Origin: Micromonospora olivasterospora
Lineage (GTDB): Bacteria; Actinomycetota; Actinomycetes; Mycobacteriales; Micromonosporaceae
DNA: 64,000 bases
Assembly: GCF_007830265.1 (NCBI RefSeq)
Contig: NZ_VLKE01000001.1
Coordinates: 2,480,001-2,544,000, forward strand
Direction: 5' to 3'
A program made the translations under genes and the position numbers. Shown here one piece after another: positions 1 through 64,000 of the stretch; the stretch's first letter is position 1, and each line of letters begins with the position of its first letter. Below the pieces are notes generated by a model. That model was not told the DNA's origin and searched no databases. It saw only the letters and a program-made list of their open reading frames with translations.

Positions 1-580
1 CGGCGTACCCCCAGACGCCGGCCAGCAGTTCCTCGCGCGTGAACACCCGGCCGGGGCGGGCCATCAGGTGGGCGAGCAGGTCGAACTCCGTGGAGGTGAG
101 CTGGACCGGGGCACCGGCCACGGCCACCGTCCGGCGGGTCGGGTCGAGGGTCACCGGGCCGACCACCCGGCTCCGCTCGGCGGTCTCGGGCGCGCCGGCC
201 GCGCGGCGGAGCACGGCGCGGACCCGGGCGACCAACTCGCGCGGGCTGAACGGCTTGGTCACGTAGTCGTCGGCGCCGAGTTCCAGGCCGACGATCCGGT
301 CCACCTCGTCGTCCCGGGCGGTGAGGAAGATGACGGGCGTCCAGTCGCCGGCCGCGCGCAGCCGCCGGCAGATCTCGGTGCCGGCGAGGCCCGGCAGGGC
401 GATGTCGAGCACGCAGGCCACCGGGCGCAGCCGGCGGGCGGCGGCCAGGCCGGCGTCGCCGTCGCGCTCGCGGTGTACGCCGAAGCCGTCCCGGGCCAGG
501 TAGAGCCGGACCAGGTCGGCGATGGCCGGCTCGTCCTCGACGAGGAGGATCAGCCCGCGCCCGGGTGCGTCGACGGTCAC
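1..580 (-). CDS. OmpR-family response regulator (C-terminus cut by window edge)
   Basis: DNA-binding response regulator of a two-component system. From a GTG at 580 the frame gives a receiver domain with the acidic pocket (VEDE, residues 14-17), phospho-acceptor Asp59 in VLDIALPG and conserved Lys109 in VTKPFSPREL. An OmpR-type winged helix begins near residue 140 (QLTSTEFDLL). The gene runs off the left edge at GVWGYA, so the last part of the wing is missing. The start is chosen as GTG because the nearby upstream ATG (in frame GGG CGG TGA) stops at once. Its histidine kinase would be expected beyond the left edge on the same strand. The target genes cannot be read from this fragment. Confidence 0.9.
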   Translation of the reverse strand, partial: MTVDAPGRGLILLVEDEPAIADLVRLYLARDGFGVHRERDGDAGLAAARRLRPVACVLDIALPGLAGTEICRRLRAAGDWTPVIFLTARDDEVDRIVGLELGADDYVTKPFSPRELVARVRAVLRRAAGAPETAERSRVVGPVTLDPTRRTVAVAGAPVQLTSTEFDLLAHLMARPGRVFTREELLAGVWGYA

Positions 581-650
581 CGCCCCATGATTGCCGACCG
601 GCGCCGACGCGGAACGTCGGGCGTGTTCGAATCAGGTAAGGATCGGTGCC

Positions 651-699
651 GGCTCAGTGCATGGTCGGGCTCAGTGCATGATCGCGGGCTCAGTGCACC
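651..699. repeat. Three direct repeats of GGCTCAGTGCA
   Basis: The 11-mer GGCTCAGTGCA occurs at 651, 668 and 687; the first two copies continue identically with TG. Spacing is 17 and 19 bp, close to two helical turns. The third copy covers the stop codon of the gene ending at 690 and the other two fall between that gene and the response regulator. It could be an iterated protein-binding site or a small duplication of the gene end. Confidence 0.6.
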
Positions 700-1199
700 A
701 CGACGGGCCGGGGCGCGCCGGCACGCGGGCCGGCCGACAGGTCCCCGATCGTGGCGACGAGCCGCTCGCGCGGCGTCCGCAGCCGGGTACGGAACGCGTG
801 GTGCAGCAGCGTGTCGAGCTGCCACACCTGCTTCGGGTGCTGGGTGCGGATGAGGAACCGCTCCCGCACCCCGTCGATGGCGGTGGCGGCCAACTCCACC
901 CCGGGCAGCCGGGGGTCGGGGCTCCACGTGACGTCGCTGAGCTCGCGCAACTCGGCGTTGAGGTGCAGGCGCAGCCGGTGCAGCACCCGGGACTGCCGGG
1001 TGACCACGAGCCGCCGGTGGGTGAGCAGCAGCAGGTACTCGCCGACCGGCCGCTCGGGGCGGCTGCACCGGGTGACCAGAACCGTGGCGTCGCCGGAGCC
1101 CACGCACCGGCGGAAGATCGGCATGTGACGGCTGGCGGTCTGCACCGCCAGCCCGGTCTCGGCGGCCGCGGGGAGGAACGTTCGGGAGAAGACGTCCAT
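690..1199 (-). CDS. Conserved-looking unknown protein, 169 aa
   Basis: I do not recognise a named family. The ATG at 1199 is preferred over longer in-frame starts because they would overlap the thiolase gene and add a low-complexity leader; a GGGCAGG stretch lies just before it. The protein is soluble, with no signal or membrane segment. The middle (EYLLLLTHRRLVVTRQSR, then a run of beta-rich segments ending near a WQLDTLLHHAF helix) has the rhythm of a bacterial PH-like domain, which is only an inference. It lies on the same strand as the thiolase upstream (112-nt gap) and the response regulator downstream. Confidence 0.65.
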   Translation of the reverse strand: MDVFSRTFLPAAAETGLAVQTASRHMPIFRRCVGSGDATVLVTRCSRPERPVGEYLLLLTHRRLVVTRQSRVLHRLRLHLNAELRELSDVTWSPDPRLPGVELAATAIDGVRERFLIRTQHPKQVWQLDTLLHHAFRTRLRTPRERLVATIGDLSAGPRAGAPRPVVVH

Positions 1200-1311
1200 G
1201 ACCTGCCCAACGACCGCCGACGGCGACGTGATATGGGTCACCGCCGGGTTGCGGAACTTCCACGCCCTTGAGTCGCACTCCCGGTCCGTTTTGGTGTAAG
1301 GAGAGGCCCGG

Positions 1312-2484
<1,173 letters not shown>

Positions 2485-2513
2485 GTTTACTCCCCGGTAA
2501 CTTGGCTGCCCCG

Positions 2514-2519
2514 ATACTA
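2514..2519 (-). promoter_or_regulatory. Possible -10 box (TAGTAT) for the thiolase gene
   Basis: On the minus strand TAGTAT lies about 30 nt upstream of the thiolase ATG, fitting the actinobacterial TANNNT -10 pattern and leaving a short leader that contains the GGGGAG ribosome site. No good -35 is visible. Confidence 0.35.
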
Positions 2520-2600
2520 CGTCCTACCCGGTCCCCTCGTCCGCCCCGCGTCCGGTCCTGCGGACCCGCGAGGCTCGGGCGGGTCGGGCATGCTTTACCG

Positions 2601-3044
2601 GTGCGAGCAGAGCTGGATCCGGAGTCGTCGGCGGTGCAGTGGCGGGTGCCGCGCGCCCTGCCCGCCCTGAAGCTGGCCGGCGCTGCGGCCCTGGTCGCGC
2701 TCGGGCTGCTCTTCGCCGAGGGCGACCAGGTGCGGCTCGTGCTGGCGGGGCTGGCCGCCGCCGCGCTGGCCGGCTGGGCGCTACGCGACCTGTTGGCGCC
2801 GGTGCGGCTCGCCGTCGATCCGGCGGGGATCACGGTGGTCAGCGGGTTCGCCGGCCGCCGGCGGCTCGACTGGGGCTCGGTCGAGGCGATCACGGTGGAC
2901 CGCCGGCCCCGGCTGGGTCTGACCACCGAGGTCCTGGAGATCGACACGGGCGACTCGCTGCACCTGTTCGGCCGATACGACCTGGATGCCCCGCCGGGCG
3001 AGGTGGCCGAGGCGCTGCGCGCGGCCCGCCCGGGGCCGCGCTGA
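2601..3044 (+). CDS. PH-domain-containing membrane protein, 147 aa
   Basis: Small membrane protein. After a short N-terminus (VRAELDPESSAVQWRVP) come two hydrophobic segments, about residues 21-37 and 41-55. A bacterial PH-like beta domain follows (RLAVDPAGITVVSGF ... RRLDWGSVEAITV), typical of actinobacterial 'PH domain-containing' proteins. The GTG at 2601 is chosen over upstream in-frame starts because the added residues would be low-complexity and would overlap the divergent thiolase promoter region. It converges on the rhomboid gene with 59 nt between stops. Confidence 0.8.
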   Translation: MRAELDPESSAVQWRVPRALPALKLAGAAALVALGLLFAEGDQVRLVLAGLAAAALAGWALRDLLAPVRLAVDPAGITVVSGFAGRRRLDWGSVEAITVDRRPRLGLTTEVLEIDTGDSLHLFGRYDLDAPPGEVAEALRAARPGPR

Positions 3045-3103
3045 CCGGGCCCCACCCGGTCTGGCCGGCGGCGCGGGGCGGATACCCGTCGGGGCTGCGC
3101 CGG

Positions 3104-4015
3104 TCAGCCGACCAGCATCGCCGTGCGGACGAGCGCCAGGCCGAGCAGCGCCACGACCACGACCGCGCCGCCGGCGAGCTGGAACAGCCCGCGCCGGGAC
3201 CTGGGGGCGTACGCCAGCGCGAGGGCCAGCACCCCGCCGGTGACCAGGCCGCCGAGGTGACCCGGGACGGAGATGCCCGGCACGGTCAGGGTGAAGACGA
3301 GGTTGATCACCAGGATCGGCAGGACGGACGAGATGCTCCGCCCCATTCGGCGCTCGATCACGATCAGCGCGGCGAAGAGGCCGAAGATGGCGGTCGACGC
3401 CCCGGCCGTGGTGCCGTTCTCGGGACTGAACAGGTAGGCGGCCACGTTCCCGCCGAGCCCGGCGACCAGGTACAGGGCGAGGAAGCGCAGCGGACCGAGG
3501 TTGGCCTCCAGCGACCGGCCGAGCACCCAGAGCGCCCACATGTTGAGCAGCAGGTGCACCACGCCGTAGTGCAGGAACATCGCGGTGACCAGGCGGTACC
3601 ACTCGCCGTGCGCGATGCCGTGCACGCTGCCGTCCGGGAAGAGGGCCTGGCCGAGCACCGAGCCCCAGTCGGTCAGCGGGGTGCTGCCGCCCATCAGGCC
3701 ACCGAAGCCCGCGCCGCCGGCCGCCGCGTCCCCGCCCCGGTCGGAGGCGATGGAGAGGATCATCAGCAGGACGTTCAGCGCGATGAGGGTCTTGGTGACG
3801 TAGCCGAGGCGGCCGGCCGCACCGCCACCGAAGGCGGTACGCGCCGGCCGCACGCTACGGCGTCCCTCGTTCACGCACTCGGGGCACTGGTGCCCGACGG
3901 AGGCGTCCCGCATGCAGTCCGGGCAGATCGGCCGGTCGCAGCGGGTGCACCGGATGTACGTCTCCCGGCCGGGGTGCCGGTAGCAGGCCGGGGTGGTCGG
4001 CGGGGACTCACTCAC
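3104..4015 (-). CDS. Rhomboid intramembrane serine protease with N-terminal zinc-finger-like domain
   Basis: Membrane protease that cleaves within or near transmembrane segments. Residues 1-50 hold a Cys/His-rich module (CYRHPG...CTRCDRPICPDCM...CPEC) that looks like a small zinc-binding B-box-type finger. The rhomboid core follows, with His154/Asn158 in HLLLNMW, nucleophile Ser207 in GASTAIFG and catalytic His253 in GHLGG. The GTG start gives 303 aa, typical for actinobacterial rhomboids with this extra finger. It lies 64 nt downstream of the cyclophilin gene on the same strand. Its substrate is not evident. Confidence 0.93.
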   Translation of the reverse strand: MSESPPTTPACYRHPGRETYIRCTRCDRPICPDCMRDASVGHQCPECVNEGRRSVRPARTAFGGGAAGRLGYVTKTLIALNVLLMILSIASDRGGDAAAGGAGFGGLMGGSTPLTDWGSVLGQALFPDGSVHGIAHGEWYRLVTAMFLHYGVVHLLLNMWALWVLGRSLEANLGPLRFLALYLVAGLGGNVAAYLFSPENGTTAGASTAIFGLFAALIVIERRMGRSISSVLPILVINLVFTLTVPGISVPGHLGGLVTGGVLALALAYAPRSRRGLFQLAGGAVVVVALLGLALVRTAMLVG

Positions 4016-4079
4016 GGCCGCTGCCTCCCGGTGCCGGCGGGGCGCTCAGTCATGCGAGCAAAGGTACCTCGCGGGCGCG

Positions 4080-4610
4080 TCAGGCCGGGTTGCGCTCGAT
4101 CTCGACGCGCTCGATGACGACGTCCTGCAGCGGACGGTCGCTCGGGCCGGTCGGGGTGTTGGCGATCGAGTCCACCACCTTCGCCGACGCCTCGTCGGCC
4201 ACCTGGCCGAAGATGGTGTGCCGGTTGTTGAGGTGCGGCGTCGGCGCGACCGTGATGAAGAACTGCGAGCCGTTGGTGCCCGGCCCGGCGTTCGCCATGG
4301 CGAGCAGGTACGGCCGGTCGAAGCGCAGGTCCGGGTGGAACTCGTCGGCGAACTTGTAGCCGGGGCCGCCACGGCCGGTGCCGGTCGGGTCGCCCATCTG
4401 GATCATGAAGCCGCTGATCACCCGGTGCGAGATGGTGCCGTCGTAGTACGGCCCCTTGCCCGGCTGACCCGTACGCGGGTCGATGTACTCCTGGTTGCCC
4501 TCGGCCAGGTCCACGAAGTTGCGGACCGTCTTCGGGGCGTGGTTGGGAAAGAGCTCCAGCCTGATCGGGCCAGCGTTGGTGTGCAGTGTGGCGTAGACAG
4601 CCTCGCCCAC
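4080..4610 (-). CDS. Peptidyl-prolyl cis-trans isomerase, cyclophilin type
   Basis: Cytoplasmic cyclophilin, 176 aa, a single domain with no signal peptide. Family hallmarks are FHPDLRFDRPYLLAMANAG, the GTNGSQFFIT strand and HLNNRHTIFGQV. It starts at GTG with AGGAG 5 nt upstream. The two downstream neighbours on this strand are the rhomboid protease and, further on, the thiolase; a functional link is not implied. It is a housekeeping folding enzyme also found next to rhomboid genes in related genomes (family knowledge, not checked). Confidence 0.95.
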   Translation of the reverse strand: MGEAVYATLHTNAGPIRLELFPNHAPKTVRNFVDLAEGNQEYIDPRTGQPGKGPYYDGTISHRVISGFMIQMGDPTGTGRGGPGYKFADEFHPDLRFDRPYLLAMANAGPGTNGSQFFITVAPTPHLNNRHTIFGQVADEASAKVVDSIANTPTGPSDRPLQDVVIERVEIERNPA

Positions 4611-4727
4611 GGGTACTCCTCACTCGTTGGTCAGTTCCATGCGGATCCTCCCATGTGCCCGTTCTGGCAGTGCGGAGGCATCCGAAGGTGGAGGATGACG
4701 GAGGAACAACTCCCAGGAGGTGGGACC

Positions 4728-5576
4728 GTGTTTGGAATCGGGCGGCGCAAGACCCGGGGGCAGTTGGCCAGGGCCGAGCTGAACCTGGGCATCGGTCACC
4801 TGCGGCAGGCGGCAACGTACGCGGCGAAGGGTGCCGGCGCCACGGTCGGCCCGCGGGTCCAGGCGGCCCGGAGCGTCGTCGCGCCGACCGCCGTCATGGT
4901 GCGCGACCGGGCGTCGAACGGCCTCGCGTCGACGGCCGCGGCGCTCGCTCCGCTGGCCCTGGCCGTGCGCAACGCGCAGGCCGAGGCCGCCGGTCGGGCC
5001 ACCGCGGGCAGGAGGGCCGCCGCCGCGAAGCAGGCCGCGGTGACCCGGAAGGCCAAGGCCAGGAACCTCAAGGCCGGGAAGCGGAAGTCGCGGCGGGGCG
5101 GCCGAATGATGACGGGCCTGTTCGCCGCCGGGGCGGTCGCCGGGCTGGCCGGCGCGATGGCGATGCGCCGCCGCCGCGAGCGGCAGGAGTGGACCGAGTA
5201 CGACCCGACCGTCGCGATCGAGCCGGCGCGCGACGAGGTGGACACCCTGGTCGTGCAGACCCCGTCGGCCAACGGCGACAGGCCCGGGGCACCCACCGGG
5301 TCGAGCGGCTCCCCGGCCGCGAGCGGCCCGGCCGGAGGCTCCGCGGCCGCGAGCGGCCCGGACGGCGGCGCCCGGCCGGCCGGTGCCGGCAGCTCGGCGG
5401 TGGCGGGCGGCGACGGTGCCTCCACCACGAAGCCGGGCGGCAAGCCGACCGCGCGGCCGACCGACAAGGTCCCCTCGGTCGCGGAGGGCGCCCGGGACGC
5501 CTCGGGCCGCCCGGCCGACGACCTCGGCAAGGCGCTGGGCAAGCAGGACCAGACCCGGTCCGGCGGCCGGCGCTGA
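4728..5576 (+). CDS. Ala-rich single-span membrane protein of unknown function
   Basis: 282 aa. The start is the GTG at 4728 because AGGAGG lies 7 nt upstream; an ATG at 4695 has no comparable site. The N-terminal half is a basic, alanine-rich helix (LARAELNLGIGHLRQAATYA onward) ending in an Arg/Lys-rich stretch. One transmembrane segment follows (MMTGLFAAGAVAGLAGAMAM, about residues 125-145), then a disordered Gly/Ser/Pro/Ala-rich tail. No catalytic motif is seen. It converges on corA across a strong hairpin. Confidence 0.75.
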   Translation: MFGIGRRKTRGQLARAELNLGIGHLRQAATYAAKGAGATVGPRVQAARSVVAPTAVMVRDRASNGLASTAAALAPLALAVRNAQAEAAGRATAGRRAAAAKQAAVTRKAKARNLKAGKRKSRRGGRMMTGLFAAGAVAGLAGAMAMRRRRERQEWTEYDPTVAIEPARDEVDTLVVQTPSANGDRPGAPTGSSGSPAASGPAGGSAAASGPDGGARPAGAGSSAVAGGDGASTTKPGGKPTARPTDKVPSVAEGARDASGRPADDLGKALGKQDQTRSGGRR

Positions 5577-5614
5577 CCGCCGGAACAGCGCCGGGAGCGC
5601 GGCGACGACCACTA

Positions 5615-5648
5615 CCCGCGGTGGAGAAGGTTCCTTCTCCACCGCGGG
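5615..5648. terminator. Bidirectional hairpin terminator
   Basis: Perfect inverted repeat with 16-bp arms (CCCGCGGTGGAGAAGG and its complement) separated by TT. It sits between the converging Ala-rich membrane protein gene (stop 5576) and corA (stop 5664), so it can serve both. Confidence 0.8.
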
Positions 5649-5663
5649 CGTCGAGCAGGGCCC

Positions 5664-6806
5664 CTACAGCCAGCCGTTGCGGCGGAGCCAGCGGTAGAGG
5701 GTGAGCGAGACGGCCAGCATCAGGGCGAGGACGACCGGATAGCCGTACGTCATCTTCAGCTCGGGCATGTTCTCGAAGTTCATGCCGTAGATGCCGGCGA
5801 TCGCGGTCCAGACCGCGGCGATAGCCGCCCAGGACGCGATCTTGCGCATGTCGTTGTTCTGGTCGACGGTGACCTGCGCCAGCCGCGCCTGGAGGATCGA
5901 GTTGAGCAGGTCGTCGTACGAGTTGACCTGCTCGACGGTGCGGCTGAGGTGGTCCTGCACGTCCCGGAAGTAGCGCCGCACCTCCTCCGGGACCTGCCGG
6001 TTGACCTCGGCGGTGAGAGTCAGCAGCGGCCGTTGCAGCGGCACCACCGCCCGCTTGAACTCGACCAGTTCCCGCTTCATCTGGTAGATCCGCTGGATCC
6101 GACCGCTGCTCTGCCGGTCGAACACGTCGGCCTCCAGCACGTCCAGGTCGTCCTCCAGCCGGTCGGCCACCTCCAGGTAGAGGTCGACGACGCGGTCGGT
6201 GATGGCGTACGCCACCGCCCACGGGCCGTGCGCCAGCAGCTCGTGCCTGGCCTCCAGGTCGGCCCGGACGGGAGAGAGCCGGCAGGCGTCGCCGTGCCGG
6301 ACGCTGATCAGGAAGTGCGGGCCGATGAAGAGCATCACCTGTCCGGTCTCGACGACCTCCGAGTTCTCGGTCAGCTCGGCGTGCTCGCAGTATCGCGCGG
6401 TGCGCAGCACGAGGAAACTGACGTCGCCGAAGCGCTCCAGCTTGGGCCGCTGCTGGGCCTTGACCGCGTCCTCGACGGCCAGTTCGTGCAGGCCGAAGGT
6501 CGCGGCGATCTCGGTCATCTCGGCCAGCTCGGGCTCGTGCAGGCCGAGCCAGACGAATCCGTTCCGGCTGCGGGCGACGGCGAGCGCCTCGGCGTAGTGG
6601 CACTCGCCGGGCTGCCGCCTGCCCTTGACGTAGAGCCCGCAGTCCACGACGGCGCTGCGGCCGGGACCGGCCGGCTCGGGGGTGCGCTGGCTGCCGTCGG
6701 CGTTCAGGATGCGGGTCATGGCCCGGACTGGCGCCCAGGCCCGGGGCTTGATCACCCGCCCCCCGTCCGGCGACGCGTCCCGGCTCCGCTCCACCCGGTC
6801 CGTCAT
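5664..6806 (-). CDS. corA: Magnesium/cobalt transport protein CorA
   Basis: 380-aa inner-membrane divalent cation channel. The long N-terminal cytoplasmic domain (VWLGLHEPE, KLERFGDVSFLVLRTARY, then a long helix with HGPWAVAYAITDRVVD) is followed by two transmembrane helices with the family-defining Gly-Met-Asn loop in IYGMNFENMPEL near residue 341. It ends in a basic tail RWLRRNGWL. The ATG at 6806 follows a run of G's usable as a ribosome site; the longer open frame upstream is low-complexity and is left out. Confidence 0.95.
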   Translation of the reverse strand: MTDRVERSRDASPDGGRVIKPRAWAPVRAMTRILNADGSQRTPEPAGPGRSAVVDCGLYVKGRRQPGECHYAEALAVARSRNGFVWLGLHEPELAEMTEIAATFGLHELAVEDAVKAQQRPKLERFGDVSFLVLRTARYCEHAELTENSEVVETGQVMLFIGPHFLISVRHGDACRLSPVRADLEARHELLAHGPWAVAYAITDRVVDLYLEVADRLEDDLDVLEADVFDRQSSGRIQRIYQMKRELVEFKRAVVPLQRPLLTLTAEVNRQVPEEVRRYFRDVQDHLSRTVEQVNSYDDLLNSILQARLAQVTVDQNNDMRKIASWAAIAAVWTAIAGIYGMNFENMPELKMTYGYPVVLALMLAVSLTLYRWLRRNGWL

Positions 6807-7201
6807 GGCGACCCCCTTCCCGCGCTGCGCGTGGCGGCCCCATGCCGCGCGTTGCAGGGTACGCCCGCCGCGCGCGGCCCTGCCGGCATCGCGCTCGGAC
6901 AGGCCGGGCCGACGGTCGACCGGGCGGTTGGCGCCGCGCGGACCGCGTCGGGCCGGGACCCGTTCGGTCTGCTGGTTGGCGCCGGGCGGGCCGGGCCGCG
7001 TCGGGGGGTGAGGGGGCGACACGGCCCACCCGGCGCCCTTTGGGGGCGGGGGTTGTGCTGAGCGCGCCGCTGGTCACCGGCGGCCGGGGTGGGCACCCGC
7101 ATCGGGGCAGGTCGGCCCGGCGGCCGAGGTGAGTGGCGCTCGCAGCATTGTGGGCCGCCGGCCGGCCGGGCGGGAGCCCTGAGCCGGCCAGCATCGCCAT
7201 T
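6807..7201. other. Gene-free stretch of about 400 bp
   Basis: Between corA and the aminotransferase (both minus strand). It is extremely GC-rich; every open frame through it is low-complexity and resembles neither neighbour. It presumably holds the corA promoter; TACCCT at 6857-6862 on the minus strand is the only -10-like hexamer I noticed. I see no RNA gene or repeat here. Confidence 0.5.
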
Positions 7202-7219
7202 CTGTCGGAAATCCGACAG
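7202..7219 (-). terminator. Hairpin after the aminotransferase gene
   Basis: CTGTCGG-AAAT-CCGACAG, 7-bp arms and a 4-nt loop, begins 5 nt past the aminotransferase stop codon. It is A/T-rich relative to its surroundings and is well placed to end that transcript. Confidence 0.55.
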
Positions 7220-7223
7220 GAAA

Positions 7224-8318
7224 TCAGCCCCGGACGGCTTCCATCGCCTCCGCCAGCCGCCGTACGCCCTCGTCGATCCGGTCAGCCGTGACCGCCGAGA
7301 AGGCCAGCCGGAGCGCGTGCCTGCCGCCGTCGAGGACGAAGTCGCTGCCCTTGACGACCGCGACGCCCCGCTCGGCGGCGGCCGGGGTGAGCCGGTCGAC
7401 ATCCACGTCCTCCGGCAGCTCCACCCAGAGGAAGTAGCCGCCGTCCGGCTCCACGAACCGCGCCTGCGGGATGTGCCGGCGCAGCGACTCGGCGAGCACC
7501 CGGGCCCGCTCGCCCAGCGCCGTGCTGACCGTCTCGATCGAGCGGGCGATGTCGCCGGAGACGCAGAACTGGTGCACGATCGCCTCGGAGACCATGCCCG
7601 GGGAGATGTAGAGGCTCGTGGCCTTCCTCGCGATCTCGGCGATCAGGTCCGCCGGCCCGACCAGGTAGCCGACCCGCACGCCGGGGCAGACCGTCTTGGT
7701 GAAGCTGGAGGCGTGCACCACGAGGCCACGGGTGTCCAGCGAGAGCATCGACGGCAGCGGCTCGCCCCGGAACCGGATGTCGGCGTACGGGTCGTCCTCG
7801 AAGATCGTGAAGTCGTACTCGGCGGCCAGGTCGAGCAGCTCCCGCCGCTTCTCCAGCGACAGGGTGACCCCGGCCGGGTTCTGGTAGTTCGGGATGACGT
7901 GCGCGAGCCGGGGCCGGACCCCAGACTCCAGCAGCTTGCGCAGCTCGGCGGTGTCGAGGCCGTCGGGTTGGATCGACACGCCGTGGATCTCGCCGCCCAT
8001 CCGCTGCAGGTTCAGCAGGGTCCGGTCGTACGTCGGGCGCTCGACCACGACCGCGTCGCCGGGGCGTACGAGGTGGTCGAAGAGGAATGCGTCGGCCTGG
8101 AGCGAACCGTTGGTGACCAGCACCTGGGCGGGCTCGACGCCGTGCTTCTCGGCGATCCACCTCCGCAGGGGCGGGTATCCGACGGAGGTGCCGTACGCCG
8201 TGATCCCGGCGGGGTCGGCGTCGAAGGCGCGGACGGCGGCGGCCTTGAGCCCCTCGATATCCACGATGTCCAGCGAGGGAGCCCCACGGGCGAACGAGAT
8301 CAGCTGCTCGGCGGTCAT
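7224..8318 (-). CDS. PLP-dependent aminotransferase, class I/II (MocR/LysN-like, without HTH)
   Basis: 364-aa fold-type I aminotransferase. The start is the ATG at 8318 (MTAEQLISFARGAPS), which matches the N-terminus of stand-alone members; the longer open frame would run into the divergent cysQ gene. Active-site features are PNYQNPAG (Asn147), EDDPYAD (Asp176, Tyr178), PLP-binding Lys208 in SSFTKTVCPG and Arg215 nearby. Members include 2-aminoadipate, valine-pyruvate and aromatic transaminases, so the substrate is open. It is divergent from cysQ across 203 nt. Confidence 0.9.
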   Translation of the reverse strand: MTAEQLISFARGAPSLDIVDIEGLKAAAVRAFDADPAGITAYGTSVGYPPLRRWIAEKHGVEPAQVLVTNGSLQADAFLFDHLVRPGDAVVVERPTYDRTLLNLQRMGGEIHGVSIQPDGLDTAELRKLLESGVRPRLAHVIPNYQNPAGVTLSLEKRRELLDLAAEYDFTIFEDDPYADIRFRGEPLPSMLSLDTRGLVVHASSFTKTVCPGVRVGYLVGPADLIAEIARKATSLYISPGMVSEAIVHQFCVSGDIARSIETVSTALGERARVLAESLRRHIPQARFVEPDGGYFLWVELPEDVDVDRLTPAAAERGVAVVKGSDFVLDGGRHALRLAFSAVTADRIDEGVRRLAEAMEAVRG

Positions 8319-8521
8319 GCGGACGAGCCTAGGGCCTGGCCGGGGCGGTCCGGCCGGCATACACGCCAAGTTCAACATGCGGGCAGCCGATCGGCGGGGG
8401 TCGGCGGCGGCGCAGCTGAACGGCGCTTCCGTTTGTCGGCAATCGGACCGGTGTCTGGCCATGTCCCGACAGCCCCCGAAGGATGGAGCGCTGGTGACGC
8501 CGAAGAAGTGATGAGGTTCAC

Positions 8522-9340
8522 GTGATCGAGGACGGGACGGGCCGCCGCGACGACCAGGCATTCGCCGAGTGGCTGGCCGGGCGTGCCGGCGCCGCGCTGA
8601 CGGCGCTGCGCGAGACGCAGGGCTTCGCCGACCCGGCGGCGCTCAAGGACGCCGGCGACAAGGTCTCCCACGACCTGATGACGACGGCGCTGGCCCGCTG
8701 GCGGCCGGCCGACGCGGTGCTCTCCGAGGAGCAGGCGGACAGCCGGCGGGCCTGGGCCGGCGGAAACAGGCCGGCCCGGCTCGACGCGGACCGGGTCTGG
8801 ATCATCGACCCCCTGGACGGCACCCGGGAGTTCTCCGAGTCCGGCCGCACCGACTGGGCGGTGCACGTGGCGCTCTGGCAGCGCTCCGCCGCGCCGGACG
8901 GTGCGCTGGTCGCCGGCGCGGTCGGCATGCCGGCCCGGACCACCCAGCACGGCGAGCCGCTGGTCCTCGGCACCCGGGAGCCCGCCGCGCCCCCGGTCGA
9001 CGGGCCGCTGCGGATCGCGGTCAGCCGCACCCGCCCGCCCGCGTTCGTCAGCGAGCTGGTCGCCGGGATCGGCGCCCGGGCGGTGCCGATGGGCTCGGCC
9101 GGAGTGAAGGTCTGCGCGGTGGTGACGGGCGAGGTCGACGCGTACGTGCACGCCGGGGGCCAGTACGAGTGGGACTCGGCCGCCCCGGTCGCGGTCGCCC
9201 TCGGCACCGGCATGCACGCCTCCCGGATCGACGGCTCGCCGCTGCGCTACAACCGGGACGACCCCCGCCTTCCGGACCTGTTGGTCTGCCGGCCGGAGCA
9301 CGCGGACACCCTACTGGCGGCCATTGACCGCTACCGTTGA
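8522..9340 (+). CDS. cysQ: 3'(2'),5'-bisphosphate nucleotidase CysQ (PAP phosphatase)
   Basis: 272-aa Mg2+-dependent phosphatase of the inositol-monophosphatase fold. It hydrolyses 3'-phosphoadenosine-5'-phosphate (PAP), the product left by PAPS-dependent sulfotransferases. Metal-site motifs are SEE (68-70), DPLDGT (96-101) and WDSAAP (Asp220). The GTG at 8522 is used; it keeps the family N-terminus. Three sulfotransferase genes follow within 14 kb, so placement at the head of the glycopolymer region makes functional sense (inference). Confidence 0.9.
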   Translation: MIEDGTGRRDDQAFAEWLAGRAGAALTALRETQGFADPAALKDAGDKVSHDLMTTALARWRPADAVLSEEQADSRRAWAGGNRPARLDADRVWIIDPLDGTREFSESGRTDWAVHVALWQRSAAPDGALVAGAVGMPARTTQHGEPLVLGTREPAAPPVDGPLRIAVSRTRPPAFVSELVAGIGARAVPMGSAGVKVCAVVTGEVDAYVHAGGQYEWDSAAPVAVALGTGMHASRIDGSPLRYNRDDPRLPDLLVCRPEHADTLLAAIDRYR

Positions 9341-9462
9341 CCCGCCGGTCCGGCGCCGCCGCCGCGCTGGCGCACCACGGCCGATGATCGGTCGTTGCAG
9401 TAGCAGAGCCCACCGGGTCGGTCCGACCGGCGGGCCTGACGCCGCCCGAGCCGAGGAGTGTC

Positions 9463-10599
9463 ATGAGTCCCGGCCCCACCGCCGCACCCACCAGCGCCCC
9501 CGCGCCGGCCGCCCCCGGCCCGTCCCCACGTCGCCGGTCGGGCCGCTGGTGGCTGCTGCCGGTGGCCGCCGGGGTGGTGGTGCTGAACGTCACCGTCGCC
9601 CTGGCCACCAACGGCGACCTGCCCGGCCAGCCGGCCCCGGTGGCCACCGACGCCAGCCACGACGCGGGCCTCGGCCCGGCGGCGCCGGGCGCCCGGCCGA
9701 CCCCGAGCGGGTCCCAGGGCTTCGGCAGCAACCCGAGCCCGTCCGTCTCGTCCAGCCCGAGCGCCAGCGGCGGCGCGTCGTCCGGCGGGTTCCCGGGTGG
9801 CCGCAACACCCTGCCGGGGGCCGGCATCCACCTGCTCGACGGGGAGAGCTTCGCGGCCGCGCTGGCCCGCTCCGACCGGGCGTACGGGCCGCTGCGCATG
9901 GTCCGGGTCTTCTACCCCGGCCTGCCGCCGACCTGGCGCGGCAGCCGCGCGGACGTCGCCGGCCGGACCGTGGTGGTCTCGTTCAAGGCCGCCCCGGCGG
10001 AGGTGGCGGCCGGGCGGCACGACTCCCGGCTGTCCGCCTGGTTCGCCTCGGTCCCCCGCGACCTGGACGTCTACTGGTCGTACTTCCACGAGCCGGAGGA
10101 CGACATCGCCCGGGGCGCGTACACGGCCGCCCAGTACCGGGCGGCGTGGCAGCGGCTCGCCCGCCTCGCCGACCAGGCCGGCAACGGCCGGCTGCGGTCC
10201 ACCCTGATCCTGATGTGCTGGACGCTGAACCCCCGCTCCGGGCGCACCTTCGAGCACTACTGGCCGGGCGGCGACGCCGTCGACGTGCTCGGCTGGGACT
10301 GCTACAACAGCGGCGGCAAGTACGGCCGCTACACCGCCCCCGAGCAGGTGTTCGGGCCGATGATCGCGAAGTCGCGGGCGCTGAGCAAGCCCTGGGGGCT
10401 CGCCGAGACCGGCAGCCTGCGGATCCCCGGGGACGCCGGCGCCGGGCGGGCCGCCTGGATCCGGGCGATGAGCCGGTACCTCGACGCCCAGCGCCCGCTG
10501 TGGGTGGCGTACTACGACTACCAGGTCCCGGACGGCGACTTCCGGCTCACCGACGCGCCGAGCCGGGAGGCGTGGCGGGCCTGGTGCGCCGCCGCCTGA
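9463..10599 (+). CDS. Membrane-anchored glycoside hydrolase-like protein (GH26-like)
   Basis: 378 aa with AGGAG before the ATG. It has a Pro-rich cytoplasmic leader, one transmembrane helix at about residues 30-49, a Ser/Pro/Gly linker to about 120, then a (beta/alpha)8-type domain. Two acidic residues sit where GH26-type enzymes carry theirs: Glu210 in YFHEPEDD after a beta strand (acid/base) and Glu315 in GLAETGS (nucleophile). A second such protein lies at 23833, flanking the other side of the polysaccharide genes, so both may trim or release the polymer. The substrate is unknown. Confidence 0.75.
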   Translation: MSPGPTAAPTSAPAPAAPGPSPRRRSGRWWLLPVAAGVVVLNVTVALATNGDLPGQPAPVATDASHDAGLGPAAPGARPTPSGSQGFGSNPSPSVSSSPSASGGASSGGFPGGRNTLPGAGIHLLDGESFAAALARSDRAYGPLRMVRVFYPGLPPTWRGSRADVAGRTVVVSFKAAPAEVAAGRHDSRLSAWFASVPRDLDVYWSYFHEPEDDIARGAYTAAQYRAAWQRLARLADQAGNGRLRSTLILMCWTLNPRSGRTFEHYWPGGDAVDVLGWDCYNSGGKYGRYTAPEQVFGPMIAKSRALSKPWGLAETGSLRIPGDAGAGRAAWIRAMSRYLDAQRPLWVAYYDYQVPDGDFRLTDAPSREAWRAWCAAA

Positions 10600-10602
10600 G
10601 GC

Positions 10603-11529
10603 TCAGATCCCCCGGCCGCGCTTGTGCAGCGTACGCAGGACGCGGTCGGGGTCGACGGCCCGGCTGGCCACGGCCAGGGCCAGGTACGCGCGCGGCTCCC
10701 GGGGGTTACGGGACAGCGTGCGCCGGGCCCACCGGACGGCCTCCCCCCGGTTGCCCAGCGCCGCCTGGGCGAAGGCGATCTGCCCGCTGACCCGCGCCTC
10801 GCCGTGCGGCACCGTGGCGAACTCCGGGTACCGGCCGAGCAGCCACTGCAACGCGGTCGAGATCGTCTCCCAGCGCTGCGCGAAGTACGACCGCTTGTGC
10901 CAGCGCACCGTCACGTACGGCTCGGCCAGGTTGACCAGCGGAGCGTGCCGGGCGGCCCGGAGCAGGAACTCGTAGTCCTCCGCGTAGCTGCCCGGGATCT
11001 CCTCGTCGACCAGCCCGATCCCGTCGAGCAGGGCGTCCCGCCGGATCAGGAAGGTGGACGGGTGCAGCTCGGTGTGCCGGTCCCGCAGCAGGGCGGCCAG
11101 CGGCACCCGGCTCACCGGCAGCACCCGGTCGACCTGGCGGCCGTCGTAGTCGACCCGGATGCCGCAGCTCACGAACGAGCCGTCGGGCGCGGCGTCGAGG
11201 GCGGCCACCTGCGCGGCGAGCTTGCCGGGCAGCCACTCGTCGTCGTCGTCGCAGAACGCCACCAGCTCGCCGGTCGCCGCCAGGATTCCCGTGTTGCGGG
11301 CGCCGGCCAGGCCCGGGGCGCGCTCGTTGACCAGGACGGTGACCCGGGGGTCGTCGGCCAGCGAGCGGTCCGGCTCGGACTGGTCGTAGACGACCACCAC
11401 GTCGACCGGGCCGGGGTGGTCCTGGCCGAGGATCGCGTCGAGGGCCTTGCGCAGCAGCTCCGGGCGGTCCCGGGTGGGGACCACCGCGGTCACCGACGGG
11501 GCGCCGGTGCTGGTCGTCGGCTCGGTCAT
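10603..11529 (-). CDS. Family 2 glycosyltransferase
   Basis: 308-aa GT-A glycosyltransferase. The N-terminal nucleotide-binding strand is SVTAVVPTRDRPELLRKAL, the APGLAGARNTG helix follows, and the metal-binding acidic cluster is FCDDDDEW (residues 92-99). A C-terminal helical part follows with no membrane span. It is the last gene of a four-gene minus-strand operon and its ATG overlaps the preceding stop as ATGA. It presumably adds a sugar to the lipid-linked repeat unit on the cytoplasmic side. Confidence 0.9.
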   Translation of the reverse strand: MTEPTTSTGAPSVTAVVPTRDRPELLRKALDAILGQDHPGPVDVVVVYDQSEPDRSLADDPRVTVLVNERAPGLAGARNTGILAATGELVAFCDDDDEWLPGKLAAQVAALDAAPDGSFVSCGIRVDYDGRQVDRVLPVSRVPLAALLRDRHTELHPSTFLIRRDALLDGIGLVDEEIPGSYAEDYEFLLRAARHAPLVNLAEPYVTVRWHKRSYFAQRWETISTALQWLLGRYPEFATVPHGEARVSGQIAFAQAALGNRGEAVRWARRTLSRNPREPRAYLALAVASRAVDPDRVLRTLHKRGRGI

Positions 11530-12482
11530 CGTGCCTCCGTGGAACCGGGCCGGCCGAGGCCGACGTATCCGTACCGCAGCCGCAGCGGCAGCGTCGCGGC
11601 GCTCACCACCGCCCGGCTGCGCGACGGCAGGGCCGTCCGCCAGGCGTCGTCCTGCCGCACCCGCAGCGGCCCCGAGTTGAACCGCAGCGGGTTCCCGGCG
11701 ATGCTGTGCGCCCTTCGCAGCGGTGGGGGCGACGGGTCCAGCACCCGCAGCGCGCCGGGGTCGTCGGCCAGGCCGGCGAAGCGGCGGACCCGGGCGACCG
11801 TGCCGCGCGGGTCGGCGGTGAAGTCCTCGTAGCGCAGCCGGACCACCGGGGCGCGGGTGGCGAGCAGGTGGAACGCCGCGTTCTGCGCCGTCCACAGCTT
11901 GCTCACGGTGACCGGGGAGAAGGTGGGCATGTACGCCTCGGCGTCGACCACCTCGGGCCGGCGCACCTGCTTCGCCCACGAGTACGCCACGGCCCGGCTG
12001 TCCCGGACCAGGTGCACCACCCGCAGGTCGAGGTCGTCCGCCCAGCGCAGGGCGAACGCCGTCGAGGCGTGCTTGCTGGAGTCGACGACGGTCTGCGCGC
12101 CGGTCACGGCCATCGCGGCGGCGTAGATCCGGGTGTAGAGGTCGGCGTACCGGCGCACCTGGTCGAGCTGCCCGGCCGACAGCTCGCCCCGGGCCAGCCG
12201 GGGGATGTGCCGGGTCCGGTCGACGGCGTCCTTCAGCGCGAGCACCTCGGCGCGGTCGACCGCCGACCAGCCGCCGAAGGCGTGCTCCCCGACCCGCTGC
12301 CAGAAGTCGCAGGCCGAGAAGCGCTCCCCGCAGCCGCACCGCTCGTCGCCGCCGAGCGCCCGCTCCCACAGGTGCACCACCTCGCCGACGGCGCAGACGT
12401 CGGGGTGCTGGGCCAGGACCAGTTCGAGCAGGGTGGAGCCGCTGCGGCCCAGCCCGCCCACGAACAGCACCCGGGCGCTCAC
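11526..12482 (-). CDS. Sulfotransferase family protein (copy 1)
   Basis: 318-aa PAPS-dependent sulfotransferase. The 5'-phosphosulfate loop is VGGLGRSGSTLL (residues 8-19) and the 3'-phosphate region is VHLVRDSRAVAYSW. A Cys-rich motif CGCGERFSACDFW (49-61) is shared with the sulfotransferase at 13753, marking the two as paralogues. The GTG at 12482 overlaps the previous stop (GTGA) and the gene's own stop overlaps the GT2 start (ATGA), so translation is probably coupled. The likely acceptor is a sugar of the neighbouring polymer (inference). Confidence 0.88.
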   Translation of the reverse strand: MSARVLFVGGLGRSGSTLLELVLAQHPDVCAVGEVVHLWERALGGDERCGCGERFSACDFWQRVGEHAFGGWSAVDRAEVLALKDAVDRTRHIPRLARGELSAGQLDQVRRYADLYTRIYAAAMAVTGAQTVVDSSKHASTAFALRWADDLDLRVVHLVRDSRAVAYSWAKQVRRPEVVDAEAYMPTFSPVTVSKLWTAQNAAFHLLATRAPVVRLRYEDFTADPRGTVARVRRFAGLADDPGALRVLDPSPPPLRRAHSIAGNPLRFNSGPLRVRQDDAWRTALPSRSRAVVSAATLPLRLRYGYVGLGRPGSTEAR

Positions 12483-13075
12483 CCCCACCACCGCCGCTGC
12501 CTCGGCACCCGCCGGCCACAGACCAGGTCCTCCACGATCCGGCCGACCGCCGTCGCGGCCGCCACCCGGGGGTCGGGCCGGTCCGGATCGGCGGTCAGGG
12601 CGTACGCCTGCGGGTCGGCGACGCCCTTGTCCAGCGCCTCGACCAGGTCCGCCTCCGACTCGACCAGCCGGACCATCCCGGCCGCGCCGAGCCGGCGCGC
12701 GAAGAGCTGCTGATGGTTGTCGACGTGCTCGTCGTGGGCCGGGTCCCGGGGCACCACGATCGGCAGGTGCTCGTGCCGGCGCGCCTCGGTGATGGTGGCC
12801 GGGCCGCCGTGACAGACCACGAGATCCGCCTCGGTCATCGCCCGCTGGAGCTCCTCGTGGGCCAGGAACGGCACCGCGTCGGGCAGCCGGGGGGCGCGGC
12901 TGCGCCCGTACTGGACGACGAGCCGGACCTCGGGGACGCTGCCCGCCAGGCCGGCGTGCCAGCGCTCCAGCCACTCGACGAGCCGGTCGAACCGGTGCAC
13001 GTCGGTGCCGACCATGGCGAGAACGGTGCGCTGCTCCGGCGAGGCCGCGCGCGGGCGGGGAATCGGCGGGGTCAC
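12479..13075 (-). CDS. Alg13-type glycosyltransferase subunit (catalytic half)
   Basis: 198 aa. It corresponds to the C-terminal, UDP-sugar-binding half of a GT28 enzyme: TVLAMVGTDVHRFDRLVEWL at the start of the fold and the donor-binding motif CHGGPATITEA near the middle. The membrane-facing half is encoded by the overlapping upstream gene (Alg14-type). Bacterial pairs of this kind (PssE/PssD, CpsG/CpsF) add the second sugar of capsule repeat units. The GTG overlaps the upstream stop as GTGA. Confidence 0.87.
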   Translation of the reverse strand: MTPPIPRPRAASPEQRTVLAMVGTDVHRFDRLVEWLERWHAGLAGSVPEVRLVVQYGRSRAPRLPDAVPFLAHEELQRAMTEADLVVCHGGPATITEARRHEHLPIVVPRDPAHDEHVDNHQQLFARRLGAAGMVRLVESEADLVEALDKGVADPQAYALTADPDRPDPRVAAATAVGRIVEDLVCGRRVPRQRRWWG

Positions 13076-13530
13076 AGAAGGTTTCCCACCACGGTCGACT
13101 TCGGGTACAGCCGGCGCTGCTCCTCCCACTGCACGAGCATCGCGGAGAGGAAGGGCCGGCACAGTCGGGCGGAGAGCGTCGGGGTGTCGATCCGGTCGTA
13201 CACCTCGATGTAGACGGTGGGGATGCGGCGCAGCCGGGCCACCACCACGAACGGGACGGCGACACCCGCCCCGGTGGTGACCACCGCGGCCACCTCCCGC
13301 CCGCGGAACACCCGGACCGCGAGCCAGAGGTTGCGCAGGAGGTTCTTCACGTTCCGGGTGGTCGGGTGGTGCGCCCAGACCACGTCCTCGCCGTCGAGCA
13401 GCGAGCGGGCGTCCGGGGTGTCGAAGGTGACCCAGGAGCGGGACCGGTCGCGGTACCACGGCTCGAGCGCCACCAGCTGGGCGAGATGCCCGCCGCTGGA
13501 GCCGACGAGCATCACTTCACCAGAATCCAC
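13072..13530 (-). CDS. Alg14-type glycosyltransferase subunit (membrane-anchor half)
   Basis: About 152 aa. VMLVGSSGGHLAQL is the Alg14/PssD signature; VTTGAGVAVPFVVVARL forms the membrane-associated region, and RRIPTVYIEVYDRIDTPTLS follows. It recruits the catalytic Alg13-like partner encoded directly downstream. Start choice: the GTG at 13530 has GGAGG 9 nt upstream; an in-frame GTG at 13560 would add ten residues. First gene of the four-gene minus-strand operon. Confidence 0.85.
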   Translation of the reverse strand: MDSGEVMLVGSSGGHLAQLVALEPWYRDRSRSWVTFDTPDARSLLDGEDVVWAHHPTTRNVKNLLRNLWLAVRVFRGREVAAVVTTGAGVAVPFVVVARLRRIPTVYIEVYDRIDTPTLSARLCRPFLSAMLVQWEEQRRLYPKSTVVGNLL

Positions 13531-13752
13531 GTCCACCCGCCTCCCACGGCCCCCGGTCACCGCCCCGACCGGTCACCGGGGACGGTCGAGCGACGCCGCC
13601 ACAATCTATCGACGCCCGACCGCGAACATAAATAGCTCTCCCCATCATCGGGACTGTCGGATGGTTGGCTGCGGACCCTTCCGCCAATCCCCGGCTCCGT
13701 CCGTCGCACCTAGACTGCCGCTGGAGATCGCAGCCGACGAGAGGGATCGCGC
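13531..13752. promoter_or_regulatory. Divergent promoter region between two glycopolymer operons
   Basis: 222 nt between the Alg14-type gene (minus) and a sulfotransferase gene (plus). It contains the only A/T-rich patch nearby (ACATAAATAG, 13628-13637), a candidate -10 for the minus-strand operon. TAGACT at 13712-13717 is a candidate -10 for the plus-strand gene, which has an AGAGGGA ribosome site before its ATG. Confidence 0.45.
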
Positions 13753-14733
13753 ATGACCGGCCAGGTGTCCGAGGCAGAGCAGGCCGGCGGCGAGTCGAGC
13801 ACCGCCCCCGTCACCGTCCTCTACGTCTGCGGCATGCCGCGCAGCGGGTCCACGCTGCTCGACCTGATGCTCGGCCAGTTCGTCGGGCACTGCGACGTCG
13901 GCGAGCTGTTCTACCTGTGGCAGTCCGGCGTCGAGCGGAACTTCCGGTGCGCCTGCGGGGAGCACTTCGACGCCTGCCCGTTCTGGGGCGAGGTCGGCCG
14001 GCGGGCGTACGGCGGGTGGTCGCGGATCGACGTGGCCGACGTACGGGCGCTGCAACGCCGGGTGGACGCGACGGCGCGACTGCCGCTGATCCTGAACCCC
14101 GGCCTGTCCCCGGCCTTCCGGCGCGACCTGGACCGCTACACCGAGCTGCTCAGCCGGCTCTACCGGGCGGTGGCGGAGGTGTCCGGGGCGCAGGTGGTGG
14201 TCGACTCGACCAAGCGCCCGTCGCTGGCGTACATCCTGGCCCGGGCCCCCGAGATCGACCTGCGGCTGGTGCACGTCCTGCGCGACCCGCGCGGGGTCGC
14301 GTACTCCTGGAGCCAGGTGGTCGAGCTGCCCGAGGGGACCTCGGCGAAGGGCCGGATGAACCAGCGCTCGGCGCGGCTGACCGCCCGGCGCTGGGTCACG
14401 GTCAACGCGATGGTTGCCGCCCTCGCCCGGTCGGGGGTGCCCAGGGTCGTCGTCCGGTACGAGGACCTGGTCCGCGACCCGCGCGGCGAGCTGGGCCGGA
14501 TCGCCGCGCTCACCGCCGACGTGACCGGCGTGGTGGACCCGCTCGCGTTCCTGCGGGACAACGAGTTCGAGCAGGCCGGCTCGCACGCGGTGGCCGGCGG
14601 GCGGATCCGGATGCGCACCGGCGCGATCAGCCTGTCGCTGGACGAGAAGTGGCGCCGCGAGTACGCCCCGGGCCGCCGCCGGCTGGTCGGCGCGATGACC
14701 TGGCCGCTGCGCCGCCGCTACGGCTACCGCTGA
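13753..14733 (+). CDS. Sulfotransferase family protein (copy 2)
   Basis: 326 aa. The phosphosulfate-binding loop is YVCGMPRSGSTLLDL (24-38), the 3'-phosphate segment is VLRDPRGVAYSWSQVV, and a Cys-rich CACGEHFDACPFW (66-78) sits in the same place as in copy 1 at 11526. The two are clearly homologous over their whole length, ending in the same basic tail (LRRRYGYR versus LRLRYGYV). The ATG follows AGAGGGA. It converges on the GT14 gene with 7 nt between stops. Confidence 0.88.
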   Translation: MTGQVSEAEQAGGESSTAPVTVLYVCGMPRSGSTLLDLMLGQFVGHCDVGELFYLWQSGVERNFRCACGEHFDACPFWGEVGRRAYGGWSRIDVADVRALQRRVDATARLPLILNPGLSPAFRRDLDRYTELLSRLYRAVAEVSGAQVVVDSTKRPSLAYILARAPEIDLRLVHVLRDPRGVAYSWSQVVELPEGTSAKGRMNQRSARLTARRWVTVNAMVAALARSGVPRVVVRYEDLVRDPRGELGRIAALTADVTGVVDPLAFLRDNEFEQAGSHAVAGGRIRMRTGAISLSLDEKWRREYAPGRRRLVGAMTWPLRRRYGYR

Positions 14734-14740
14734 CGGGCCC

Positions 14741-15673
14741 TCACCGTCCCGCGGCGGCGGCCAGGTGGGCGTCGAGCGTGTCGAGCAGCTCCGGGGCGGC
14801 CTCGTAGTCGAACTTGCGGGCGAAGTGCGCCCGGCTGGCCAGCGCGCGGGGCAGGTCCTCGGCGGTGAGCGACTTCGGGTGGTTGAAGGTGCTGTCGCGG
14901 AAGTCGAAGTAGCGCTTGCAGTCGGGCACCAGGTTGAACCGGTCCGTGCTGCACACGATGGTCTGGAAGACCGCCTCGACCGGGGACAGGCAGCGGCGGA
15001 AGTAGGCCACCACGTCGGGCCGCCGGTCGAAGTACTCCCGCAGGTAGGCCACCACGGGCCAGCTCAGCGACGAGAACGCCGACCCGCCGTGCAGCCGCAG
15101 GTCGGGCCCGAACGGGGTACGCGCCCGGCGGCCGACCGCCAGCCCGTACGACACGTGCACCCGGACCAGCGGCTGCACCCGGTTGACCGCCTGGATCGGG
15201 CGGAGCAGCCGCTTGCCGCGCGAGCTGAGCGGGAGCAGCCGGCGGTGCTGGAAGTGGTACCTGGAGTGGACCCGGCTGCGCGGCCAGTGGCTCTCCGGCC
15301 CGTATGCGTCCCAGTACTCCATGAACCCGTCCGCGCCCGAGCCGACCAGCTCCGCCTCACACTGCCCGAGCGGCCGGATCGGGTAGTCCTGTCCGGTGAT
15401 GTTCACCAGCCAGTCGACCCGTACGCCCTCGGCGTTCAGCCAGTCCACTGCCGCCATGTAGCGGTCCACGTGGCTGAAGTCACCGTAGCCGCCCTCATGT
15501 GTCTGAATCACGACATCCGGCAGGGAACGCAGCTCGGTGAGGTCCAACGGCGTGCCGTTGACGTCGTGGCTGATGTGGACGACGCAGCCAGGGCTGTACC
15601 GCTTGACCGCGTGGACCAGCCGGTTCACCTGCTCGGGGGACCGGTGGCTCTGGATGTGGTAGCAAAACCGCAC
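14741..15673 (-). CDS. GT14-type (core-2/I-branching) N-acetylglucosaminyltransferase-like protein
   Basis: 310 aa. The start MRFCYHIQSHRSPEQVNRLV, the VNITGQDYPIRPLGQCEAEL block and the SAFSSLSWPVVAYL and SPVEAVFQTIV segments are typical of bacterial beta-1,6-N-acetylglucosaminyltransferase-like (GT14) proteins. There is no transmembrane anchor, unlike eukaryotic members. It is single in its orientation and divergent from the Wzz operon. It probably adds a branch or side-chain sugar; donor and acceptor are unknown. Confidence 0.82.
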   Translation of the reverse strand: MRFCYHIQSHRSPEQVNRLVHAVKRYSPGCVVHISHDVNGTPLDLTELRSLPDVVIQTHEGGYGDFSHVDRYMAAVDWLNAEGVRVDWLVNITGQDYPIRPLGQCEAELVGSGADGFMEYWDAYGPESHWPRSRVHSRYHFQHRRLLPLSSRGKRLLRPIQAVNRVQPLVRVHVSYGLAVGRRARTPFGPDLRLHGGSAFSSLSWPVVAYLREYFDRRPDVVAYFRRCLSPVEAVFQTIVCSTDRFNLVPDCKRYFDFRDSTFNHPKSLTAEDLPRALASRAHFARKFDYEAAPELLDTLDAHLAAAAGR

Positions 15674-15726
15674 CCGCCCATCCTGCCCGGCCGGGGAAAC
15701 GGTGAGAACCCGGCTGCCGGACCGGT

Positions 15727-15753
15727 GGGAAGCGGACCTTTCGTCCGCTTCCC
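15727..15753. promoter_or_regulatory. Strong hairpin/operator in the divergent GT14-wzz region
   Basis: GGGAAGCGGAC-CTTTC-GTCCGCTTCCC: perfect 11-bp arms with a 5-nt spacer, flanked by further partly matching CCGGT/ACCGG. It lies 54 nt from the GT14 start and 96 nt upstream of the wzz-like start, with no gene end nearby. It is therefore more likely an operator or leader structure controlling the operon than a terminator. Confidence 0.6.
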
Positions 15754-15848
15754 CTGACCGGGCGGATCAGGGAGACTCAAGTTTCCGCCGTGGTGAACTG
15801 GTCCACGGCCGACTGGACGGTCCGGTCCAAAGGGAGCGACACAGCCCG

Positions 15849-17687
15849 ATGCCCTCGCCTCACCACGCCGATCTGCGCGACTCAGACGGTCCCACGCTGA
15901 TGGCCTACCTCGAGTGGCTCCGCCGCCGGTGGTGGATCCTCGCGGTGGCCGCGCTGCTCGGCGCGGGCGCCGGCCTGCTGGTCAGCCAGGTGCAGACCCG
16001 CACCTACGTCTCGACCACGTCCCTGCTGGTCCGCCAGGTCGGCCCGGACGCCAACCCGGGCACCAAGGTCAACCTCGACACCGAGGCGCAGGTGGTCCGC
16101 TCCCTGGTGGTCGCCGAACGGGCCGAGGCCCTGCTGAAGAGCGGCACCTCGACCGAGGACCTGGTCCGCTCCCTGTCGGTCACCGTGCCGCCGAACAGCC
16201 AGGTGCTGCAGATCGTGTACGAGGCGGAGAGCCCGCAGGCGGCGCAGGCCGGGTCGCACGCGTTCGCCCAGGCGTACCTGGACCTGCGGCTGGCGACCGC
16301 CACCCGCTCGGTGGAGAACGAGACGACCGCGCTCAGGCAGCAGATCGCCGAGACCAACAAGCAGCTCGCCGCCGTGGCGGGCAAGATCGCCGGCACCCCC
16401 GCCAACTCCGTCGAGCGGGCGCGGGCAGAGGCCGACCGGAACGTGCTGACCAACCAGCTCGCCAGCCTCAACAGCAGGCTGAGTCCGCTGCTGAGCACCG
16501 CGCTGGACCCGGGCGAGATCATTTCGGACGCCGCGCTGCCCCGGAAGCCCAGCTCGCCGAACACCACCCTGAACCTGGCCTCCGGGATCGGCGCCGGACT
16601 GCTGTTCGGCATCGTCGTCGCCCTGGTGCTGGACCGGCTGGACACCCGCGTCCGGCGCGGCCGGGACGTCTCCGACCGGCTCGGCCTGCCGATGCTGCTG
16701 GAGCTGCCGGCCCGCCCGGCCGACCTGACCATCCTCCCGGCGGCCCACGCGGTCTCCCGGGAGCTGGGCCGGCTGCGCAACGTGCTGCTGTCCACCCTTC
16801 CCGAGCCGCGGCCCGGGAAGGGCCGGCTGCTGCTGCTCACCGACACCTCCCCCGGGCCGGCGGCCGGCTTCGTGGTCGGCAACCTCGCCGCCGCGTACGC
16901 CCGCACGGGCGCGCAGGTCGCGGTCGTGACCACCAAGCCGGACTCCCCGCTGGGCGCGATGCTGGGCAACCCGAAGCCCCGGCACACCCTCGCCGACGTG
17001 CTGCGCCACGACGTCTCGGCGCTCACCGCGCTCACCCCGGCCCCCAGCCTGAGCCAGCTGCGGGTACTGCTCCCCGGCGCCCTCGACACCGAGGTGGAGC
17101 TGCCGGTCGCCACCATGCTGGAGGTCCTCGGCCAGTTGGCCGCCCGCTTCGACCACGTCCTGATCGAGACGGCCCAGCCGACCGCCGCCGTGGAGGCGCA
17201 GGCACTGGCCCGGCACGTCGACGGGGTGATCCTGGTGATCGAGGGCGGGCAGACCCGGAGCAGCGAGATCACCACCGCCATGCACCAGTTCGAGCAGGTC
17301 GACGCGCCGGTGCTCGGCTCGGTGCTGGCTCCCCGGCTGCCCGCCCCGGCCCCCGGCGCCCCGGCGGCGCGGCGCGAGGGCCCGCCGTCGCCCCGGCCGC
17401 GGCCCGCGCCGAACGGCCGACCCCAGTCCGGCGCGCCGAACATCGAGACCACCATGATCCTGCCCCGCCCCGCCGCCGGCACGCGCGAGGCCGGCCCGGC
17501 TTCGGCCCCCCGCCCCACGGCACCGACCGCAGGCTCCGCCCCGACCGGCCACGTCACCGCACCGGTCGCCGGAAAGCCGACGAACCAGCCGAAGGCGGGG
17601 GGCGTGTACCGCTCCGTGCGGGACACCGACGGCAGGGAGCCCGGCCGGTACTCGATGAGCCGCGACGCGTTCGAGGACCGGGAGTGA
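15849..17687 (+). CDS. Wzz/BY-kinase-like polysaccharide co-polymerase with degenerate nucleotide-binding site
   Basis: 612 aa. Wzz-type topology: transmembrane helix 1 at about 29-48, an extracytoplasmic coiled-coil region, transmembrane helix 2 at about 245-262, then a cytoplasmic BY-kinase-like domain. The Walker A region reads TDTSPGPAAGFVVGNLA (331-347), where active kinases have a GxGKST pattern, so the Lys and Ser/Thr are missing. The Walker B-like FDHVLIETAQP has Glu in place of Asp. The Pro/Ala-rich tail holds only two Tyr near the end. It is likely a chain-length regulator without ATP-dependent autophosphorylation. First gene of a six-gene overlapping operon. Confidence 0.85.
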   Translation: MPSPHHADLRDSDGPTLMAYLEWLRRRWWILAVAALLGAGAGLLVSQVQTRTYVSTTSLLVRQVGPDANPGTKVNLDTEAQVVRSLVVAERAEALLKSGTSTEDLVRSLSVTVPPNSQVLQIVYEAESPQAAQAGSHAFAQAYLDLRLATATRSVENETTALRQQIAETNKQLAAVAGKIAGTPANSVERARAEADRNVLTNQLASLNSRLSPLLSTALDPGEIISDAALPRKPSSPNTTLNLASGIGAGLLFGIVVALVLDRLDTRVRRGRDVSDRLGLPMLLELPARPADLTILPAAHAVSRELGRLRNVLLSTLPEPRPGKGRLLLLTDTSPGPAAGFVVGNLAAAYARTGAQVAVVTTKPDSPLGAMLGNPKPRHTLADVLRHDVSALTALTPAPSLSQLRVLLPGALDTEVELPVATMLEVLGQLAARFDHVLIETAQPTAAVEAQALARHVDGVILVIEGGQTRSSEITTAMHQFEQVDAPVLGSVLAPRLPAPAPGAPAARREGPPSPRPRPAPNGRPQSGAPNIETTMILPRPAAGTREAGPASAPRPTAPTAGSAPTGHVTAPVAGKPTNQPKAGGVYRSVRDTDGREPGRYSMSRDAFEDRE

Positions 17688-18676
17688 ACCGCCGGCGGGC
17701 CCTGGGAGCGACGGTGGTCGCGGTGCTCGTCGCCGTGGCCGGGGCAGGCTGCACGGAGGGGCAGCCGCCCGGGGCGACGAACCTGGTCGACCCCGGCTCC
17801 CCGGCGCCCCAGCCCAACCCCACCCCCATTCTGCCCCCGGCCCCCCTGTCCGGGAAGCCCGTAGCCGAGACGGTTGCCAGCCGCCAGGCGGTCGTCGTGC
17901 CGGTACGGGTGACCGCCCGGACCACGCCCGTCGGGCTGGCTGAGGCCGACCTCGTCTACCAGGAGTTCGCCGAGTCGGAGAGCCTGCACCTGACCGCCGT
18001 CTACCAGTCCCAGGACGCCGCCCGGGTGGGGCCGGTGGCCGAGATCCGCCCGGTCGACATCCGCACGGTCGGCGTGCTGCACCCGTTCATCGGGTACACC
18101 GGCGGGCCGACCGGCTTCCTCGACCAGCTCGCCGCGGCCGGGCTGCCGGGGGCGACCCCGGCGCGACGCAAGGCCGCGTTCCCGTCCGGCCAGGCGTCCA
18201 CCGCCGCGCTGCGGCAGGCCGCCCCGACCGGCGGCGTGGCGCCGACGCCGGTCTTCGACCACGCCGACTCGGGCACGCCCCTGGCCAGCCAGGGCGTCAC
18301 CCCGGCCAGCCGGCTCACCGTCGCCGCTCCGGGCCACCCGACGCAGACGTGGACGTACGACGCCGCCAGCTCGACGTGGCGCGGGAAGATCGGCAAGACG
18401 ACCGTGAGCACCGCGTCCGTGGTGGTGCTCACGACGGAGTACCGCACCCTGAACGTCCGCAAGCCCAGCCCGCGCTCGCTGCCGGGGGCCAAGGTCTACG
18501 GCTCCGGCACGGCCGTGGTCGTGTCCGGCCCGTCCAGCGTGTCCGCGACGTGGCGCAAGCCGGGGCAGCGGCTGGTCTGCAACGTCATCGACCCGGGCGG
18601 CTACCAGGTGCGGCTGCAGCCCGGAACGGCCTGGGTGATCTACGCCCCCGAGACCGCCCGGGTCAACGTGGCATGA
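17684..18676 (+). CDS. DUF3048 (YerB-like) lipoprotein
   Basis: 330 aa. The GTG overlaps the wzz stop as GTGA. It has a lipoprotein signal with lipobox VAGAGC (Cys23) and a Pro-rich linker, then the two DUF3048 lobes: VGLAEADLVYQEFAESE..RVGPVAEIRPVDIR and a C-terminal beta domain (NVIDPGGYQVRLQPGTAWVI). It is exported and membrane-anchored. The function of the family is unknown; finding it inside a Wzx/Wzy operon suggests a role in polymer handling outside the membrane (inference). Confidence 0.88.
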   Translation: MNRRRALGATVVAVLVAVAGAGCTEGQPPGATNLVDPGSPAPQPNPTPILPPAPLSGKPVAETVASRQAVVVPVRVTARTTPVGLAEADLVYQEFAESESLHLTAVYQSQDAARVGPVAEIRPVDIRTVGVLHPFIGYTGGPTGFLDQLAAAGLPGATPARRKAAFPSGQASTAALRQAAPTGGVAPTPVFDHADSGTPLASQGVTPASRLTVAAPGHPTQTWTYDAASSTWRGKIGKTTVSTASVVVLTTEYRTLNVRKPSPRSLPGAKVYGSGTAVVVSGPSSVSATWRKPGQRLVCNVIDPGGYQVRLQPGTAWVIYAPETARVNVA

Positions 18677-20154
18677 GCACCGTCGCCCCGCTCCGGCCCA
18701 CGCCGGGGCCGGAGCCGGCTGGACGGCACCCGGCCGGCCCGGCGTACGCCCCGCCGGCCGAGGCCCGACGTCGCTGGTCGATGCGGCTGCCCGCCGCCTG
18801 GCCGGTGACCGCGCTGTTCGTGCTCTACCCGCTCTGGTGGGCGCTCGGCCTGCCCTCGTTCATCTTCGCCATCCTGGCGGTTCCGATGGCCGTGCAGCTC
18901 TTCCGGCGCGGCAACGTCCGGGTGCCCCCCGGCTTCGGGCTGTGGCTGATCCTGCTGGCCTGGGTCGTCCTGTCCGGGCTGATGCTCGACATCACCGCCC
19001 CCAACACGCTCACCCCGAACGGGTTCGGCCGGTACATCGGCTGGGGCATCCGGGCGATGAACTACACGGCGCTGACCGTGACCATGCTCTACGTGCTGAA
19101 CCTGAGCGAGCGGGAGCTGCCCCGGAAGCGGCTGCTGCGGCTGTTCGGGTTCATGGCCGTGATCACCGTGATCGGCGGGTACGTCGGCGCGCTGATGCCG
19201 CAGCTGAAGTTCGTCGCGCCGCTCAACTACCTCCTCCCCGGCGTGATCGCCAAGGAGCCGTTCGTCCACCGGCTCATGCACGTCGAGGTGGCCCAGGTGC
19301 AGGAGGTGCTCGCCGGGGAGGCCAGCTCGCCCCGCCCGGCCGCGCCATTCGAGTACACGAACACCTGGGGCGAGAACCTGGCCATCCTGCTGATCTGGTT
19401 CATCGTCGCCTGGGTGGTGCTCGGCCGTGGGACGCGCCGGCTGTTCGGGTACGCGGTGGTGCTCGCCTCCCTCTTCCCGATCGTCTACTCCCTCAACCGA
19501 GGGCTGTGGATCGGGCTGGTCATCGGCGCGGTGTACGTGGCGCTGCGGCTGGCGCTGCGCGGGCGGATCGTCGTCCTGGTCGGGCTGTCGCTGGCCACCG
19601 CGCTCGTCGGGGTGGCCGTGCTGGCCTCGCCGCTGGGCACGCTGCTCGACGAGCGGATGTCCAACGGGCACAGCGACGACATCCGGGCCACGCTGTCCAG
19701 CGGCGCCGTGGCGGCGGCAAACCACTCCCCGGTGCTCGGCTACGGCGGCAACCGCGCCCTGATCGGCAGCAACCGGTCGATCGCGATCGGCAAGTCGGCC
19801 GACTGCCGCCAGTGCGGCAACCGGGAGCTGGGCAGCAACGGCCAGCTGTGGAACCTGCTCGTCGGCCAGGGCTACGTCGGGGCGTTCTGCTACAGCGCCT
19901 TCTTCCTGTGGTGCCTGTGGCGGTTCCGCCACGACCACACCCCGATCGGCATCGCCGGCAGCCTGGTGCTGATCCTGATGCTGTTCTTCCAGTTCCTCTA
20001 CGGCTCGCTGAACACCACCCTGGCGTACGGGCTGATCAGCGTCGCGCTGCTCGCCCGCAACGATCTTCACCTGCGCGCGCAGCGCCGCGAGGCACGGCTC
20101 GCCGCCGCCGAGGCGGCCGGCCCGCGCGCCCTGACCGAACGGCGGACGCGCTGA
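18673..20154 (+). CDS. O-antigen polymerase/ligase-like membrane protein (Wzy-type)
   Basis: 493 aa. The ATG overlaps the previous stop (ATGA). It has roughly ten to twelve hydrophobic helices and a large extracytoplasmic loop near the C-terminus (SNGHSDDIRATLSSGAVAAA onward, then NRSIAIGKSADCRQCGNREL). This topology matches O-antigen ligase/polymerase proteins, which share little sequence. The operon context (Wzz before, Wzx after) supports the role of polymerising lipid-linked repeat units outside the membrane. Confidence 0.82.
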   Translation: MSTVAPLRPTPGPEPAGRHPAGPAYAPPAEARRRWSMRLPAAWPVTALFVLYPLWWALGLPSFIFAILAVPMAVQLFRRGNVRVPPGFGLWLILLAWVVLSGLMLDITAPNTLTPNGFGRYIGWGIRAMNYTALTVTMLYVLNLSERELPRKRLLRLFGFMAVITVIGGYVGALMPQLKFVAPLNYLLPGVIAKEPFVHRLMHVEVAQVQEVLAGEASSPRPAAPFEYTNTWGENLAILLIWFIVAWVVLGRGTRRLFGYAVVLASLFPIVYSLNRGLWIGLVIGAVYVALRLALRGRIVVLVGLSLATALVGVAVLASPLGTLLDERMSNGHSDDIRATLSSGAVAAANHSPVLGYGGNRALIGSNRSIAIGKSADCRQCGNRELGSNGQLWNLLVGQGYVGAFCYSAFFLWCLWRFRHDHTPIGIAGSLVLILMLFFQFLYGSLNTTLAYGLISVALLARNDLHLRAQRREARLAAAEAAGPRALTERRTR

Positions 20155-21383
20155 TGCTCACCCCGCCCCCCGGCGCCGACGCGCGCGGCGCGTATCTGCC
20201 CGAGCTGGCCGGCCTGGTCTGGCCGGCGCCGAGCCGACCGGCCCTGCGGCGCGGTGGCCGGGCCGGGTTCGCGGTGGTCCCGTCGGCGGCCCGGCCCCGG
20301 CTGCTGGTTCCGGTCGGCTCCCGCCGGGCGGCGGCCAGCGCCGTCCGGCACTCCACCGAGGCCCAGGGGGCGAAGGCCCGGCTGCGCCGCGCGGTGCTGG
20401 CGACGGCGTTCCGCACCGGGCTGGGCGGGCTCGCCTTCCGGGACCGGCTGGTGGTCGACGGGGCCGACGGCGCGCTCGACGCGCACCTGGCCGCCGTGCT
20501 CGGCCGGCCGGCGCTGCTGAGCATCCACATCGGCCCGGCGCGGGCCAACCGCAAGCCGGTGGTCCAGCTCCTCGACGACGCCGGCGCCCCGATCGGGTAC
20601 GCCAAGCTCGGCGTCGACCCGCTGACCCGCGCCCTGGTCGACGCCGAGGCGGCGGCGCTGGCCCGGCTGGCGACGCTCGACCTGCCCGGCGTGGAGGTCG
20701 CCGAGGTGCTGCACCACGGCGCCTGGGACGGGCACGCCCTGCTGGTGCAGAGCGCCCTGCCGGTGGGACTGCCCCGGGCCGCGCCGCCGCGGGCCGCCGA
20801 GGCGGAACGGGCCGCCATGGTCGCGGTCAGCCGCTGCCTCGGCGTCGACCGCCGGCCGTACGCGGACAGCCCGCACGCCCGGCGGCTCGCCGACGAACTG
20901 ACGGCACTCGGTGACCGGCCCGAGGCGGCCCGGCTGCGCGCCGCGCTGGCCGTGGTCCGCCGCCTCGACCCGGTGCTCGACCTGGGCGCCTGGCACGGGG
21001 ACTGGAACGGCGGCAACAGCGCGACCCTGGCCGACGGCCGGACGCTGGTCTGGGACTGGGAGCGGTTCGCCGGCGACGTGCCGGTCGGCTTCGACGCCCT
21101 GCACCGCCAGGTGCAGACGGCGATCACCCGGGCCGGCGTCGAGCCCCGGACGGCGGCGGGCCGGCTCATCGCCGGGGCGGGCGAGGCGCTCGCCCCGTTC
21201 GGGCAGCCCGCCGGGGTCGCCGACCTGGTCGCGGTGCTCTATCTGGTGGAGCTGGGCGCGCGCTACCTGCGCGACCGGCAGGCCGAGGCGGGGGCCCGGC
21301 TGGGACACGTGGCCGCCTGGCTGTTGCCGGCGGTCGAGGATCACCTGGCCGGCCGGCCGGGCGCGGGAGGGATGACGAAGTGA
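20154..21383 (+). CDS. APH/choline-kinase-fold phosphotransferase in the polysaccharide operon
   Basis: 409 aa. The start codon shares one base with the previous stop (TGATG). The C-terminal half shows the kinase catalytic loop WHGDWNGGN (280-288) and the metal-binding DWE (301-303); an IGYAKLG segment with Lys151 fits the ATP-binding lysine. The N-terminal 100 residues are unassigned. Proteins of this fold phosphorylate small hydroxylated molecules. Here it is sandwiched between Wzy and a sulfotransferase, so a sugar or lipid-linked intermediate is plausible. Confidence 0.75.
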   Translation: MLTPPPGADARGAYLPELAGLVWPAPSRPALRRGGRAGFAVVPSAARPRLLVPVGSRRAAASAVRHSTEAQGAKARLRRAVLATAFRTGLGGLAFRDRLVVDGADGALDAHLAAVLGRPALLSIHIGPARANRKPVVQLLDDAGAPIGYAKLGVDPLTRALVDAEAAALARLATLDLPGVEVAEVLHHGAWDGHALLVQSALPVGLPRAAPPRAAEAERAAMVAVSRCLGVDRRPYADSPHARRLADELTALGDRPEAARLRAALAVVRRLDPVLDLGAWHGDWNGGNSATLADGRTLVWDWERFAGDVPVGFDALHRQVQTAITRAGVEPRTAAGRLIAGAGEALAPFGQPAGVADLVAVLYLVELGARYLRDRQAEAGARLGHVAAWLLPAVEDHLAGRPGAGGMTK

Positions 21384-22240
21384 CGCTGGTCAAGACACAG
21401 GCGCGCCGCGCGGTGCGGTCGGTGAGCCGGACGTACGGGCGGTGGACGTCCGGGTCCCGGCTCGCGCCCGACTTCCTCATCGTGGGCGCCCAGCGCTGCG
21501 GCACGACCTCCCTGTTCAAAACCCTGTCCCAGCACCCCGGAGTGCTGCCGGCGAATTACCAGAAGGGCGTGCACTACTTCGACGTCGCCTACGACCGGGG
21601 GATGGACTGGTACCTCGGGCACTTCCCGACGGTGCGGCGGGCCGAGGCCGTCCGGGACCGGATCGGGGTGCGCGCGGTGACCGGCGAGTCGAGCCCGTAC
21701 TACATGTTCCACCCGCTGGCCGGGGAGCGGATCGCGAAGGACCTGCCCGAGGTCCGGGTGCTGGTGCTGCTGCGCGACCCGGTGGAGCGGGCGTACTCGG
21801 CGCACGCGCACGAGCGGGCCCGGGGCTTCGAGACGGCGAGCTTCGAGCGGGCCCTGGAGCTGGAGCCGGAGCGGATCGCCGGGGAGCGGGAGCGGCTGCT
21901 CGCCGACCCGACCGCGGACAGCCACCACTACCAGCACAACGCGTACCTGACCCGGGGTCAGTACGTCGAGCAGCTCGAACGGCTGGAGTCGAGCTTCGGC
22001 CGGGAGCGGCTGCACGTGATCGACGCCGACGACTTCTTCGCCGAGCCCCGGCCGGCGTTTGACGCGGTCTGCGACTTCCTCGGCCTGCCGCGCTGGGCCG
22101 ACATCTCGTTCGGCAAGCACAACGCGCGCTCCCGCTCGCCGATGAACCCGGCGCTGCGCGCGCGGCTGGAGGAGCACTTCGCCCCGTACGACGAGCGGTT
22201 GAGCGCCTGGTGGGGACGCGTGCCGTCGTGGCGACGGTAG
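21380..22240 (+). CDS. Sulfotransferase, heparan-sulfate-type domain (copy 3)
   Basis: 286 aa. The GTG overlaps the previous stop (GTGA). Unlike copies 1 and 2 it has the classical carbohydrate sulfotransferase motifs: PAPS 5'-loop VGAQRCGTTSLFKTLSQHP (35-53) and 3'-phosphate motif LLRDPVERAYSAHAHER. SSPYYMFHP and SRSPMNPALRARLEEHFAPY follow near the C-terminus. No Cys-rich insert. It is part of the wzz-wzx operon, so it most likely sulfates the sugar repeat unit. Confidence 0.9.
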   Translation: MTLVKTQARRAVRSVSRTYGRWTSGSRLAPDFLIVGAQRCGTTSLFKTLSQHPGVLPANYQKGVHYFDVAYDRGMDWYLGHFPTVRRAEAVRDRIGVRAVTGESSPYYMFHPLAGERIAKDLPEVRVLVLLRDPVERAYSAHAHERARGFETASFERALELEPERIAGERERLLADPTADSHHYQHNAYLTRGQYVEQLERLESSFGRERLHVIDADDFFAEPRPAFDAVCDFLGLPRWADISFGKHNARSRSPMNPALRARLEEHFAPYDERLSAWWGRVPSWRR

Positions 22241-23763
22241 CGCCGGCCCGGGCGGACGCCGCCGAGCTGGGCGGGGCGGCCCGGCACGGGGTGGCCAACC
22301 TGCTCGGCGTCGCCGTCGCCGCGGTCGCCGGGTTCGGCCTGAACATCGTCGTCACCCGCGGCTGGTCCATGTCGGAGGCGGGCCTCTTCTTCGCCGCCAC
22401 CAGCGCCTTCATGATCGCGTACGCGGCCGCCCGGCTGGGCACCGGCGTCGGCTCGGTGTACTTCATCAGCCGGTACCGCACCCTCGGGCAGCCCGAGCGG
22501 ATCCGGGCGTCGGTGCTGGTGGGGCTGCTGCCCGTGGTGCTCGTCGGCACGGCGATCGCGGTGGCCGGCTGGTGGGCCGCGCCGCGGATCGTCGCGCTGA
22601 CCTTCACCGAGCCGGTGCCCGGCGCCGTCCGGGCCCTGCGCGCGCTGCTGCTGTTCGTGCCGGTCGCCGCGCTCTGCGACTTCGCGCTGGCCGCCTGCCG
22701 GGGGTTCGGCAAGATGCGGCCCCTGCTGCTGGTCGAGCGGCTCGGCCGGACCGGGCTGCAACTGGCCGGCGTCGGCCTGGCCGCCCTGCTCGGCCTCACG
22801 GCCACCACCGCGCTGCCGCTGGCCTGGGCCCTGCCGTACCTGCCCGCGGCCCTGCTCGGCACGGTCTGGCTGGCCCGGCTGGTGCGCCGGGCCGAGCGGG
22901 CCACCGAGGCCCCGCCCGTCCCGCTGCGGGAGGAGTTCGGCCCGTACTGGCGCTACAGCGGCCCGCGGGCGCTCAGCGGGCTGGCCCAGATGGCGGTGCA
23001 GCGCCTCGACATCGTGCTGCTCGGCGCGCTGCGCGGGCTCGCCGACGCGGCGCTCTACACCGCGGCCACCCGGTTCCTGGCGCTCGGGCAGCTCTCCGGG
23101 CAGGCGCTGTCCACCGCCGTGCAGCACCGGCTGGCCACGCACCTGGTCCGCGACGACCGGGCCGCCGCGGGCCGGCTCTACCAGGCCGCGACCGGCTGGC
23201 TGGTGCTGCTGGCCTGGCCGGCGTACCTGCTCTTCGCGGTCTTCGCGGGGCCCATGCTGCACCTGTTCGGCGACGGGTACGCCGCCGGTCAGCGGATCAC
23301 CGTCTTCCTCTCCCTGGTCATGCTCGTGGCGACCGGTTGCGGCATGGTCGACACGGTGCTGAACATGGCGGGCCGCACATCCTGGACGTTCTACAACGCG
23401 CTGGCCGGCACGGTGGTCAACGTGGTGCTGAACGTGCTGCTCATCCCCCGCTTCGGGGTCATGGGGGCGGCCGCCGCCTGGTCGGCGTCCATCCTGTTGA
23501 CCAACCTGGTGCCGCTGGCCCAGCTCCACCACGCGTACCGGCTGCACCCGTTCGGCCGGGGCACGCTCACGGCGGCGGGGCTCGCGCTGGCCTGTTTCGG
23601 CGTACCCGCGCTGCTCGCCCGGACCCTGCTGGACGCCGGGCCGCTCACGCTCGCGGTGCTGGCCGCGGTCGGTGCCGCCGGCTACGCCGGGGCGGTCTGG
23701 CGGCTGCGTCGGGTGCTGCAGCTCGACGCGCTGCGGGCGCTGCGCCGCAGCCGGGGGCGCTGA
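22210..23763 (+). CDS. Oligosaccharide flippase family protein (Wzx-like)
   Basis: About 517 aa. Polytopic, about 12-14 helices, of the MOP/PST superfamily. The N-terminal GVANLLGVAVAAVAGFGLNIVVTR and the FGVMGAAAAWSASILLTNLVPL region are typical. It is expected to flip undecaprenyl-linked repeat units across the membrane. The start is uncertain: GTG 22210 or GTG 22228, both inside the end of the sulfotransferase gene. Last gene of the operon. Confidence 0.87.
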   Translation: MGTRAVVATVAPARADAAELGGAARHGVANLLGVAVAAVAGFGLNIVVTRGWSMSEAGLFFAATSAFMIAYAAARLGTGVGSVYFISRYRTLGQPERIRASVLVGLLPVVLVGTAIAVAGWWAAPRIVALTFTEPVPGAVRALRALLLFVPVAALCDFALAACRGFGKMRPLLLVERLGRTGLQLAGVGLAALLGLTATTALPLAWALPYLPAALLGTVWLARLVRRAERATEAPPVPLREEFGPYWRYSGPRALSGLAQMAVQRLDIVLLGALRGLADAALYTAATRFLALGQLSGQALSTAVQHRLATHLVRDDRAAAGRLYQAATGWLVLLAWPAYLLFAVFAGPMLHLFGDGYAAGQRITVFLSLVMLVATGCGMVDTVLNMAGRTSWTFYNALAGTVVNVVLNVLLIPRFGVMGAAAAWSASILLTNLVPLAQLHHAYRLHPFGRGTLTAAGLALACFGVPALLARTLLDAGPLTLAVLAAVGAAGYAGAVWRLRRVLQLDALRALRRSRGR

Positions 23764-23832
23764 GGTTCGTTCACGGAACACGTCCACCACCGGCCGTTGT
23801 CGGTGGCCATCAGCACGGGGAGGTACGCAACG

Positions 23833-24867
23833 ATGAGGCGGGTCCGCACGATGGCCCTCGCGCTCGGTTCGGCGCTGGCCGTGGCCGGGTGTTCCGAGCC
23901 GGCCCCGGCACCGCCGCCGGCCGCGGCCAGCTCCGCGCCGCCGGCGGTGAGCCCCCGCCCGGCGGGCGGCCTGAGCACCACCGGCCGTGGCCCGGACCTG
24001 CCCGAGCGGGGCGCCTGGCTGGGCGCCTGGGTGAAGGCGGACTGGCAGACCCCGGACGGCCGGGTCGACGCGCTGGACGCCTTCGCCGAGCAGACCGGCG
24101 GCACGATCACGCTGGCGCACATGTTCCACGAGTGGGGGGACGACTTCCCCGGCCCGACGGAGCACGCGTTCCAGGCCAGCGGACGGCTACAGATGATTTC
24201 CTGGTCCGGCGCCGACACCCGGTCCATCCGCGACGGTGTGTACGACCAGCTGATCCGGCAGCGGGCCGAGAAGATCAAGCAGTTCGGGGTCCCGCTGCTG
24301 TTGCGCTGGCGCTGGGAGATGGACCGGCCCAACCTGGCCCAGAGCGTCCACTCGCCGGAGGACTACGTCGCGGCGTGGAAGCGCATCAGGGGCATCTTCA
24401 CCGAGGTCGGCGCCACCAACGCGGCCTTCGTGTGGTGCCCCCACGTCCAGGGTTTCGTCAACAGCACGCGCAACGCGGCGGCGTACTACCCGGGCGACGA
24501 CCAGGTCGACTGGCTCTGCACCGACGTGTACCCGGGGCGGGAGTTCGAGGGCTTCGCCGCGCAGATGGACACGTTCATGGCGTTCGCCGCGAAGCGGCCC
24601 CGGCCGGTGGTGATCGGCGAGTTCGGCGTCACCACCGAGGGCGCTCCCGGCCAGCGCGGCGGGTGGCTGCGCGAGGCCGGCGAGTACGTCAAACGGCACC
24701 CGCAGATCAAGGCCGTGGTCTACTTCGCGGCCAAGCAGACGAAGAAGCCCGCGTACGACAGCACCTTCGACGCCGACCCGGAGGGGCTGGCGGCGTTCCG
24801 GGAGCTGGCCGCCGACCCGTGGTTCGCGGCACCGCCCCCGCCGGTTCCGCCGCTCGGCCCGCGGTGA
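23833..24867 (+). CDS. GH26-like glycosidase lipoprotein
   Basis: 344 aa. The ATG at 23833 is preceded by GGGGAGG. Lipoprotein signal with lipobox AVAGC (Cys20), then a Pro/Ala-rich linker and a (beta/alpha)8 domain. Catalytic candidates are Glu162 in LLRWRWEMDRPN (acid/base) and Glu263 in VVIGEFGVTTEG (nucleophile), the arrangement of GH26 beta-mannanase-like enzymes. It is anchored outside the membrane right after the flippase gene, so it may cut the exported polymer. Full length, unlike a fragment. Confidence 0.83.
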   Translation: MRRVRTMALALGSALAVAGCSEPAPAPPPAAASSAPPAVSPRPAGGLSTTGRGPDLPERGAWLGAWVKADWQTPDGRVDALDAFAEQTGGTITLAHMFHEWGDDFPGPTEHAFQASGRLQMISWSGADTRSIRDGVYDQLIRQRAEKIKQFGVPLLLRWRWEMDRPNLAQSVHSPEDYVAAWKRIRGIFTEVGATNAAFVWCPHVQGFVNSTRNAAAYYPGDDQVDWLCTDVYPGREFEGFAAQMDTFMAFAAKRPRPVVIGEFGVTTEGAPGQRGGWLREAGEYVKRHPQIKAVVYFAAKQTKKPAYDSTFDADPEGLAAFRELAADPWFAAPPPPVPPLGPR

Positions 24868-25116
24868 GACCCGGGCGCGCCGGCCGGACGGCCGGTGTCC
24901 CCGTCCGATCGCCCGAGCCCGGGCCGTCCGACCTCCGGGAGGATGTACGGACACAAGGGAGTCGGCGGGGTGGACACCGCGCGTAGACTGCGACGTGGTT
25001 TCCTGACACTCGTGTCCCCGGCCGCACGCCTCCGCGGCCGGCGGTCAGCCGACCGGTTCGCCTCCGGTCGCTGAAGGCATTCCACATCGTTCTCCGTCGT
25101 CTCTCCGGAGTTGTCC
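24868..25116. other. Intergenic leader, 249 bp
   Basis: Between the GH26-like lipoprotein and the secreted propeller gene. TAGACT at 24984-24989 is a possible -10 box, giving a leader of about 120 nt with CCGCACGCCTCCGCGG-type self-complementary stretches. I do not recognise a known riboswitch. Confidence 0.35.
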
Positions 25117-27147
25117 GTGGTCCATTCTCCCGTGCTCCGCCGCCGGCCTCTCACGGCTCTGACCTGCGCCGCGCTCACCGTCACAGGCGTCCTCGCCGCC
25201 ACCCCGACGTCGGCCGCCCCCGGGCACACCACCGTGGTCGCCGCAGCCCCCTCCGCCCTCACCCCGGACATCGTCGACGGCACCGTCTTCGCCATCCACG
25301 ACGCCGGCAGCAAGGTGATCGTCGGCGGTTCGTTCACCGGCGCGCGGAACCGGAACTCGACCGTCACGATCGCCCGCAAGTACGTGCTGGCCTTCGACAA
25401 GGCCACCGGCGCGGTGGACACCGCGTTCGCCCCGCAGGTCGACGGCGAGGTCCTCGACATCGTCGCCGGCCCCACCGCCGGGACGGTCTACCTCGCCGGC
25501 AAGTTCAACACCGTCGGCACCACCAGCCGCCGCAAGCTCGCCCTGCTCAACGTGAGCAACGGCAGCCTCGTCACCAGCTTCCCCAACGTGGCGTTCGACG
25601 GCCTGATCAACGACGTCGAGAAGGTGGGCAGCCGGCTGCTGGTGGGTGGCATCTTCACCAAGACCGGCACGCTCACGCGCAACGGGCTGGCCTCGCTGAA
25701 CGCCTCCACCGGCGTGGTGGACAGCTACCTCACCGCCAGCCTGACCGAGAACCACAACTACCGTCCCACGGAGACCGGCGGCGCGAAGGCCGGCGTCGGG
25801 GCCGAGAAGCTGGCCGTCTCACCCGACGGCACCCAGCTCGTGGTGATCGGCAACTTCAAGAAGGCCGACGGGGCGCCGCACGACCAGATCGTCCGGCTCA
25901 CCCTCGGCAGCACCGCGGCGACCGTCTCCACCTGGAACACCACTCGCTACCAGGACCGGTGCAAGTGGACAATGTTCGACTCGTACGTGCGGGACGTGAG
26001 CTTCTCCCCCGACGGGAAGTACTTCGTGGTCGCCAACACCGGCGGACCGTACGCCGGGACACTCTGCGACGCGGTGGCCCGCTGGGAGACCTCGTCCACC
26101 GGCAGCACGGTCCAACCCACCTGGATCAACTACAGCGGCGGCGACACGTTCCTCTCCGTCGGCATCACCGAGCGGGCCGTCTACGTCGGCGGCCACTTCC
26201 GCTGGCTGAACAACACCGGCGCCAGCAACTCGGCGTACCCCGGCGCGGTGGCCCGCCCCAGCATCGCCGCGCTCGACCCGCTCAACGGCCTGCCGCTGTC
26301 CTGGAACCCGGGCCGGCACCCGCGCGGGTACGGCGTGGCCGAGCTGCTGGTCACCCCGGCCGGCCTCTGGCTCGGCTCGGACCAGCCCTGGATCGGCAAC
26401 TTCAAGTACCGCCGCGAGCGGATCGCGTTCTTCCCGCTGACCGGCGGTGCCACCCCGCACTCCACGACCACGGCCGCCCTGCCGGGCAACGTCTACCTCG
26501 CCGGGTTCAGCTACGGAACGGTCGACGCGGTGCGCACCCGGACGTACGACGGGGTGGGCGCGGTGGGCGCCGCCGCGACGGTCACCAGCACCGACGGCAC
26601 CGCCTGGTCGACCGTCCGGGGCGGCTTCTGGGTCGGCGGCACGCTGTTCTACGGGATGAACGGCGCGCTGTGGCGACGCACCTTCAACGGCACCACCTTC
26701 GGCACGGCGACGAAGGTCGACCCGTACCACGACGCGCTCTGGGACACCGTGGTGACCGGCTCCGGGCCGTCGGGGCAGACGTACGCGGGGTCGACGGTCA
26801 GCTTCTACCCGGAGATCGCGAACGTGACCGGCATGTTCTACAGCAACGGCCGGCTCTACTACACGCTCAGCGGCTCCAGCGCCCTGTACTGGCGCTGGTT
26901 CAGCCCGGACAGCGGCACGGTCGGGGCGGACAGGTTCACCGTCGCCGGCTCGACCGGCTTCGCCGACTCCGCCGGGGTGTTCGTCTCGGGCTCCAGCCTC
27001 TACCTGGTCAACCGCCTCACCGGCAACCTCTCGTCGACCGGCTGGGTCAACGGGGCGCCGTCGGGCACCTGGACGGTGCGCAGCGGCCCGGCGCTCGACT
27101 CGGTCGACTGGCGGGCCAAGGCGATCTTCACCGGTCCCGCACTCTGA
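25117..27147 (+). CDS. Secreted beta-propeller-like protein (delta-60-repeat type)
   Basis: 676 aa. The GTG at 25117 has CCGGAG 7 nt upstream; a TTG at 25111 is too close to that site. Sec signal peptide ending around TPTSAAPG. The N-terminal two thirds are repeats of about 45-60 residues with the pattern VIVGGSFTG../VYLAGKFNTVG../LLVGGIFTKTG../VYVGGHFRWLNN, each followed by LALLNVSNG-type segments, as in delta-60 propeller repeats. The C-terminal third has further beta segments with no enzyme motif. It is extracellular and could bind a surface polymer. Followed by a terminator. Confidence 0.75.
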   Translation: MVHSPVLRRRPLTALTCAALTVTGVLAATPTSAAPGHTTVVAAAPSALTPDIVDGTVFAIHDAGSKVIVGGSFTGARNRNSTVTIARKYVLAFDKATGAVDTAFAPQVDGEVLDIVAGPTAGTVYLAGKFNTVGTTSRRKLALLNVSNGSLVTSFPNVAFDGLINDVEKVGSRLLVGGIFTKTGTLTRNGLASLNASTGVVDSYLTASLTENHNYRPTETGGAKAGVGAEKLAVSPDGTQLVVIGNFKKADGAPHDQIVRLTLGSTAATVSTWNTTRYQDRCKWTMFDSYVRDVSFSPDGKYFVVANTGGPYAGTLCDAVARWETSSTGSTVQPTWINYSGGDTFLSVGITERAVYVGGHFRWLNNTGASNSAYPGAVARPSIAALDPLNGLPLSWNPGRHPRGYGVAELLVTPAGLWLGSDQPWIGNFKYRRERIAFFPLTGGATPHSTTTAALPGNVYLAGFSYGTVDAVRTRTYDGVGAVGAAATVTSTDGTAWSTVRGGFWVGGTLFYGMNGALWRRTFNGTTFGTATKVDPYHDALWDTVVTGSGPSGQTYAGSTVSFYPEIANVTGMFYSNGRLYYTLSGSSALYWRWFSPDSGTVGADRFTVAGSTGFADSAGVFVSGSSLYLVNRLTGNLSSTGWVNGAPSGTWTVRSGPALDSVDWRAKAIFTGPAL

Positions 27148-27160
27148 CGCGGCAGCTCGA

Positions 27161-27191
27161 TGGCCCGGCCCCCCGCGCGGGGGCCGGGCCA
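27161..27191 (+). terminator. Hairpin terminator after the secreted propeller gene
   Basis: TGGCCCGGCCCCC-CGCGC-GGGGGCCGGGCCA, perfect 13-bp arms, begins 14 nt after the stop codon. There is no U-run, as usual in high-GC actinobacteria. Confidence 0.8.
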
Positions 27192-27299
27192 TCGCCTTCC
27201 CGGCCGAACGCCGGGCGGGCCACCGGTTGACGGCGGGCCCGATCTTCCGCGGCGCTATCCTCCACCGGTGACCCAGAGTCGTACGAGGGAGGACTCAGC

Positions 27300-28031
27300 A
27301 TGATCGGGATGGTGCTCGCGGCCGGAGCGGGACGCCGGCTGCGCCCGTACACCGACACCCTGCCCAAGGCGCTGGTGCCGGTGGACGGCGACACCACCAT
27401 CCTCGACATCGCGCTGCACAACCTCGCCGAGGTCGGGCTGACCGAGGTCGTGGTCGTCGTCGGGTACGCCGCCGAGGCGGTCCGCGAACGGCAGGACGCG
27501 CTGGAGAAGCGCCACGGCGTGCGGATCACCCTGGTACACAACGACCGGGCCGAGGAGTGGAACAACGCGTACTCGCTGTGGCTGGCCCGCGAGCACTTCG
27601 CCCGGGGCGTGCTGCTGGTCAACGGCGACACCGTGCACCCGGTGAGCGTGGAGAAGACGCTGCTGGCCGAGCGCGGGCCGGCCATCCTGCTCGCGGTCGA
27701 CACGATCAAGGTGCTGGCCGAGGAGGAGATGAAGGCCACCTTCGACGCCGCCGGCCAGCTCACCCGGATCACCAAGCTGATGGACCCGGCCGAGGCGTAC
27801 GGGGAGTACATCGGGGCGACGCTGATCGAGCCGCAGGCGGCCGACGCGCTCGCCGACGCGCTGGAGGCGACCTGGCGCCGCGACCCGAACCTCTACTACG
27901 AGGACGGCTACCAGGAGTTCGCCGACCGGGGCGGGGAGGTGCGGGCGGCGCCCATCGGGGACGTCTCGTGGGTCGAGGTCGACAACCACGCCGACCTGGC
28001 CCGCGCCCGGGAGATCGCGTGCCGCTACTAG
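27300..28031 (+). CDS. Sugar/alcohol-phosphate cytidylyltransferase-like nucleotidyltransferase
   Basis: 243 aa. NTP-transferase fold: GMVLAAGAGRRLRPYTDTLP at the start (nucleotide loop), then PKALVPV with the conserved Lys, LVNGDTVHP with the metal Asp, and IGDVSWVEVDNHADLARA at the end. This is the layout of phosphocholine and inositol-1-phosphate cytidylyltransferases. The next gene overlaps by 13 nt and encodes a polyol-phosphate dehydrogenase, followed by a CDP-alcohol transferase, so the expected product is a CDP-alcohol. GAGGGAGGA precedes the ATG. Confidence 0.82.
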   Translation: MIGMVLAAGAGRRLRPYTDTLPKALVPVDGDTTILDIALHNLAEVGLTEVVVVVGYAAEAVRERQDALEKRHGVRITLVHNDRAEEWNNAYSLWLAREHFARGVLLVNGDTVHPVSVEKTLLAERGPAILLAVDTIKVLAEEEMKATFDAAGQLTRITKLMDPAEAYGEYIGATLIEPQAADALADALEATWRRDPNLYYEDGYQEFADRGGEVRAAPIGDVSWVEVDNHADLARAREIACRY

Positions 28032-29086
28032 CCCGGACGGTCCTCACCCCGCTGCACATCGACGTACGGCGGGGCGCGGTGGCCGATCTCGCCGCGATCC
28101 TCGCCGACGGTCGGATCTCCGCCGGGGGCGACGTCGCGGTGGTGGTCGGTCCGGGGCAGGGCGAGCAGATCGCCGAGCTGATCCGCCCGTCGCTGCGCTC
28201 GGCGGACGTGTTCACCGTGACCGGGGGCACGCTCGACGCCGCCGACGACCTGGGCGCCAAGCTGCGCGACCGGTCGTACGACGCGGTGGTCGGCATCGGC
28301 GGCGGCAAGACCATCGACGTGGCGAAGTACGCCGCCACCCGGCGCGGCCTGCCCATGGTCACCGTGGCGACCGGCCTGGCCAACGACGGAATCGCCTCCC
28401 CGGTGGCCAGCCTGATCACCGACGGGATCAAGGGCTCGTACGGGGTGCACATCCCGATCGCCGTGATCGTGGACCTGGACTTCGTGGAGGCCGGCCCGGA
28501 GCGGCACAACCGGGCCGGGATCGGCGACGTGGTCAGCAACATCAGCGCGCTGGCCGACTGGGAGCTGGCCCGGCAGGTCCGCGGCGAGCCGGTCGACGGG
28601 CTGGCCGCCTCGCTGGCCCGGATGGGCGCCGAGGCGGTGCTCGCCCACCAGGGCGACATGAGCGACGACGGGTTCGTCACCGTGCTGGCCGAGGCGCTGA
28701 TCTCCACCGGCCTCGCGATGGCGGTCTGCGGCACCAGCCGCCCGGCCAGCGGCGGCTGCCACGAGATCATGCACGCCGTCGACGCGCTCTACCCGGGCAC
28801 CGCCTCGCACGGCGAGTTGGCCGGGCTCGGCGCGCTCTTCTGCACCTTTCTGCGCGGCGACGAGCGCCGGTTCGTGGAGATGTCGGCCTGCCTGGCCCGG
28901 CACGGCCTGCCCCGGCTGCCCGCCGAGGTCGAGCTGACCGACGACCAGTTCGTGGCGGCGGTGCAGTTCGCGCCGGCCACCCGGCCGGACCGCTACACGA
29001 TCCTCGAACACCTCGCGATGTCGCCTTCCGAGACGCGGGAGCGGCTGGCAGACTACGCCGGTGCACTCCGCGACCACCTTGGCTGA
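28019..29086 (+). CDS. Glycerol-1-phosphate dehydrogenase-like (AraM/EgsA family) enzyme
   Basis: 355 aa. Iron-containing alcohol dehydrogenase superfamily: NAD(P)-binding GIGGGKTID (92-100), NDGIASPVAS (122-131, equivalent to the HDGIASP motif of archaeal EgsA and Bacillus AraM), and metal ligands Asp170 (GIGDVVSN), His248 (CHEIMHAVD) and His264 (TASHGELAG). These enzymes reduce dihydroxyacetone phosphate to sn-glycerol-1-phosphate. The GTG lies inside the previous gene and the end overlaps the next, so the trio is one translational unit. Another polyol phosphate as substrate is possible. Confidence 0.82.
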   Translation: MPLLARTVLTPLHIDVRRGAVADLAAILADGRISAGGDVAVVVGPGQGEQIAELIRPSLRSADVFTVTGGTLDAADDLGAKLRDRSYDAVVGIGGGKTIDVAKYAATRRGLPMVTVATGLANDGIASPVASLITDGIKGSYGVHIPIAVIVDLDFVEAGPERHNRAGIGDVVSNISALADWELARQVRGEPVDGLAASLARMGAEAVLAHQGDMSDDGFVTVLAEALISTGLAMAVCGTSRPASGGCHEIMHAVDALYPGTASHGELAGLGALFCTFLRGDERRFVEMSACLARHGLPRLPAEVELTDDQFVAAVQFAPATRPDRYTILEHLAMSPSETRERLADYAGALRDHLG

Positions 29087-29786
29087 GCCGTCCCGCCCCT
29101 CCGTCGCCGACTTCCACCGGGTGAACCGGGGCGGCGGCCTGTTCAGTGAGTCGGTCAGCCAGTGGTTGGGAGCGGCGTTCGCGCTGGTCGCGCAGCGGCT
29201 CGGGCTGCGCCCCACCGCCCTGTCGATGACCAACCTGGTGCTCGGCCTGGCCACCTCGCTGACCGTGGTGGTCCTCGCCGGCCCGGTCGCCGCGGGGGAC
29301 GCACCGGCCTGGGTGGTCGGGCTGGTCGCGCTGGTCGGCTGGCAGGTCGCGTACGCCCTGGACTGCGCCGACGGGCAGCTGGCCCGGGTGACCGGGCAGG
29401 GCAACCCCGCCGGTGCCCGGGTCGACGTGCTCTGCGACGTGGCCGCCCAGATCGCCCTGGTGGCCGCGCTGGCCGCCACGGCCGTGGCCCAGCACCCGTC
29501 GACGCCGACCTGGCTGGTCGCGGTCTTCGCCGGCACGTGGATGGTCAACCTGGTGACCTCGGTGATGCAGGCCGGCCCGAACGCGGCCAGCATGGTCACC
29601 TCGACCAGCCTGCCGGTCCGGCTGGTCAAGCTGGTCCGCGACTACGGCGCGGTGATCTTCGGCGCCGCCCTGGTGCTGCTGTTCGCCCCGGCCCTCACCC
29701 TCTGGGTGATCGTGGCGTTCACGGTCGTCAACGGCGGCTTCCTCCTGGCCAGCATCGCCTTCTCGGCCCGCGCCTCCCTCCGCTGA
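29061..29786 (+). CDS. CDP-alcohol phosphatidyltransferase family protein
   Basis: 241 aa. Membrane enzyme with the full catalytic signature DG-x2-AR-x8-G-x3-D-x3-D, read from DCADGQLARVTGQGNPAGAR followed by VDVLCD. Five or six transmembrane helices. It transfers an alcohol phosphate between a CDP-alcohol and an acceptor. The GTG start lies 26 nt inside the preceding dehydrogenase gene, so it works with the cytidylyltransferase and dehydrogenase. Which component is the CDP-activated one is not settled by sequence. Confidence 0.88.
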   Translation: MHSATTLAEPSRPSVADFHRVNRGGGLFSESVSQWLGAAFALVAQRLGLRPTALSMTNLVLGLATSLTVVVLAGPVAAGDAPAWVVGLVALVGWQVAYALDCADGQLARVTGQGNPAGARVDVLCDVAAQIALVAALAATAVAQHPSTPTWLVAVFAGTWMVNLVTSVMQAGPNAASMVTSTSLPVRLVKLVRDYGAVIFGAALVLLFAPALTLWVIVAFTVVNGGFLLASIAFSARASLR

Positions 29787-29854
29787 CCCCGCGCCCCGCG
29801 CAGGGGCCGCAGAGAACGCGCGCGGGAGCATCCGCGAAGAGCAGAGACGGTCGG

Positions 29855-31120
29855 TCAGCGGCGGGCGGTGGCGGCGAGGTCGGCGTAGACGTCGATGAGG
29901 CGCTTCGTGACCACGTCGGGGTGGAAGGTGCGCTCGTAGCGGGCGCGGGCGGCCGGCGCCAGCCGCGCCGCCTCGGCGCGGGCCACCGACAGGGCGGCGG
30001 CCAGGGCGGCCGGCTCCGGCGGCACGACCCAGCCCGTCTCGCCCGTCACCACGCCGGTCGGCAGGGGCACCCGGCCCGCCCCCGGGGCGGCGGAGGCGAC
30101 GGCGGCCGGGCCGGTGCCGGCGGGCTCCCGGGGGGCGTCCGCGCCCACCAGGTACGGGATGCCGCCGAGGGCGGTGCCGAGCACCGGCCGGCCGCTCGCC
30201 AGCGCCTCGATGATCACGGTGGGCAGCACGTCGTGCCAGGTGGAGGCGGCCACGACCACCGCGCTGGCCTCGATCGCCGCGCGCACCCCGGCGCGGTCCA
30301 GCGGCCCGAGGAAGGTCACGTCGGCGCGCTCGGCCGCGGCGGCCTCGGCCAGCGGCCGCAGCTCGCCGTCGCCGGCGATCCGCAGCGGACCGAGCGCGCC
30401 GTCCGGGTGCCGCCGCCAGGCGTCCAGCAGCAGGCCGAGCCCCTTCTCCGGGGTGAGCCGTCCCATGAACAGGAAGCCGTCGCCGAGCGGCGCCGGGCGC
30501 CCGGGGTCCGGGATGCCGTTGGGCTTCACCACGATGCGTTCGGCGGGCACGCCGTAGTCGCGCAGGTGGTCGGCGACCGCCGAGGTGAGCGCGATGTAGC
30601 GGTCCACCGAGTGCCAGGTGCCCCGGTGCACGGCCAGCGTGGTGGCCATGAGGGCGCTCTGCGCCCGGGACCCCCGGTAGCAGCGGTGCACGATCGCCGG
30701 CACGCCGAGCGCCCGACCCCGGCAGTCCTGGCAGATCATCCCGTCGCGGAAGTACAGGCCGGAGGAGCAGACCTGCCGGTAGTTGTGCACGGTCTGCACC
30801 ACCGGCACGCCGTGCCTGTGCGCGGTCCGCACCACCCAGGGCGAGAGCAGCGGGTACGGGTTGTGCAGGTGCAGCACGTCCGGGCGGTGCTCGGTGATCA
30901 GCCGGCTCAGCTCCTGCTGGGCGCGCGGGGCGTAGATCGGGGACAGCGGCAGCAGCGCCTTGGCCGTCTTCGGCAGGCTGGGGATCTCGTCGGAGCTGCG
31001 CAGGAACGGCAGCACCTCCATCCCGGCGGCGGTGAGCTGGGCGATCTCCGCGTCGACGATGGTGTTCTCGCCGGACGGCTGGGCCTCCCGGTACCGGTTG
31101 TGCGCCACCACGATTCTCAC
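29855..31120 (-). CDS. Family 4 glycosyltransferase
   Basis: 421 aa, GT-B fold. The N-terminal domain has VVAHNRYREAQPSGENTIVD, PDVLHLHNPYPLLSPWV and a Cys-rich insert (QVCSSGLYFRDGMICQDCRG ... HRCYRG) seen in a subset of GT4 enzymes. The C-terminal donor-binding domain has LFMGRLTPEKGLGLLLDAW and EALASGRPVLGTALGGIPYL. It stands alone on the minus strand between the CDP-alcohol operon and the Fpg-type gene. Probably polymer biosynthesis; acceptor unknown. Confidence 0.9.
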   Translation of the reverse strand: MRIVVAHNRYREAQPSGENTIVDAEIAQLTAAGMEVLPFLRSSDEIPSLPKTAKALLPLSPIYAPRAQQELSRLITEHRPDVLHLHNPYPLLSPWVVRTAHRHGVPVVQTVHNYRQVCSSGLYFRDGMICQDCRGRALGVPAIVHRCYRGSRAQSALMATTLAVHRGTWHSVDRYIALTSAVADHLRDYGVPAERIVVKPNGIPDPGRPAPLGDGFLFMGRLTPEKGLGLLLDAWRRHPDGALGPLRIAGDGELRPLAEAAAAERADVTFLGPLDRAGVRAAIEASAVVVAASTWHDVLPTVIIEALASGRPVLGTALGGIPYLVGADAPREPAGTGPAAVASAAPGAGRVPLPTGVVTGETGWVVPPEPAALAAALSVARAEAARLAPAARARYERTFHPDVVTKRLIDVYADLAATARR

Positions 31121-31132
31121 GGGCAGAAAGGC

Positions 31133-31138
31133 TACCGT
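31133..31138 (+). promoter_or_regulatory. Leaderless-type -10 box TACCGT
   Basis: TANNNT hexamer ending 6 nt before the ATG of the Fpg-type gene; transcription would begin at or next to the start codon, which also lacks a ribosome site. Confidence 0.5.
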
Positions 31139-31144
31139 GGGCTG

Positions 31145-32005
31145 ATGCCAGAGCTACCGGAGGTGGAAGCGCTCGCCGGCTACCTGCGCGAGCGCGCGGT
31201 GGGGCGGCGCGTCGACCGGGTCGAGGTCGCCGCGATCAGCGCCCTGAAGACGTACGACCCGGCGCCCGCCGCCGTGTCGGGTCGCGCGGTGACCGACGCC
31301 CGGCGGCACGGCAAGTTCCTCGACGTGGTCTTCGACGGCGACCTGCACCTCGTGGTGCATCTGGCCCGGGCCGGCTGGCTGCACTACCGGGAGTCGTTCC
31401 CCTCCACCGCCCCGCTTCGTCCCGGCAAGGGGCCGATCGCCCTGCGGGTCCGGCTCGACGACGGCTCCGGATTCGACCTGACGGAGGCGGGCACCCAGAA
31501 GAAGCTGGCCGCGTACCTGGTCGCCGACCCGGCGCAGGTGCCCGGGGTGGCCAAGCTCGGCCCGGACGCGCTCGCCGCCGACCTGCCCACCTTCGCCGAG
31601 CGGATCCGCGGCCGCCGGGGCCAGGTCAAGGGCGTGCTGACCGACCAGGCGGTGCTGGCCGGGGTGGGCAACGCGTACTCGGACGAGATCCTGCACGCGG
31701 CAAGGCTGTCGCCGTTCGCGCTCACCGACCGGCTGACCGACGCTCAGGTGGCCGCCCTGCACGAGGCGACCCGGCGGGTGCTCGGGGACGCGGTGACCCG
31801 GTCGCTGGGGCAGAAGGCGGCCGAGCTGAAGGGGGAGAAGCGCTCCGGGCTGACCGTGCACGCCCGGACCGGGCTGCCCTGTCCGGTCTGCGGGGACACG
31901 GTGCGCGAGGTGTCGTTCGCCGACTCCAGCCTCCAGTACTGCCCGACGTGCCAGACCGGCGGCAAGCCGTTGGCTGACCGACGGTTGTCGCGACTCGTAC
32001 GGTGA
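31145..32005 (+). CDS. Formamidopyrimidine-DNA glycosylase family protein (Fpg/Nei)
   Basis: 286-aa base-excision repair enzyme. The N-terminal catalytic MPELPEVE (Pro2, Glu3) and beta-hairpin Lys in RRHGKFLD are present, as are the H2TH region QAVLAGVGNAYSDEILHAA and the C-terminal four-Cys zinc finger CPVCGDTVREV...YCPTC. It removes oxidised bases. The ATG follows a TACCGT box by only 6 nt, suggesting a leaderless mRNA. It lies between two polysaccharide genes but is a general repair gene. Confidence 0.93.
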   Translation: MPELPEVEALAGYLRERAVGRRVDRVEVAAISALKTYDPAPAAVSGRAVTDARRHGKFLDVVFDGDLHLVVHLARAGWLHYRESFPSTAPLRPGKGPIALRVRLDDGSGFDLTEAGTQKKLAAYLVADPAQVPGVAKLGPDALAADLPTFAERIRGRRGQVKGVLTDQAVLAGVGNAYSDEILHAARLSPFALTDRLTDAQVAALHEATRRVLGDAVTRSLGQKAAELKGEKRSGLTVHARTGLPCPVCGDTVREVSFADSSLQYCPTCQTGGKPLADRRLSRLVR

Positions 32006-32256
32006 GTAACGCCACTCGGGGACTACCGAGCGGAATGACCCATCGCGTGCCGATCATCCCGCTCGACGCCTCTACCCCGACCCTCATCCATCGGTATAGT
32101 GGCTCGGTCCCCGGCTTTCGCACCTGAGGTGGAGCCGGCCGGATCCCAGCGGCTACACGGGCCCCCGTCCCTCGGGTCGGCGTCCGGTGCGGGTTCCGCG
32201 TGGGAAACTGAACGGTGGGCGACCCGGGCCCTCACTGCGAGTGAGCGGCACGCGTC
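32006..32256 (+). promoter_or_regulatory. Promoter region of the polyprenyl-P sugar transferase gene
   Basis: 251 nt without a gene. TATAGT at 32095-32100 is the best -10-like hexamer nearby, implying a leader of about 150 nt. CTCACTGCGAGTGAG at 32229-32243 forms a small perfect stem (CTCACT/AGTGAG) shortly before the start codon. No recognised riboswitch. Confidence 0.4.
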
Positions 32257-33834
32257 ATGCGGGAGGACATGGGTGAGGTGACGACAAGCCTCCAGCGCCC
32301 GGTAACCAACACAGGCCGGAGCAAACACGTGCGGCACGTCGACAGCTTCGAGATCCAGCCGCCGACACCGCCGTCGCACAACGGCGTACCCCGGTCGGCC
32401 TGGGCTCGCGCCCGCCGACGCGTCTCCCGCTGGCACCGTCCCTACACCGCGGCCCTGCTGCTGCTCGACTCGGGCGCGGCGGCGTTGGCCAGCTTCCTGG
32501 CCATCCAGATCTTCCAGCAGGCGGCGTCGGGCTTCAGCAGCGCACACGAGTCGTGGTTCTACACGGTCGCGTTCGTCCTGCTCCCGCTCGGCTGGTTGAT
32601 CATCCTGTGGGGCAACCGGGCGTACGACCGGCGATACCTCGGCCTCGGGCCGGACGAGTTCAAACGGGTGATCCGGGGCGGGGTGGCCGTCGCCGCCACC
32701 GTCTCCTTCATCGCGTTCGCCCTCAAGGCCGACCTCTCCCGGTGGACGGTCGGCTTCGCGCTGCTCGGCGCGCTGCTGCTGATCCTGCTCGGGCGGATGC
32801 TGGCGCGGCTGACCCTGCACCTGATCCGCCGCCGGGCCGGCCAGGCCGGGCACCGGATGGTCCTCGTGGGCACCCTGCCGGAGTGCCTGGAGGTCTACGC
32901 GGCGGTCACCCGCAACCCGAGCGCCGGGCTGGTGCCGGTGGCCATCCACATCACCGACGGGTACGCGGCGGCCCGCGGCATGGACACCCCCGTTCCCGTG
33001 TACGCGGGCCGGGACGTGCTCGCCCTCGTCCGCGAGGTCGGCGGCGACACGATCGCGGTCTGCGGCTCGGCCAGCGCCGAGCCGGGCGAGTTGCGCCGGC
33101 TGGCCTGGCAACTGGAGGGCTCCGGCGTCGACCTGGTGGTCGCCCCGCAGCTCACGGACATCGCCGGCCCCCGGGTGCACATCCGCCCGATCGAGGGCCT
33201 GCCGCTGCTGCACGTCGAGGAGCCGACCCTGTCGGGCCCGGCGCTGCTGGCCAAGAACCTGATGGACCGGGTCGCCGCCGGCCTCGGCCTGGTGCTGCTG
33301 ATCCCGGTGTTCGTCGCGATCGCCGTTGCCATCCGGCTCTCCGACCGCGGCCCGGTCTTCTTCCGCCAGCCCCGCGTCGGCCACGAGGGGCGCACCTTCC
33401 GGGTGTGGAAGTTCCGCACCATGTACGTCGACGCCGAGGATCGGCTGGCCAGCCTGGTCGACCAGAACGAGACCGACGGCATGCTGTTCAAGATGAAGCA
33501 GGACCCGCGGGTCTTCCCGGTGGGCCGCTTCCTGCGGGCCTCCTCGCTCGACGAGCTGCCCCAGCTGATCAACGTGCTCAAGGGCGAGATGTCCCTGGTC
33601 GGGCCGCGCCCGCTGCCGGCCGACGACGGCGACTTCCTCGGCGACGTGCGCCGCCGGCTCCTGGTCCGGCCCGGCATGACCGGCCTGTGGCAGGTCTCCG
33701 GCCGCTCCGACCTGTCCTGGGACGAGGCGGTCCGGCTGGACCTCTACTACGTCGACAACTGGTCGCTCGCGTACGACCTGAGCATCCTGTGGCGCACGGT
33801 GGGCGTGGTGCTGGCCCGCAAGGGCGCGTACTAG
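32257..33834 (+). CDS. Exopolysaccharide polyprenyl glycosylphosphotransferase (initiating sugar transferase)
   Basis: About 525 aa, WbaP/CpsE type. Four N-terminal transmembrane helices, a Rossmann-like cytosolic region (HRMVLVGTLPECLEVYAAVT), a fifth helix (AAGLGLVLLIPVFVAIAVAI), then the catalytic sugar-transferase domain with KFRTMYVDAEDRL, SLVGPRPLPADD and RPGMTGLWQVSGRSDLSW. It attaches the first sugar-1-phosphate to undecaprenyl phosphate, starting repeat-unit synthesis. The start is uncertain: ATG 32257, ATG 32269 or GTG 32278; GGGAGG lies at 32261-32266 and best serves the last. Confidence 0.92.
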   Translation: MREDMGEVTTSLQRPVTNTGRSKHVRHVDSFEIQPPTPPSHNGVPRSAWARARRRVSRWHRPYTAALLLLDSGAAALASFLAIQIFQQAASGFSSAHESWFYTVAFVLLPLGWLIILWGNRAYDRRYLGLGPDEFKRVIRGGVAVAATVSFIAFALKADLSRWTVGFALLGALLLILLGRMLARLTLHLIRRRAGQAGHRMVLVGTLPECLEVYAAVTRNPSAGLVPVAIHITDGYAAARGMDTPVPVYAGRDVLALVREVGGDTIAVCGSASAEPGELRRLAWQLEGSGVDLVVAPQLTDIAGPRVHIRPIEGLPLLHVEEPTLSGPALLAKNLMDRVAAGLGLVLLIPVFVAIAVAIRLSDRGPVFFRQPRVGHEGRTFRVWKFRTMYVDAEDRLASLVDQNETDGMLFKMKQDPRVFPVGRFLRASSLDELPQLINVLKGEMSLVGPRPLPADDGDFLGDVRRRLLVRPGMTGLWQVSGRSDLSWDEAVRLDLYYVDNWSLAYDLSILWRTVGVVLARKGAY

Positions 33835-33867
33835 CGCACGGAGGGCCGCAGCCGTCAGGATCGCTGC

Positions 33868-35091
33868 GTGGCAGGCAACCTCTCCGCCGTCGTCGGCGTG
33901 GTCTCGCTCGGCACGGCACTGGCCGCGGCGCTGTACGCGGTCGCCCGGCTGCGCGCCCGACGGGGCATCGCCACGGCGACCCAGCGGGCCACGTACGAGG
34001 TGCTGCACACCGCCGGGCTGGCCGCCGAGCCCCTGCGCGCGGGGCTGACGGAGGCGGGCGCGGCGAAGGCCGTACGCCACCTGCGGGCCCTGGTGGGGGC
34101 GGCCGGGCTGGCCCTGACGGACCGGGACCGGCTGCTCGCCCTCGACGGGCGCGGCGGGCACCACGCCGACCAGCTGCTCGCGGCGGCCCAGCGGGCGACG
34201 GCGGGCGGGCGGTCGACGGTGCTGGGGGAGTCGGAGCTGCACTGCGACCGGGTCGACTGCCCGGTCCGCGGGGCGGTGGTGGCCCCGCTGCGCGCCGACG
34301 GCCGGGTGGTCGGGGCGCTGGTCGCCGTCGCGGACGGTCCCCCCGCCCCGGGGTTGGTCCAGGCCACCCTGGAGACCGCGCACTGGGCCGGCAACCAGCT
34401 CGCCCTGGCCGAGCTGGACCGCTCCCGCGAGCGGCTGGCCCGCGCCGAGGTACGCGCGCTGCGCGCCCAGATCAGCCCGCACTTCATCTACAACGCGCTG
34501 ACGGCGATCGGCTCGTTCGTCCGCACCGACCCGGAGCGGGCCCGGGAGCTGATCCTGGAGTTCGCCGAGTTCACCCGGTACTCCTTCCGGGCGCACGGGG
34601 AGTTCACCACGCTGGCCGAGGAGCTGCGCTCGATCGACCGCTACCTGACCATCGAGCGGGCCCGGTTCGGCGACCGGCTCCAGGTGCGACTCCAGATCGC
34701 CCCGGAGGTGCTGCCGGTGACGCTGCCGTTCCTCTGCCTCCAGCCGCTGGTGGAGAACGCGGTCCGGCACGGGTTGTCACGCAAGCCCGGCACCGGCATG
34801 GTGAGCATCGAGGCCCGGGACGCGGGCGCGGAGTGCCACATCACGGTGGAGGACGACGGAGTGGGCATGGACCCGACGACGCTGACCGCCGGCATCGCCG
34901 AGCTGGCCGGCGCCGGCAGCGACCCGACCGACGACGCGGGCCAGCACGTCGGCCTCTCGAACGTCGACGAGCGGCTGCGCTCGGCGTTCGGGGACCGGTT
35001 CGGCCTGGTCGTCGAGACGGGGCTCGGCTCCGGTACGCGGGTGAGCCTGCGGGTGCCGAAGTTCCACCCCGGCGTACGGGCCGGTTCGTGA
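33868..35091 (+). CDS. LytS/YpdA-type sensor histidine kinase
   Basis: 407 aa. One N-terminal membrane helix (VVGVVSLGTALAAALYAVA), a GAF-like region (about 40-170), then the HPK7-type phospho-acceptor His205 in QISPHFIYNAL. The ATPase domain has the N-box LQPLVENAVRHGL and G-box DDGVGM. Its GTG start lies 34 nt after the sugar transferase gene and its stop overlaps the response-regulator start (GTGA). It probably controls LytTR promoters, possibly for cell-surface or export functions. Confidence 0.92.
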   Translation: MAGNLSAVVGVVSLGTALAAALYAVARLRARRGIATATQRATYEVLHTAGLAAEPLRAGLTEAGAAKAVRHLRALVGAAGLALTDRDRLLALDGRGGHHADQLLAAAQRATAGGRSTVLGESELHCDRVDCPVRGAVVAPLRADGRVVGALVAVADGPPAPGLVQATLETAHWAGNQLALAELDRSRERLARAEVRALRAQISPHFIYNALTAIGSFVRTDPERARELILEFAEFTRYSFRAHGEFTTLAEELRSIDRYLTIERARFGDRLQVRLQIAPEVLPVTLPFLCLQPLVENAVRHGLSRKPGTGMVSIEARDAGAECHITVEDDGVGMDPTTLTAGIAELAGAGSDPTDDAGQHVGLSNVDERLRSAFGDRFGLVVETGLGSGTRVSLRVPKFHPGVRAGS

Positions 35092-35855
35092 GCGTGACTC
35101 CGCCCGGCTTCCTCCGGGTGCTGGCGGTGGACGACGAGCCGCCGGCGCTGGACGAGCTGGCGTACCACCTGCGGGCCGACCCCCGGGTGGCCCGGCTGCA
35201 CACGGCGGGGGACGCGACCGAGGCGCTGCGGGTACTCCGCGACGGCGACGTGGACGTGGTCTTCCTGGACATCCGGATGCCCGGGCTGGACGGCATGGAG
35301 CTGGCCCGGGTGCTGCGCCGGTTCGCCCGGCCCCCGGCGATCGTCTTCGTCACCGCGTACGACGACGGCGCGGCGGACGCCTTCGACCTGGGCGCCACCG
35401 ACTACGTGCGCAAGCCGGTGCGGGCCGAGCGGCTGGCCGAGTCGCTGCGCCGGGTGATCGGCTCCCGGGTGGTGCCGTCGCACCCGGCGGCCCTGGCCCG
35501 CGCGGAGGAGGACCCGACGATCCCCGTCGAGCTGGCCGGCACCACCCGGATGCTGCCGCGCTCGGCGGTGCGCTGGGTCGAGGCGCAGGGCGACTACGCC
35601 CGGCTGCACACCGCCGACGGCTCGCACCTGGTCCGGGTGTCGCTGGCCACCCTGGCGGAGCGCTGGGCGGACGCCGGTTTCGTCCGCATCCACCGCTCGT
35701 ACCTGGTGCAGCTGAAGCTGATCGCCGAGCTGCGACTGGTCAACTCCGGGTACGTGGTGGTGGTCGACTCCACCGAGCTGCCGGTGAGCCGCCGGCACAC
35801 CCGGGAGCTGAAGGACAAGCTGGTCCGGGCGGCGAAGCAGGACTGGAACCGCTGA
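35088..35855 (+). CDS. LytTR-family response regulator
   Basis: 255 aa. Receiver domain with acidic pair VDDE (14-17) and phospho-acceptor Asp61 in VFLDIRMPG; Lys in YVRKPVRAERL. The C-terminal half (from about 145) is a LytTR DNA-binding domain (RSAVRWVEAQGDYARLHT ... FVRIHRSYLVQLKLI ... LPVSRRHTRELK). Partner of the LytS-type kinase, joined by a GTGA overlap. Confidence 0.93.
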   Translation: MSVTPPGFLRVLAVDDEPPALDELAYHLRADPRVARLHTAGDATEALRVLRDGDVDVVFLDIRMPGLDGMELARVLRRFARPPAIVFVTAYDDGAADAFDLGATDYVRKPVRAERLAESLRRVIGSRVVPSHPAALARAEEDPTIPVELAGTTRMLPRSAVRWVEAQGDYARLHTADGSHLVRVSLATLAERWADAGFVRIHRSYLVQLKLIAELRLVNSGYVVVVDSTELPVSRRHTRELKDKLVRAAKQDWNR

Positions 35856-35891
35856 CCGGGCCGGCTGCGGTGTCATCGGGACGGCGACCCG

Positions 35892-37130
35892 TCACGGCAG
35901 CCGCAGGGGAGCCCAGGTCGTGCCGTCCCGGCTCACCTGAGCCGTCGCCGTCCCGGCCACGGCGTCACCCGGCTCGGTCAGCCAGGCCAGCCCGGGGCTG
36001 GATCCTGCGATGCCACCCTGGGTGACGACCGCGCTCCGGGTGAAGTGGCGTCCACCGTCCCGGCTGACGTAGAAGAAGGCAGCACTGGCGTCGTGGGTCC
36101 GGTCTCCGACGAGGAGTGACCCGTCCCGCCCGACGGTGAAGGGCCGAACAATAGTGTTGGTGGGTAGGTCGGTGCCCATCTCCGTCCAGGTACGCCCCCC
36201 GTCCAGGGTGTGCAGGAGCAGCGCGGAGCCCGAGGACCGAGGCCGGTCCGGGGCGCTCGTGCGGGGCAGGGCCAGCAGGTACGCCTCGCTCGCGCTGACC
36301 CCCGCGACCGCAACCGTCCACGCGCCGTCCGGTTCCCCGGCGGTACGCCAGGTAGCACCCCTGTCCACGCTGCGCGCGATCCGCGGCGATTCATCGGCCG
36401 ATTCGGAATGGTAGGTGACCCAGATCGTCCCGTCCGGGCTGGCCTGGACGCTGAACGGCCGCTGGGACGACGGTGGTTCGCCACTGAGCCGGAACACGTC
36501 CCCGGTCTGGGGGTCGACGGCCAACGGCCCGGAAAGCGCGTGGCAGCCCGCCTGGCAGGAAACAAGCAGCGCCGTCCGCGGGAACGCCGGCACCTCGATC
36601 ATCGCGTCGGTGGCGTCGCGCCACGTCTGCCCACCGTCGGTGGAGAGAACGCGGTGGCCGTCGAACTCCACCAGGTAGCTCCGCTCACCCAGCACGGTGT
36701 ATCCCACGGTCGACGGATTCCTCTCTGGGCCGTCGGCCTGCTGGCGGCAGGGTGCCTCGGACCGGGCCGGACGAAAGTCCGTCCAGTGCCGCCCGCCGTC
36801 GCTGGTCGAGGAAAAACGGATGTCGCACCGGTCGTCCCCCCGGACCTGGACGGCGACAGCCTTGTCCTCGGACAACACGAAGAGCTCGCTGACCGGGCTG
36901 TTGATCGGGGTGGGCAGGACTCCGTCTGGGCTGAAGCTGCCGCCTGCCGTCCGGTAACCGCCGAACGGCACGGACGCCGCCCCGGCCAGAGAGACAACCG
37001 CAGCCAGGGCGATCCCGGCCCGGTGCCGCCGGCGGGAACGGGCGGCGGAGCGAAGCGCTGCCAGTGGTGGCTGCCGGACGGCGTCGGCGACGATCTCGGG
37101 GTCGAACCCGGGGAACTCACGAGCGGACAT
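35892..37130 (-). CDS. Asp-box (BNR/sialidase-like) membrane-anchored protein
   Basis: 412 aa. N-terminal cytoplasmic stretch of about 35 residues, a transmembrane helix (GIALAAVVSLAGAASVPFG), then an extracytoplasmic domain with repeated Asp-box motifs (S-x-D-x-G-x-x-W): STSDGGRHW, STDGGQTW, SVDRGATW, TLDGGRTW, SRDGGRHF, SRDGTTW. This marks a six-bladed propeller. No sialidase Arg triad is obvious, so enzyme activity is doubtful. Its start overlaps the sigma-factor gene end by 14 nt, so the two are coupled. Confidence 0.83.
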   Translation of the reverse strand: MSAREFPGFDPEIVADAVRQPPLAALRSAARSRRRHRAGIALAAVVSLAGAASVPFGGYRTAGGSFSPDGVLPTPINSPVSELFVLSEDKAVAVQVRGDDRCDIRFSSTSDGGRHWTDFRPARSEAPCRQQADGPERNPSTVGYTVLGERSYLVEFDGHRVLSTDGGQTWRDATDAMIEVPAFPRTALLVSCQAGCHALSGPLAVDPQTGDVFRLSGEPPSSQRPFSVQASPDGTIWVTYHSESADESPRIARSVDRGATWRTAGEPDGAWTVAVAGVSASEAYLLALPRTSAPDRPRSSGSALLLHTLDGGRTWTEMGTDLPTNTIVRPFTVGRDGSLLVGDRTHDASAAFFYVSRDGGRHFTRSAVVTQGGIAGSSPGLAWLTEPGDAVAGTATAQVSRDGTTWAPLRLP

Positions 37131-37644
37131 CGATCCTCCCGGTGCGATTGGTGTCGGTGAGGTCGGATTCGGTGAGGAGTTCCGCGAGCGCCCGCCGGCC
37201 CCGCGACAGGCGGGACTTGACCGTCCCGGCGGAGACACCCAGGGTCGCCGCGACCTCGTCCACCGGCAGGTCGACCAGGTAGTGCAGGGCCAGGGCGTAC
37301 CGCTGCCCCTCGGGGAGCCTGCGGAGCGCGGCCAGCAGCGCGAGGTGCTCCGGCGCGGTGTCCGCGACGACCGGCGGCGGGCCGATCCGGCGCAGCAGCC
37401 CGTCCAGCACCCGCCGCCGCCGGTGCCGGCTGCGGGCGACGTTCACCGCCACCCGCCGCAGCCAGGCCTCGGGGTTGTCCAGCCCCGCGAACCGCCGGGG
37501 CGCGGCGAGCGCCCGGGTGAACGCCTCCTGCACCGCCTCCTGCGCCTCGCTGAGATCGCCGGTCACCGCGTACAGCTGGACCACCAGTCGCCGGAAACAG
37601 CCGGCGTACAGCTCGCTGATCAGGTCGCCCTCGGACACCGTCAC
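37117..37644 (-). CDS. RNA polymerase sigma factor, ECF/SigE-like
   Basis: About 175 aa. Sigma region 2 (LYAGCFRRLVVQLYAVTGDL, EAQEAVQEAFTRAL, NPEAWLRRVAVNVARSRHRR) and region 4 (RRLPEGQRYALALHYLVDLP, VAATLGVSAGTVKSRLSRGR) are both present, with no region 3. Start: GTG 37644 or GTG 37638, whichever the AGAAGG stretch serves. Its stop overlaps the start of the Asp-box membrane protein gene, in the position where an anti-sigma gene is often found. Confidence 0.9.
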   Translation of the reverse strand: MTVSEGDLISELYAGCFRRLVVQLYAVTGDLSEAQEAVQEAFTRALAAPRRFAGLDNPEAWLRRVAVNVARSRHRRRRVLDGLLRRIGPPPVVADTAPEHLALLAALRRLPEGQRYALALHYLVDLPVDEVAATLGVSAGTVKSRLSRGRRALAELLTESDLTDTNRTGRIDVRS

Positions 37645-37704
37645 CTTCTCTCTTCCCTCTTCCACTCCTGGGCGGGGAGGAAGGTTCCGACGAACGGGCC
37701 GTCG

Positions 37705-37796
37705 TTGTCTACAACGATCCGCCTGAACGCGGCTACCCACAGCGTTGTCCACCGGGTTATCCACAGGTGTGGAGAGTTCTCCACAGGTTGTTCACA
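37705..37796. promoter_or_regulatory. Cluster of DnaA-box-like 9-mers
   Basis: Five head-to-tail 9-mers near the DnaA-box consensus TTRTCCACA: TTGTCTACA (37705), TTGTCCACC (37745), TTATCCACA (37757, exact), TTCTCCACA (37777) and TTGTTCACA (37788). Each inexact one differs at one position. The last four are spaced 12, 20 and 11 bp apart. The cluster lies in the divergent region between the sigma factor and the two-component genes, just upstream of the latter's -10 box. Confidence 0.6.
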
Positions 37797-37827
37797 ACGC
37801 ACCCCACTGATCTCCACGGCCGCTGCC

Positions 37828-37833
37828 TACAGT
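37828..37833 (+). promoter_or_regulatory. Leaderless-type -10 box TACAGT
   Basis: Ends 8 nt before the ATG of the OmpR-type regulator; no ribosome site lies between, so a leaderless transcript is likely. The DnaA-box-like cluster ends 31 bp upstream. Confidence 0.5.
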
Positions 37834-37841
37834 TCCTTCCC

Positions 37842-38519
37842 ATGAAGGAGCGCAGGGTGCTGGTGGTCGAGGACGAGCGGACGATCGCCGAGTCGGTCGC
37901 CACCCGGCTACGGGCCGAGGGCTTCGCCGTAGAGATCGCCGCGGACGGGCCCGCCGCCGTAACCCGGTTCCGGGCGTGGCAGCCCGATCTGGTCGTCCTC
38001 GACGTGATGCTGCCCGGGTTCGACGGGCTGGAGGTGTGCCGGCGCATCCAGGCCGACCGCCCGGTGCCCGTCCTCATGCTCACCGCCCGGGACGACGAGA
38101 CGGACCTGCTGGTCGGGCTCGCCGTCGGCGCGGACGACTACCTCACCAAGCCGTTCTCGATGCGCGAGCTGGCCGCCCGGGTACACGTGCTGCTGCGCCG
38201 GGTCGAGCGGGCAGCCGCGGCGCCGCCCGCCACGGTGGCCCTCGGCGACGTGGAGATCAACCAGGCCGAGCGGCGGGTGCTGCGGGCCGGCGTCGAGGTG
38301 CACCTGACCCCGACCGAGTTCGACCTGCTGGTCCATTTCGCGGGCCGGCCACGTACGGTGCTGCCCCGGGAGCGGCTGCTCGCCGACGTGTGGGGCTGGG
38401 CCGACGGCTCCGGCACCCGTACGGTGGACAGCCACGTCAAGGCGCTGCGCCGCAAGCTCGGCGCCGACCTGATCCGCACGGTCCACGGCGTCGGCTACGC
38501 GCTGGAGGTGCAGCCGTGA
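37842..38519 (+). CDS. OmpR-family response regulator
   Basis: 225 aa. Receiver domain: VEDE acidic pocket (9-12), phospho-acceptor Asp54 in VVLDVMLPG and Lys103 in YLTKPFSMREL. Winged-helix domain from about 130: VHLTPTEFDLLVHF, then RTVDSHVKALRRKL and RTVHGVGYAL. The ATG at 37842 gives the family N-terminus. The downstream kinase gene overlaps it by GTGA, making a standard pair. Confidence 0.94.
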   Translation: MKERRVLVVEDERTIAESVATRLRAEGFAVEIAADGPAAVTRFRAWQPDLVVLDVMLPGFDGLEVCRRIQADRPVPVLMLTARDDETDLLVGLAVGADDYLTKPFSMRELAARVHVLLRRVERAAAAPPATVALGDVEINQAERRVLRAGVEVHLTPTEFDLLVHFAGRPRTVLPRERLLADVWGWADGSGTRTVDSHVKALRRKLGADLIRTVHGVGYALEVQP

Positions 38520-39574
38520 TCGAGCGCCTGGTCACCTGGCTGAACCGGGTGCTGCCGCGGCCGCTGGACCCGGTCCGCTCGATCAAGGCGAAGCTCGGCC
38601 TCCTGCTGGTCGCCTCGGGGGCGGCGGGGATGGGCTACTTCTGGTACGCCATCGGCTGGCTGCCGCCGATGACCTCGGCGACCGCGATCGGCGTGGCGCT
38701 GCTCACCTCGCAGGTGCTGGCGCACGGGATGACCTCCCCGCTGCGGGAGATGACGGCGGCGGCCGGGGCGATGGCCCGGGGCGACTACTCCCGGCGGGTC
38801 CGGGCCACCTCTCGCGACGAGGTGGGCGAGCTGGCCCAGGCGTTCAACAAGATGGCCGCCGACCTGGCCGCGGCCGACCAGCGCCGGCGCGAACTGATCG
38901 CGAACGTCTCGCACGAGCTGCGTACGCCCATCACGGCGTTGCAGGGTGTCCTGGAGAACCTGGTCGACGGCGTCGCCCCGACCGAGCCGGCCGCGCTGCG
39001 GGCCGCGCTGGCCCAGACCGAGCGGCTCGGCCATCTCGTCGGCGACCTTCTCGACCTGTCCCGCCTGGACGCCGGCGTGGTGCCGCTGCGCCGGACGAGC
39101 ATCGACCTGGGCGACTTCCTTGAGGATGCGGTGGAGCAGGCGGCGGCGACCGCCGCCGGGGTCGGGCGGGACGTCCGGTTCCGGCTCCGCCCGCTGCCGG
39201 CTCCGCTGACCGTGTACGCGGACCCGTCGCGGCTGCACCAGGTCTTCGCCAACCTGCTCGACAACGCCGCCCGGCACAGTCCCGCCGGTGGAACCGTGCT
39301 GCTCGGCGCGGAGGAGCGGGCCGGCCAGCTGCACGTCGAGGTGAACGATGAGGGCGAGGGCATCCCGGTCGCCGAGCGATCCCGGGTGTTCGAGCGGTTC
39401 ACCCGGGGCGACCGGTCCGGCGGCGGCGGGACAGGGCTCGGCCTGGCGATCGCGCGCTGGGTGGTCGAGCTGCACGGGGGAAGCATCGCCGTCCTCGACC
39501 CCCATCCGTCGGCGGCCGGTCCCCACCTGGGCTGCCGCATCCGCGTCACCCTCCCGGTGACCGCCTCCGCCTGA
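38516..39574 (+). CDS. HAMP-domain sensor histidine kinase
   Basis: 352 aa. Two N-terminal membrane helices with almost no extracytoplasmic loop (LGLLLVASGAAGMGYFWYAI and MTSATAIGVALLTSQVLAHG), a HAMP domain (about 70-122), HisKA with His133 in NVSHELRTPITALQG, and a HATPase with N-box NLLDNAARHS and G-boxes DEGEGIP/GGTGLGLAIA. The tiny loop implies sensing inside the membrane or through a partner protein. The GTG start overlaps the regulator stop. Confidence 0.93.
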   Translation: MIERLVTWLNRVLPRPLDPVRSIKAKLGLLLVASGAAGMGYFWYAIGWLPPMTSATAIGVALLTSQVLAHGMTSPLREMTAAAGAMARGDYSRRVRATSRDEVGELAQAFNKMAADLAAADQRRRELIANVSHELRTPITALQGVLENLVDGVAPTEPAALRAALAQTERLGHLVGDLLDLSRLDAGVVPLRRTSIDLGDFLEDAVEQAAATAAGVGRDVRFRLRPLPAPLTVYADPSRLHQVFANLLDNAARHSPAGGTVLLGAEERAGQLHVEVNDEGEGIPVAERSRVFERFTRGDRSGGGGTGLGLAIARWVVELHGGSIAVLDPHPSAAGPHLGCRIRVTLPVTASA

Positions 39575-39626
39575 CCCTCTTCTTTCTGCGTTCCTTCCCC
39601 CCTTCGTGGTCCCTCCAGGAGTCGTC

Positions 39627-41555
39627 GTGCCCGAAAAAAGCGAAATGCCCGCAGCGGATGATCGCGGCAAGAGATCTTGGAACGAAACGGCCCCCGGGCC
39701 GGTCACGCCCCCGCAACATGTGCCGGTCACGGCGCCCCCGCCCGGCACGCAGGTCGCACCGCCGCCCGGCGGGCAGGTCGCACCGCCGCCCGGCACGCAG
39801 GTCGCACCCTGGCCCCTGGGACAGGCCGCGCCGGGGGTCGCCGGGCCGGTCGCCCCGGTGCCGTACCGGCCTGGGCCGCCGCCGCGCCGACCGTTTGGCT
39901 GGCAGCGCCGCTGGCCGGGGCCGACGGCGCCCGCCCGACCCGTCGTGCTCGGCGCGGTGGCCGTCGCCGCCGCAGTGGCGGCGTCCGTCGTCCCGCTCGA
40001 CCGCCCCGGCCTCGGCTGGTTGCTGGCCGCGTTGACCGCCACCGCCGCCCTCGTCCCGGCATCTCGCACCGCCGCATCCGCCAAGACCGGCGCCGGGCCG
40101 GCCGGAACCGCATCGACCCGAACCGTCCCGGACAAGACCCCGCCGACCGGAACCACACCCACCGGCACCACCCCGGACAAGACCCCGCCGGCCGCTGCGG
40201 CGTCCTCCGGCGGGCGCAGTGCGGAGAAGGGCGACAGCCCAGCCGCCGTCCGTCCCGACGCCACGGGGGCGCCGGGCCGGACGGCGATCCGGCTGGTCTG
40301 GGCCGCCGCCACGGTCGCCCTCGTCTCCGTCGGGTACGTCCGGGCCGCCGGCTGGCTCTTCGTGCTCTGCCTGCTCGCCGCCCTGGTCACCGGCGCGCTC
40401 GCCGTGACGGGCGGCCGGACGCCGCTCGGCATGCTGGCGGCCGCCGTACTCACCCCGGCCGCCCCGTTCCGGGCGCTCCCATGGGCGAAGCGCGGACTGC
40501 CCCGCTCCGGCCCCGCCGCGTCCGCGGTCAAGCGTGGGCTGGCCACCGTCGCCGCCTCGGTGGGCCTGCTGGTGGTCTTCGGCCTGCTGCTCTCCTCGGC
40601 CGACGCGGTCTTCGCCGACCTGCTCGCCAGCGCGCTGCCCGAGGTCTCCGGGGGCGGGACGGTCGGCTGGCTCTTCCGCTTCGGGCTGGTCGGCGCCGGC
40701 CTGCTCGGCGGGGCGTACCTGCTGGCCGCGCCGGCCGACCTGGACGGGCTGCGGGTGACCCCGGCCCGGCCCGTACGGCGGCTGGAGTGGGCGGTCCCGC
40801 TGGCCCTGCTCGACGCGCTCTTCGCCGCGTTCGTGCTGGTACAGCTCACCGTGCTGTTCGGCGGCTCCGGTCACGTGCTGCGCACCGCCGACCTCAGCTA
40901 CGCCGAGTACGCCCGCAGCGGTTTCTGGCAGCTCCTCGCGGTCTCCGCGCTCACCCTGCTCGTGCTCGCCGGGGCGGGCCGCTGGGCGCCCCGGTCCACC
41001 CGGGTCGACCGGCTGCTGATCCGGTTCCTGCTCGGTACGCTCACCGCGCTCAGCCTGGTCGTCGTCGCCTCGGCGCTGTACCGGATGCAGGTCTACGCCG
41101 ACGCGTACGGGGCGACCCGGCTGCGGCTGGTCGTGGCGACCGCCGAGCTGTGGCTCGGGGTGCTCTTCCTGCTGGTCGGGGCGGCGATCGTACGGCTGCG
41201 CGCCGGCTGGCTGCCCGGGCTGGTCGTGGGCACGGCGGTGCTCGCCCTGCTCGGCCTCGCGGCGGTGAACCCGGACGGGCTGATCGCCGAGCGCAACGTC
41301 GACCGGTACCGGCAGATCGGCCGGATCGACGTGCAGTACCTCTCCCTGCTCTCCGCCGACGCCGTTCCGGCGCTGGCCCGGCTGCCGGAGCCGATGCGCA
41401 CCTGCGCCCTGCGGCACATCGCGGCCACGCTGCCGGACGACGGGCTCGGGACGGCGAACCTGGGCCGGGCCGCGGCCGGGAGGCTGCTCCGCCCGGCGCT
41501 GATGGCGGCGAGCCCGCAGGACTGTCCCGTACCCCCGCCGCGGCGGACCTGGTGA
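39627..41555 (+). CDS. DUF4173/DUF4153-like polytopic membrane protein
   Basis: 642 aa. GTG at 39627 with AGGAG 6 nt upstream. The N-terminal 70 residues are cytoplasmic and Pro-rich, with three tandem APPPGTQV-type octapeptides. Many transmembrane helices follow, including FVLVQLTVLFGGSGHVLRTA (a typical DUF4173 block) and LSYAEYARSGFWQLLAVSAL, plus a C-terminal extension (VDVQYLSLLSADAVPALARL). The function of the family is unknown. It lies 52 nt after the two-component genes on the same strand and may be their target. Confidence 0.78.
   Translation: MPEKSEMPAADDRGKRSWNETAPGPVTPPQHVPVTAPPPGTQVAPPPGGQVAPPPGTQVAPWPLGQAAPGVAGPVAPVPYRPGPPPRRPFGWQRRWPGPTAPARPVVLGAVAVAAAVAASVVPLDRPGLGWLLAALTATAALVPASRTAASAKTGAGPAGTASTRTVPDKTPPTGTTPTGTTPDKTPPAAAASSGGRSAEKGDSPAAVRPDATGAPGRTAIRLVWAAATVALVSVGYVRAAGWLFVLCLLAALVTGALAVTGGRTPLGMLAAAVLTPAAPFRALPWAKRGLPRSGPAASAVKRGLATVAASVGLLVVFGLLLSSADAVFADLLASALPEVSGGGTVGWLFRFGLVGAGLLGGAYLLAAPADLDGLRVTPARPVRRLEWAVPLALLDALFAAFVLVQLTVLFGGSGHVLRTADLSYAEYARSGFWQLLAVSALTLLVLAGAGRWAPRSTRVDRLLIRFLLGTLTALSLVVVASALYRMQVYADAYGATRLRLVVATAELWLGVLFLLVGAAIVRLRAGWLPGLVVGTAVLALLGLAAVNPDGLIAERNVDRYRQIGRIDVQYLSLLSADAVPALARLPEPMRTCALRHIAATLPDDGLGTANLGRAAAGRLLRPALMAASPQDCPVPPPRRTW
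39732..39803 (+). repeat. 24-bp tandem repeat, three units, in coding sequence
   Basis: Three consecutive 24-bp units (39732, 39756, 39780), nearly identical, encode APPPGTQV/APPPGGQV/APPPGTQV in the disordered N-terminus of the DUF4173-like protein. Such a repeat can change copy number by slippage without breaking the frame. Confidence 0.85.
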
Positions 41556-41562
41556 CCCGCCC

Positions 41563-41590
41563 TTGACAATCCCGCCGATCGGGCGAGACT
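41563..41590 (+). promoter_or_regulatory. Leaderless promoter TTGACA-16-GAGACT
   Basis: A consensus -35 (TTGACA, 41563-41568), a 16-nt spacer and GAGACT (41585-41590). The start codon GTG at 41597 lies 6 nt past the -10, where transcription should begin. This is the best complete promoter in the window. Confidence 0.65.
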
Positions 41591-41596
41591 GCCGGG

Positions 41597-42064
41597 GTGG
41601 CCGCATCCGAGGAGTCCGTACCGGCGCCCCGGACGCCGGCCCCGGCCGCCGGACGGGCGCCGGCTCCGCCCGGGGCCTCGGCCGCCGGACGGGCGGCGGC
41701 CGGGCGGACCCGGATCGTGCTGGCCGAGGTTTCCCGCCGGGACACCGGCGTCGACCGCACGCGCGCCGAGCTGGCCCAGCAGACGCAGGTCGGCGAGGCG
41801 CTGGTCCGCGGCCTCGTCCGGGCCCAGCTCGCCTTGGCGCTGCGGCTGAGCCTGGTGGTCGCGATCGGGCTCGGCGGCCTGCCGTGGCTGTTCGCCATCG
41901 CGCCCTCGGTGGGCCGGGTGACCGTGTTCGGGGTGAACCTGCCCTGGCTGCTGCTCGGGGTGGTGGCCTTCCCGTTCCTGATCGCCGTGGGCTGGGCGTA
42001 CGTGCGGCTGGCGGAGCGCAACGAGCAGGACTTCACCGACCTGGTCCAGCGGCCGGAGCGCTGA
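41597..42064 (+). CDS. DUF485-like small membrane partner of the symporter
   Basis: 155 aa. Ala/Pro-rich N-terminus, a helical segment (RTRAELAQQTQVGEALVRGL), then two transmembrane helices (LALRLSLVVAIGLGGLPWLF and PWLLLGVVAFPFLIAVGWAY) and a cytoplasmic tail LAERNEQDFTDLV. The gene sits 1 nt before a solute:sodium symporter gene, exactly as the shorter DUF485 gene at 50441 sits before ActP. It is probably an accessory subunit of the transporter, though its N-terminus is longer than in DUF485 proper. Confidence 0.75.
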   Translation: MAASEESVPAPRTPAPAAGRAPAPPGASAAGRAAAGRTRIVLAEVSRRDTGVDRTRAELAQQTQVGEALVRGLVRAQLALALRLSLVVAIGLGGLPWLFAIAPSVGRVTVFGVNLPWLLLGVVAFPFLIAVGWAYVRLAERNEQDFTDLVQRPER

Positions 42065-42065
42065 G

Positions 42066-43706
42066 ATGCACAACGGGTACGTCGTCCCGGCGATCGTCGC
42101 CGTCACCCTGGCCACTCTCGGGATCGGCTTCTACGGGCTGCGGCTGGCCCGGACCACCTCCGATTTCCTGGTCGCCTCCCGGGCGGTCAGCCCGACCTGG
42201 AACGCCGCCGCGATCGGCGGGGAGTACCTGTCGGCGGCGTCGTTCCTGGGCGTGGCCGGCCTGATCCTCAAGTACGGCGTGGACGTGCTCTGGTATCCGG
42301 TCGGCTTCGCCGCCGGCTACCTGGCACTGCTGCTCTTCGTGGCCGCCCCGCTGCGCCGCTCCGGCGCGTTCACCCTGCCGGACTTCTGCGAGGTGCGGCT
42401 CGGCTCGCGCCGGCTGCGTACCCTGGCCACCGCCTTCGTGATCTTCATCGGGTGGCTGTACCTGGTGCCGCAACTCCAGGGGGCGGGGCTGACGCTGACC
42501 ACGGTGACCGGTTCGCCGTACCCGGTGGGGGCGCTGGTGGTGGCCGGGGTGGTCACGGCGAACGTGGCGCTGGGCGGGATGCGGGCGGTCACGTTCGTCC
42601 AGGCGTTCCAGTACTGGCTGAAGCTCACCGCGCTCGCCGTACCCGCGATCTTCCTGATCCTGCAGTGGCAGGCCGACGGCCGCCCGGCGGTGACCCCGCC
42701 CGACGGGCCGGCGTTCCGCACCGCGACCACCGTCGTGGTCGAGCACCGCGCGACCCTCACCCTCGGCGACGGCGAGATCCGGGAGGTACGCCCCGGCGAC
42801 CGCCTCGACTTCGCCGCCGGCGACCCGGTGCCGCGGGTCTCCGGTACGGCCACCGACGCCGCCGACTGGCTGCTGCCGAGCGCCGCCGGGGACGACGACC
42901 GGGGGCTGTTCGCCACGTACTCGCTGATCCTGGCGACGTTCCTCGGCACGATGGGCCTGCCGCACGTGCTCGTACGGTTCTACACCAACCCGGACGGCGC
43001 GGCGGCCCGGCGCACCACCCTGGTCGTGCTGGCCCTGGTCGGCGCGTTCTACCTGCTGCCCACCCTGTACGGCGTGCTGGGCCGGATCTACACCCCGCAG
43101 CTGCTGGTCACCGGGCAGACCGACGCGGCGGTGGTGCTGCTGCCCGGGGCGGCGCTGGGGGACGGGACGACCGGCCGGCTGCTGGCCGCCCTCGTCTCCG
43201 CCGGGGCGTTCGCGGCGTTCCTGTCCACGTCGTCCGGGCTGCTCACCAGCGTCGCCGGGGTGATCTCCACCGACGTGCTCGGGCACGGCTCGGTGCGCGG
43301 CTTCCGGATCGCCACGCTGATCGCGGGCGGGGTCCCGGCGGTGCTCGCACTGAACGTCTCCGGGATGGACGTCTCGCAGGTCGTCGGGCTGGCGTTCGCG
43401 GTCGCCGCGTCCAGCTTCTGCCCGCTGCTGGTGCTCGGCATCTGGTGGCGGGGGCTCACCGACGTGGGAGCGGCCGCCGGGGTGCTGGTCGGCGGCGGCG
43501 CGGCGGTCGGCGCGGTGCTGCTCACGGCGCTGGGCGCGCCGCTGACCGGCTGGCCGGCCACGCTCACCGCGCAGCCGGCCGCCTGGACCGTTCCCCTCGC
43601 GTTCACCGTCATGGTGGCGGTGTCGGTGGCGACCCGCCGCCGGCTCCCCGCCGACGTCGGGGCGACGATGCTCCGCCTGCACGCCCCCGAGGCGCTCCGT
43701 TTGTAG
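42066..43706 (+). CDS. Sodium/solute symporter (cation acetate symporter-like), copy 1
   Basis: 546 aa. SSS-family permease with about 13 helices: IGGEYLSAASFLGVAGLI, PQLQGAGLTLTTVTG, TFLGTMGLPHVLVRFYTNPD and STSSGLLTSVAGVISTD are the ActP/DhlC-type signatures. A hydrophilic insert of about 80 residues lies around 215-280. The likely substrate is acetate or another short carboxylate. Start ATG with GGAG upstream inside the previous gene's end. It differs clearly from the second copy at 50800. Confidence 0.88.
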   Translation: MHNGYVVPAIVAVTLATLGIGFYGLRLARTTSDFLVASRAVSPTWNAAAIGGEYLSAASFLGVAGLILKYGVDVLWYPVGFAAGYLALLLFVAAPLRRSGAFTLPDFCEVRLGSRRLRTLATAFVIFIGWLYLVPQLQGAGLTLTTVTGSPYPVGALVVAGVVTANVALGGMRAVTFVQAFQYWLKLTALAVPAIFLILQWQADGRPAVTPPDGPAFRTATTVVVEHRATLTLGDGEIREVRPGDRLDFAAGDPVPRVSGTATDAADWLLPSAAGDDDRGLFATYSLILATFLGTMGLPHVLVRFYTNPDGAAARRTTLVVLALVGAFYLLPTLYGVLGRIYTPQLLVTGQTDAAVVLLPGAALGDGTTGRLLAALVSAGAFAAFLSTSSGLLTSVAGVISTDVLGHGSVRGFRIATLIAGGVPAVLALNVSGMDVSQVVGLAFAVAASSFCPLLVLGIWWRGLTDVGAAAGVLVGGGAAVGAVLLTALGAPLTGWPATLTAQPAAWTVPLAFTVMVAVSVATRRRLPADVGATMLRLHAPEALRL

Positions 43707-43759
43707 GGTGGCCGCCGATGGTGACTACGGGGCGCGGACGCCGGCCTGACGACCCGCGT

Positions 43760-43815
43760 CGATCATGGGTTGGCTGGACGAATTGTCGGGCTCGTTGCGA
43801 CGAACTCCATGATCG
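43760..43815. repeat. Intergenic inverted repeat with CGATCATGG arms
   Basis: CGATCATGG (43760-43768) and CCATGATCG (43807-43815), perfect 9-bp arms around a 38-nt spacer, between the symporter gene and the ABC transporter gene. It may fold as a terminator for the symporter operon. It resembles the dispersed GATCATG-ended intergenic repeats of Micromonospora genomes as I remember them; not verified. Confidence 0.5.
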
Positions 43816-43891
43816 GCGCGGCAGGGCAGATACGTCTGGGGGATGACGGCGGATCGTCCTGCGGCGGGAGCGGGTGCGGGCCACGGGCCGA

Positions 43892-43897
43892 TACGGT
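43892..43897 (+). promoter_or_regulatory. Leaderless-type -10 box TACGGT
   Basis: Ends 6 nt before the ATG of the ABC ATPase gene; no ribosome site in between. Confidence 0.45.
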
Positions 43898-43903
43898 CGG
43901 GGC

Positions 43904-44668
43904 ATGACTGGTGAGCACCCCGCTCTGGCGCTGCGTGGCCTGGCCAAGCGGTTCGACGGCAAGGTCGCGGTGGCCGGCGTCGACCTCGACGTCCCGGCCG
44001 GATCGTTCTACGGCCTGCTCGGCCCGAACGGGGCCGGCAAGACGACCACGCTGTCCATGGCGGTCGGGCTGCTGCGGCCGGACGCCGGGGGCGCCTGGGT
44101 GCTCGGGCACGACGTGTGGGCCGACCCGGTCCGCGCGAAGCATCTCTTCGGGGTCATGCCCGACGGCGTGCGGCTGTTCGACCGGCTCAGCGGGGCGGAG
44201 CTGCTGGCGTACCACGGTCTGCTGCGCGGCATGGACCCGGCGGTGGTCGACCAGCGGGCGGCGGAGCTGCTCGACGTGCTCGCCCTCGGCGACGCCGGCC
44301 GGACGCTCGTGGTCGACTACTCGGCCGGCATGAAGAAGAAGCTCGGCCTGGCCTGCGCCCTGCTGCACGGCCCCCGGCTGCTGGTGCTCGACGAGCCGTT
44401 CGAGGCGGTCGACCCGGTGTCGGCGGCGCTGATCCGCGACATCCTGCAGCGGTACGTCGCCGGCGGCGGGACGGTGATCTTCTCCAGCCACGTCATGGCG
44501 GTCGTGGAGCGGCTCTGCTCGCACGTCGCGATCCTCGCCGAGGGCACGCTCAAGCGGGTCGGCACCCTGGCCGAGGTGCGCGGGGACCGCTCGCTGGAGG
44601 ACGTCTTCGTCGAGGTGGTCGGCGGGCGGACCGCGACGGGCGAGGAGCTGGCGTGGCTGTCGCGGTGA
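43904..44668 (+). CDS. ABC transporter ATP-binding protein
   Basis: 254 aa. Walker A GPNGAGKTT (40-48), signature VDYSAGMKKKLGLACALL, Walker B LLVLDEPFEAVD and switch His in IFSSHVM. The YSAGMKKKL variant of the signature is common in ABC-2-type exporters. The permease gene overlaps its end by 16 nt. Substrate unknown; drug, lipid or peptide export are all possible. Confidence 0.93.
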   Translation: MTGEHPALALRGLAKRFDGKVAVAGVDLDVPAGSFYGLLGPNGAGKTTTLSMAVGLLRPDAGGAWVLGHDVWADPVRAKHLFGVMPDGVRLFDRLSGAELLAYHGLLRGMDPAVVDQRAAELLDVLALGDAGRTLVVDYSAGMKKKLGLACALLHGPRLLVLDEPFEAVDPVSAALIRDILQRYVAGGGTVIFSSHVMAVVERLCSHVAILAEGTLKRVGTLAEVRGDRSLEDVFVEVVGGRTATGEELAWLSR

Positions 44669-46368
44669 ACGCACCCGGCCTCGATCCGCAGCCGGCGCCG
44701 CCGGTCGGGCCGGCGCGGGCCGTCTCCGCCCGGCACTTCGTCCGGCTCAAGCTGAGAGTGCTGCGCAACAACTTCCGCGGGCAGGGCTGGCGGATCGCCC
44801 TGTACGTGCTCGGCGTGCTGTTCGGGCTCTGGTTCGCCGGCACCGGCTTCCTCCTGCTGGCCGCGCCCGGGCTGGCCGACGAGCCCCGGTACGCGACGAT
44901 GGTCGGGGCGTTCGGCGGGGGCCTGCTGGTGCTCGGCTGGCTGCTGCTGCCGCTGGTCTTCTTCGGCGTGGACGAGACGCTCGACCCGGCCCGGTTCGCC
45001 CTGCTGCCGCTGTCCCGCCGCACCCTGGTCCGGGGCCTGTTCGCCGCCGCGCTGGTCAGCGTCCCCGTGCTGACGGTGCTGGTCGCCACGGCCGGCCTGG
45101 TGCTCAGCGCGGCGCTGCTCGGCGGGTGGGCGGCGGCCGTGGTCGCCGCCGTCGGGGTGGTCGCCGGGCTGCTGCTCTGCGTCGCGGCAAGCCGCGCGGT
45201 GACCAGCGCCTTCGCCACCATGCTCCGCTCGCGCCGGGTACGCGACCTCGCGGCCGTGCTGCTCGCGGTGCTCGCCGCGCTGCTCGGCCCGGTGCAGCTC
45301 GCGCTGACGGCCGCCCTCCGGCAGGCGGACTGGGATCGGTTCGCCGGGGCGGCCCGCGTGGTCGGCTGGACGCCGTTCGGCGCGCCGTGGACGGTCGGCT
45401 TCGACGCGGCCGAGGGGCGGCTCTGGGCCGTACCGGTGAAGCTGCTGGTCACCGCGCTGGCCGTCGGGGCGCTGCTGGCCTGGTGGTCCCGGTCGCTGGA
45501 GTCGGCGATGGTCGGGGCGGCCAGCGCGGGACGGGCCAAGGAGCGGCGCGGCCCGGCCGGCGGGGCGGTCGCGCAGCTCTTCCCCGGCGCGGTCGGCTGG
45601 CTGCGGCGGGACCGGTTCGGCGCGCTGGTGGCCCGGGAGTGCCGCTACTGGTGGCGGGACGCCCGGCGGCGGGCCAACCTGATCACCATCGCGGTCGTCG
45701 GCATCTTCGTGCCCGTGATGGTCAACTTCGGCGGTTCTACCTTCGCCACCGAGGACGGCCCGCGGTTCACCGCCGACGCGTCCTCCCCGGTGCTGGTCAG
45801 CCTCTCGATGGTCTTCGTCGGGGTGCTCGCCTCGGTCACCCTGGCCAACCAGTTCGGCCTGGACGGCAGCGCGTACGCGGCGAACGTGGTCGCCGGGGTG
45901 CCCGGCCGACTGGAGCTGCGCGCCCGGATGGCCGCGTTCTCGGTGTACGTGGTGCCGCTGCTGGCGCTCGCCGCCGTCGTCCTGGCGGTGCTGCTGCGCC
46001 GGCCGGACTGGCTGGGCGTGATGGCCGGCGGCCTGCTCGCCTCCTACGGGGCGGGGCTGGCGATCAACGCGTACGTCTCCGTGCTGGCGCCGTACTCGCT
46101 GCCGGAGACGAGCAACCCGTTCGCCATGAACACCGGCGCCGGGGTGGCGAAGAGCTTCCTCACCCTGCTGTCCATGGTCGCCTCGGCGGTCGCCGCCGTG
46201 CCGATCGTCGTCGCGGCGGCGCTGCTGGGCGACGCCTGGCTGTGGCTGGCCGCGCCGGTCGGTGTGGCGTACGGGCTGGGCGCGGCGCTGCTCGGGGCGT
46301 ACATGGCGGGGGACGTGCTCGACCGGCGCGCGCCGGACCTCCTGACGGCGGTGACGCCGCGCCGCTGA
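44653..46368 (+). CDS. ABC transporter permease (ABC-2-like exporter)
   Basis: 571 aa. About 12 hydrophobic helices in two groups, with a cytoplasmic loop (MVGAASAGRAKERRGPAGGA). GTG at 44653 has GAGGAG 5 nt upstream; a second GTG at 44665 would form a GTGA overlap. It pairs with the ATPase gene. Length fits the large actinobacterial permeases that act with one ATPase as a homodimer. The transcript probably ends at the palindrome starting 25 nt downstream. Confidence 0.87.
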   Translation: MAVAVNAPGLDPQPAPPVGPARAVSARHFVRLKLRVLRNNFRGQGWRIALYVLGVLFGLWFAGTGFLLLAAPGLADEPRYATMVGAFGGGLLVLGWLLLPLVFFGVDETLDPARFALLPLSRRTLVRGLFAAALVSVPVLTVLVATAGLVLSAALLGGWAAAVVAAVGVVAGLLLCVAASRAVTSAFATMLRSRRVRDLAAVLLAVLAALLGPVQLALTAALRQADWDRFAGAARVVGWTPFGAPWTVGFDAAEGRLWAVPVKLLVTALAVGALLAWWSRSLESAMVGAASAGRAKERRGPAGGAVAQLFPGAVGWLRRDRFGALVARECRYWWRDARRRANLITIAVVGIFVPVMVNFGGSTFATEDGPRFTADASSPVLVSLSMVFVGVLASVTLANQFGLDGSAYAANVVAGVPGRLELRARMAAFSVYVVPLLALAAVVLAVLLRRPDWLGVMAGGLLASYGAGLAINAYVSVLAPYSLPETSNPFAMNTGAGVAKSFLTLLSMVASAVAAVPIVVAAALLGDAWLWLAAPVGVAYGLGAALLGAYMAGDVLDRRAPDLLTAVTPRR

Positions 46369-46392
46369 CGGCGCGCCCTCTCAGCGCGCCCC

Positions 46393-46449
46393 CATGTCGG
46401 CGACATGGCGGTATCCGCACCACCCCGACCCCGCCATGTCGCCGACATG
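46393..46449. repeat. 57-bp palindromic intergenic repeat, copy A (19-19-19)
   Basis: Perfect 19-bp inverted arms (CATGTCGGCGACATGGCGG at 46393-46411; complement at 46431-46449) around a 19-nt spacer, 25 nt after the ABC permease stop. Each arm also contains the smaller palindrome ATGTC-GGC-GACAT. A second copy with the same geometry lies at 50155. It can act as a terminator; the two copies point to a REP-like dispersed element. Confidence 0.85.
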
Positions 46450-46490
46450 CAGGCGACCCTCCACCTCGGCGCAGGCATGGTCCGGTGGAC

Positions 46491-46898
46491 TCAGCTCGCC
46501 GGGCCAGTCCTGGCCTCGTCCAGCCCTGTGCGGCGAATCTTGCCGAGCTGGTTGTCGGCCTGACCGTTCGTCACGATCGCGATCCGCCAACCCCGCTGCC
46601 GCAGCGTAGTCAACAGGCTCAGCACCCCCGTACGGCAGCTCACCAGTTCCGGCATCCGGCGCCGGTACTCCCTCCACAGGCGGTCGGCCGACGCGGCGAG
46701 ACCAAAGCGCTGCCGCACCTCGCCGAAGAACCAGTCGCGCGGCACGGAGCCGTCCCGGTCGGTGGCGAGCAGCCAGGCGAGAGCGTCTTCCGGGAGGTCG
46801 TGCTCCGCGCAGAACCCGGCCGCCCAACGCTGGAACGCCTCGCTCCTGTCGACCAACGTGTTGTCGAGATCGAAAAGCGCCAGTCGCTGCACGATCAT
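46491..46898 (-). pseudogene. Truncated HAD-superfamily hydrolase
   Basis: 135 aa, about 60% of a normal HAD phosphatase. Motif I (LFDLDNTLVDRS, with Asp10 and Asp12) and the cap region are present, as is motif II (IAIVTNGQ). After NQLGKIRRTGLD, where the family goes on to motif III Lys and motif IV Asp-Asp, the reading frame ends within a few residues (EARTGPAS stop). The missing half is not found in other frames downstream; palindromic repeat copy A lies 42 nt past the stop. Probably inactive. Confidence 0.7.
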
Positions 46899-46905
46899 CG
46901 AGGTC

Positions 46906-47160
46906 TCACCGGCGTCGCATGAAGGCGTACACGAGGTCGCTGCGGTTGACGCTGGTAACGTTGACCAACTCCCACCCGTAGTGCGACAGGTACTCGACGG
47001 CTTCCATCAGCTGCGTCACGCCGCTGCTCGTGAACCCGGGACGGGCGACCAGGGCGAGGTGCCGGTGGGGGTACGTACGCAGGTCCACCTCGTTGCGGAG
47101 CAGGGCGTCCGCGTTGGCGATGCGGGTCTGGGCGAGTGGCTGCGGGGTGAACGGAGACAT
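46906..47160 (-). CDS. Small hypothetical protein (DUF4177-like)
   Basis: 84 aa from ATG 47160. It begins MSPFTPQPLAQTRIANADAL. The C-terminal half (VTQLMEAVEYLSHYGWELVNV ... DLVYAFMRRR) has the length and the 'Gly-Trp-Glu-Leu-Val ... Phe-Met-Arg-Arg' ending of DUF4177-type domains. It lies 7 nt upstream of the truncated HAD gene on the same strand. Function unknown. Confidence 0.6.
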   Translation of the reverse strand: MSPFTPQPLAQTRIANADALLRNEVDLRTYPHRHLALVARPGFTSSGVTQLMEAVEYLSHYGWELVNVTSVNRSDLVYAFMRRR

Positions 47161-47271
47161 GCCCGCACGGTAGATCGCCCGCGCACGATCGCCGGCCACG
47201 GTCGCCGCGCACGATCGCCGGGCGCGGGCAGAGGACGCGGGCGGCTTGGCCGGCGGCTGCACAATGGGCCG

Positions 47272-47766
47272 GTGCCCGTCGTCGAAGCGCTAGCGACCGT
47301 CCCGGTGCCGCCCGAGTTGGCCTTCGCGGTGTCGCAGACCGTCGCGCCGGTCCGCTACCGCTGGGACCCCTTCGTACGGGAGCAGCACTTCAAGGGCGGC
47401 GCCACGCGCCCGGGCAAGGGGGTCCGCACCTTCACCCGGTCCCGGCACGGCCTGACCATGGTCAGCGAGTACGTCTCGTTCGCGCCGCCGAGCCACGTGG
47501 GCATGAAGATGGTCCAGGGCCCGTGGTTCTTCGAGATGTTCGCGGGCGGGTGGCGGTTCGCGGCCGGCCCCGAAGCGGGTACGACGATCGCGACCTGGCG
47601 ATACAGCTTCCGCTGCCGGCCCGCGTTCCTGCGTCCGGTCACCGAGCGGGTCGGGGTGTGGCTGCTGGGGCGGGACATCCGCCGCCGGATCGCCGGGTAC
47701 GCCGCCGGCTGCATCGACCCCGAGGTTCTCGCCGCCGCCCGCCGCTCGTTGTCGGCGGGCGACTGA
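47272..47766 (+). CDS. SRPBCC-superfamily (START/Bet v1-like) protein
   Basis: 164 aa from GTG 47272. VVEALATVPVPPELAFAVSQ is the N-terminal strand-helix of the SRPBCC fold; TFTRSRHGLTMVSEYVSF and TTIATWRYSFRCRP give the antiparallel sheet, and a long C-terminal helix follows. Such proteins bind hydrophobic ligands or act as cyclases. CACAAT ends 6 nt before the start, so it may be leaderless. No pathway context. Confidence 0.75.
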   Translation: MPVVEALATVPVPPELAFAVSQTVAPVRYRWDPFVREQHFKGGATRPGKGVRTFTRSRHGLTMVSEYVSFAPPSHVGMKMVQGPWFFEMFAGGWRFAAGPEAGTTIATWRYSFRCRPAFLRPVTERVGVWLLGRDIRRRIAGYAAGCIDPEVLAAARRSLSAGD

Positions 47767-47771
47767 GGCTC

Positions 47772-47832
47772 GATCGTCTGCTGGAAACGCAGACCGAAGC
47801 GGCGTGTCGTTCTGCCTCAGCAGCAGACGATC
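47772..47832. repeat. Intergenic inverted repeat with GATCGTCTGCTG arms
   Basis: GATCGTCTGCTG (47772-47783) and CAGCAGACGATC (47821-47832), perfect 12-bp arms, with an inner GCAGA/TCTGC stem. It begins 6 nt after the SRPBCC stop and ends 10 nt before the stop of the converging DUF397 gene, so it can terminate both. It differs in sequence from the 19-19-19 element. Confidence 0.75.
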
Positions 47833-47841
47833 AAGGCGGCC

Positions 47842-48039
47842 TCAGCTGCTTCGATCCTCGCCTCGGGTCAGCCCGACGAAGCGGCGCCAGGAGTCGGGGC
47901 GGAAGGTCAGCACCGGGCCGGACCGATCCTTGCTGTCCCGCACCAGCACCACCCCGGGCACATTGCCCGCCACCTCGACGCAGTTGCCCGTATCGTGCGA
48001 GCGGGTGGACGTGCGCCAGCGGGGAACAACATCGATCAT
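47842..48039 (-). CDS. DUF397 domain protein
   Basis: 65 aa, the usual size. Diagnostic WRTSTRSHDTGNCVEVAG and VLVRDSKDRSGPVLTFRPDSWRRFV. DUF397 proteins pair with XRE/DUF5753 regulators in actinobacterial WhiJ/BldB-type systems that influence development or antibiotic production. The start ATG overlaps the regulator's stop (ATGA). Confidence 0.95.
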   Translation of the reverse strand: MIDVVPRWRTSTRSHDTGNCVEVAGNVPGVVLVRDSKDRSGPVLTFRPDSWRRFVGLTRGEDRSS

Positions 48040-48821
48040 GGCGTTACCTTCAGCTTGTTGATCAGATCCACTGATGCGCGCTGCGAAAGCGCCTCACCTA
48101 ACAGACTCTCCCACTTGCGCAGCATCGTGCCAATCCACTCGGGATAGTCCACGATCTGCCCGCGAGCCGCGTTGTCGAGGCAAAGCATGCCCTCGTTACC
48201 TGGGAGTTCCGCGATCACGAAGCCGCCGCCAAGCGAGACGTGCGCACCGACATCGAGCGGGAGGACGTGCAGACTGATGTGGGATACCTCGGCGACCTCC
48301 ATCAACCGACCGAGTTGGCGGTCCATCGCAGCCGGTCCCCCAATCGACCGGCGCAGGGCGCTCTCGTCGATGACGAAAACGCACTCCGGCGGATCTTTTC
48401 GGTGCAATACCTGCTGCCGGCTCATACGTTGAGCGAGGCGTTGCTCCACCTCCTCGCCGCGCTGCAGGCCCCCGGCCGAAAAAATCGCTCTGGCGTACTC
48501 CTCTGTCTGAAGCAGGCCGGGGACCAGGCAGGGCTCGAAGTTTCGCAGCCGGACCGCTCTCTCCTCGTGGTCCCGCCAGCCGGTGAACCACAGATGAGAG
48601 CGATCAGTCTCGGGTTCTTCGAGCAGGCCGGCCAGTAGTCCGCCGGTGCCCAGGGCCTCGTCGGCGGCGATGGCGAACTCCATCGTGGGCCGGCGGCGGC
48701 CGGTCTCGATCGCCGCCACCGTGGACGGACTCCACCTGATCAGGTTCGCCAGCCCCTCCTGCGACACCTCGGCCCCGGCCCGGGCGGCCTTCAACGCCCT
48801 GATCCACTTCTCGTAGTTCAT
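48036..48821 (-). CDS. XRE-family regulator with DUF5753 domain (WhiJ-like)
   Basis: 261 aa. N-terminal helix-turn-helix (residues about 10-60: LKAARAGAEVSQEGLANLI, STVAAIETGRRRPT), then a DUF5753 ligand-type domain (ARAIFSAGG, RMSRQQVLHRKDPPECVFVI, NEGMLCLDNAARGQIVDYPE). Coupled by ATGA to the DUF397 gene. A palindrome overlaps its ribosome site, suggesting autoregulation. The coding sequence looks less GC-rich than the neighbours. Confidence 0.93.
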   Translation of the reverse strand: MNYEKWIRALKAARAGAEVSQEGLANLIRWSPSTVAAIETGRRRPTMEFAIAADEALGTGGLLAGLLEEPETDRSHLWFTGWRDHEERAVRLRNFEPCLVPGLLQTEEYARAIFSAGGLQRGEEVEQRLAQRMSRQQVLHRKDPPECVFVIDESALRRSIGGPAAMDRQLGRLMEVAEVSHISLHVLPLDVGAHVSLGGGFVIAELPGNEGMLCLDNAARGQIVDYPEWIGTMLRKWESLLGEALSQRASVDLINKLKVTP

Positions 48822-48823
48822 CG

Positions 48824-48840
48824 CTTACCTCTCCGGTAAG
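48824..48840. promoter_or_regulatory. Operator-like palindrome over the XRE gene's ribosome site
   Basis: CTTACC-TCTCC-GGTAAG, perfect 6-bp arms with a 5-bp spacer, 2 nt before the XRE start codon; the GGAGAGG ribosome site lies inside it on the minus strand. Another GTAAG-like half-site follows at about 48860. A bound repressor here would block initiation. Confidence 0.55.
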
Positions 48841-49015
48841 TACGCGACCGCGCTGCGTAGTAAGCCCTGGCATCCTCCCCTGTTCGACGCTTCGAGTCCA
48901 GGGTGGAGGGCACGCGGCCCGGCCGGTGGAGGCGACGACCCGGCGGCCGGTCCTGCGCGGGCCGCCCCGGTCACTCCCCCTGGGCGGGGCGGCCCCTCTA
49001 CCGAAGGAGGCCACC

Positions 49016-49402
49016 ATGTTCTCGCTGCTCCGTCGACTCCGCCGGCGTAACGCCGCCGCGCACGCGTACCGGACAGCGGTGCCGCCGGCCCGCCGGAACC
49101 CCGCGCCGGACTGGGCGTCGTGGCCGACCGTGGCGTACCCGCAGCCGGGCCGGGCGGGCTGGCTCACTCCGGCGCAGACCTGGCGGGCGAACGGTGGCCG
49201 CTCGCCGTCAGCGAACCCGGCGGGGCAACCGCGCGGTGAGCCGACACGTCCCGCACACGGCGATGCGCCCACTCTGGCGCTGCCGCGCCTGCGGCGCGCC
49301 GTGGCCCTGCCAGCCGGCGCGGCTGGGTCTGCTGGTGGAGTACCGGGGACAGCGGACGGCCCTGCTGGTGTACCTGGCCGGGCTGATGGCCGAGGCGGGT
49401 GA
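49016..49402 (+). CDS. Basic hypothetical protein divergent from the XRE regulator
   Basis: ATG preceded by a full AAGGAGG 5 nt upstream, one of the strongest ribosome sites in the window. It begins MFSLLRRLRRRNAAAHAYRT and has a Trp/Pro-rich middle (DWASWPTVAYPQPGRAGWLT). Beyond about residue 75 it overlaps the next ORF in another frame and becomes Gly/Ala-rich, so the real protein may end earlier, with a frameshift. Small proteins of this sort often sit opposite WhiJ-like regulators. Function unknown. Confidence 0.5.
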   Translation: MFSLLRRLRRRNAAAHAYRTAVPPARRNPAPDWASWPTVAYPQPGRAGWLTPAQTWRANGGRSPSANPAGQPRGEPTRPAHGDAPTLALPRLRRAVALPAGAAGSAGGVPGTADGPAGVPGRADGRGG

Positions 49403-50147
49403 CCAGCTCGCGCAACTCGGGGGGCACGCCCGCCCGGCCGACCTGCACGACCGCTTCCTCGGCTGGGCGCGCGCCCGGTCGACGCCCGATGGGCTTGATC
49501 GTTGGCGGAAGAACCACCCGAACGCGGCGTGTCACTCCCGCCCAGGCGTCAACCTCCCGGAGGCGCCGGGCGACGCGCAGCCGAGCGGCGAATCCCGCGT
49601 CGCCAGCCGGGTCACAATGTTTCACGTGAATCATGAGCCGGGTGCCGAGATCCACCACACCGATCCGTTCGCCGTACCTCTGGGGCAGAAGTCCCCGGCG
49701 CGGCGGCTGCGGGGGCGCCTCGCGGCGCCGGTGACGCTCTGGACGGCGCCCGGCCCGGCCGGGCTGACAGTGTCGTCCACACTGGTCGCCGAGGGCGAGC
49801 CGGACCGGCTGCTCGGGCTGGTCGACGCCGAGTCGGACCTGTGGGCGGCGGTGGAGGAGGCGGGGCGGTTCGCGGTCGCGCCGCTGGGCCCGCCGCACCG
49901 GCAGCTCGCCGACCGGTTCGCCGGGCTGTTCCCGTCGCCGGGCGGCCTGTTCGCCACCGGGTCGTGGACCGACACGGAGTACGGGCCGGTCCCGGCGGAC
50001 GCGGGCGGCTGGGCGGGCTGCCGGCTGGACTCCGCCCGCGAGTACGGCTGGGCGCTGCTCGTCGAGGCCACGATCGAGGCGGTCGACCTGTCGGAGGAAA
50101 CGGCGCCCCTCCTGCACTACCGGGGGCGCTACCGCGAGCTGACGTGA
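49236..50147 (+). CDS. Hypothetical Cys-rich protein reading through into the flavin reductase frame
   Basis: From GTG 49236 the frame encodes MRPLWRCRACGAPWPCQPAR (a CxxC...C finger-like stretch) and a helical LLVEYRGQRTALLVYLAGLM ... DLHDRFLGWA segment, conserved-looking for about 85 residues. It then passes about 45 non-coding-looking residues and enters the flavin reductase frame without a stop codon. Either the small gene has lost its stop or the two are translated as a fusion. I treat 49236 to about 49500 as the real small gene. Confidence 0.4.
   Translation: MSRHVPHTAMRPLWRCRACGAPWPCQPARLGLLVEYRGQRTALLVYLAGLMAEAGDQLAQLGGHARPADLHDRFLGWARARSTPDGLDRWRKNHPNAACHSRPGVNLPEAPGDAQPSGESRVASRVTMFHVNHEPGAEIHHTDPFAVPLGQKSPARRLRGRLAAPVTLWTAPGPAGLTVSSTLVAEGEPDRLLGLVDAESDLWAAVEEAGRFAVAPLGPPHRQLADRFAGLFPSPGGLFATGSWTDTEYGPVPADAGGWAGCRLDSAREYGWALLVEATIEAVDLSEETAPLLHYRGRYRELT
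49617..50147 (+). CDS. Flavin reductase-like (FMN-binding split barrel) protein
   Basis: 176 aa from ATG 49617 (MFHVNHEPGAEIHHTDPFAV). The split-barrel pattern is AAPVTLWTAPGPAGLTVSST, RFAVAPLGPPHRQLADRFAG and ATIEAVDLSEETAPLLHYRG. It probably binds FMN and supplies reduced flavin or acts as an oxidoreductase. The first codons coincide with a parS-like sequence, and homologues starting MFHVKH are known to overlap parS sites. The ribosome site is weak. It ends 7 nt before palindromic repeat copy B. Confidence 0.8.
   Translation: MFHVNHEPGAEIHHTDPFAVPLGQKSPARRLRGRLAAPVTLWTAPGPAGLTVSSTLVAEGEPDRLLGLVDAESDLWAAVEEAGRFAVAPLGPPHRQLADRFAGLFPSPGGLFATGSWTDTEYGPVPADAGGWAGCRLDSAREYGWALLVEATIEAVDLSEETAPLLHYRGRYRELT
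49618..49633. promoter_or_regulatory. parS: parS-like ParB-binding site
   Basis: TGTTTCACGTGAATCA matches the bacterial parS consensus TGTTTCACGTGAAACA at 15 of 16 positions (position 14, A to T). It starts at the second base of the flavin reductase ATG. Chromosomal parS sites cluster near the replication origin. Confidence 0.7.
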
Positions 50148-50154
50148 TCGGCGC

Positions 50155-50211
50155 CGTGTCGGCGACATGGCGGTGACCGGGGACCGTCGATCCCGCCATG
50201 TCGCCGACATG
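50155..50211. repeat. 57-bp palindromic intergenic repeat, copy B (19-19-19)
   Basis: Left arm 50155-50173, 19-nt spacer, right arm 50193-50211. The right arm is identical to that of copy A (46431-46449) and the left arm differs by one base; the spacer sequence is unrelated but has the same length. It begins 7 nt after the flavin reductase stop codon. Confidence 0.85.
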
Positions 50212-50300
50212 ACGTCGGCACGGCGGCGGCGCGCGGCACGGCGACGCGGCGGCGGCGCCGGCGGCGCCGGCGCGCGGCGGCGGCCCGCGCCGGTCACCGG

Positions 50301-50316
50301 AGTGACCTGGGTCACT
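50301..50316. promoter_or_regulatory. Crp/GlxR-type operator
   Basis: AGTGACC-TG-GGTCACT, a perfect 16-bp palindrome fitting the Crp/GlxR half-sites GTGA-N6-TCAC. It lies 125-140 nt upstream of the DUF485-actP start and about 80 nt upstream of a TACCGT hexamer (50395-50400) that may be the -10. GlxR/Crp regulators control acetate genes in other actinobacteria. Confidence 0.6.
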
Positions 50317-50440
50317 CGGCGCAGTCAAGGGACCGTTCGGCGCAGGGGGTGACCGGGCTCCATCTGGACCTTCCCGGGCGAGGGGCGCGGTTCCTACCGT
50401 GCGCGAAAACCCCCTCGCCTGTGAAGGTGGTGATCCACAG

Positions 50441-50803
50441 ATGTCCACGGACACACCCGCGCCGGACACTCCGGCGCCGGCCGAGTCCGCCGCCGAGCGG
50501 TACCTCGCCGTGCAGCGGTCGGACGAGTTCGCGGGGCTGCGTCGCGCGCTGCGCGGCTTCATCTTCCCGATGACCGTCGCGTTCTTCCTCTGGTACGCGC
50601 TCTACGTGATCCTCTCCGCGTACGCGCGGGACTTCATGGGCGCGAAGCTGTTCGGCAGCAACATCAACGTCGCCCTGGTCTTCGGCCTGCTCCAGTTCGT
50701 CTCGACGTTCCTGATCGCCTGGCTGTACTCCCGGTTCGCCGATCGGCGGATCGACCCGGTCGCCGACCGCATCCGCGCCGAGATGGGGGGAGGTGACCGA
50801 TGA
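50441..50803 (+). CDS. DUF485 domain membrane protein
   Basis: 120 aa. Pro-rich N-terminus, then FAGLRRALRGFIFPMTVAFF (conserved DUF485 entry), two transmembrane helices and the tail LYSRFADRRIDPVADRIRAE. It is the usual partner encoded just before ActP; here the two overlap by ATGA. AAGGTGG precedes the ATG. It probably stabilises or regulates the symporter. Confidence 0.92.
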   Translation: MSTDTPAPDTPAPAESAAERYLAVQRSDEFAGLRRALRGFIFPMTVAFFLWYALYVILSAYARDFMGAKLFGSNINVALVFGLLQFVSTFLIAWLYSRFADRRIDPVADRIRAEMGGGDR

Positions 50804-52473
50804 ACACGGTCCTCGCGGCTGAGGCGGGCGGCAGCACCGCCCGGAACCTGACCATCACGCTCTTCCTGGTCTTCGTGGCGATCACGCTCGCAATCACGAT
50901 CTGGGCCAGCCGGCAGACCAAGACCGCCACCGACTTCTACGCGGGCGGCCGGTCGTTCTCCGGCTTCCAGAACGGCATGGCGATCGGCGGCGACTACATG
51001 TCGGCGGCGTCGTTCCTCGGCATCGCCGGCATCATCGCCCTGTACGGCTACGACGGCTTCCTGTACTCGATCGGCTTCCTCGTCGCCTGGCTGGTGGCGC
51101 TGCTGCTCGTCGCCGAACTGCTGCGCAACTCCGGCCGGTACACGATGGCGGACGTGCTGGCGTTCCGGATGCGCCAGCGCCCGGTGCGTACGGCGGCGGC
51201 GGTCTCCACGATCACCGTGTCGATCTTCTACCTGCTGGCCCAGATGGTCGGCGCGGGCGCGCTGGTGGCGCTGCTGCTCGGCATCAAGCCGGGCACCACC
51301 TTCCTCGGCATGGACGCCGACACGGCGAAGGCCGCCACGATCATCATGGTCGGCGCCCTGATGATCATCTACGTCACCGTGGGCGGCATGAAGGGCACCA
51401 CGTACGTCCAGATCGTCAAGGCGTTCCTGCTGATGTCCGGCGCGCTGCTGATGACCCTGCTGGTGCTGGCGAAGTACAAGTTCAACCTGTCGTCGCTGCT
51501 CGGCGACGCCGCCGCGTCCTCCGGCAAGGGCAGCGCCTTCCTCGAACCGGGCCTGCGGTACGGCGTCGAGGTCGCCGGCAACGCCACGCAGACCTTCTAC
51601 AACAAGATGGACCTGCTCTCGCTGGGCATCGCCCTGGTGCTCGGCACGGCCGGCCTGCCGCACATCCTGATCCGCTTCTACACCGTCCCGACGGCCAAGG
51701 CGGCCCGCAAGAGCGTGCTCTGGGCGATCGGCATCATCGGCGCGTTCTACCTGCTCACCCTGGCGCTGGGCTTCGGCGCGGCGGCGCTGGTGGGCGGCAA
51801 GGAGATCGTCGCGCAGGACAAGGCCGGCAACACGGCCGCGCCGCAGCTCGCCGAGGCGCTCGGCAACGACTTCCTCGGCGGGAACCTGGGCGGGGCGACC
51901 CTGCTCGCGATCATCGCCGCGGTCGCCTTCGCCACCATCCTCGCCGTGGTCGCCGGCCTGACGCTCGCCTCGTCGTCCAGCCTGGCGCACGACTTCTACG
52001 CCAACGTGGTGAAGAAGGGCCAGGCGTCGGAGCGTCAGGAGGTGACCGTCGCCCGGGTCTCCGCGCTGGTCATCGGGGCGGTGGCGATCGCGTTGTCGAT
52101 CTACGCGCAGAGCCTGAACGTGGCCTTCCTGGTGGCGCTGGCCTTCGCGGTGGCCGCCTCGGGCAACCTGCCGGCGATCCTCTACAGCCTGTTCTGGAAG
52201 CGGTTCAACACCTCCGGCGCGGTGTGGGCGATCTACGGCGGCCTGCTCTCCGCGGTGATCCTGGTGTTCTTCTCGCCGGTCGTCTCCGGGGCGCCGACCT
52301 CGATGTTCCCCGAGCACGACTGGCACTGGTTCCCGCTGTCCAACCCGGGCATCCTCTCCATCCCGTTCGGCTTCCTGTGCGGCTGGATCGGCACGGTGAT
52401 CTCGAAGGAGCACGACGAGGAGAAGTACGCCGAGCTGGAGGTGCGCTCGCTCACCGGAGCCGGCGCGCACTGA
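50800..52473 (+). CDS. actP: Cation acetate symporter ActP, copy 2
   Basis: 557 aa. SSS-family permease with about 13 helices: FYAGGRSFSGFQNGMAIGGD, YMSAASFLGIAGIIALYGYD, LAQMVGAGALVALLLGI, VLGTAGLPHILIRFYTVP and VVAGLTLASSSSLAHDFYAN. These match ActP closely. It takes up acetate or other short carboxylates with sodium. The overlapping DUF485 gene, the upstream Crp/GlxR-type palindrome and the double hairpin downstream define a two-gene operon. Confidence 0.93.
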   Translation: MNTVLAAEAGGSTARNLTITLFLVFVAITLAITIWASRQTKTATDFYAGGRSFSGFQNGMAIGGDYMSAASFLGIAGIIALYGYDGFLYSIGFLVAWLVALLLVAELLRNSGRYTMADVLAFRMRQRPVRTAAAVSTITVSIFYLLAQMVGAGALVALLLGIKPGTTFLGMDADTAKAATIIMVGALMIIYVTVGGMKGTTYVQIVKAFLLMSGALLMTLLVLAKYKFNLSSLLGDAAASSGKGSAFLEPGLRYGVEVAGNATQTFYNKMDLLSLGIALVLGTAGLPHILIRFYTVPTAKAARKSVLWAIGIIGAFYLLTLALGFGAAALVGGKEIVAQDKAGNTAAPQLAEALGNDFLGGNLGGATLLAIIAAVAFATILAVVAGLTLASSSSLAHDFYANVVKKGQASERQEVTVARVSALVIGAVAIALSIYAQSLNVAFLVALAFAVAASGNLPAILYSLFWKRFNTSGAVWAIYGGLLSAVILVFFSPVVSGAPTSMFPEHDWHWFPLSNPGILSIPFGFLCGWIGTVISKEHDEEKYAELEVRSLTGAGAH

Positions 52474-52493
52474 CCCGAGCCCGCCCGGCGCCG

Positions 52494-52539
52494 CACCTGC
52501 CGGGCAGGTGGAGGGCCCCCCGCCGCGCGGCGGGGGGCC
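52494..52539 (+). terminator. Tandem hairpin terminator after actP
   Basis: Two adjacent palindromes: CACCTGCC-G-GGCAGGTG (52494-52510) and a 26-bp perfect palindrome with GGCCCCCCGCCG arms (52514-52539). They begin 21 nt after the actP stop. Confidence 0.75.
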
Positions 52540-52583
52540 TGCCCACATCTCGTACCCACACGGCCGATGGCAGGTCGGCTGAG

Positions 52584-52589
52584 TAGGCT
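52584..52589 (+). promoter_or_regulatory. Leaderless-type -10 box TAGGCT
   Basis: Ends 7 nt before the epimerase/dehydratase ATG. The same hexamer precedes the genes at 57482 and 60893 at nearly the same distance. Confidence 0.55.
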
Positions 52590-52596
52590 GGCCGGC

Positions 52597-53574
52597 ATGA
52601 AGGTAGCTCCGCGCTTCGGCTCCGGCCACCGGGTCCTCGTCACCGGCGGCGCCGGCTTCGTGCCGTCGCACCTGGTGGACTCCCTCATCGCCCGCGGCTG
52701 CACGGTGGTGGTGCTCGACAACTTCGTCACCGGGTCCAAGGACAACGTCGCCCACCTGCTGGAGAAGCCGACCTTCACCCTGGTCGAGGCGGACGTCTCG
52801 GACGGGCTGCCGAGCCACCACCCGGCGCTGGCCGAGCGCTTCGACGCCATCCTGCACATGGCCTCCCCGGCCAGCCCCACCGACTTCGAGAAGCTGCCGG
52901 TGGAGATCCTCCGGGTCGGCTCGGTGGCCACCCTGCACCTGCTGGACCGCGCGCTCGCCGACGGCGCCCGGTTCCTGTTGGCGTCCACCTCCGAGGCGTA
53001 CGGGGACCCGAAGGAGCACCCGCAGCGGGAGACGTACTGGGGCAACGTCAACCCGATCGGCATCCGCAGTGTCTACGACGAGGCCAAGCGCTTCTCCGAG
53101 GCGGCCACCATGGCCTACCACCGCAGCCACGGGCTGGACGCGGCGATCGTACGGATCTTCAACACGTACGGCCCGCGGATGCGGCCGGACGACGGCCGGG
53201 CCATTCCGACCTTCATCTCGCAGGCGCTGCGCGGCGCGCCGATCACGGTGCACGGCACGGGCAACCAGACCCGGTCCATCTGCTACGTGGCGGACCTGGT
53301 GCGCGGCATCCTGCTGCTGCTCGACTCGACCGAGACGGGGCCGATCAACTGCGGCACCGAGCACGAGCTGAGCATGCGGCAACTGGCCGAGTTGATCGTG
53401 TCGCTCTCCGACAGCAGGTCGGAGGTGACCTATGTCACCCGCGCCGCGGACGATCCGGAGATGCGCCGCCCCGACCTCACCCTCGCCCGCGAGCTGCTGG
53501 GCTACGAGCCGATGGTCGCGCCCGAAGACGGCCTGCGACGCACGATCGAGTACTTCCGCGAGCGGCTAGGGTAA
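52597..53574 (+). CDS. NAD-dependent epimerase/dehydratase (UDP-glucuronate decarboxylase-like)
   Basis: 325 aa, extended SDR. NAD loop VLVTGGAGFVPSHLVDSL, Ser/Thr cluster LLASTSEAYGDP, catalytic Tyr-x3-Lys in VYDEAKRFSEA, RIFNTYGPRMRPDDGRAIP and the RSICYVADLVRGI block, all closest to UDP-xylose synthases. The third glycine of the GxxGxxG loop is Pro here. The product would be UDP-xylose or a related nucleotide sugar for cell-wall polymers attached by the LCP proteins downstream. Starts at ATG 52597. Confidence 0.87.
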   Translation: MKVAPRFGSGHRVLVTGGAGFVPSHLVDSLIARGCTVVVLDNFVTGSKDNVAHLLEKPTFTLVEADVSDGLPSHHPALAERFDAILHMASPASPTDFEKLPVEILRVGSVATLHLLDRALADGARFLLASTSEAYGDPKEHPQRETYWGNVNPIGIRSVYDEAKRFSEAATMAYHRSHGLDAAIVRIFNTYGPRMRPDDGRAIPTFISQALRGAPITVHGTGNQTRSICYVADLVRGILLLLDSTETGPINCGTEHELSMRQLAELIVSLSDSRSEVTYVTRAADDPEMRRPDLTLARELLGYEPMVAPEDGLRRTIEYFRERLG

Positions 53575-53627
53575 CCCGACGCGCGCGGCGGCGCTTCCGC
53601 TGCACGGCGGGACTCGACGGGGCTACG

Positions 53628-53633
53628 TACTCT
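53628..53633 (+). promoter_or_regulatory. Leaderless-type -10 box TACTCT
   Basis: Ends 7 nt before the ATG of the first LCP gene; no ribosome site in the gap. Confidence 0.45.
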
Positions 53634-53640
53634 CGGTTAC

Positions 53641-54870
53641 ATGTCAGCGACCACTCCCGCCGGTGCTTCCCTCCCCCACCTGCACCGCAGCTCCGGGCGC
53701 GCCTCGGTGCCCGGCCAGGGCTCGCCGGGCCGCACCCGCACGGCTGAGGCCCAGTGGCGTCCCTCGCGCGACGACCGGCCGCGCTCCGGCGGGCCGGGCG
53801 GCCCGTCGGGACCGGGCGGCCCCGGCGGCCCGCGTGACCCCGGCGGGTCGGGCCGGCCCGGTCCGCGGCCGCGGTGGGGCCGGATCGGCCTGGTGGCCGG
53901 CGTGGCGGTGCTGGTGCTCGCGCTGCTCGGCGGGGCCGGCGCCTGGCTCTACGCCCGCAACCTCAACGACGACCTGGCGCGCACCGACCCGTTCTCCGAG
54001 CTGACCGGCGGGCGGCCGGCCAAGCAGGTGGACGGCGCGCTGAACATCCTGCTGGTCGGCAGCGACTCCCGGGACCCGGACGCCCCGGTGGACCAGAAGA
54101 GCCAGTGGCGGGCCGACACGATCATCGTCATGCACATCCCGGCGGACCACAAGGAGGCGTATCTGGTCTCGATTCCCCGGGACCTGTACGTGCCGATCCC
54201 CGAGAACGCCCAGGCGGAGTGCGGCTCCGGGCAGCACCACAAGATCAACGCCGCGTTCGCGTTCGGGGGCCTGCCGCTGGCGGTCAAGACGGTGGAGTGC
54301 GTCACCGACGTCCGCATCGACCACGTGATGGCGATCGACTTCGCCGGATTCAAGGAGGTCACGGACGCCCTCGGCGGCGTCGACCTGAAGGTGGAGCGGA
54401 CCATCACCTCGATTCACAAGCCGTACCGGACGTTCACCAAGGGCACCAATCACATGAACGGCGCCGAGGCGCTGGACTGGATCCGGCAGCGCAAGCAGTT
54501 CCCGGACGGCGACTTCGCGCGGATGCGCCACCAGCAGGAGTTCCTGCGGGCGCTGATGGACAAGGCGGCCAGCAGCGGGACGCTGAGCAATCCGGGCAAG
54601 CTGAACGCGTTCCTCCAGTCGGTCACGAAGGCGGTCACGGTGGACGAGGGCTTCTCGGTGATCGACATGGCGCTCCAGTTCCGCAACCTGCGCGGGGAGA
54701 ACCTGACGTTCGTCACCAGCCCGAACCTCGGCGGCCAGATGGTCGACGGCGAGTCCGTGGTGGTCTCCGACCGGGAGAAGGCGCTGGCCATGTACCGGGC
54801 CATGTCGGCGGACACCATGGCGGACTGGGTGAAGGCCAACCAGCCGGCCGGTGCGGGCAGCGAAAACTGA
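53641..54870 (+). CDS. LCP (LytR-CpsA-Psr) family protein 1
   Basis: 409 aa. A long disordered Gly/Pro-rich cytoplasmic N-terminus (about 80 residues), one transmembrane helix (IGLVAGVAVLVLALLGGAGA), then the extracytoplasmic LCP domain: LNILLVGSDSRDP, RADTIIVMHIPADHKEAYLV, SIPRDLYVPIP, HKINAAFAFGG, ALDWIRQRKQFPDGDFARMR. The conserved Arg/Asp pairs that bind the polyprenyl pyrophosphate are present. It transfers glycopolymers from the lipid carrier to peptidoglycan. First of three consecutive LCP genes. Confidence 0.94.
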   Translation: MSATTPAGASLPHLHRSSGRASVPGQGSPGRTRTAEAQWRPSRDDRPRSGGPGGPSGPGGPGGPRDPGGSGRPGPRPRWGRIGLVAGVAVLVLALLGGAGAWLYARNLNDDLARTDPFSELTGGRPAKQVDGALNILLVGSDSRDPDAPVDQKSQWRADTIIVMHIPADHKEAYLVSIPRDLYVPIPENAQAECGSGQHHKINAAFAFGGLPLAVKTVECVTDVRIDHVMAIDFAGFKEVTDALGGVDLKVERTITSIHKPYRTFTKGTNHMNGAEALDWIRQRKQFPDGDFARMRHQQEFLRALMDKAASSGTLSNPGKLNAFLQSVTKAVTVDEGFSVIDMALQFRNLRGENLTFVTSPNLGGQMVDGESVVVSDREKALAMYRAMSADTMADWVKANQPAGAGSEN

Positions 54871-55082
54871 GCCGTCACTTCGACGGGCGTCATCGCCGGT
54901 CGGCGGTCGGATACCTTTCCTCAGGGCTCCAACCGCCGACCGGTCGCATTCACCTGGACGTTCGGGCGATTGCCGTCGGCGACGACCCAAGAAGACGAAA
55001 AATGCCCGGCTGACGAACTCGCCATGACGGGAAGCGGTACGTACAGTTGTGCCGCCCCCCGACCACGCGAGCTGGAGCACGT

Positions 55083-56258
55083 ATGCCGGTTCAAGCCAGC
55101 CGTCGCCCCTCGTCACTGGAGCCCGCCGACGCGTTCCCCTCGCAGCGCTCCAGCGGCGGCCGGCGACCCCGCGGCACCGCGAAGAAGCACATTCGCCGCA
55201 AGGACCCCCTCTGGGCCCGCCTCACCCTGATCTTCGGCGCGGTCCTGATGCTGAGCAGCGGCGTCGCCATCGTCGGCACCAAGGTGCTGATCAACCAGGC
55301 GACCAAGAACATCGCCCAGGGCAACCTGCTCGGCGACGCCGGAAAGTCGAGCGCCGAGGGCGGCAAGAACCTCGACGGCCCGGTCGACATGCTGCTGCTC
55401 GGCGTGGACGCCCGCGAGCGCTGGGCCCCCGACGACGTCCGGTCGGACAGCATCATCGTGCTGCACATTCCCGCCTCGCACGACCAGGCGTACCTGATCT
55501 CGATCCCGCGCGACACCCAGGCGGAGATCCCGGGCCACGGAATCGACAAGATCAACGCAGCGTTCCAGTACGGCGCCCAGAACGGGGGCGGCTGGGAGGG
55601 CGGTGCCCAGCTCATGGCCAAGACGATCAAGAAGATGACCGGGGTCAGCTTCGACGGAGCGGCGATCATCAACTTCGGCGGCTTCAAGAAGATCATCGAC
55701 ACCCTGGGCAGCGTGCGGATCTGCGTCAGTCAGGAGGTGGCGTCGCACCACATGTCGTACGTCGACGGTAAGCCGATGTGGAACGCCGACGCGAAGAAGA
55801 CCGGCAAGGAGATGACCCCGGTGGTGCACAAGAAGGGCTGCCGGGAGATGGAGGGCTGGGCGGCGCTGGACTACTCCCGGCAGCGCTACGGCCTGGACGG
55901 CGGCGACTACGACCGCCAGCAGAACCAGCAACAGCTGATCAAGGCGATGGCGAAGAAGGCGACCGAGGACGGGACGCTGACCAACCCGGTGAAGCTCAAC
56001 GAGCTGATGAAGGCGGCCGGCAAGGCCCTCGTCCTGGACGTCGGCGGGGTGTCGATCGCCGACTTCATCTTCACCATGCGCGGGGTCACCGGCAACGACC
56101 TCACCATGCTTCGCACCAACGGCGGCAAGTTCAACTCCACCGCCGACGGCAAGGAAGTGCTGAGCCCGCTGACCATGCAGATGTTCCAGGCGGTCAGGGA
56201 CGACAAGCTGGCCGAGTTCGTGTACGCGAACCCGAGCGTCCTGTCGACCCGGAAGTAG
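55083..56258 (+). CDS. LCP family protein 2
   Basis: 391 aa from ATG 55083 (GGAG 6 nt upstream; TACAGT about 40 nt upstream is a -10 candidate). Transmembrane helix LTLIFGAVLMLSSGVAIVG at about 53-71; LCP domain with VDMLLLGVDARER, SDSIIVLHIPASHDQAYLIS, IPRDTQAEIPG, IDKINAAFQYGAQNGGGWEG and LDYSRQRYGLDGGDYDRQQN. A paralogue of LCP 1 and 3; the three may serve different polymers or back each other up. Confidence 0.94.
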   Translation: MPVQASRRPSSLEPADAFPSQRSSGGRRPRGTAKKHIRRKDPLWARLTLIFGAVLMLSSGVAIVGTKVLINQATKNIAQGNLLGDAGKSSAEGGKNLDGPVDMLLLGVDARERWAPDDVRSDSIIVLHIPASHDQAYLISIPRDTQAEIPGHGIDKINAAFQYGAQNGGGWEGGAQLMAKTIKKMTGVSFDGAAIINFGGFKKIIDTLGSVRICVSQEVASHHMSYVDGKPMWNADAKKTGKEMTPVVHKKGCREMEGWAALDYSRQRYGLDGGDYDRQQNQQQLIKAMAKKATEDGTLTNPVKLNELMKAAGKALVLDVGGVSIADFIFTMRGVTGNDLTMLRTNGGKFNSTADGKEVLSPLTMQMFQAVRDDKLAEFVYANPSVLSTRK

Positions 56259-56393
56259 CCCGACGAGGCCGCTCCCACCGTCCGGCCCGCGTCAATCCCG
56301 GGCGGCCGGCCTGCCCGAAAGCCGCCCGGGGCGCGGAGGCCTCCCCGTAGCCTGACGTGAGGGGGTCTCACGTATGGGCGCGGGGAGGACGTC

Positions 56394-57422
56394 ACGGCCA
56401 GGTCAGGGCGAACCGGACGGGACCGAGGCGGGCGCGCGCTCCGGTGGAGCCGGACCCTGCTCGGGGTCGGCCTGGCCCTGGTGCTGCTGGCCGGCGCCGC
56501 GGTGGCCGCGATCGAGATCCTCCACCGACGCTACGACGGCGCGGTGGCCCGGGGGACGCTGCTCGACCCGAGCGCGCGGCGCGACCGGACGGACCTCGAC
56601 GGCACGCTCAACTACCTGCTCGTCGGGTCGGACCGCCGCCCCGGGGAGAGCGGGCCGGACCAGCGGTCGGACACCATCCTGCTGGTGCACGTACCGGCCG
56701 GCACGAAACGGGCGTACCTGATCTCCGTACCCCGGGACCTGCTGGTCAGCATCCCGCCGGCGCCGAACGGGTACGGCGGCGGCAGCGACAAGATCAACTC
56801 CGCGTACGAGCACGGCGGGGGCGGCGAGGCCGGCGTCCGGCTGCTCTCGGCCACCCTCGCCCGGCTCACCGGCCTGCGCTTCGACGGGGCGGCGCTGGTC
56901 GACTTCGCCGGGCTGCGGCAGGTCGTCGACCTGCTCGGCGGGATCCGCATGTGCGTCGACACCCCGGTCCGCTCGATCCACACCGGGCGCCTCTTCGAGC
57001 CCGGCTGCCAGCAGATGGACGGCACCCGGGCGCTGGACTACGTCCGCCAGCGGTACGACCTCCCCGACGGCGACTACGGCCGGCAGCGCCACCAGCAGCA
57101 ACTGCTCCGGGCCATGCTGGACCGGGCCGGCGAGACGAACCTGCGCGACGACCCGGTACGCCTGGACCGGCTGATCCGGGCGGTCGGCGCGTCACTGACC
57201 GTCGACACCAACGGCGTACCCCTGCAGGACCTGGCGCTGACGCTCCGCGGCCTACCCCCGGACGGGCTGACCGGGGTGCAGATCCCCTCCCACCCCGAGA
57301 CCATCGACGAGGTGTCGTACGTGGTGCTGGACGACGGGGGCGACCAGCTCTTCGCGGCGGTCCGGGGCACCCGCGTGCCCGGATGGGTCACGGCCAACCC
57401 CCGCTGGGTCACCCGGCTCTGA
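56394..57422 (+). CDS. LCP family protein 3, no canonical start codon
   Basis: LCP domain intact: LNYLLVGSDRRPGES, SDTILLVHVPAGTKRAYLIS, VPRDLLVSIPP, KINSAYEHGGGG, LDYVRQRYDLPDGDYGRQRH. The first ATG/GTG/TTG in frame is GTG 56481, which would cut into the membrane helix. The frame is open upstream and gives a good N-terminus (basic RSGRTGRDRGGRALRWSRTL before helix LLGVGLALVLLAGAA). GGGGAGG at 56382-56388 lies 5 nt before an in-frame ACG at 56394, so I place the start there: a non-AUG start, a lost ATG, or a frameshift from ATG 56374. Confidence 0.75.
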   Translation, partial: TARSGRTGRDRGGRALRWSRTLLGVGLALVLLAGAAVAAIEILHRRYDGAVARGTLLDPSARRDRTDLDGTLNYLLVGSDRRPGESGPDQRSDTILLVHVPAGTKRAYLISVPRDLLVSIPPAPNGYGGGSDKINSAYEHGGGGEAGVRLLSATLARLTGLRFDGAALVDFAGLRQVVDLLGGIRMCVDTPVRSIHTGRLFEPGCQQMDGTRALDYVRQRYDLPDGDYGRQRHQQQLLRAMLDRAGETNLRDDPVRLDRLIRAVGASLTVDTNGVPLQDLALTLRGLPPDGLTGVQIPSHPETIDEVSYVVLDDGGDQLFAAVRGTRVPGWVTANPRWVTRL

Positions 57423-57467
57423 CCGCGAGACGGGCTCCCGCGTACCCACGGCGGCGCCGCGAGGATC

Positions 57468-57473
57468 TAGGCT
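57468..57473 (+). promoter_or_regulatory. Leaderless-type -10 box TAGGCT
   Basis: Ends 8 nt before the GTG of the rhodanese gene. Confidence 0.5.
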
Positions 57474-57481
57474 TGGTAGCC

Positions 57482-57820
57482 GTGTTCGGAGGACCCCAGA
57501 TTCCCAGCATTCCCGTGACCGAGATCAGCGACGACACCTACCTGCTCGACGTCCGCGAGGATGCCGAGTGGGCCGCCGGGCACGCCCCCGGCGCCCACCA
57601 CCTGCCGATGATGGAGCTGCCCGGACGGCTGGCGGAGGTGCCGAAGGACCGGGACGTGGCCGTCATCTGCCGCTCCGGGGGCCGGTCGGCGCACGTCGTG
57701 GCGCACCTGGTGCAGAACGGGTGGGACCAGGTGCGCAACGTCGACGGCGGGATGTACGAGTGGGCGGCGGCCGGGCGGCCCGTGATCGGCGAGGACGGGC
57801 AGCCGGGCCAGGTCGTCTGA
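57482..57820 (+). CDS. Rhodanese-like domain protein
   Basis: 112 aa, single domain. YLLDVREDAEWAAGHAPGAHH is the N-terminal CDC25-like region; the active-site loop is ICRSGGRSAHV with the persulfide-forming Cys. Such small rhodaneses carry sulfane sulfur or act in sulfur/redox signalling. GTG 57482 is preferred because TAGGCT lies 8 nt upstream; TTG 57473 is an alternative. It precedes the GDPD gene by 13 nt, probably in one transcript. Confidence 0.9.
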   Translation: MFGGPQIPSIPVTEISDDTYLLDVREDAEWAAGHAPGAHHLPMMELPGRLAEVPKDRDVAVICRSGGRSAHVVAHLVQNGWDQVRNVDGGMYEWAAAGRPVIGEDGQPGQVV

Positions 57821-57833
57821 GACGGCCCGGCAG

Positions 57834-58625
57834 ATGGGTGACCCCCTCGTCTTCGCGCACCGCGGCTCCTCGGCCGATCTGCCGGAGCACACCCTCGCCG
57901 CCTACCTGCGGGCCCTCGACGAGGGCGCCGACGGGCTGGAGTGCGACGTCCGGCTGACCCGCGACGGTCACCTGGTGTGCGTACACGACCGGCGGCTGGA
58001 CCGCACCAGCAACGGCACCGGGCTGGTCAGCGCGCGCACGCTCGCGGAGCTGGAGGCGCTGGACTTCGGCTCCTGGCATCCCGGCTGCGCCCCGGCGGAC
58101 GGCGACGAGCCGCCCGACGAGTCGCACACCCGCCTGCTCACCCTGGAGCGGCTGCTCGACGCCGTACTGGCCGCCGGCCGGCCGGTCCGGCTGTTGATCG
58201 AGACGAAGCACCCCTCCCGGTACGGCGGGAACGTGGAGCGCCGACTGGTGACGATGCTGCGCCGGTACGGGCTGGCCGAGCCGGGGCCGGACGACCCCGT
58301 CCGGGTGACCGTGATGTCGTTCTCGCCGCTGGCGGTACGCCGGGTCCACGACCTGGCCCCGGCGCTGCCCACGGTGCTGCTGCTGGAGGTGCTGCCGGGC
58401 TGGCTGCGGCTCGGCCGGCTGCCGTTCGGTGCCCGGATCGCCGGGCCCGGGATCGCCCTGGTCCGGGCCCGCCCGCAGCTCGTGCCCGCACTGCGGGCCG
58501 CCGGCAACCAGGTGTACGTCTGGACGGTCAACGAGCCGGCCGACCTGGAGCTGGTGCTCGACGCCGGGGTCGACGGGATCATCACCGACCGGCCCGCCCA
58601 GGCGCTGGCCCGGCTGGCCCGGTGA
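57834..58625 (+). CDS. Glycerophosphodiester phosphodiesterase
   Basis: 263 aa, TIM-barrel GDPD. Catalytic and metal residues are seen in FAHRGSSADLPEHTLAAY, GADGLECDVRLTRDGHLVC and VHDRRLDRTSNG. It has no signal peptide, so it is probably cytoplasmic, splitting glycerophosphodiesters into glycerol-3-phosphate and an alcohol. Close downstream of the rhodanese gene. Confidence 0.92.
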   Translation: MGDPLVFAHRGSSADLPEHTLAAYLRALDEGADGLECDVRLTRDGHLVCVHDRRLDRTSNGTGLVSARTLAELEALDFGSWHPGCAPADGDEPPDESHTRLLTLERLLDAVLAAGRPVRLLIETKHPSRYGGNVERRLVTMLRRYGLAEPGPDDPVRVTVMSFSPLAVRRVHDLAPALPTVLLLEVLPGWLRLGRLPFGARIAGPGIALVRARPQLVPALRAAGNQVYVWTVNEPADLELVLDAGVDGIITDRPAQALARLAR

Positions 58626-58657
58626 GCGGGGCGACGGGGTGGAGGTGCGAGACCAGG

Positions 58658-58825
58658 CGCCCGGCCGGCACCGCTCACCCGACACCGCGCACGCCCCGGG
58701 CCGCCCACCCGGCCAGCACCGCTCCGCGGACGACAGGCAGGTCTCGGCCCACCCGTCCGGCCAGCACCGCGCGGTGGACGTCGCGCAGTTCCCGGCCCGC
58801 CCGTCCGGGCGGCACCGCGAGCGTG
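58658..58825. repeat. 48-bp tandem repeat, about 3.5 units
   Basis: GCACCGC recurs at 58668, 58716, 58764 and 58812, exactly 48 bp apart, inside longer similar blocks (CGGCCAGCACCGC and variants preceded by CCGCCCACCCG-like sequence). 48 is a multiple of three; in the plus-strand frame of the following kinase it reads as 16-residue units such as PPGQHRSADDRQVSAH and PSGQHRAVDVAQFPAR without a stop codon. Confidence 0.8.
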
Positions 58826-58872
58826 ATCGGCCGGGGGTGTCGGCGAGCCGGCCGGCGCGGCACACTCGGGAC

Positions 58873-60327
58873 ATGCCGGAGCGCCCCGACCCCGCCGCTC
58901 TCATCGCCGGTCACGCCGTCGTGATCGACATGATCGACTCGGGTGGTGCGGGACTTCCGGCCCTGGCCCGGCTGCTGGAGGTGGTCGGGCCGGCGATCGG
59001 GGCGGCCGGCACCGTGTTCGTGGAGTTCACCTCGACCGGCGGCCGGGTCGTCGCCGCGACGGGGAGCGCGGAGTGGGCCGTCGGCCGCCCGGTCTCGCCC
59101 ACCGATCCGGCCACCGTCCGCCTGCTCGCCGGCCCCCGCGTACGCGAGGTCGACGTGGCCCGGCTTCCCGGCCCGTTCGCGGACGAGCTGGCGGGCCACG
59201 GGCTGCGGCGGATGGTGGTCGCCCGGGCCGAGATCGGCGGGGTCACGGTCGGCAGCCTGCACGCGTTCTACCCGGACGGGGACGACTCGTCCGGCGCGGG
59301 GCGGCACGAGATGGTCGGGTACGTCGCCTCCTGCATCGCCCAGATCTACGGCGACCAGACCGGCCCGCCGGCGCACGGCGACGGCCCCGTGGTGGCGGCA
59401 CTGGCCGACGGGCTGGCGGTGGCCGACCGGGACGGCCAGGTCCGGCTCTGGAATCCGGCCGCCGCCCGGGTCACCGGCCGGTCGGCCGCCGAGGCGCTGA
59501 ACCGTCCGCTGCCGTTCCCGCTGCCGGAGCCCGGCCAGGGCCTCGACCACCGGCTGCCGGACGGGCGGTGGGTACGGATCACGTCGGGAGAGGTGCCGGG
59601 CCCCGCCACGCTCCGGGTGGTCACCCTCCGGGACATCACCGAACAGCAACTGCGCGACGAGGACCGCGACCTGTTCGTCGCGGTCACCAGCCACGCGCTG
59701 CGCACCCCGGTCACCGTCATCAAGGGGTACGCGGACACCCTCACCGACCACTGGGACTCGCTGACCGAGGCCGACCGGCGGGAGGCCGCCCGGATCATCG
59801 GGCAGCGGACCAACGAACTGGCCCGGCTGGTCGACCGGCTGCTCACCTCGGCCACCGACCAGCGCCCCGGCGAGCCGCCCGCGCCGTTCGACCTCGGGGA
59901 CGCGCTGCGGTCGGCCGTCGCCGACCTGCCCGCCGACCTTCGCCGCCGGATCGTCCTCGACGTGCCCGCCGACCTGCCCAGGGCGCTCGGGGACCGGCAG
60001 AGCATCGCCACCGTGCTGATCGAGCTGGGCACCAACGCCGACAAGTACTCCCCGCCGGACTCCCCGATCGAGCTCGCCGCCACGATCACCGGACAGTACG
60101 TCTCGTTCCGGGTCAGCGACCGGGGGATCGGCATCCGACCGGAGCACGTCGAGCGGGCGTTCGAACGGTTCTGGCAGGGGGAGACCGGCGGCCGGCGCGG
60201 CTACCCGGGCGCCGGTCTCGGCCTGTACCTCGTCCGCCGGATCGTCGAACAGCAGAATGGATGGGTGTCGCTCCGGCCGAGGCCCGGTGGCGGTACGGTC
60301 GCAGAGGTGCGGCTGCCGTGCCGGTGA
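58873..60327 (+). CDS. PAS-containing sensor histidine kinase
   Basis: 484 aa from ATG 58873. A GAF-like N-terminal region (about 25-165) is followed by a PAS domain (ALADGLAVADRDGQVRLWNP onward). HisKA has the phospho-acceptor His in AVTSHALRTPVTVIKG, and the HATPase has ELGTNADKYS (N-box) and GAGLGLYLVRRIV. No transmembrane helix, so it senses in the cytoplasm. The frame is open upstream through the 48-bp repeat to GTG 58639/58645, so a longer form is possible. CACACT ends 6 nt before the ATG. No response regulator adjoins; the next gene is an RsbW-like ATPase. Confidence 0.88.
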   Translation: MPERPDPAALIAGHAVVIDMIDSGGAGLPALARLLEVVGPAIGAAGTVFVEFTSTGGRVVAATGSAEWAVGRPVSPTDPATVRLLAGPRVREVDVARLPGPFADELAGHGLRRMVVARAEIGGVTVGSLHAFYPDGDDSSGAGRHEMVGYVASCIAQIYGDQTGPPAHGDGPVVAALADGLAVADRDGQVRLWNPAAARVTGRSAAEALNRPLPFPLPEPGQGLDHRLPDGRWVRITSGEVPGPATLRVVTLRDITEQQLRDEDRDLFVAVTSHALRTPVTVIKGYADTLTDHWDSLTEADRREAARIIGQRTNELARLVDRLLTSATDQRPGEPPAPFDLGDALRSAVADLPADLRRRIVLDVPADLPRALGDRQSIATVLIELGTNADKYSPPDSPIELAATITGQYVSFRVSDRGIGIRPEHVERAFERFWQGETGGRRGYPGAGLGLYLVRRIVEQQNGWVSLRPRPGGGTVAEVRLPCR

Positions 60328-60373
60328 CCGCCGGCGAGCAGGGCGACTCCGCGCGGGCGAGATAGGAGCGGCG

Positions 60374-60823
60374 GTGGCGACAGGGCCGGTCGAGCGTTCG
60401 TGGTGCGTCGTCGTGCCGCACCACGCCACCGGTGCGCGGCTTGCCCGGCACCGGCTCGCCCGCGAGCTGGCCGGCCTGGTCCCCCCGGTCCTGCTGGCCG
60501 ACCTGGTGGCCGTCCTGGCCGAGCTGGTCGGCAACGCGGTCCGGCACGCCGACCCGCTTCCCGGCGGGGTGGTCCGGGTGGCCTGGCGGCTGCGCCCGGT
60601 GTCCGGCGGGCAGGCGGTCCAGCTCCGGGTCACCGACGGCGGGGCGGCGGCCGGTCCCCGGCTGCGGGCCACGGACCCGGACGCCGCCGACGGCAGGGGC
60701 CTGCACATCGTCGCCGGCCTGGCCAGCCGGTGGGGTGTCGACCGGGACGGGCTGGGCCAGAGCGTCTGGGCGGAGTTCGACGCCGCCCACGCCGGCCAGC
60801 CGGACCTGGTCGTCGCGGGCTGA
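60374..60823 (+). CDS. RsbW-like ATP-binding protein (HATPase_c)
   Basis: 149 aa from GTG 60374 with TAGGAG upstream. GHKL ATPase: N-box LAELVGNAVRHADP, DGG and GRGLHIVAGLASRWGVDRD. This is the small actinobacterial serine-kinase/anti-sigma type that binds or phosphorylates anti-anti-sigma factors. Its gene follows the PAS kinase by 46 nt; the two may form a signalling unit. Confidence 0.88.
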   Translation: MATGPVERSWCVVVPHHATGARLARHRLARELAGLVPPVLLADLVAVLAELVGNAVRHADPLPGGVVRVAWRLRPVSGGQAVQLRVTDGGAAAGPRLRATDPDAADGRGLHIVAGLASRWGVDRDGLGQSVWAEFDAAHAGQPDLVVAG

Positions 60824-60878
60824 CCGGCGATCGTTGGCCGGAAAGCGTATCGTCCCCACGCCGTCCGGCTTCGGCCTC

Positions 60879-60884
60879 TAGGCT
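60879..60884 (+). promoter_or_regulatory. Leaderless-type -10 box TAGGCT
   Basis: Ends 8 nt before the GTG of the DUF5926 gene. Confidence 0.5.
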
Positions 60885-60892
60885 GTCTCGCC

Positions 60893-61777
60893 GTGAGCAA
60901 GCGTCGAAAGAGCCAGCGGGCCGCCGAAGCCACTCCCAAGCGGGAGAAGGTGCGTGATGTCTTCGTGCCCCGCCCGTTCGAGGGGTTGACCGACGAGCCC
61001 GAGTGGATCGCCCTGCGCGAGCTGGTCCCGGCGGCGTCCGCGCCGCTGCGGCTCGCCCCCGCGCTGGTCGAGGAGTACGGCGACCGGCAGGTGACCCTGG
61101 CGACCGTGCTGCCGATGGCCGCCCCGGCGATGATCAAGCCGGACGGGCAGGTGTTCGTCGGGCTCCAGCGCCACCAGCAGTCCGGCGACGTCTCCCGGGA
61201 CCTGGCCGACGCCCTGATCTGCGCGCTGCGTACCGAGCCGGGCAGGTCGGTGTCCGTGCCGCCGCTGCCGGGGCCCGGCCCCCGGCTCCAGGACATCCTG
61301 GTGGACGGGCCGCTGGAGATCACGATGCACGACGGGTTCGAGTTCTGGCTGGACCCGGGCGCCGCCGACGACGCGACCGTCCAGGCGTCGCTGGAGCGGG
61401 CCAACGCCGCGATCTACCCGACCGTACGGCTCGCCGCCGCCCGCGCCGCGTACTGGTGCCAGGTGCCCGAGAAGGCGCACGTGCGCTGGGTGCTCCCCGA
61501 CGACGAGGACGCCGCACTGGACGCGCTGGCCCGGCTGAGCGCGGCCGGCACGCTGACCCTGGGCGCCGACACCCGCTTCGCCGGCATGTTCCGCGCGCAC
61601 GGCCGCCTGGCACCGGTCTGGGACCTGCCCGAGGACGTGCCTGCCGCCGACTGGGAGGAGCCGGTGACGGAGTTCGCCAAGCGGTACGCCGAGGCGCTGG
61701 AGGACAGGGAGCCGCTGGACGCGGCTGCCCGGCGGGCACGGCAGGGGCTGCTCGGTCGGCAGCTCACCCTCCGCTGA
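60893..61777 (+). CDS. DUF5926 family protein
   Basis: 294 aa from GTG. Characteristic start MSKRRKSQRAAEATPKREKV followed by DVFVPRPFEGLTDEPEWIAL. No membrane segment. It is conserved across Actinobacteria with unknown function; an N-terminal basic tail may bind nucleic acid. Converges on the arginine deiminase gene across three stacked palindromes. Confidence 0.9.
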   Translation: MSKRRKSQRAAEATPKREKVRDVFVPRPFEGLTDEPEWIALRELVPAASAPLRLAPALVEEYGDRQVTLATVLPMAAPAMIKPDGQVFVGLQRHQQSGDVSRDLADALICALRTEPGRSVSVPPLPGPGPRLQDILVDGPLEITMHDGFEFWLDPGAADDATVQASLERANAAIYPTVRLAAARAAYWCQVPEKAHVRWVLPDDEDAALDALARLSAAGTLTLGADTRFAGMFRAHGRLAPVWDLPEDVPAADWEEPVTEFAKRYAEALEDREPLDAAARRARQGLLGRQLTLR

Positions 61778-61788
61778 CCCGCTCCCGT

Positions 61789-61834
61789 CAGGAGGGCCTC
61801 CTGATGGCGCCAGGCGCCAGGAGGGGGCCCTCCT
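61789..61834. terminator. Three consecutive palindromes between converging genes
   Basis: CAGGAGG-G-CCTCCTG (61789-61803), TGGCGCC-A-GGCGCCA (61805-61819) and AGGAGGG-GG-CCCTCCT (61819-61834) follow one another within 46 bp, the last touching the arginine deiminase stop. Likely a two-way terminator; possibly a dispersed-repeat derivative. Confidence 0.7.
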
Positions 61835-63042
61835 CACCGCTTCAGCGGCTCGCGGACCAGCGGGCAGGACATGCACCGGGGGCCGCCGCGGCCGGAGCCC
61901 AGCTCGGAGCCGGCGATCGGGATGACCTCGATGCCCGCCCGCTCCAGCTGGGCGTTGGTCTGGGTGTTGCGCTCGTACCCGACGCAGAGTCGGGGGGCGA
62001 GGGCGAGGGTGTTGTTGCCGTCGTCCCACTGTTCCCGCTCGGCGGTCACCGGGTCGAGGCCGGTGTCGATGACGCGGAGCCGGTCGAGGTCCATCGCGTC
62101 GGCTGCGGCGCGCAGGAACGGCGCGGGCCCGTCCACCTGGGGCTCGCCGTCCGGGTCGGCGATCATCGTGTACGCGGACAGCGTGTTCGCGATGTTCGGG
62201 TACATCAGCACGGCGTCGACGTCGACCATGGTGCAGACCGTGTCGAGGTGCATGGTGGCCCGCTCCTGGGCGATCGGCACCACGAGGATCGTGTGCGCCA
62301 GCCCGGCGGCGAAGACCTGCCGGGCGAGGCGCTCCGCCCCGGCGGGGGTCGTCCGCTCGCCCACCCCGACCGCCAGCACGCCGGGGGCGAGCAGCAGCAC
62401 GTCCCCGCCCTCCAGGTGCTCCAGCTCCGGCCCGTAGACGAACTCGGTGCCGGCGAAGCGCGGATGATACCGGTAGATGGCGTGGGTGATGGTGCTCTCC
62501 CGGCGGCGGGCGGGCATGGCCAGGCTGGTCACCCCGACCCGGTCGCCGATCCACAGTGCGGAGTCGCGCGTGAACAGCAGGTTGGGCAACGGGTCGATGA
62601 CGAAGTCGTGCCGGTCCATCAGGGCGTAGACCAGCCCGCCGGGCCGCTCCTGGCTGACCCGCAGCTCCTCGTGCGCGAGGCCGGCGATGAGCACGCCGGC
62701 CAGGGCGACCGGGTCGAGGTAGCTGAGGTGGTCGGCGACCCGGCGACGCAGGGCGTCGCCGAGCCGGGGCGAGCGCAGCACCTGCTCGGTCAGCTCGGCG
62801 CGGGCCTCGGTGACGGCGAGGGTCTCGGCGAGCAGGGTGGCGAGGTACAGCACCTCCACCCCGCGTTCGCGCAGCGCCGCGGCGAACGCGTCGTGCTCCT
62901 CCTGCGCGCGCCCCACCCATGGGATAGCGTCAAAGAGCAAGGAGTCGTTGTTCCGGGGGGTGAGTCGGGCCAGCTCCGGGCCCGGCCGGTGCAGCAGCAC
63001 CGTGCCGAGTCTGCCGACCTCGCTGTCCACGTAGTGGGTCAC
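61834..63042 (-). CDS. arcA: Arginine deiminase
   Basis: 402 aa from GTG 63042 ([20 protein letters not shown]). Guanidino-group hydrolase: [36 protein letters not shown] and the nucleophile Cys390 in [10 protein letters not shown]. It converts arginine to citrulline and ammonia. No arcB, arcC or arcD gene adjoins, so the full ATP-yielding pathway is not encoded here. TACGCT ends 7 nt before the GTG, suggesting a leaderless mRNA, and a 27-bp palindrome lies upstream. Confidence 0.95.
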
Positions 63043-63049
63043 CCGCCCA

Positions 63050-63055
63050 AGCGTA
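63050..63055 (-). promoter_or_regulatory. Leaderless-type -10 box TACGCT for arcA
   Basis: On the minus strand, ending 7 nt before the arcA GTG. Confidence 0.5.
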
Positions 63056-63087
63056 GGGCAGGGATTGGCGGCATCCGGTAAAACCTC

Positions 63088-63114
63088 TGTGGATGAATAT
63101 GGCATTCATCCACA
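63088..63114. promoter_or_regulatory. 27-bp operator-like palindrome upstream of arcA
   Basis: TGTGGATGAAT-ATGGC-ATTCATCCACA, perfect 11-bp arms with a 5-bp spacer, about 46-72 nt upstream of the arcA start codon and in the divergent region with the next gene. The inner TGAAT/ATTCA half-sites resemble an ArgR box, but an ArgR box has a 4-bp spacer. Confidence 0.7.
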
Positions 63115-63206
63115 CTCACTCCGACCCTCCGACTTGCCGGGCACCCGGTCTGTCAACGTAGGGTAGTGAGAGGATAACTTCGAGGGACCTTTTGCCGGAG
63201 GTCGCG

Positions 63207-63947
63207 ATGACTGTCTTTCCCGCACGCCGCGTCGCACCCACCGCTCGGGCACTGCCGCCCATAGCGGTGCCGCAGCCCCGGGCCGAGGCGCCGGGGGCGC
63301 TGGAGCCCGTACGCCCGAACCCACTGGAGTGGGCTCGCCGCCGGCGCGCCGAGCGGGGCGCCCGCCGGTTGGAGGCGGCCGGGGCGCGGGCGCTCAGCCG
63401 CCTCGACCACCTCGGGCCGGCCTGGCACATCATCGAGTGGCCCCGCACCGACGCCGTGGAGCTCCTCCTCGACCAGACCCAGGACGACCGGGCGGGCTTC
63501 CTCGCCATCGGCCCCAGCGGGCTGTACGCGGTGACGATCGCCGACCACGGCAGAGCCCGTGTGCTGGTGGCTGGCGACGTCGTCCAGATCAACGGCAAAC
63601 GACCGGCCTATGTGGCCGAGGCCCGAAGGGACGCCAAGCGAGCGGCCAAGGCCCTGTCCGACGCGGTGGGGCTGCCGATCCCGGTGGCGCCGGTGCTGAC
63701 CTTCGTCGGCTCCGGCGTCATCAGTGTGTACGGCCTGCCGAAGGACTGCCTGATGGCCACCCACCGCGAGCTGGACCGCCTGCTCGTGGCCGGTGGCAAC
63801 CGGATCAGCCCCACGACGGCCGAGAAGCTCGCCCGGGTGGCGCAGCACCCCTCCACCTGGATGAACGGCACGTACCGTCCAGCGGGCGACTACCGGTGGT
63901 ACGACGCGGGCCGAACGGCGGCTGACAAGCCGGCCAACCGCCGGTAA
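63207..63947 (+). CDS. Hypothetical protein with NERD-like core
   Basis: 246 aa from ATG 63207 with CCGGAGG upstream. Basic N-terminal third (LEWARRRRAERGARRLEAAG), then a beta-rich core (AWHIIEWPRTDAVELLLDQT, GFLAIGPSGLYAVTIADHGR, ARVLVAGDVVQINGKRP) with the strand order of NERD (nuclease-related) domains, but a clear catalytic Glu/Asp-x-Lys set is not evident. No membrane segment. TGTCAA/ATAACT upstream could be a promoter. Function unknown. Confidence 0.65.
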   Translation: MTVFPARRVAPTARALPPIAVPQPRAEAPGALEPVRPNPLEWARRRRAERGARRLEAAGARALSRLDHLGPAWHIIEWPRTDAVELLLDQTQDDRAGFLAIGPSGLYAVTIADHGRARVLVAGDVVQINGKRPAYVAEARRDAKRAAKALSDAVGLPIPVAPVLTFVGSGVISVYGLPKDCLMATHRELDRLLVAGGNRISPTTAEKLARVAQHPSTWMNGTYRPAGDYRWYDAGRTAADKPANRR

Positions 63948-64000
63948 CGTCTCCGGCGACGCCACGCGTTCCGGTCAGTACCCAGAGCATCAACCGGCCC

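Follow-up and report, generated by a model that had tools for sequence, protein, structure and literature searches.

An 18.6-kb island in the chromosome of Micromonospora olivasterospora, at about 8,522-27,147 of the 64,000-nucleotide stretch analyzed (the window), probably makes a sulfated glycopolymer through the Wzx/Wzy route, as predicted from its genes. Judged by gene content and order, the island is a Micromonospora variant of the kind of locus represented by the wps-1 cluster (AMIS_7280-7380) of Actinoplanes missouriensis, which is predicted to produce a sulfated polysaccharide and is needed for normal sporangia (PMC13390465, June 2026). The original prediction of a wholly new system can thus not be maintained, because this related cluster has already been published.

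Comparison with 14 genomes lacking the island shows that it is a discrete unit. At all 14 of these fetched empty sites, the distance from the aminotransferase gene to the NTP-transferase gene is 0.65-2.4 kb, and no island gene was matched between them. The left edge of the island is the CysQ gene (8522-9340) and the right edge is a β-propeller gene (25111-27147). The block at 27300-32005, encoding an NTP transferase, a glycerol-1-phosphate-dehydrogenase-like protein, a CDP-alcohol transferase, a GT4, and an Fpg-like protein, also stands at the empty sites [at one of the compared loci, L103 in G012, its first three genes only were matched]. A priming polyprenyl-phosphate sugar transferase (32257-33834, plus strand; PF02397, 228.8 bits; TIGR03025, 404.3 bits, cut-off 295.55) is likewise outside the island; it also accompanies the flank block at island-free loci (L079, L107, and L113). 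The extent first claimed, 8522-33834 as a single locus, was rejected as too long because the block with the priming transferase exists also without the island; from 27300 on, the DNA is ordinary chromosome. The priming transferase is nevertheless likely used by the pathway.

The island genes fall into three transcription blocks: CysQ with the 9463 gene (plus strand), GT2-ST1-Alg13-Alg14 (minus strand), and ST2 with the genes from Wzz to Wzx (plus strand). Beside these blocks, the 14741 gene is an extra gene on the minus strand. According to their coordinates, six genes at 15702-23763 overlap end to end, and the overlapping operon predicted for the Wzz/Wzy/Wzx-like genes is therefore real for this segment, whereas the locus as a whole consists of the three blocks. 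All eight Micromonospora loci found with ST2 as the query (L007-L014) share the order AT-CysQ-9463-GT2-ST1-Alg13-Alg14-ST2-GT14-Wzz, and this conservation indicates that the arrangement is more than chance. Other genera, too, preserve the order Wzz-Wzy-kinase-ST3-Wzx together with ST1-GT2. An Rfam scan gave no RNA family at gathering scores in the window.

Profile matches confirmed the predicted gene content, that is, CysQ, three sulfotransferase genes, Wzz-Wzy-Wzx, glycosyltransferases, and a priming transferase, with Wzy_C just under its cut-off. On the plus strand, the Wzz chain-length regulator (15702-17687; PF02706, 26.6 bits, cut-off 25.5) is followed by a DUF3048 lipoprotein-like protein (17684-18676; PF11258, 47.6 bits; PF17479, 39.2 bits) and a Wzy polymerase-like membrane protein (18673-20154; PF04932, 31.0 bits on the long frame, cut-off 31.7), the position of which beside Wzz and Wzx is conserved. 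Next comes a kinase-like protein (20154-21383, plus strand), assigned by its position and as a likely homolog of WpsI; it gave no Pfam match above cut-off and no solved relative, and its relatives occur in 96/121 Micromonosporaceae genomes. The Wzx flippase (22210-23763, plus strand) is over the cut-off for both PF01554 (MatE, 61.4 bits) and PF13440 (Polysacc_synt_3, 28.1 bits).

Sugar transfer is represented by a GT2 glycosyltransferase (10603-11529, minus strand, with a chosen start; PF00535, 78.5 bits) and by the Alg13-like (12479-13075, minus strand; PF04101, 59.2 bits) and Alg14-like (13072-13560, minus strand; PF08660, 40.8 bits) halves of a two-part enzyme. The 14741 gene (14741-15673, minus strand), conserved beside ST2 in L007-L014, encodes a putative glycosyltransferase with no significant Pfam or NCBIfam match, which may resemble a GT14/branching enzyme. 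Two proteins encoded on the plus strand relate to GH26. The one at 9463-10599, membrane-anchored or secreted and present in 8/8 of L007-L014, is a weak call [no match in the Pfam search; best PDB match GH26 endoglucanase H, E 0.017], and the one at 23797-24867 belongs to the family [PF02156, 20.4 bits, cut-off 20.2; GH26 endoglucanase H, E 5e-20]. The β-propeller protein at the right edge (plus strand; DUF5122, PF17164, 39.1 bits) is secreted, and its relatives are also found in type-B loci.

The three sulfotransferases are ST1 (11526-12482, minus strand; PF13469, 62.8 bits on the trimmed frame), ST2 (13753-14733, plus strand; PF13469, 55.4 bits), which occurs in part of the related loci only, and the heparan-sulfate-sulfotransferase-like ST3 (21380-22240, plus strand; PF00685, 51.0 bits; PF13469, 49.5 bits; E 3.4e-25 against 3rnl and 2e-16 against human 3-OST-5); the PF13469 cut-off is 27. 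The ST1 gene most likely runs from 12482 to 11526, the frame open to 13265 being over-long. Both PAPS-binding loops, the lack of which was named at the outset as fatal to the proposal, are intact by sequence in all three proteins (GGLGRSGST and VRDSRAVAYS in ST1), and the ST2 loop residues are invariant in 39 aligned sequences. These loops argue against a Wzy glycopolymer bearing sulfate at no more than one position because at least one sulfotransferase is inactive or conditional. Such a polymer is unlikely in our view, even if ST2 is absent from five of the six island loci fetched from other Micromonospora genomes, type-B loci show one sulfotransferase, and A. missouriensis was only mildly affected by the loss of wpsB (PMC13390465).

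The AlphaFold2 model of ST2 (pLDDT 90.6) has a sulfotransferase fold in a VIA-align comparison, and its best fold matches are protein-tyrosine sulfotransferases. In addition, ST1 and ST2 match solved sulfotransferases weakly by sequence, and none of those is carbohydrate-specific. These features would fit a real polymer accompanied by sulfotransferases that modify a protein, lipid, or small molecule secreted with it. We consider this improbable, since ST3, with its matches to heparan-sulfate sulfotransferases, lies inside the overlapping Wzy-Wzx operon, and since glycosyltransferase genes overlap ST1 on both sides in an arrangement kept across genera. A sulfated glycopolymer remains the preferred reading. 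Two further ideas about the sulfotransferases were given up. That all those of the genome lie in the locus was suggested by PF13469 (3/3), but PF00685 found a fourth outside; and the idea of ST2 and the 14741 gene as a fixed cassette gained no support, as one related locus (L089) has a 14741 relative without an ST2 match at its own place.

The island CysQ paralog (plus strand; PF00459, Inositol_P, 93.5 bits) is a predicted PAP phosphatase that matches PDB 5djf, a 3′-phosphoadenosine 5′-phosphate phosphatase, over residues 10-268 with 231.6 bits. It is below the NCBIfam equivalog cut-off for CysQ (TIGR01331; 87.9 bits vs 228.8), and "works like CysQ" is therefore a firmer statement than "member of TIGR01331". 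A second cysQ of the same genome is in a cysQ-cysD-cysN operon. Some CysQ is present in all 121 sampled Micromonospora genomes, the island type (78-100% identity) in 26 and an ST3 ortholog (76-100%) in 28. M. okii, M. haikouensis, and M. rubida are among the species that carry the island. The original proposal to check whether cysQ occurs together with the operon gave a positive answer: island-type CysQ is present in 25 of the 28 island (ST3) genomes, and in 24 of these 25 the pair is on one contig, 10.6-12.2 kb apart [co-occurrence and linkage figures are raw genome counts in which kinship is ignored]. Island CysQ is absent from 14/14 empty sites. This distribution indicates that it is a dedicated paralog, inherited with the locus. 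A CysQ placed at the island edge by accident, serving general metabolism and tied to PAP clearing by coincidence, is very unlikely: although it is the outermost gene, in its own transcription unit beside the flank, survives alone in one genome (G111), and has a counterpart ≤20 kb from the kinase-like gene in just 8/80 genomes of other genera, 25 of the 26 genomes with island-type CysQ have the island, the tree places it with the CysQ that genus g30 carries at its locus (support 98/99) and, with less support, with that of g40 (94/88), apart from the Micromonospora cysDN-type copies, and Nonomuraea antri, g12, and g35 also have a CysQ in the homologous locus, though these copies fall elsewhere in the tree.

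PAPS synthesis is absent from the window, as was originally stated, and its source was found outside: a bifunctional sulfate adenylyltransferase-APS kinase (Sat-CysC, 513 aa; apsK domain 175 bits, over cut-off) encoded 0.9 Mb from the island. Among 80 Micromonosporaceae genomes outside Micromonospora, Sat-CysC is ≤20 kb from the kinase-like gene in 60, covering 22/29 genera. With both genes on one contig, the figure is 60/70, and Sat-CysC is unlinked in the other 10 (g4, g11, g13, g14, and g23). Of the 96 genomes in which the kinase-like gene has a match, these counts omit 11 whose matches were weaker than E 4.4e-50; where Sat-CysC is split (G150, G208, and G175), its pieces are counted as a single coordinate span. 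For Micromonospora, a Sat-CysC dedicated to the locus was rejected, because the gene is universal (121/121) and is unlinked in the three island genomes having both genes on one contig. Sat-CysC is locus-linked in most genera, and the PAP phosphatase in Micromonospora and a few others; both are linked in four genera (g12, g35, and g40, one locus; g30, two loci). The CysH of the M. olivasterospora genome has the CC...CxxC cysteines, and these together with the cysQ-cysD-cysN operon suggest that cysteine synthesis would draw on APS itself, so that PAPS stays available for sulfation.

In the proposed pathway, the priming transferase would load the first sugar onto the polyprenyl carrier, and GT2, the Alg13/14 pair, and the 14741 gene product would extend the repeat. 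ST1, ST2, and ST3 would move sulfate from PAPS, supplied by the chromosomal Sat-CysC fusion, onto the repeat in the cytoplasm, and the leftover PAP would be destroyed by both CysQ proteins, the island copy and the one encoded next to cysDN. The repeat would then be flipped by Wzx and polymerized by Wzy, with its length set by Wzz, and the GH26-like proteins may trim or remodel the polymer outside. Micromonospora forms single spores, not sporangia, and the most likely place of the polymer is the surface of spores or hyphae.

As published, wps-1 shares with the island a GT2, two sulfotransferases of two families, GH26, Wzx, the kinase-like protein, Wzy, and Wzz, and its described gene order is also seen in sister-genus loci (L080-L099). 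ST3 groups with these wps-1-like loci (support 92/99; 25/34 rows). An APS kinase gene, AMIS_7390, adjoins wps-1, much as Sat-CysC is near the locus in most sister-genus genomes. Unlike wps-1 as described, the Micromonospora island adds CysQ, a third sulfotransferase with the 14741 gene, the Alg13/14 pair, and DUF3048; no gene for WecG/TagA (WpsC), a methyltransferase (WpsF), or DUF4262 (WpsD) was seen in it, and Sat-CysC is unlinked. Deletions of wpsH, wpsI, wpsJ, wpsK, wpsG, wpsA, wpsC, and AMIS_7390 damage sporangia; loss of AMIS_7390, a sulfate adenylyltransferase/APS-kinase gene, did so "unexpectedly" (PMC13390465), and PAPS supply would explain this defect. The xss cluster of Synechocystis PCC 6803 is also of the Wzx/Wzy type, with two sulfotransferases, and its product synechan is a sulfated polymer by chemical evidence (PMC8205485); it is, however, cyanobacterial, with another gene set and regulators, and PAPS or cysQ is not mentioned in the text searched. 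In Cobetia marina KMM 1449, the sulfate of the capsule was shown by NMR (PMC11766843), and the polysaccharide locus described there holds a sulfotransferase and cysQ, as the island does, as well as PAPS-synthesis genes. This organism is Gram-negative, though, with an ABC-transporter capsule and with cysD and cysN/cysC in place of a Sat-CysC fusion.

Within Micromonospora, the 28 genomes with the island ST3 compare with 89 that have a 42-46% identical ST3 instead, and none of the 121 combines the two; of the remaining four, one is fragmentary and three lack both types. The island type and the more distant types occupy different sites. It is possible, and put forward tentatively, that a sulfated glycopolymer covers the spores or hyphae of almost every member of the Micromonosporaceae, with the locus as a self-contained PAPS economy and the Micromonospora types standing in for one another like alternative surface types. 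A literature search gave no paper on a sulfated Micromonospora polymer among the matches listed.

Sulfated polysaccharides are thought to be rare in bacteria, with chemical proof for cyanobacteria and some marine bacteria, and in the available text the record for actinomycetes so far is a gene-based prediction in one species, A. missouriensis (PMC13390465). The present comparison widens this one example to a pattern across the family and offers a supply chain that can be tested, in which removal of Sat-CysC and the island CysQ should lower sulfation and leave sugar assembly untouched. The unexplained sporangium defect upon AMIS_7390 deletion thereby gains a simple reading.

Most genes of the island (8,522-27,147), which lies in a genome of 7.07 Mb, fall into two operons of overlapping genes, the minus-strand GT2-ST1-Alg13-Alg14 and the plus-strand Wzz-DUF3048-Wzy-kinase-ST3-Wzx. 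The gene order is common to eight named Micromonospora loci. All eight, found with the sulfotransferase ST2 as query, carry ST2 and the putative glycosyltransferase gene at 14741..15673 (-), and this pair is absent in five and present in one of six further fetched island loci. A Micromonospora okii protein is 91% identical to ST2, which assigns the window genome to Micromonospora. In 14 of 14 fetched island-free Micromonospora genomes (11 with a more distant ST3 and three with no ST3 match), 0.65-2.4 kb separate the aminotransferase gene on one flank from the NTP-transferase gene on the other, and no island genes were matched in between. In G111, CysQ is kept and the remaining island genes are absent. 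Comparison with these 14 sites and with G111 places the island edges at CysQ and the beta-propeller. The G111 CysQ (L079 2992-3795) has the flanking genes as its neighbours on both sides, which looks like the outcome of a deletion of the remaining island.

The priming transferase gene at 32257 belongs to the flank, outside the island. It may nevertheless serve the island pathway, because CysQ has a priming transferase as its neighbour in Nonomuraea antri and in several loci of sister genera. A histidine kinase gene (33868-35091) follows it directly. The cassette at 27300-29786, found with and without the island, encodes an NTP transferase, a glycerol-1-phosphate-dehydrogenase-like protein (249.6 bits, under the cut-off of 413) and a CDP-alcohol transferase, and possibly represents a glycerol-1-phosphate or unusual phospholipid head-group pathway.

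Island ST3 (76-100% identity) is present in 28 of 121 Micromonospora genomes and is replaced by an ST3 of 42-46% identity in 89. The two never share a genome (0/121), where ~21 genomes would be expected under simple independence, uncorrected for kinship. Eleven distant-ST3 loci were inspected; two have another arrangement and nine are type B, with the line-up propeller, Wzy, Wzx, ST3, kinase, Alg14, Alg13, GT2 and with Wzz or GH26 unmatched in some. In type B (L060-L065, L067, L071 and L072), GT2, Alg13 and Alg14 are 51-82% identical to those of the island, whereas identity is 42-46% for ST3 and 36-39% for the kinase, which suggests that the two kinds of locus exchanged parts.

All 121 Micromonospora genomes have at least one CysQ match. 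Island-type CysQ (78-100% identity) occurs in 26 and together with island ST3 in 25, 10.6-12.2 kb apart on one contig in 24 of these and split over two contigs in G023. Island ST3 lacks island CysQ in G009, G010 and G014 (assemblies of 380-890 contigs), and the reverse holds for G111 alone. Among the matches listed, 25 of the 26 genomes have a second CysQ (~63-69% identity), the 26th being G011, whose other CysQ matches fall outside those listed; in the window genome it is the first gene of a cysQ-cysD-cysN operon. In the CysQ tree (35 rows), island copies are separate from the Micromonospora cysDN-type copies and cluster with a locus-linked copy from genus g30 (support 98/99), joined less firmly by that of g40 (94/88); the copies linked to the locus in g12, g35 and Nonomuraea are placed elsewhere. 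Co-occurrence and tree together indicate that CysQ has travelled with this locus lineage and that locus-linked copies arose more than once.

The sole APS kinase match in the window genome is a 513-residue Sat-CysC fusion (C1:1583748-1585286; apsK score 175.3 bits, cut-off 138.7). Sat-CysC is found in 121/121 Micromonospora and 120/121 sampled Micromonosporaceae genomes. It persists in G032, a Micromonospora genome in which PF00685 matched no sulfotransferase, and the Sat-CysC matches of G032, G044 and G111 each contain one in-frame TAG. In Micromonospora, 0.8-0.9 Mb separate Sat-CysC from the kinase-like gene (20154..21383 (+) in the window). Outside Micromonospora, 80 genomes (29 genera) match that gene strongly. 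In 70 of them it shares a contig with Sat-CysC, in 60 (22 genera) the two are no more than 20 kb apart, and in eight (four genera) CysQ is equally close to it. The CysH of the window genome passes general cysH models, scores 223.3 bits with the APS reductase model vs 180.3 with the PAPS reductase model (both under cut-offs), and has a cysteine pattern that we take to be typical of APS reductases. If CysH takes APS, PAPS would be left for sulfation.

In twenty stretches from 18 genomes of other genera, every genome has the order Wzy-kinase-ST3-Wzx, and Wzz stands on the far side of Wzy in all stretches long enough to include it; ST1 adjoins GT2 in 17 of the genomes, the G156 stretch stopping before that point, and Sat-CysC lies within 11 of the 20 stretches. 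Relatives of ST1, GT2, Alg13 and Alg14, differently ordered, occur in L015 (Jiangellales) and L026 (Nocardioides), with which this kind of locus reaches outside Micromonosporaceae. In the ST3 tree (34 rows), window ST3 falls inside the wps-1-like group (92/99), where it forms a subgroup with the CysQ-linked locus of g30 (99/100). The same g30 genome also has a second locus, linked to Sat-CysC, so the window type is a sister lineage and no strict orthologue.

The gene order of the sister-genus loci is the one published for wps-1 of Actinoplanes missouriensis (AMIS_7280-7380), at whose end AMIS_7390 lies (PMC13390465). There, normal sporangia require the entire cluster and most single genes; deletion of wpsH (ST3-like) is severe and that of wpsB mild. 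Deletion of AMIS_7390 is also severe, which the authors termed unexpected, and cluster and neighbour are not co-activated; PAPS and cysQ go unmentioned in the published account of AMIS_7390 (PMC13390465). Linkage and enzyme type suggest that AMIS_7390 would be the PAPS supplier. The genomic case for a predicted sulfated Wzy glycopolymer is good. The nearest system was published months before this analysis, and the locus is therefore not wholly new; the new content is the link to PAPS supply and disposal.
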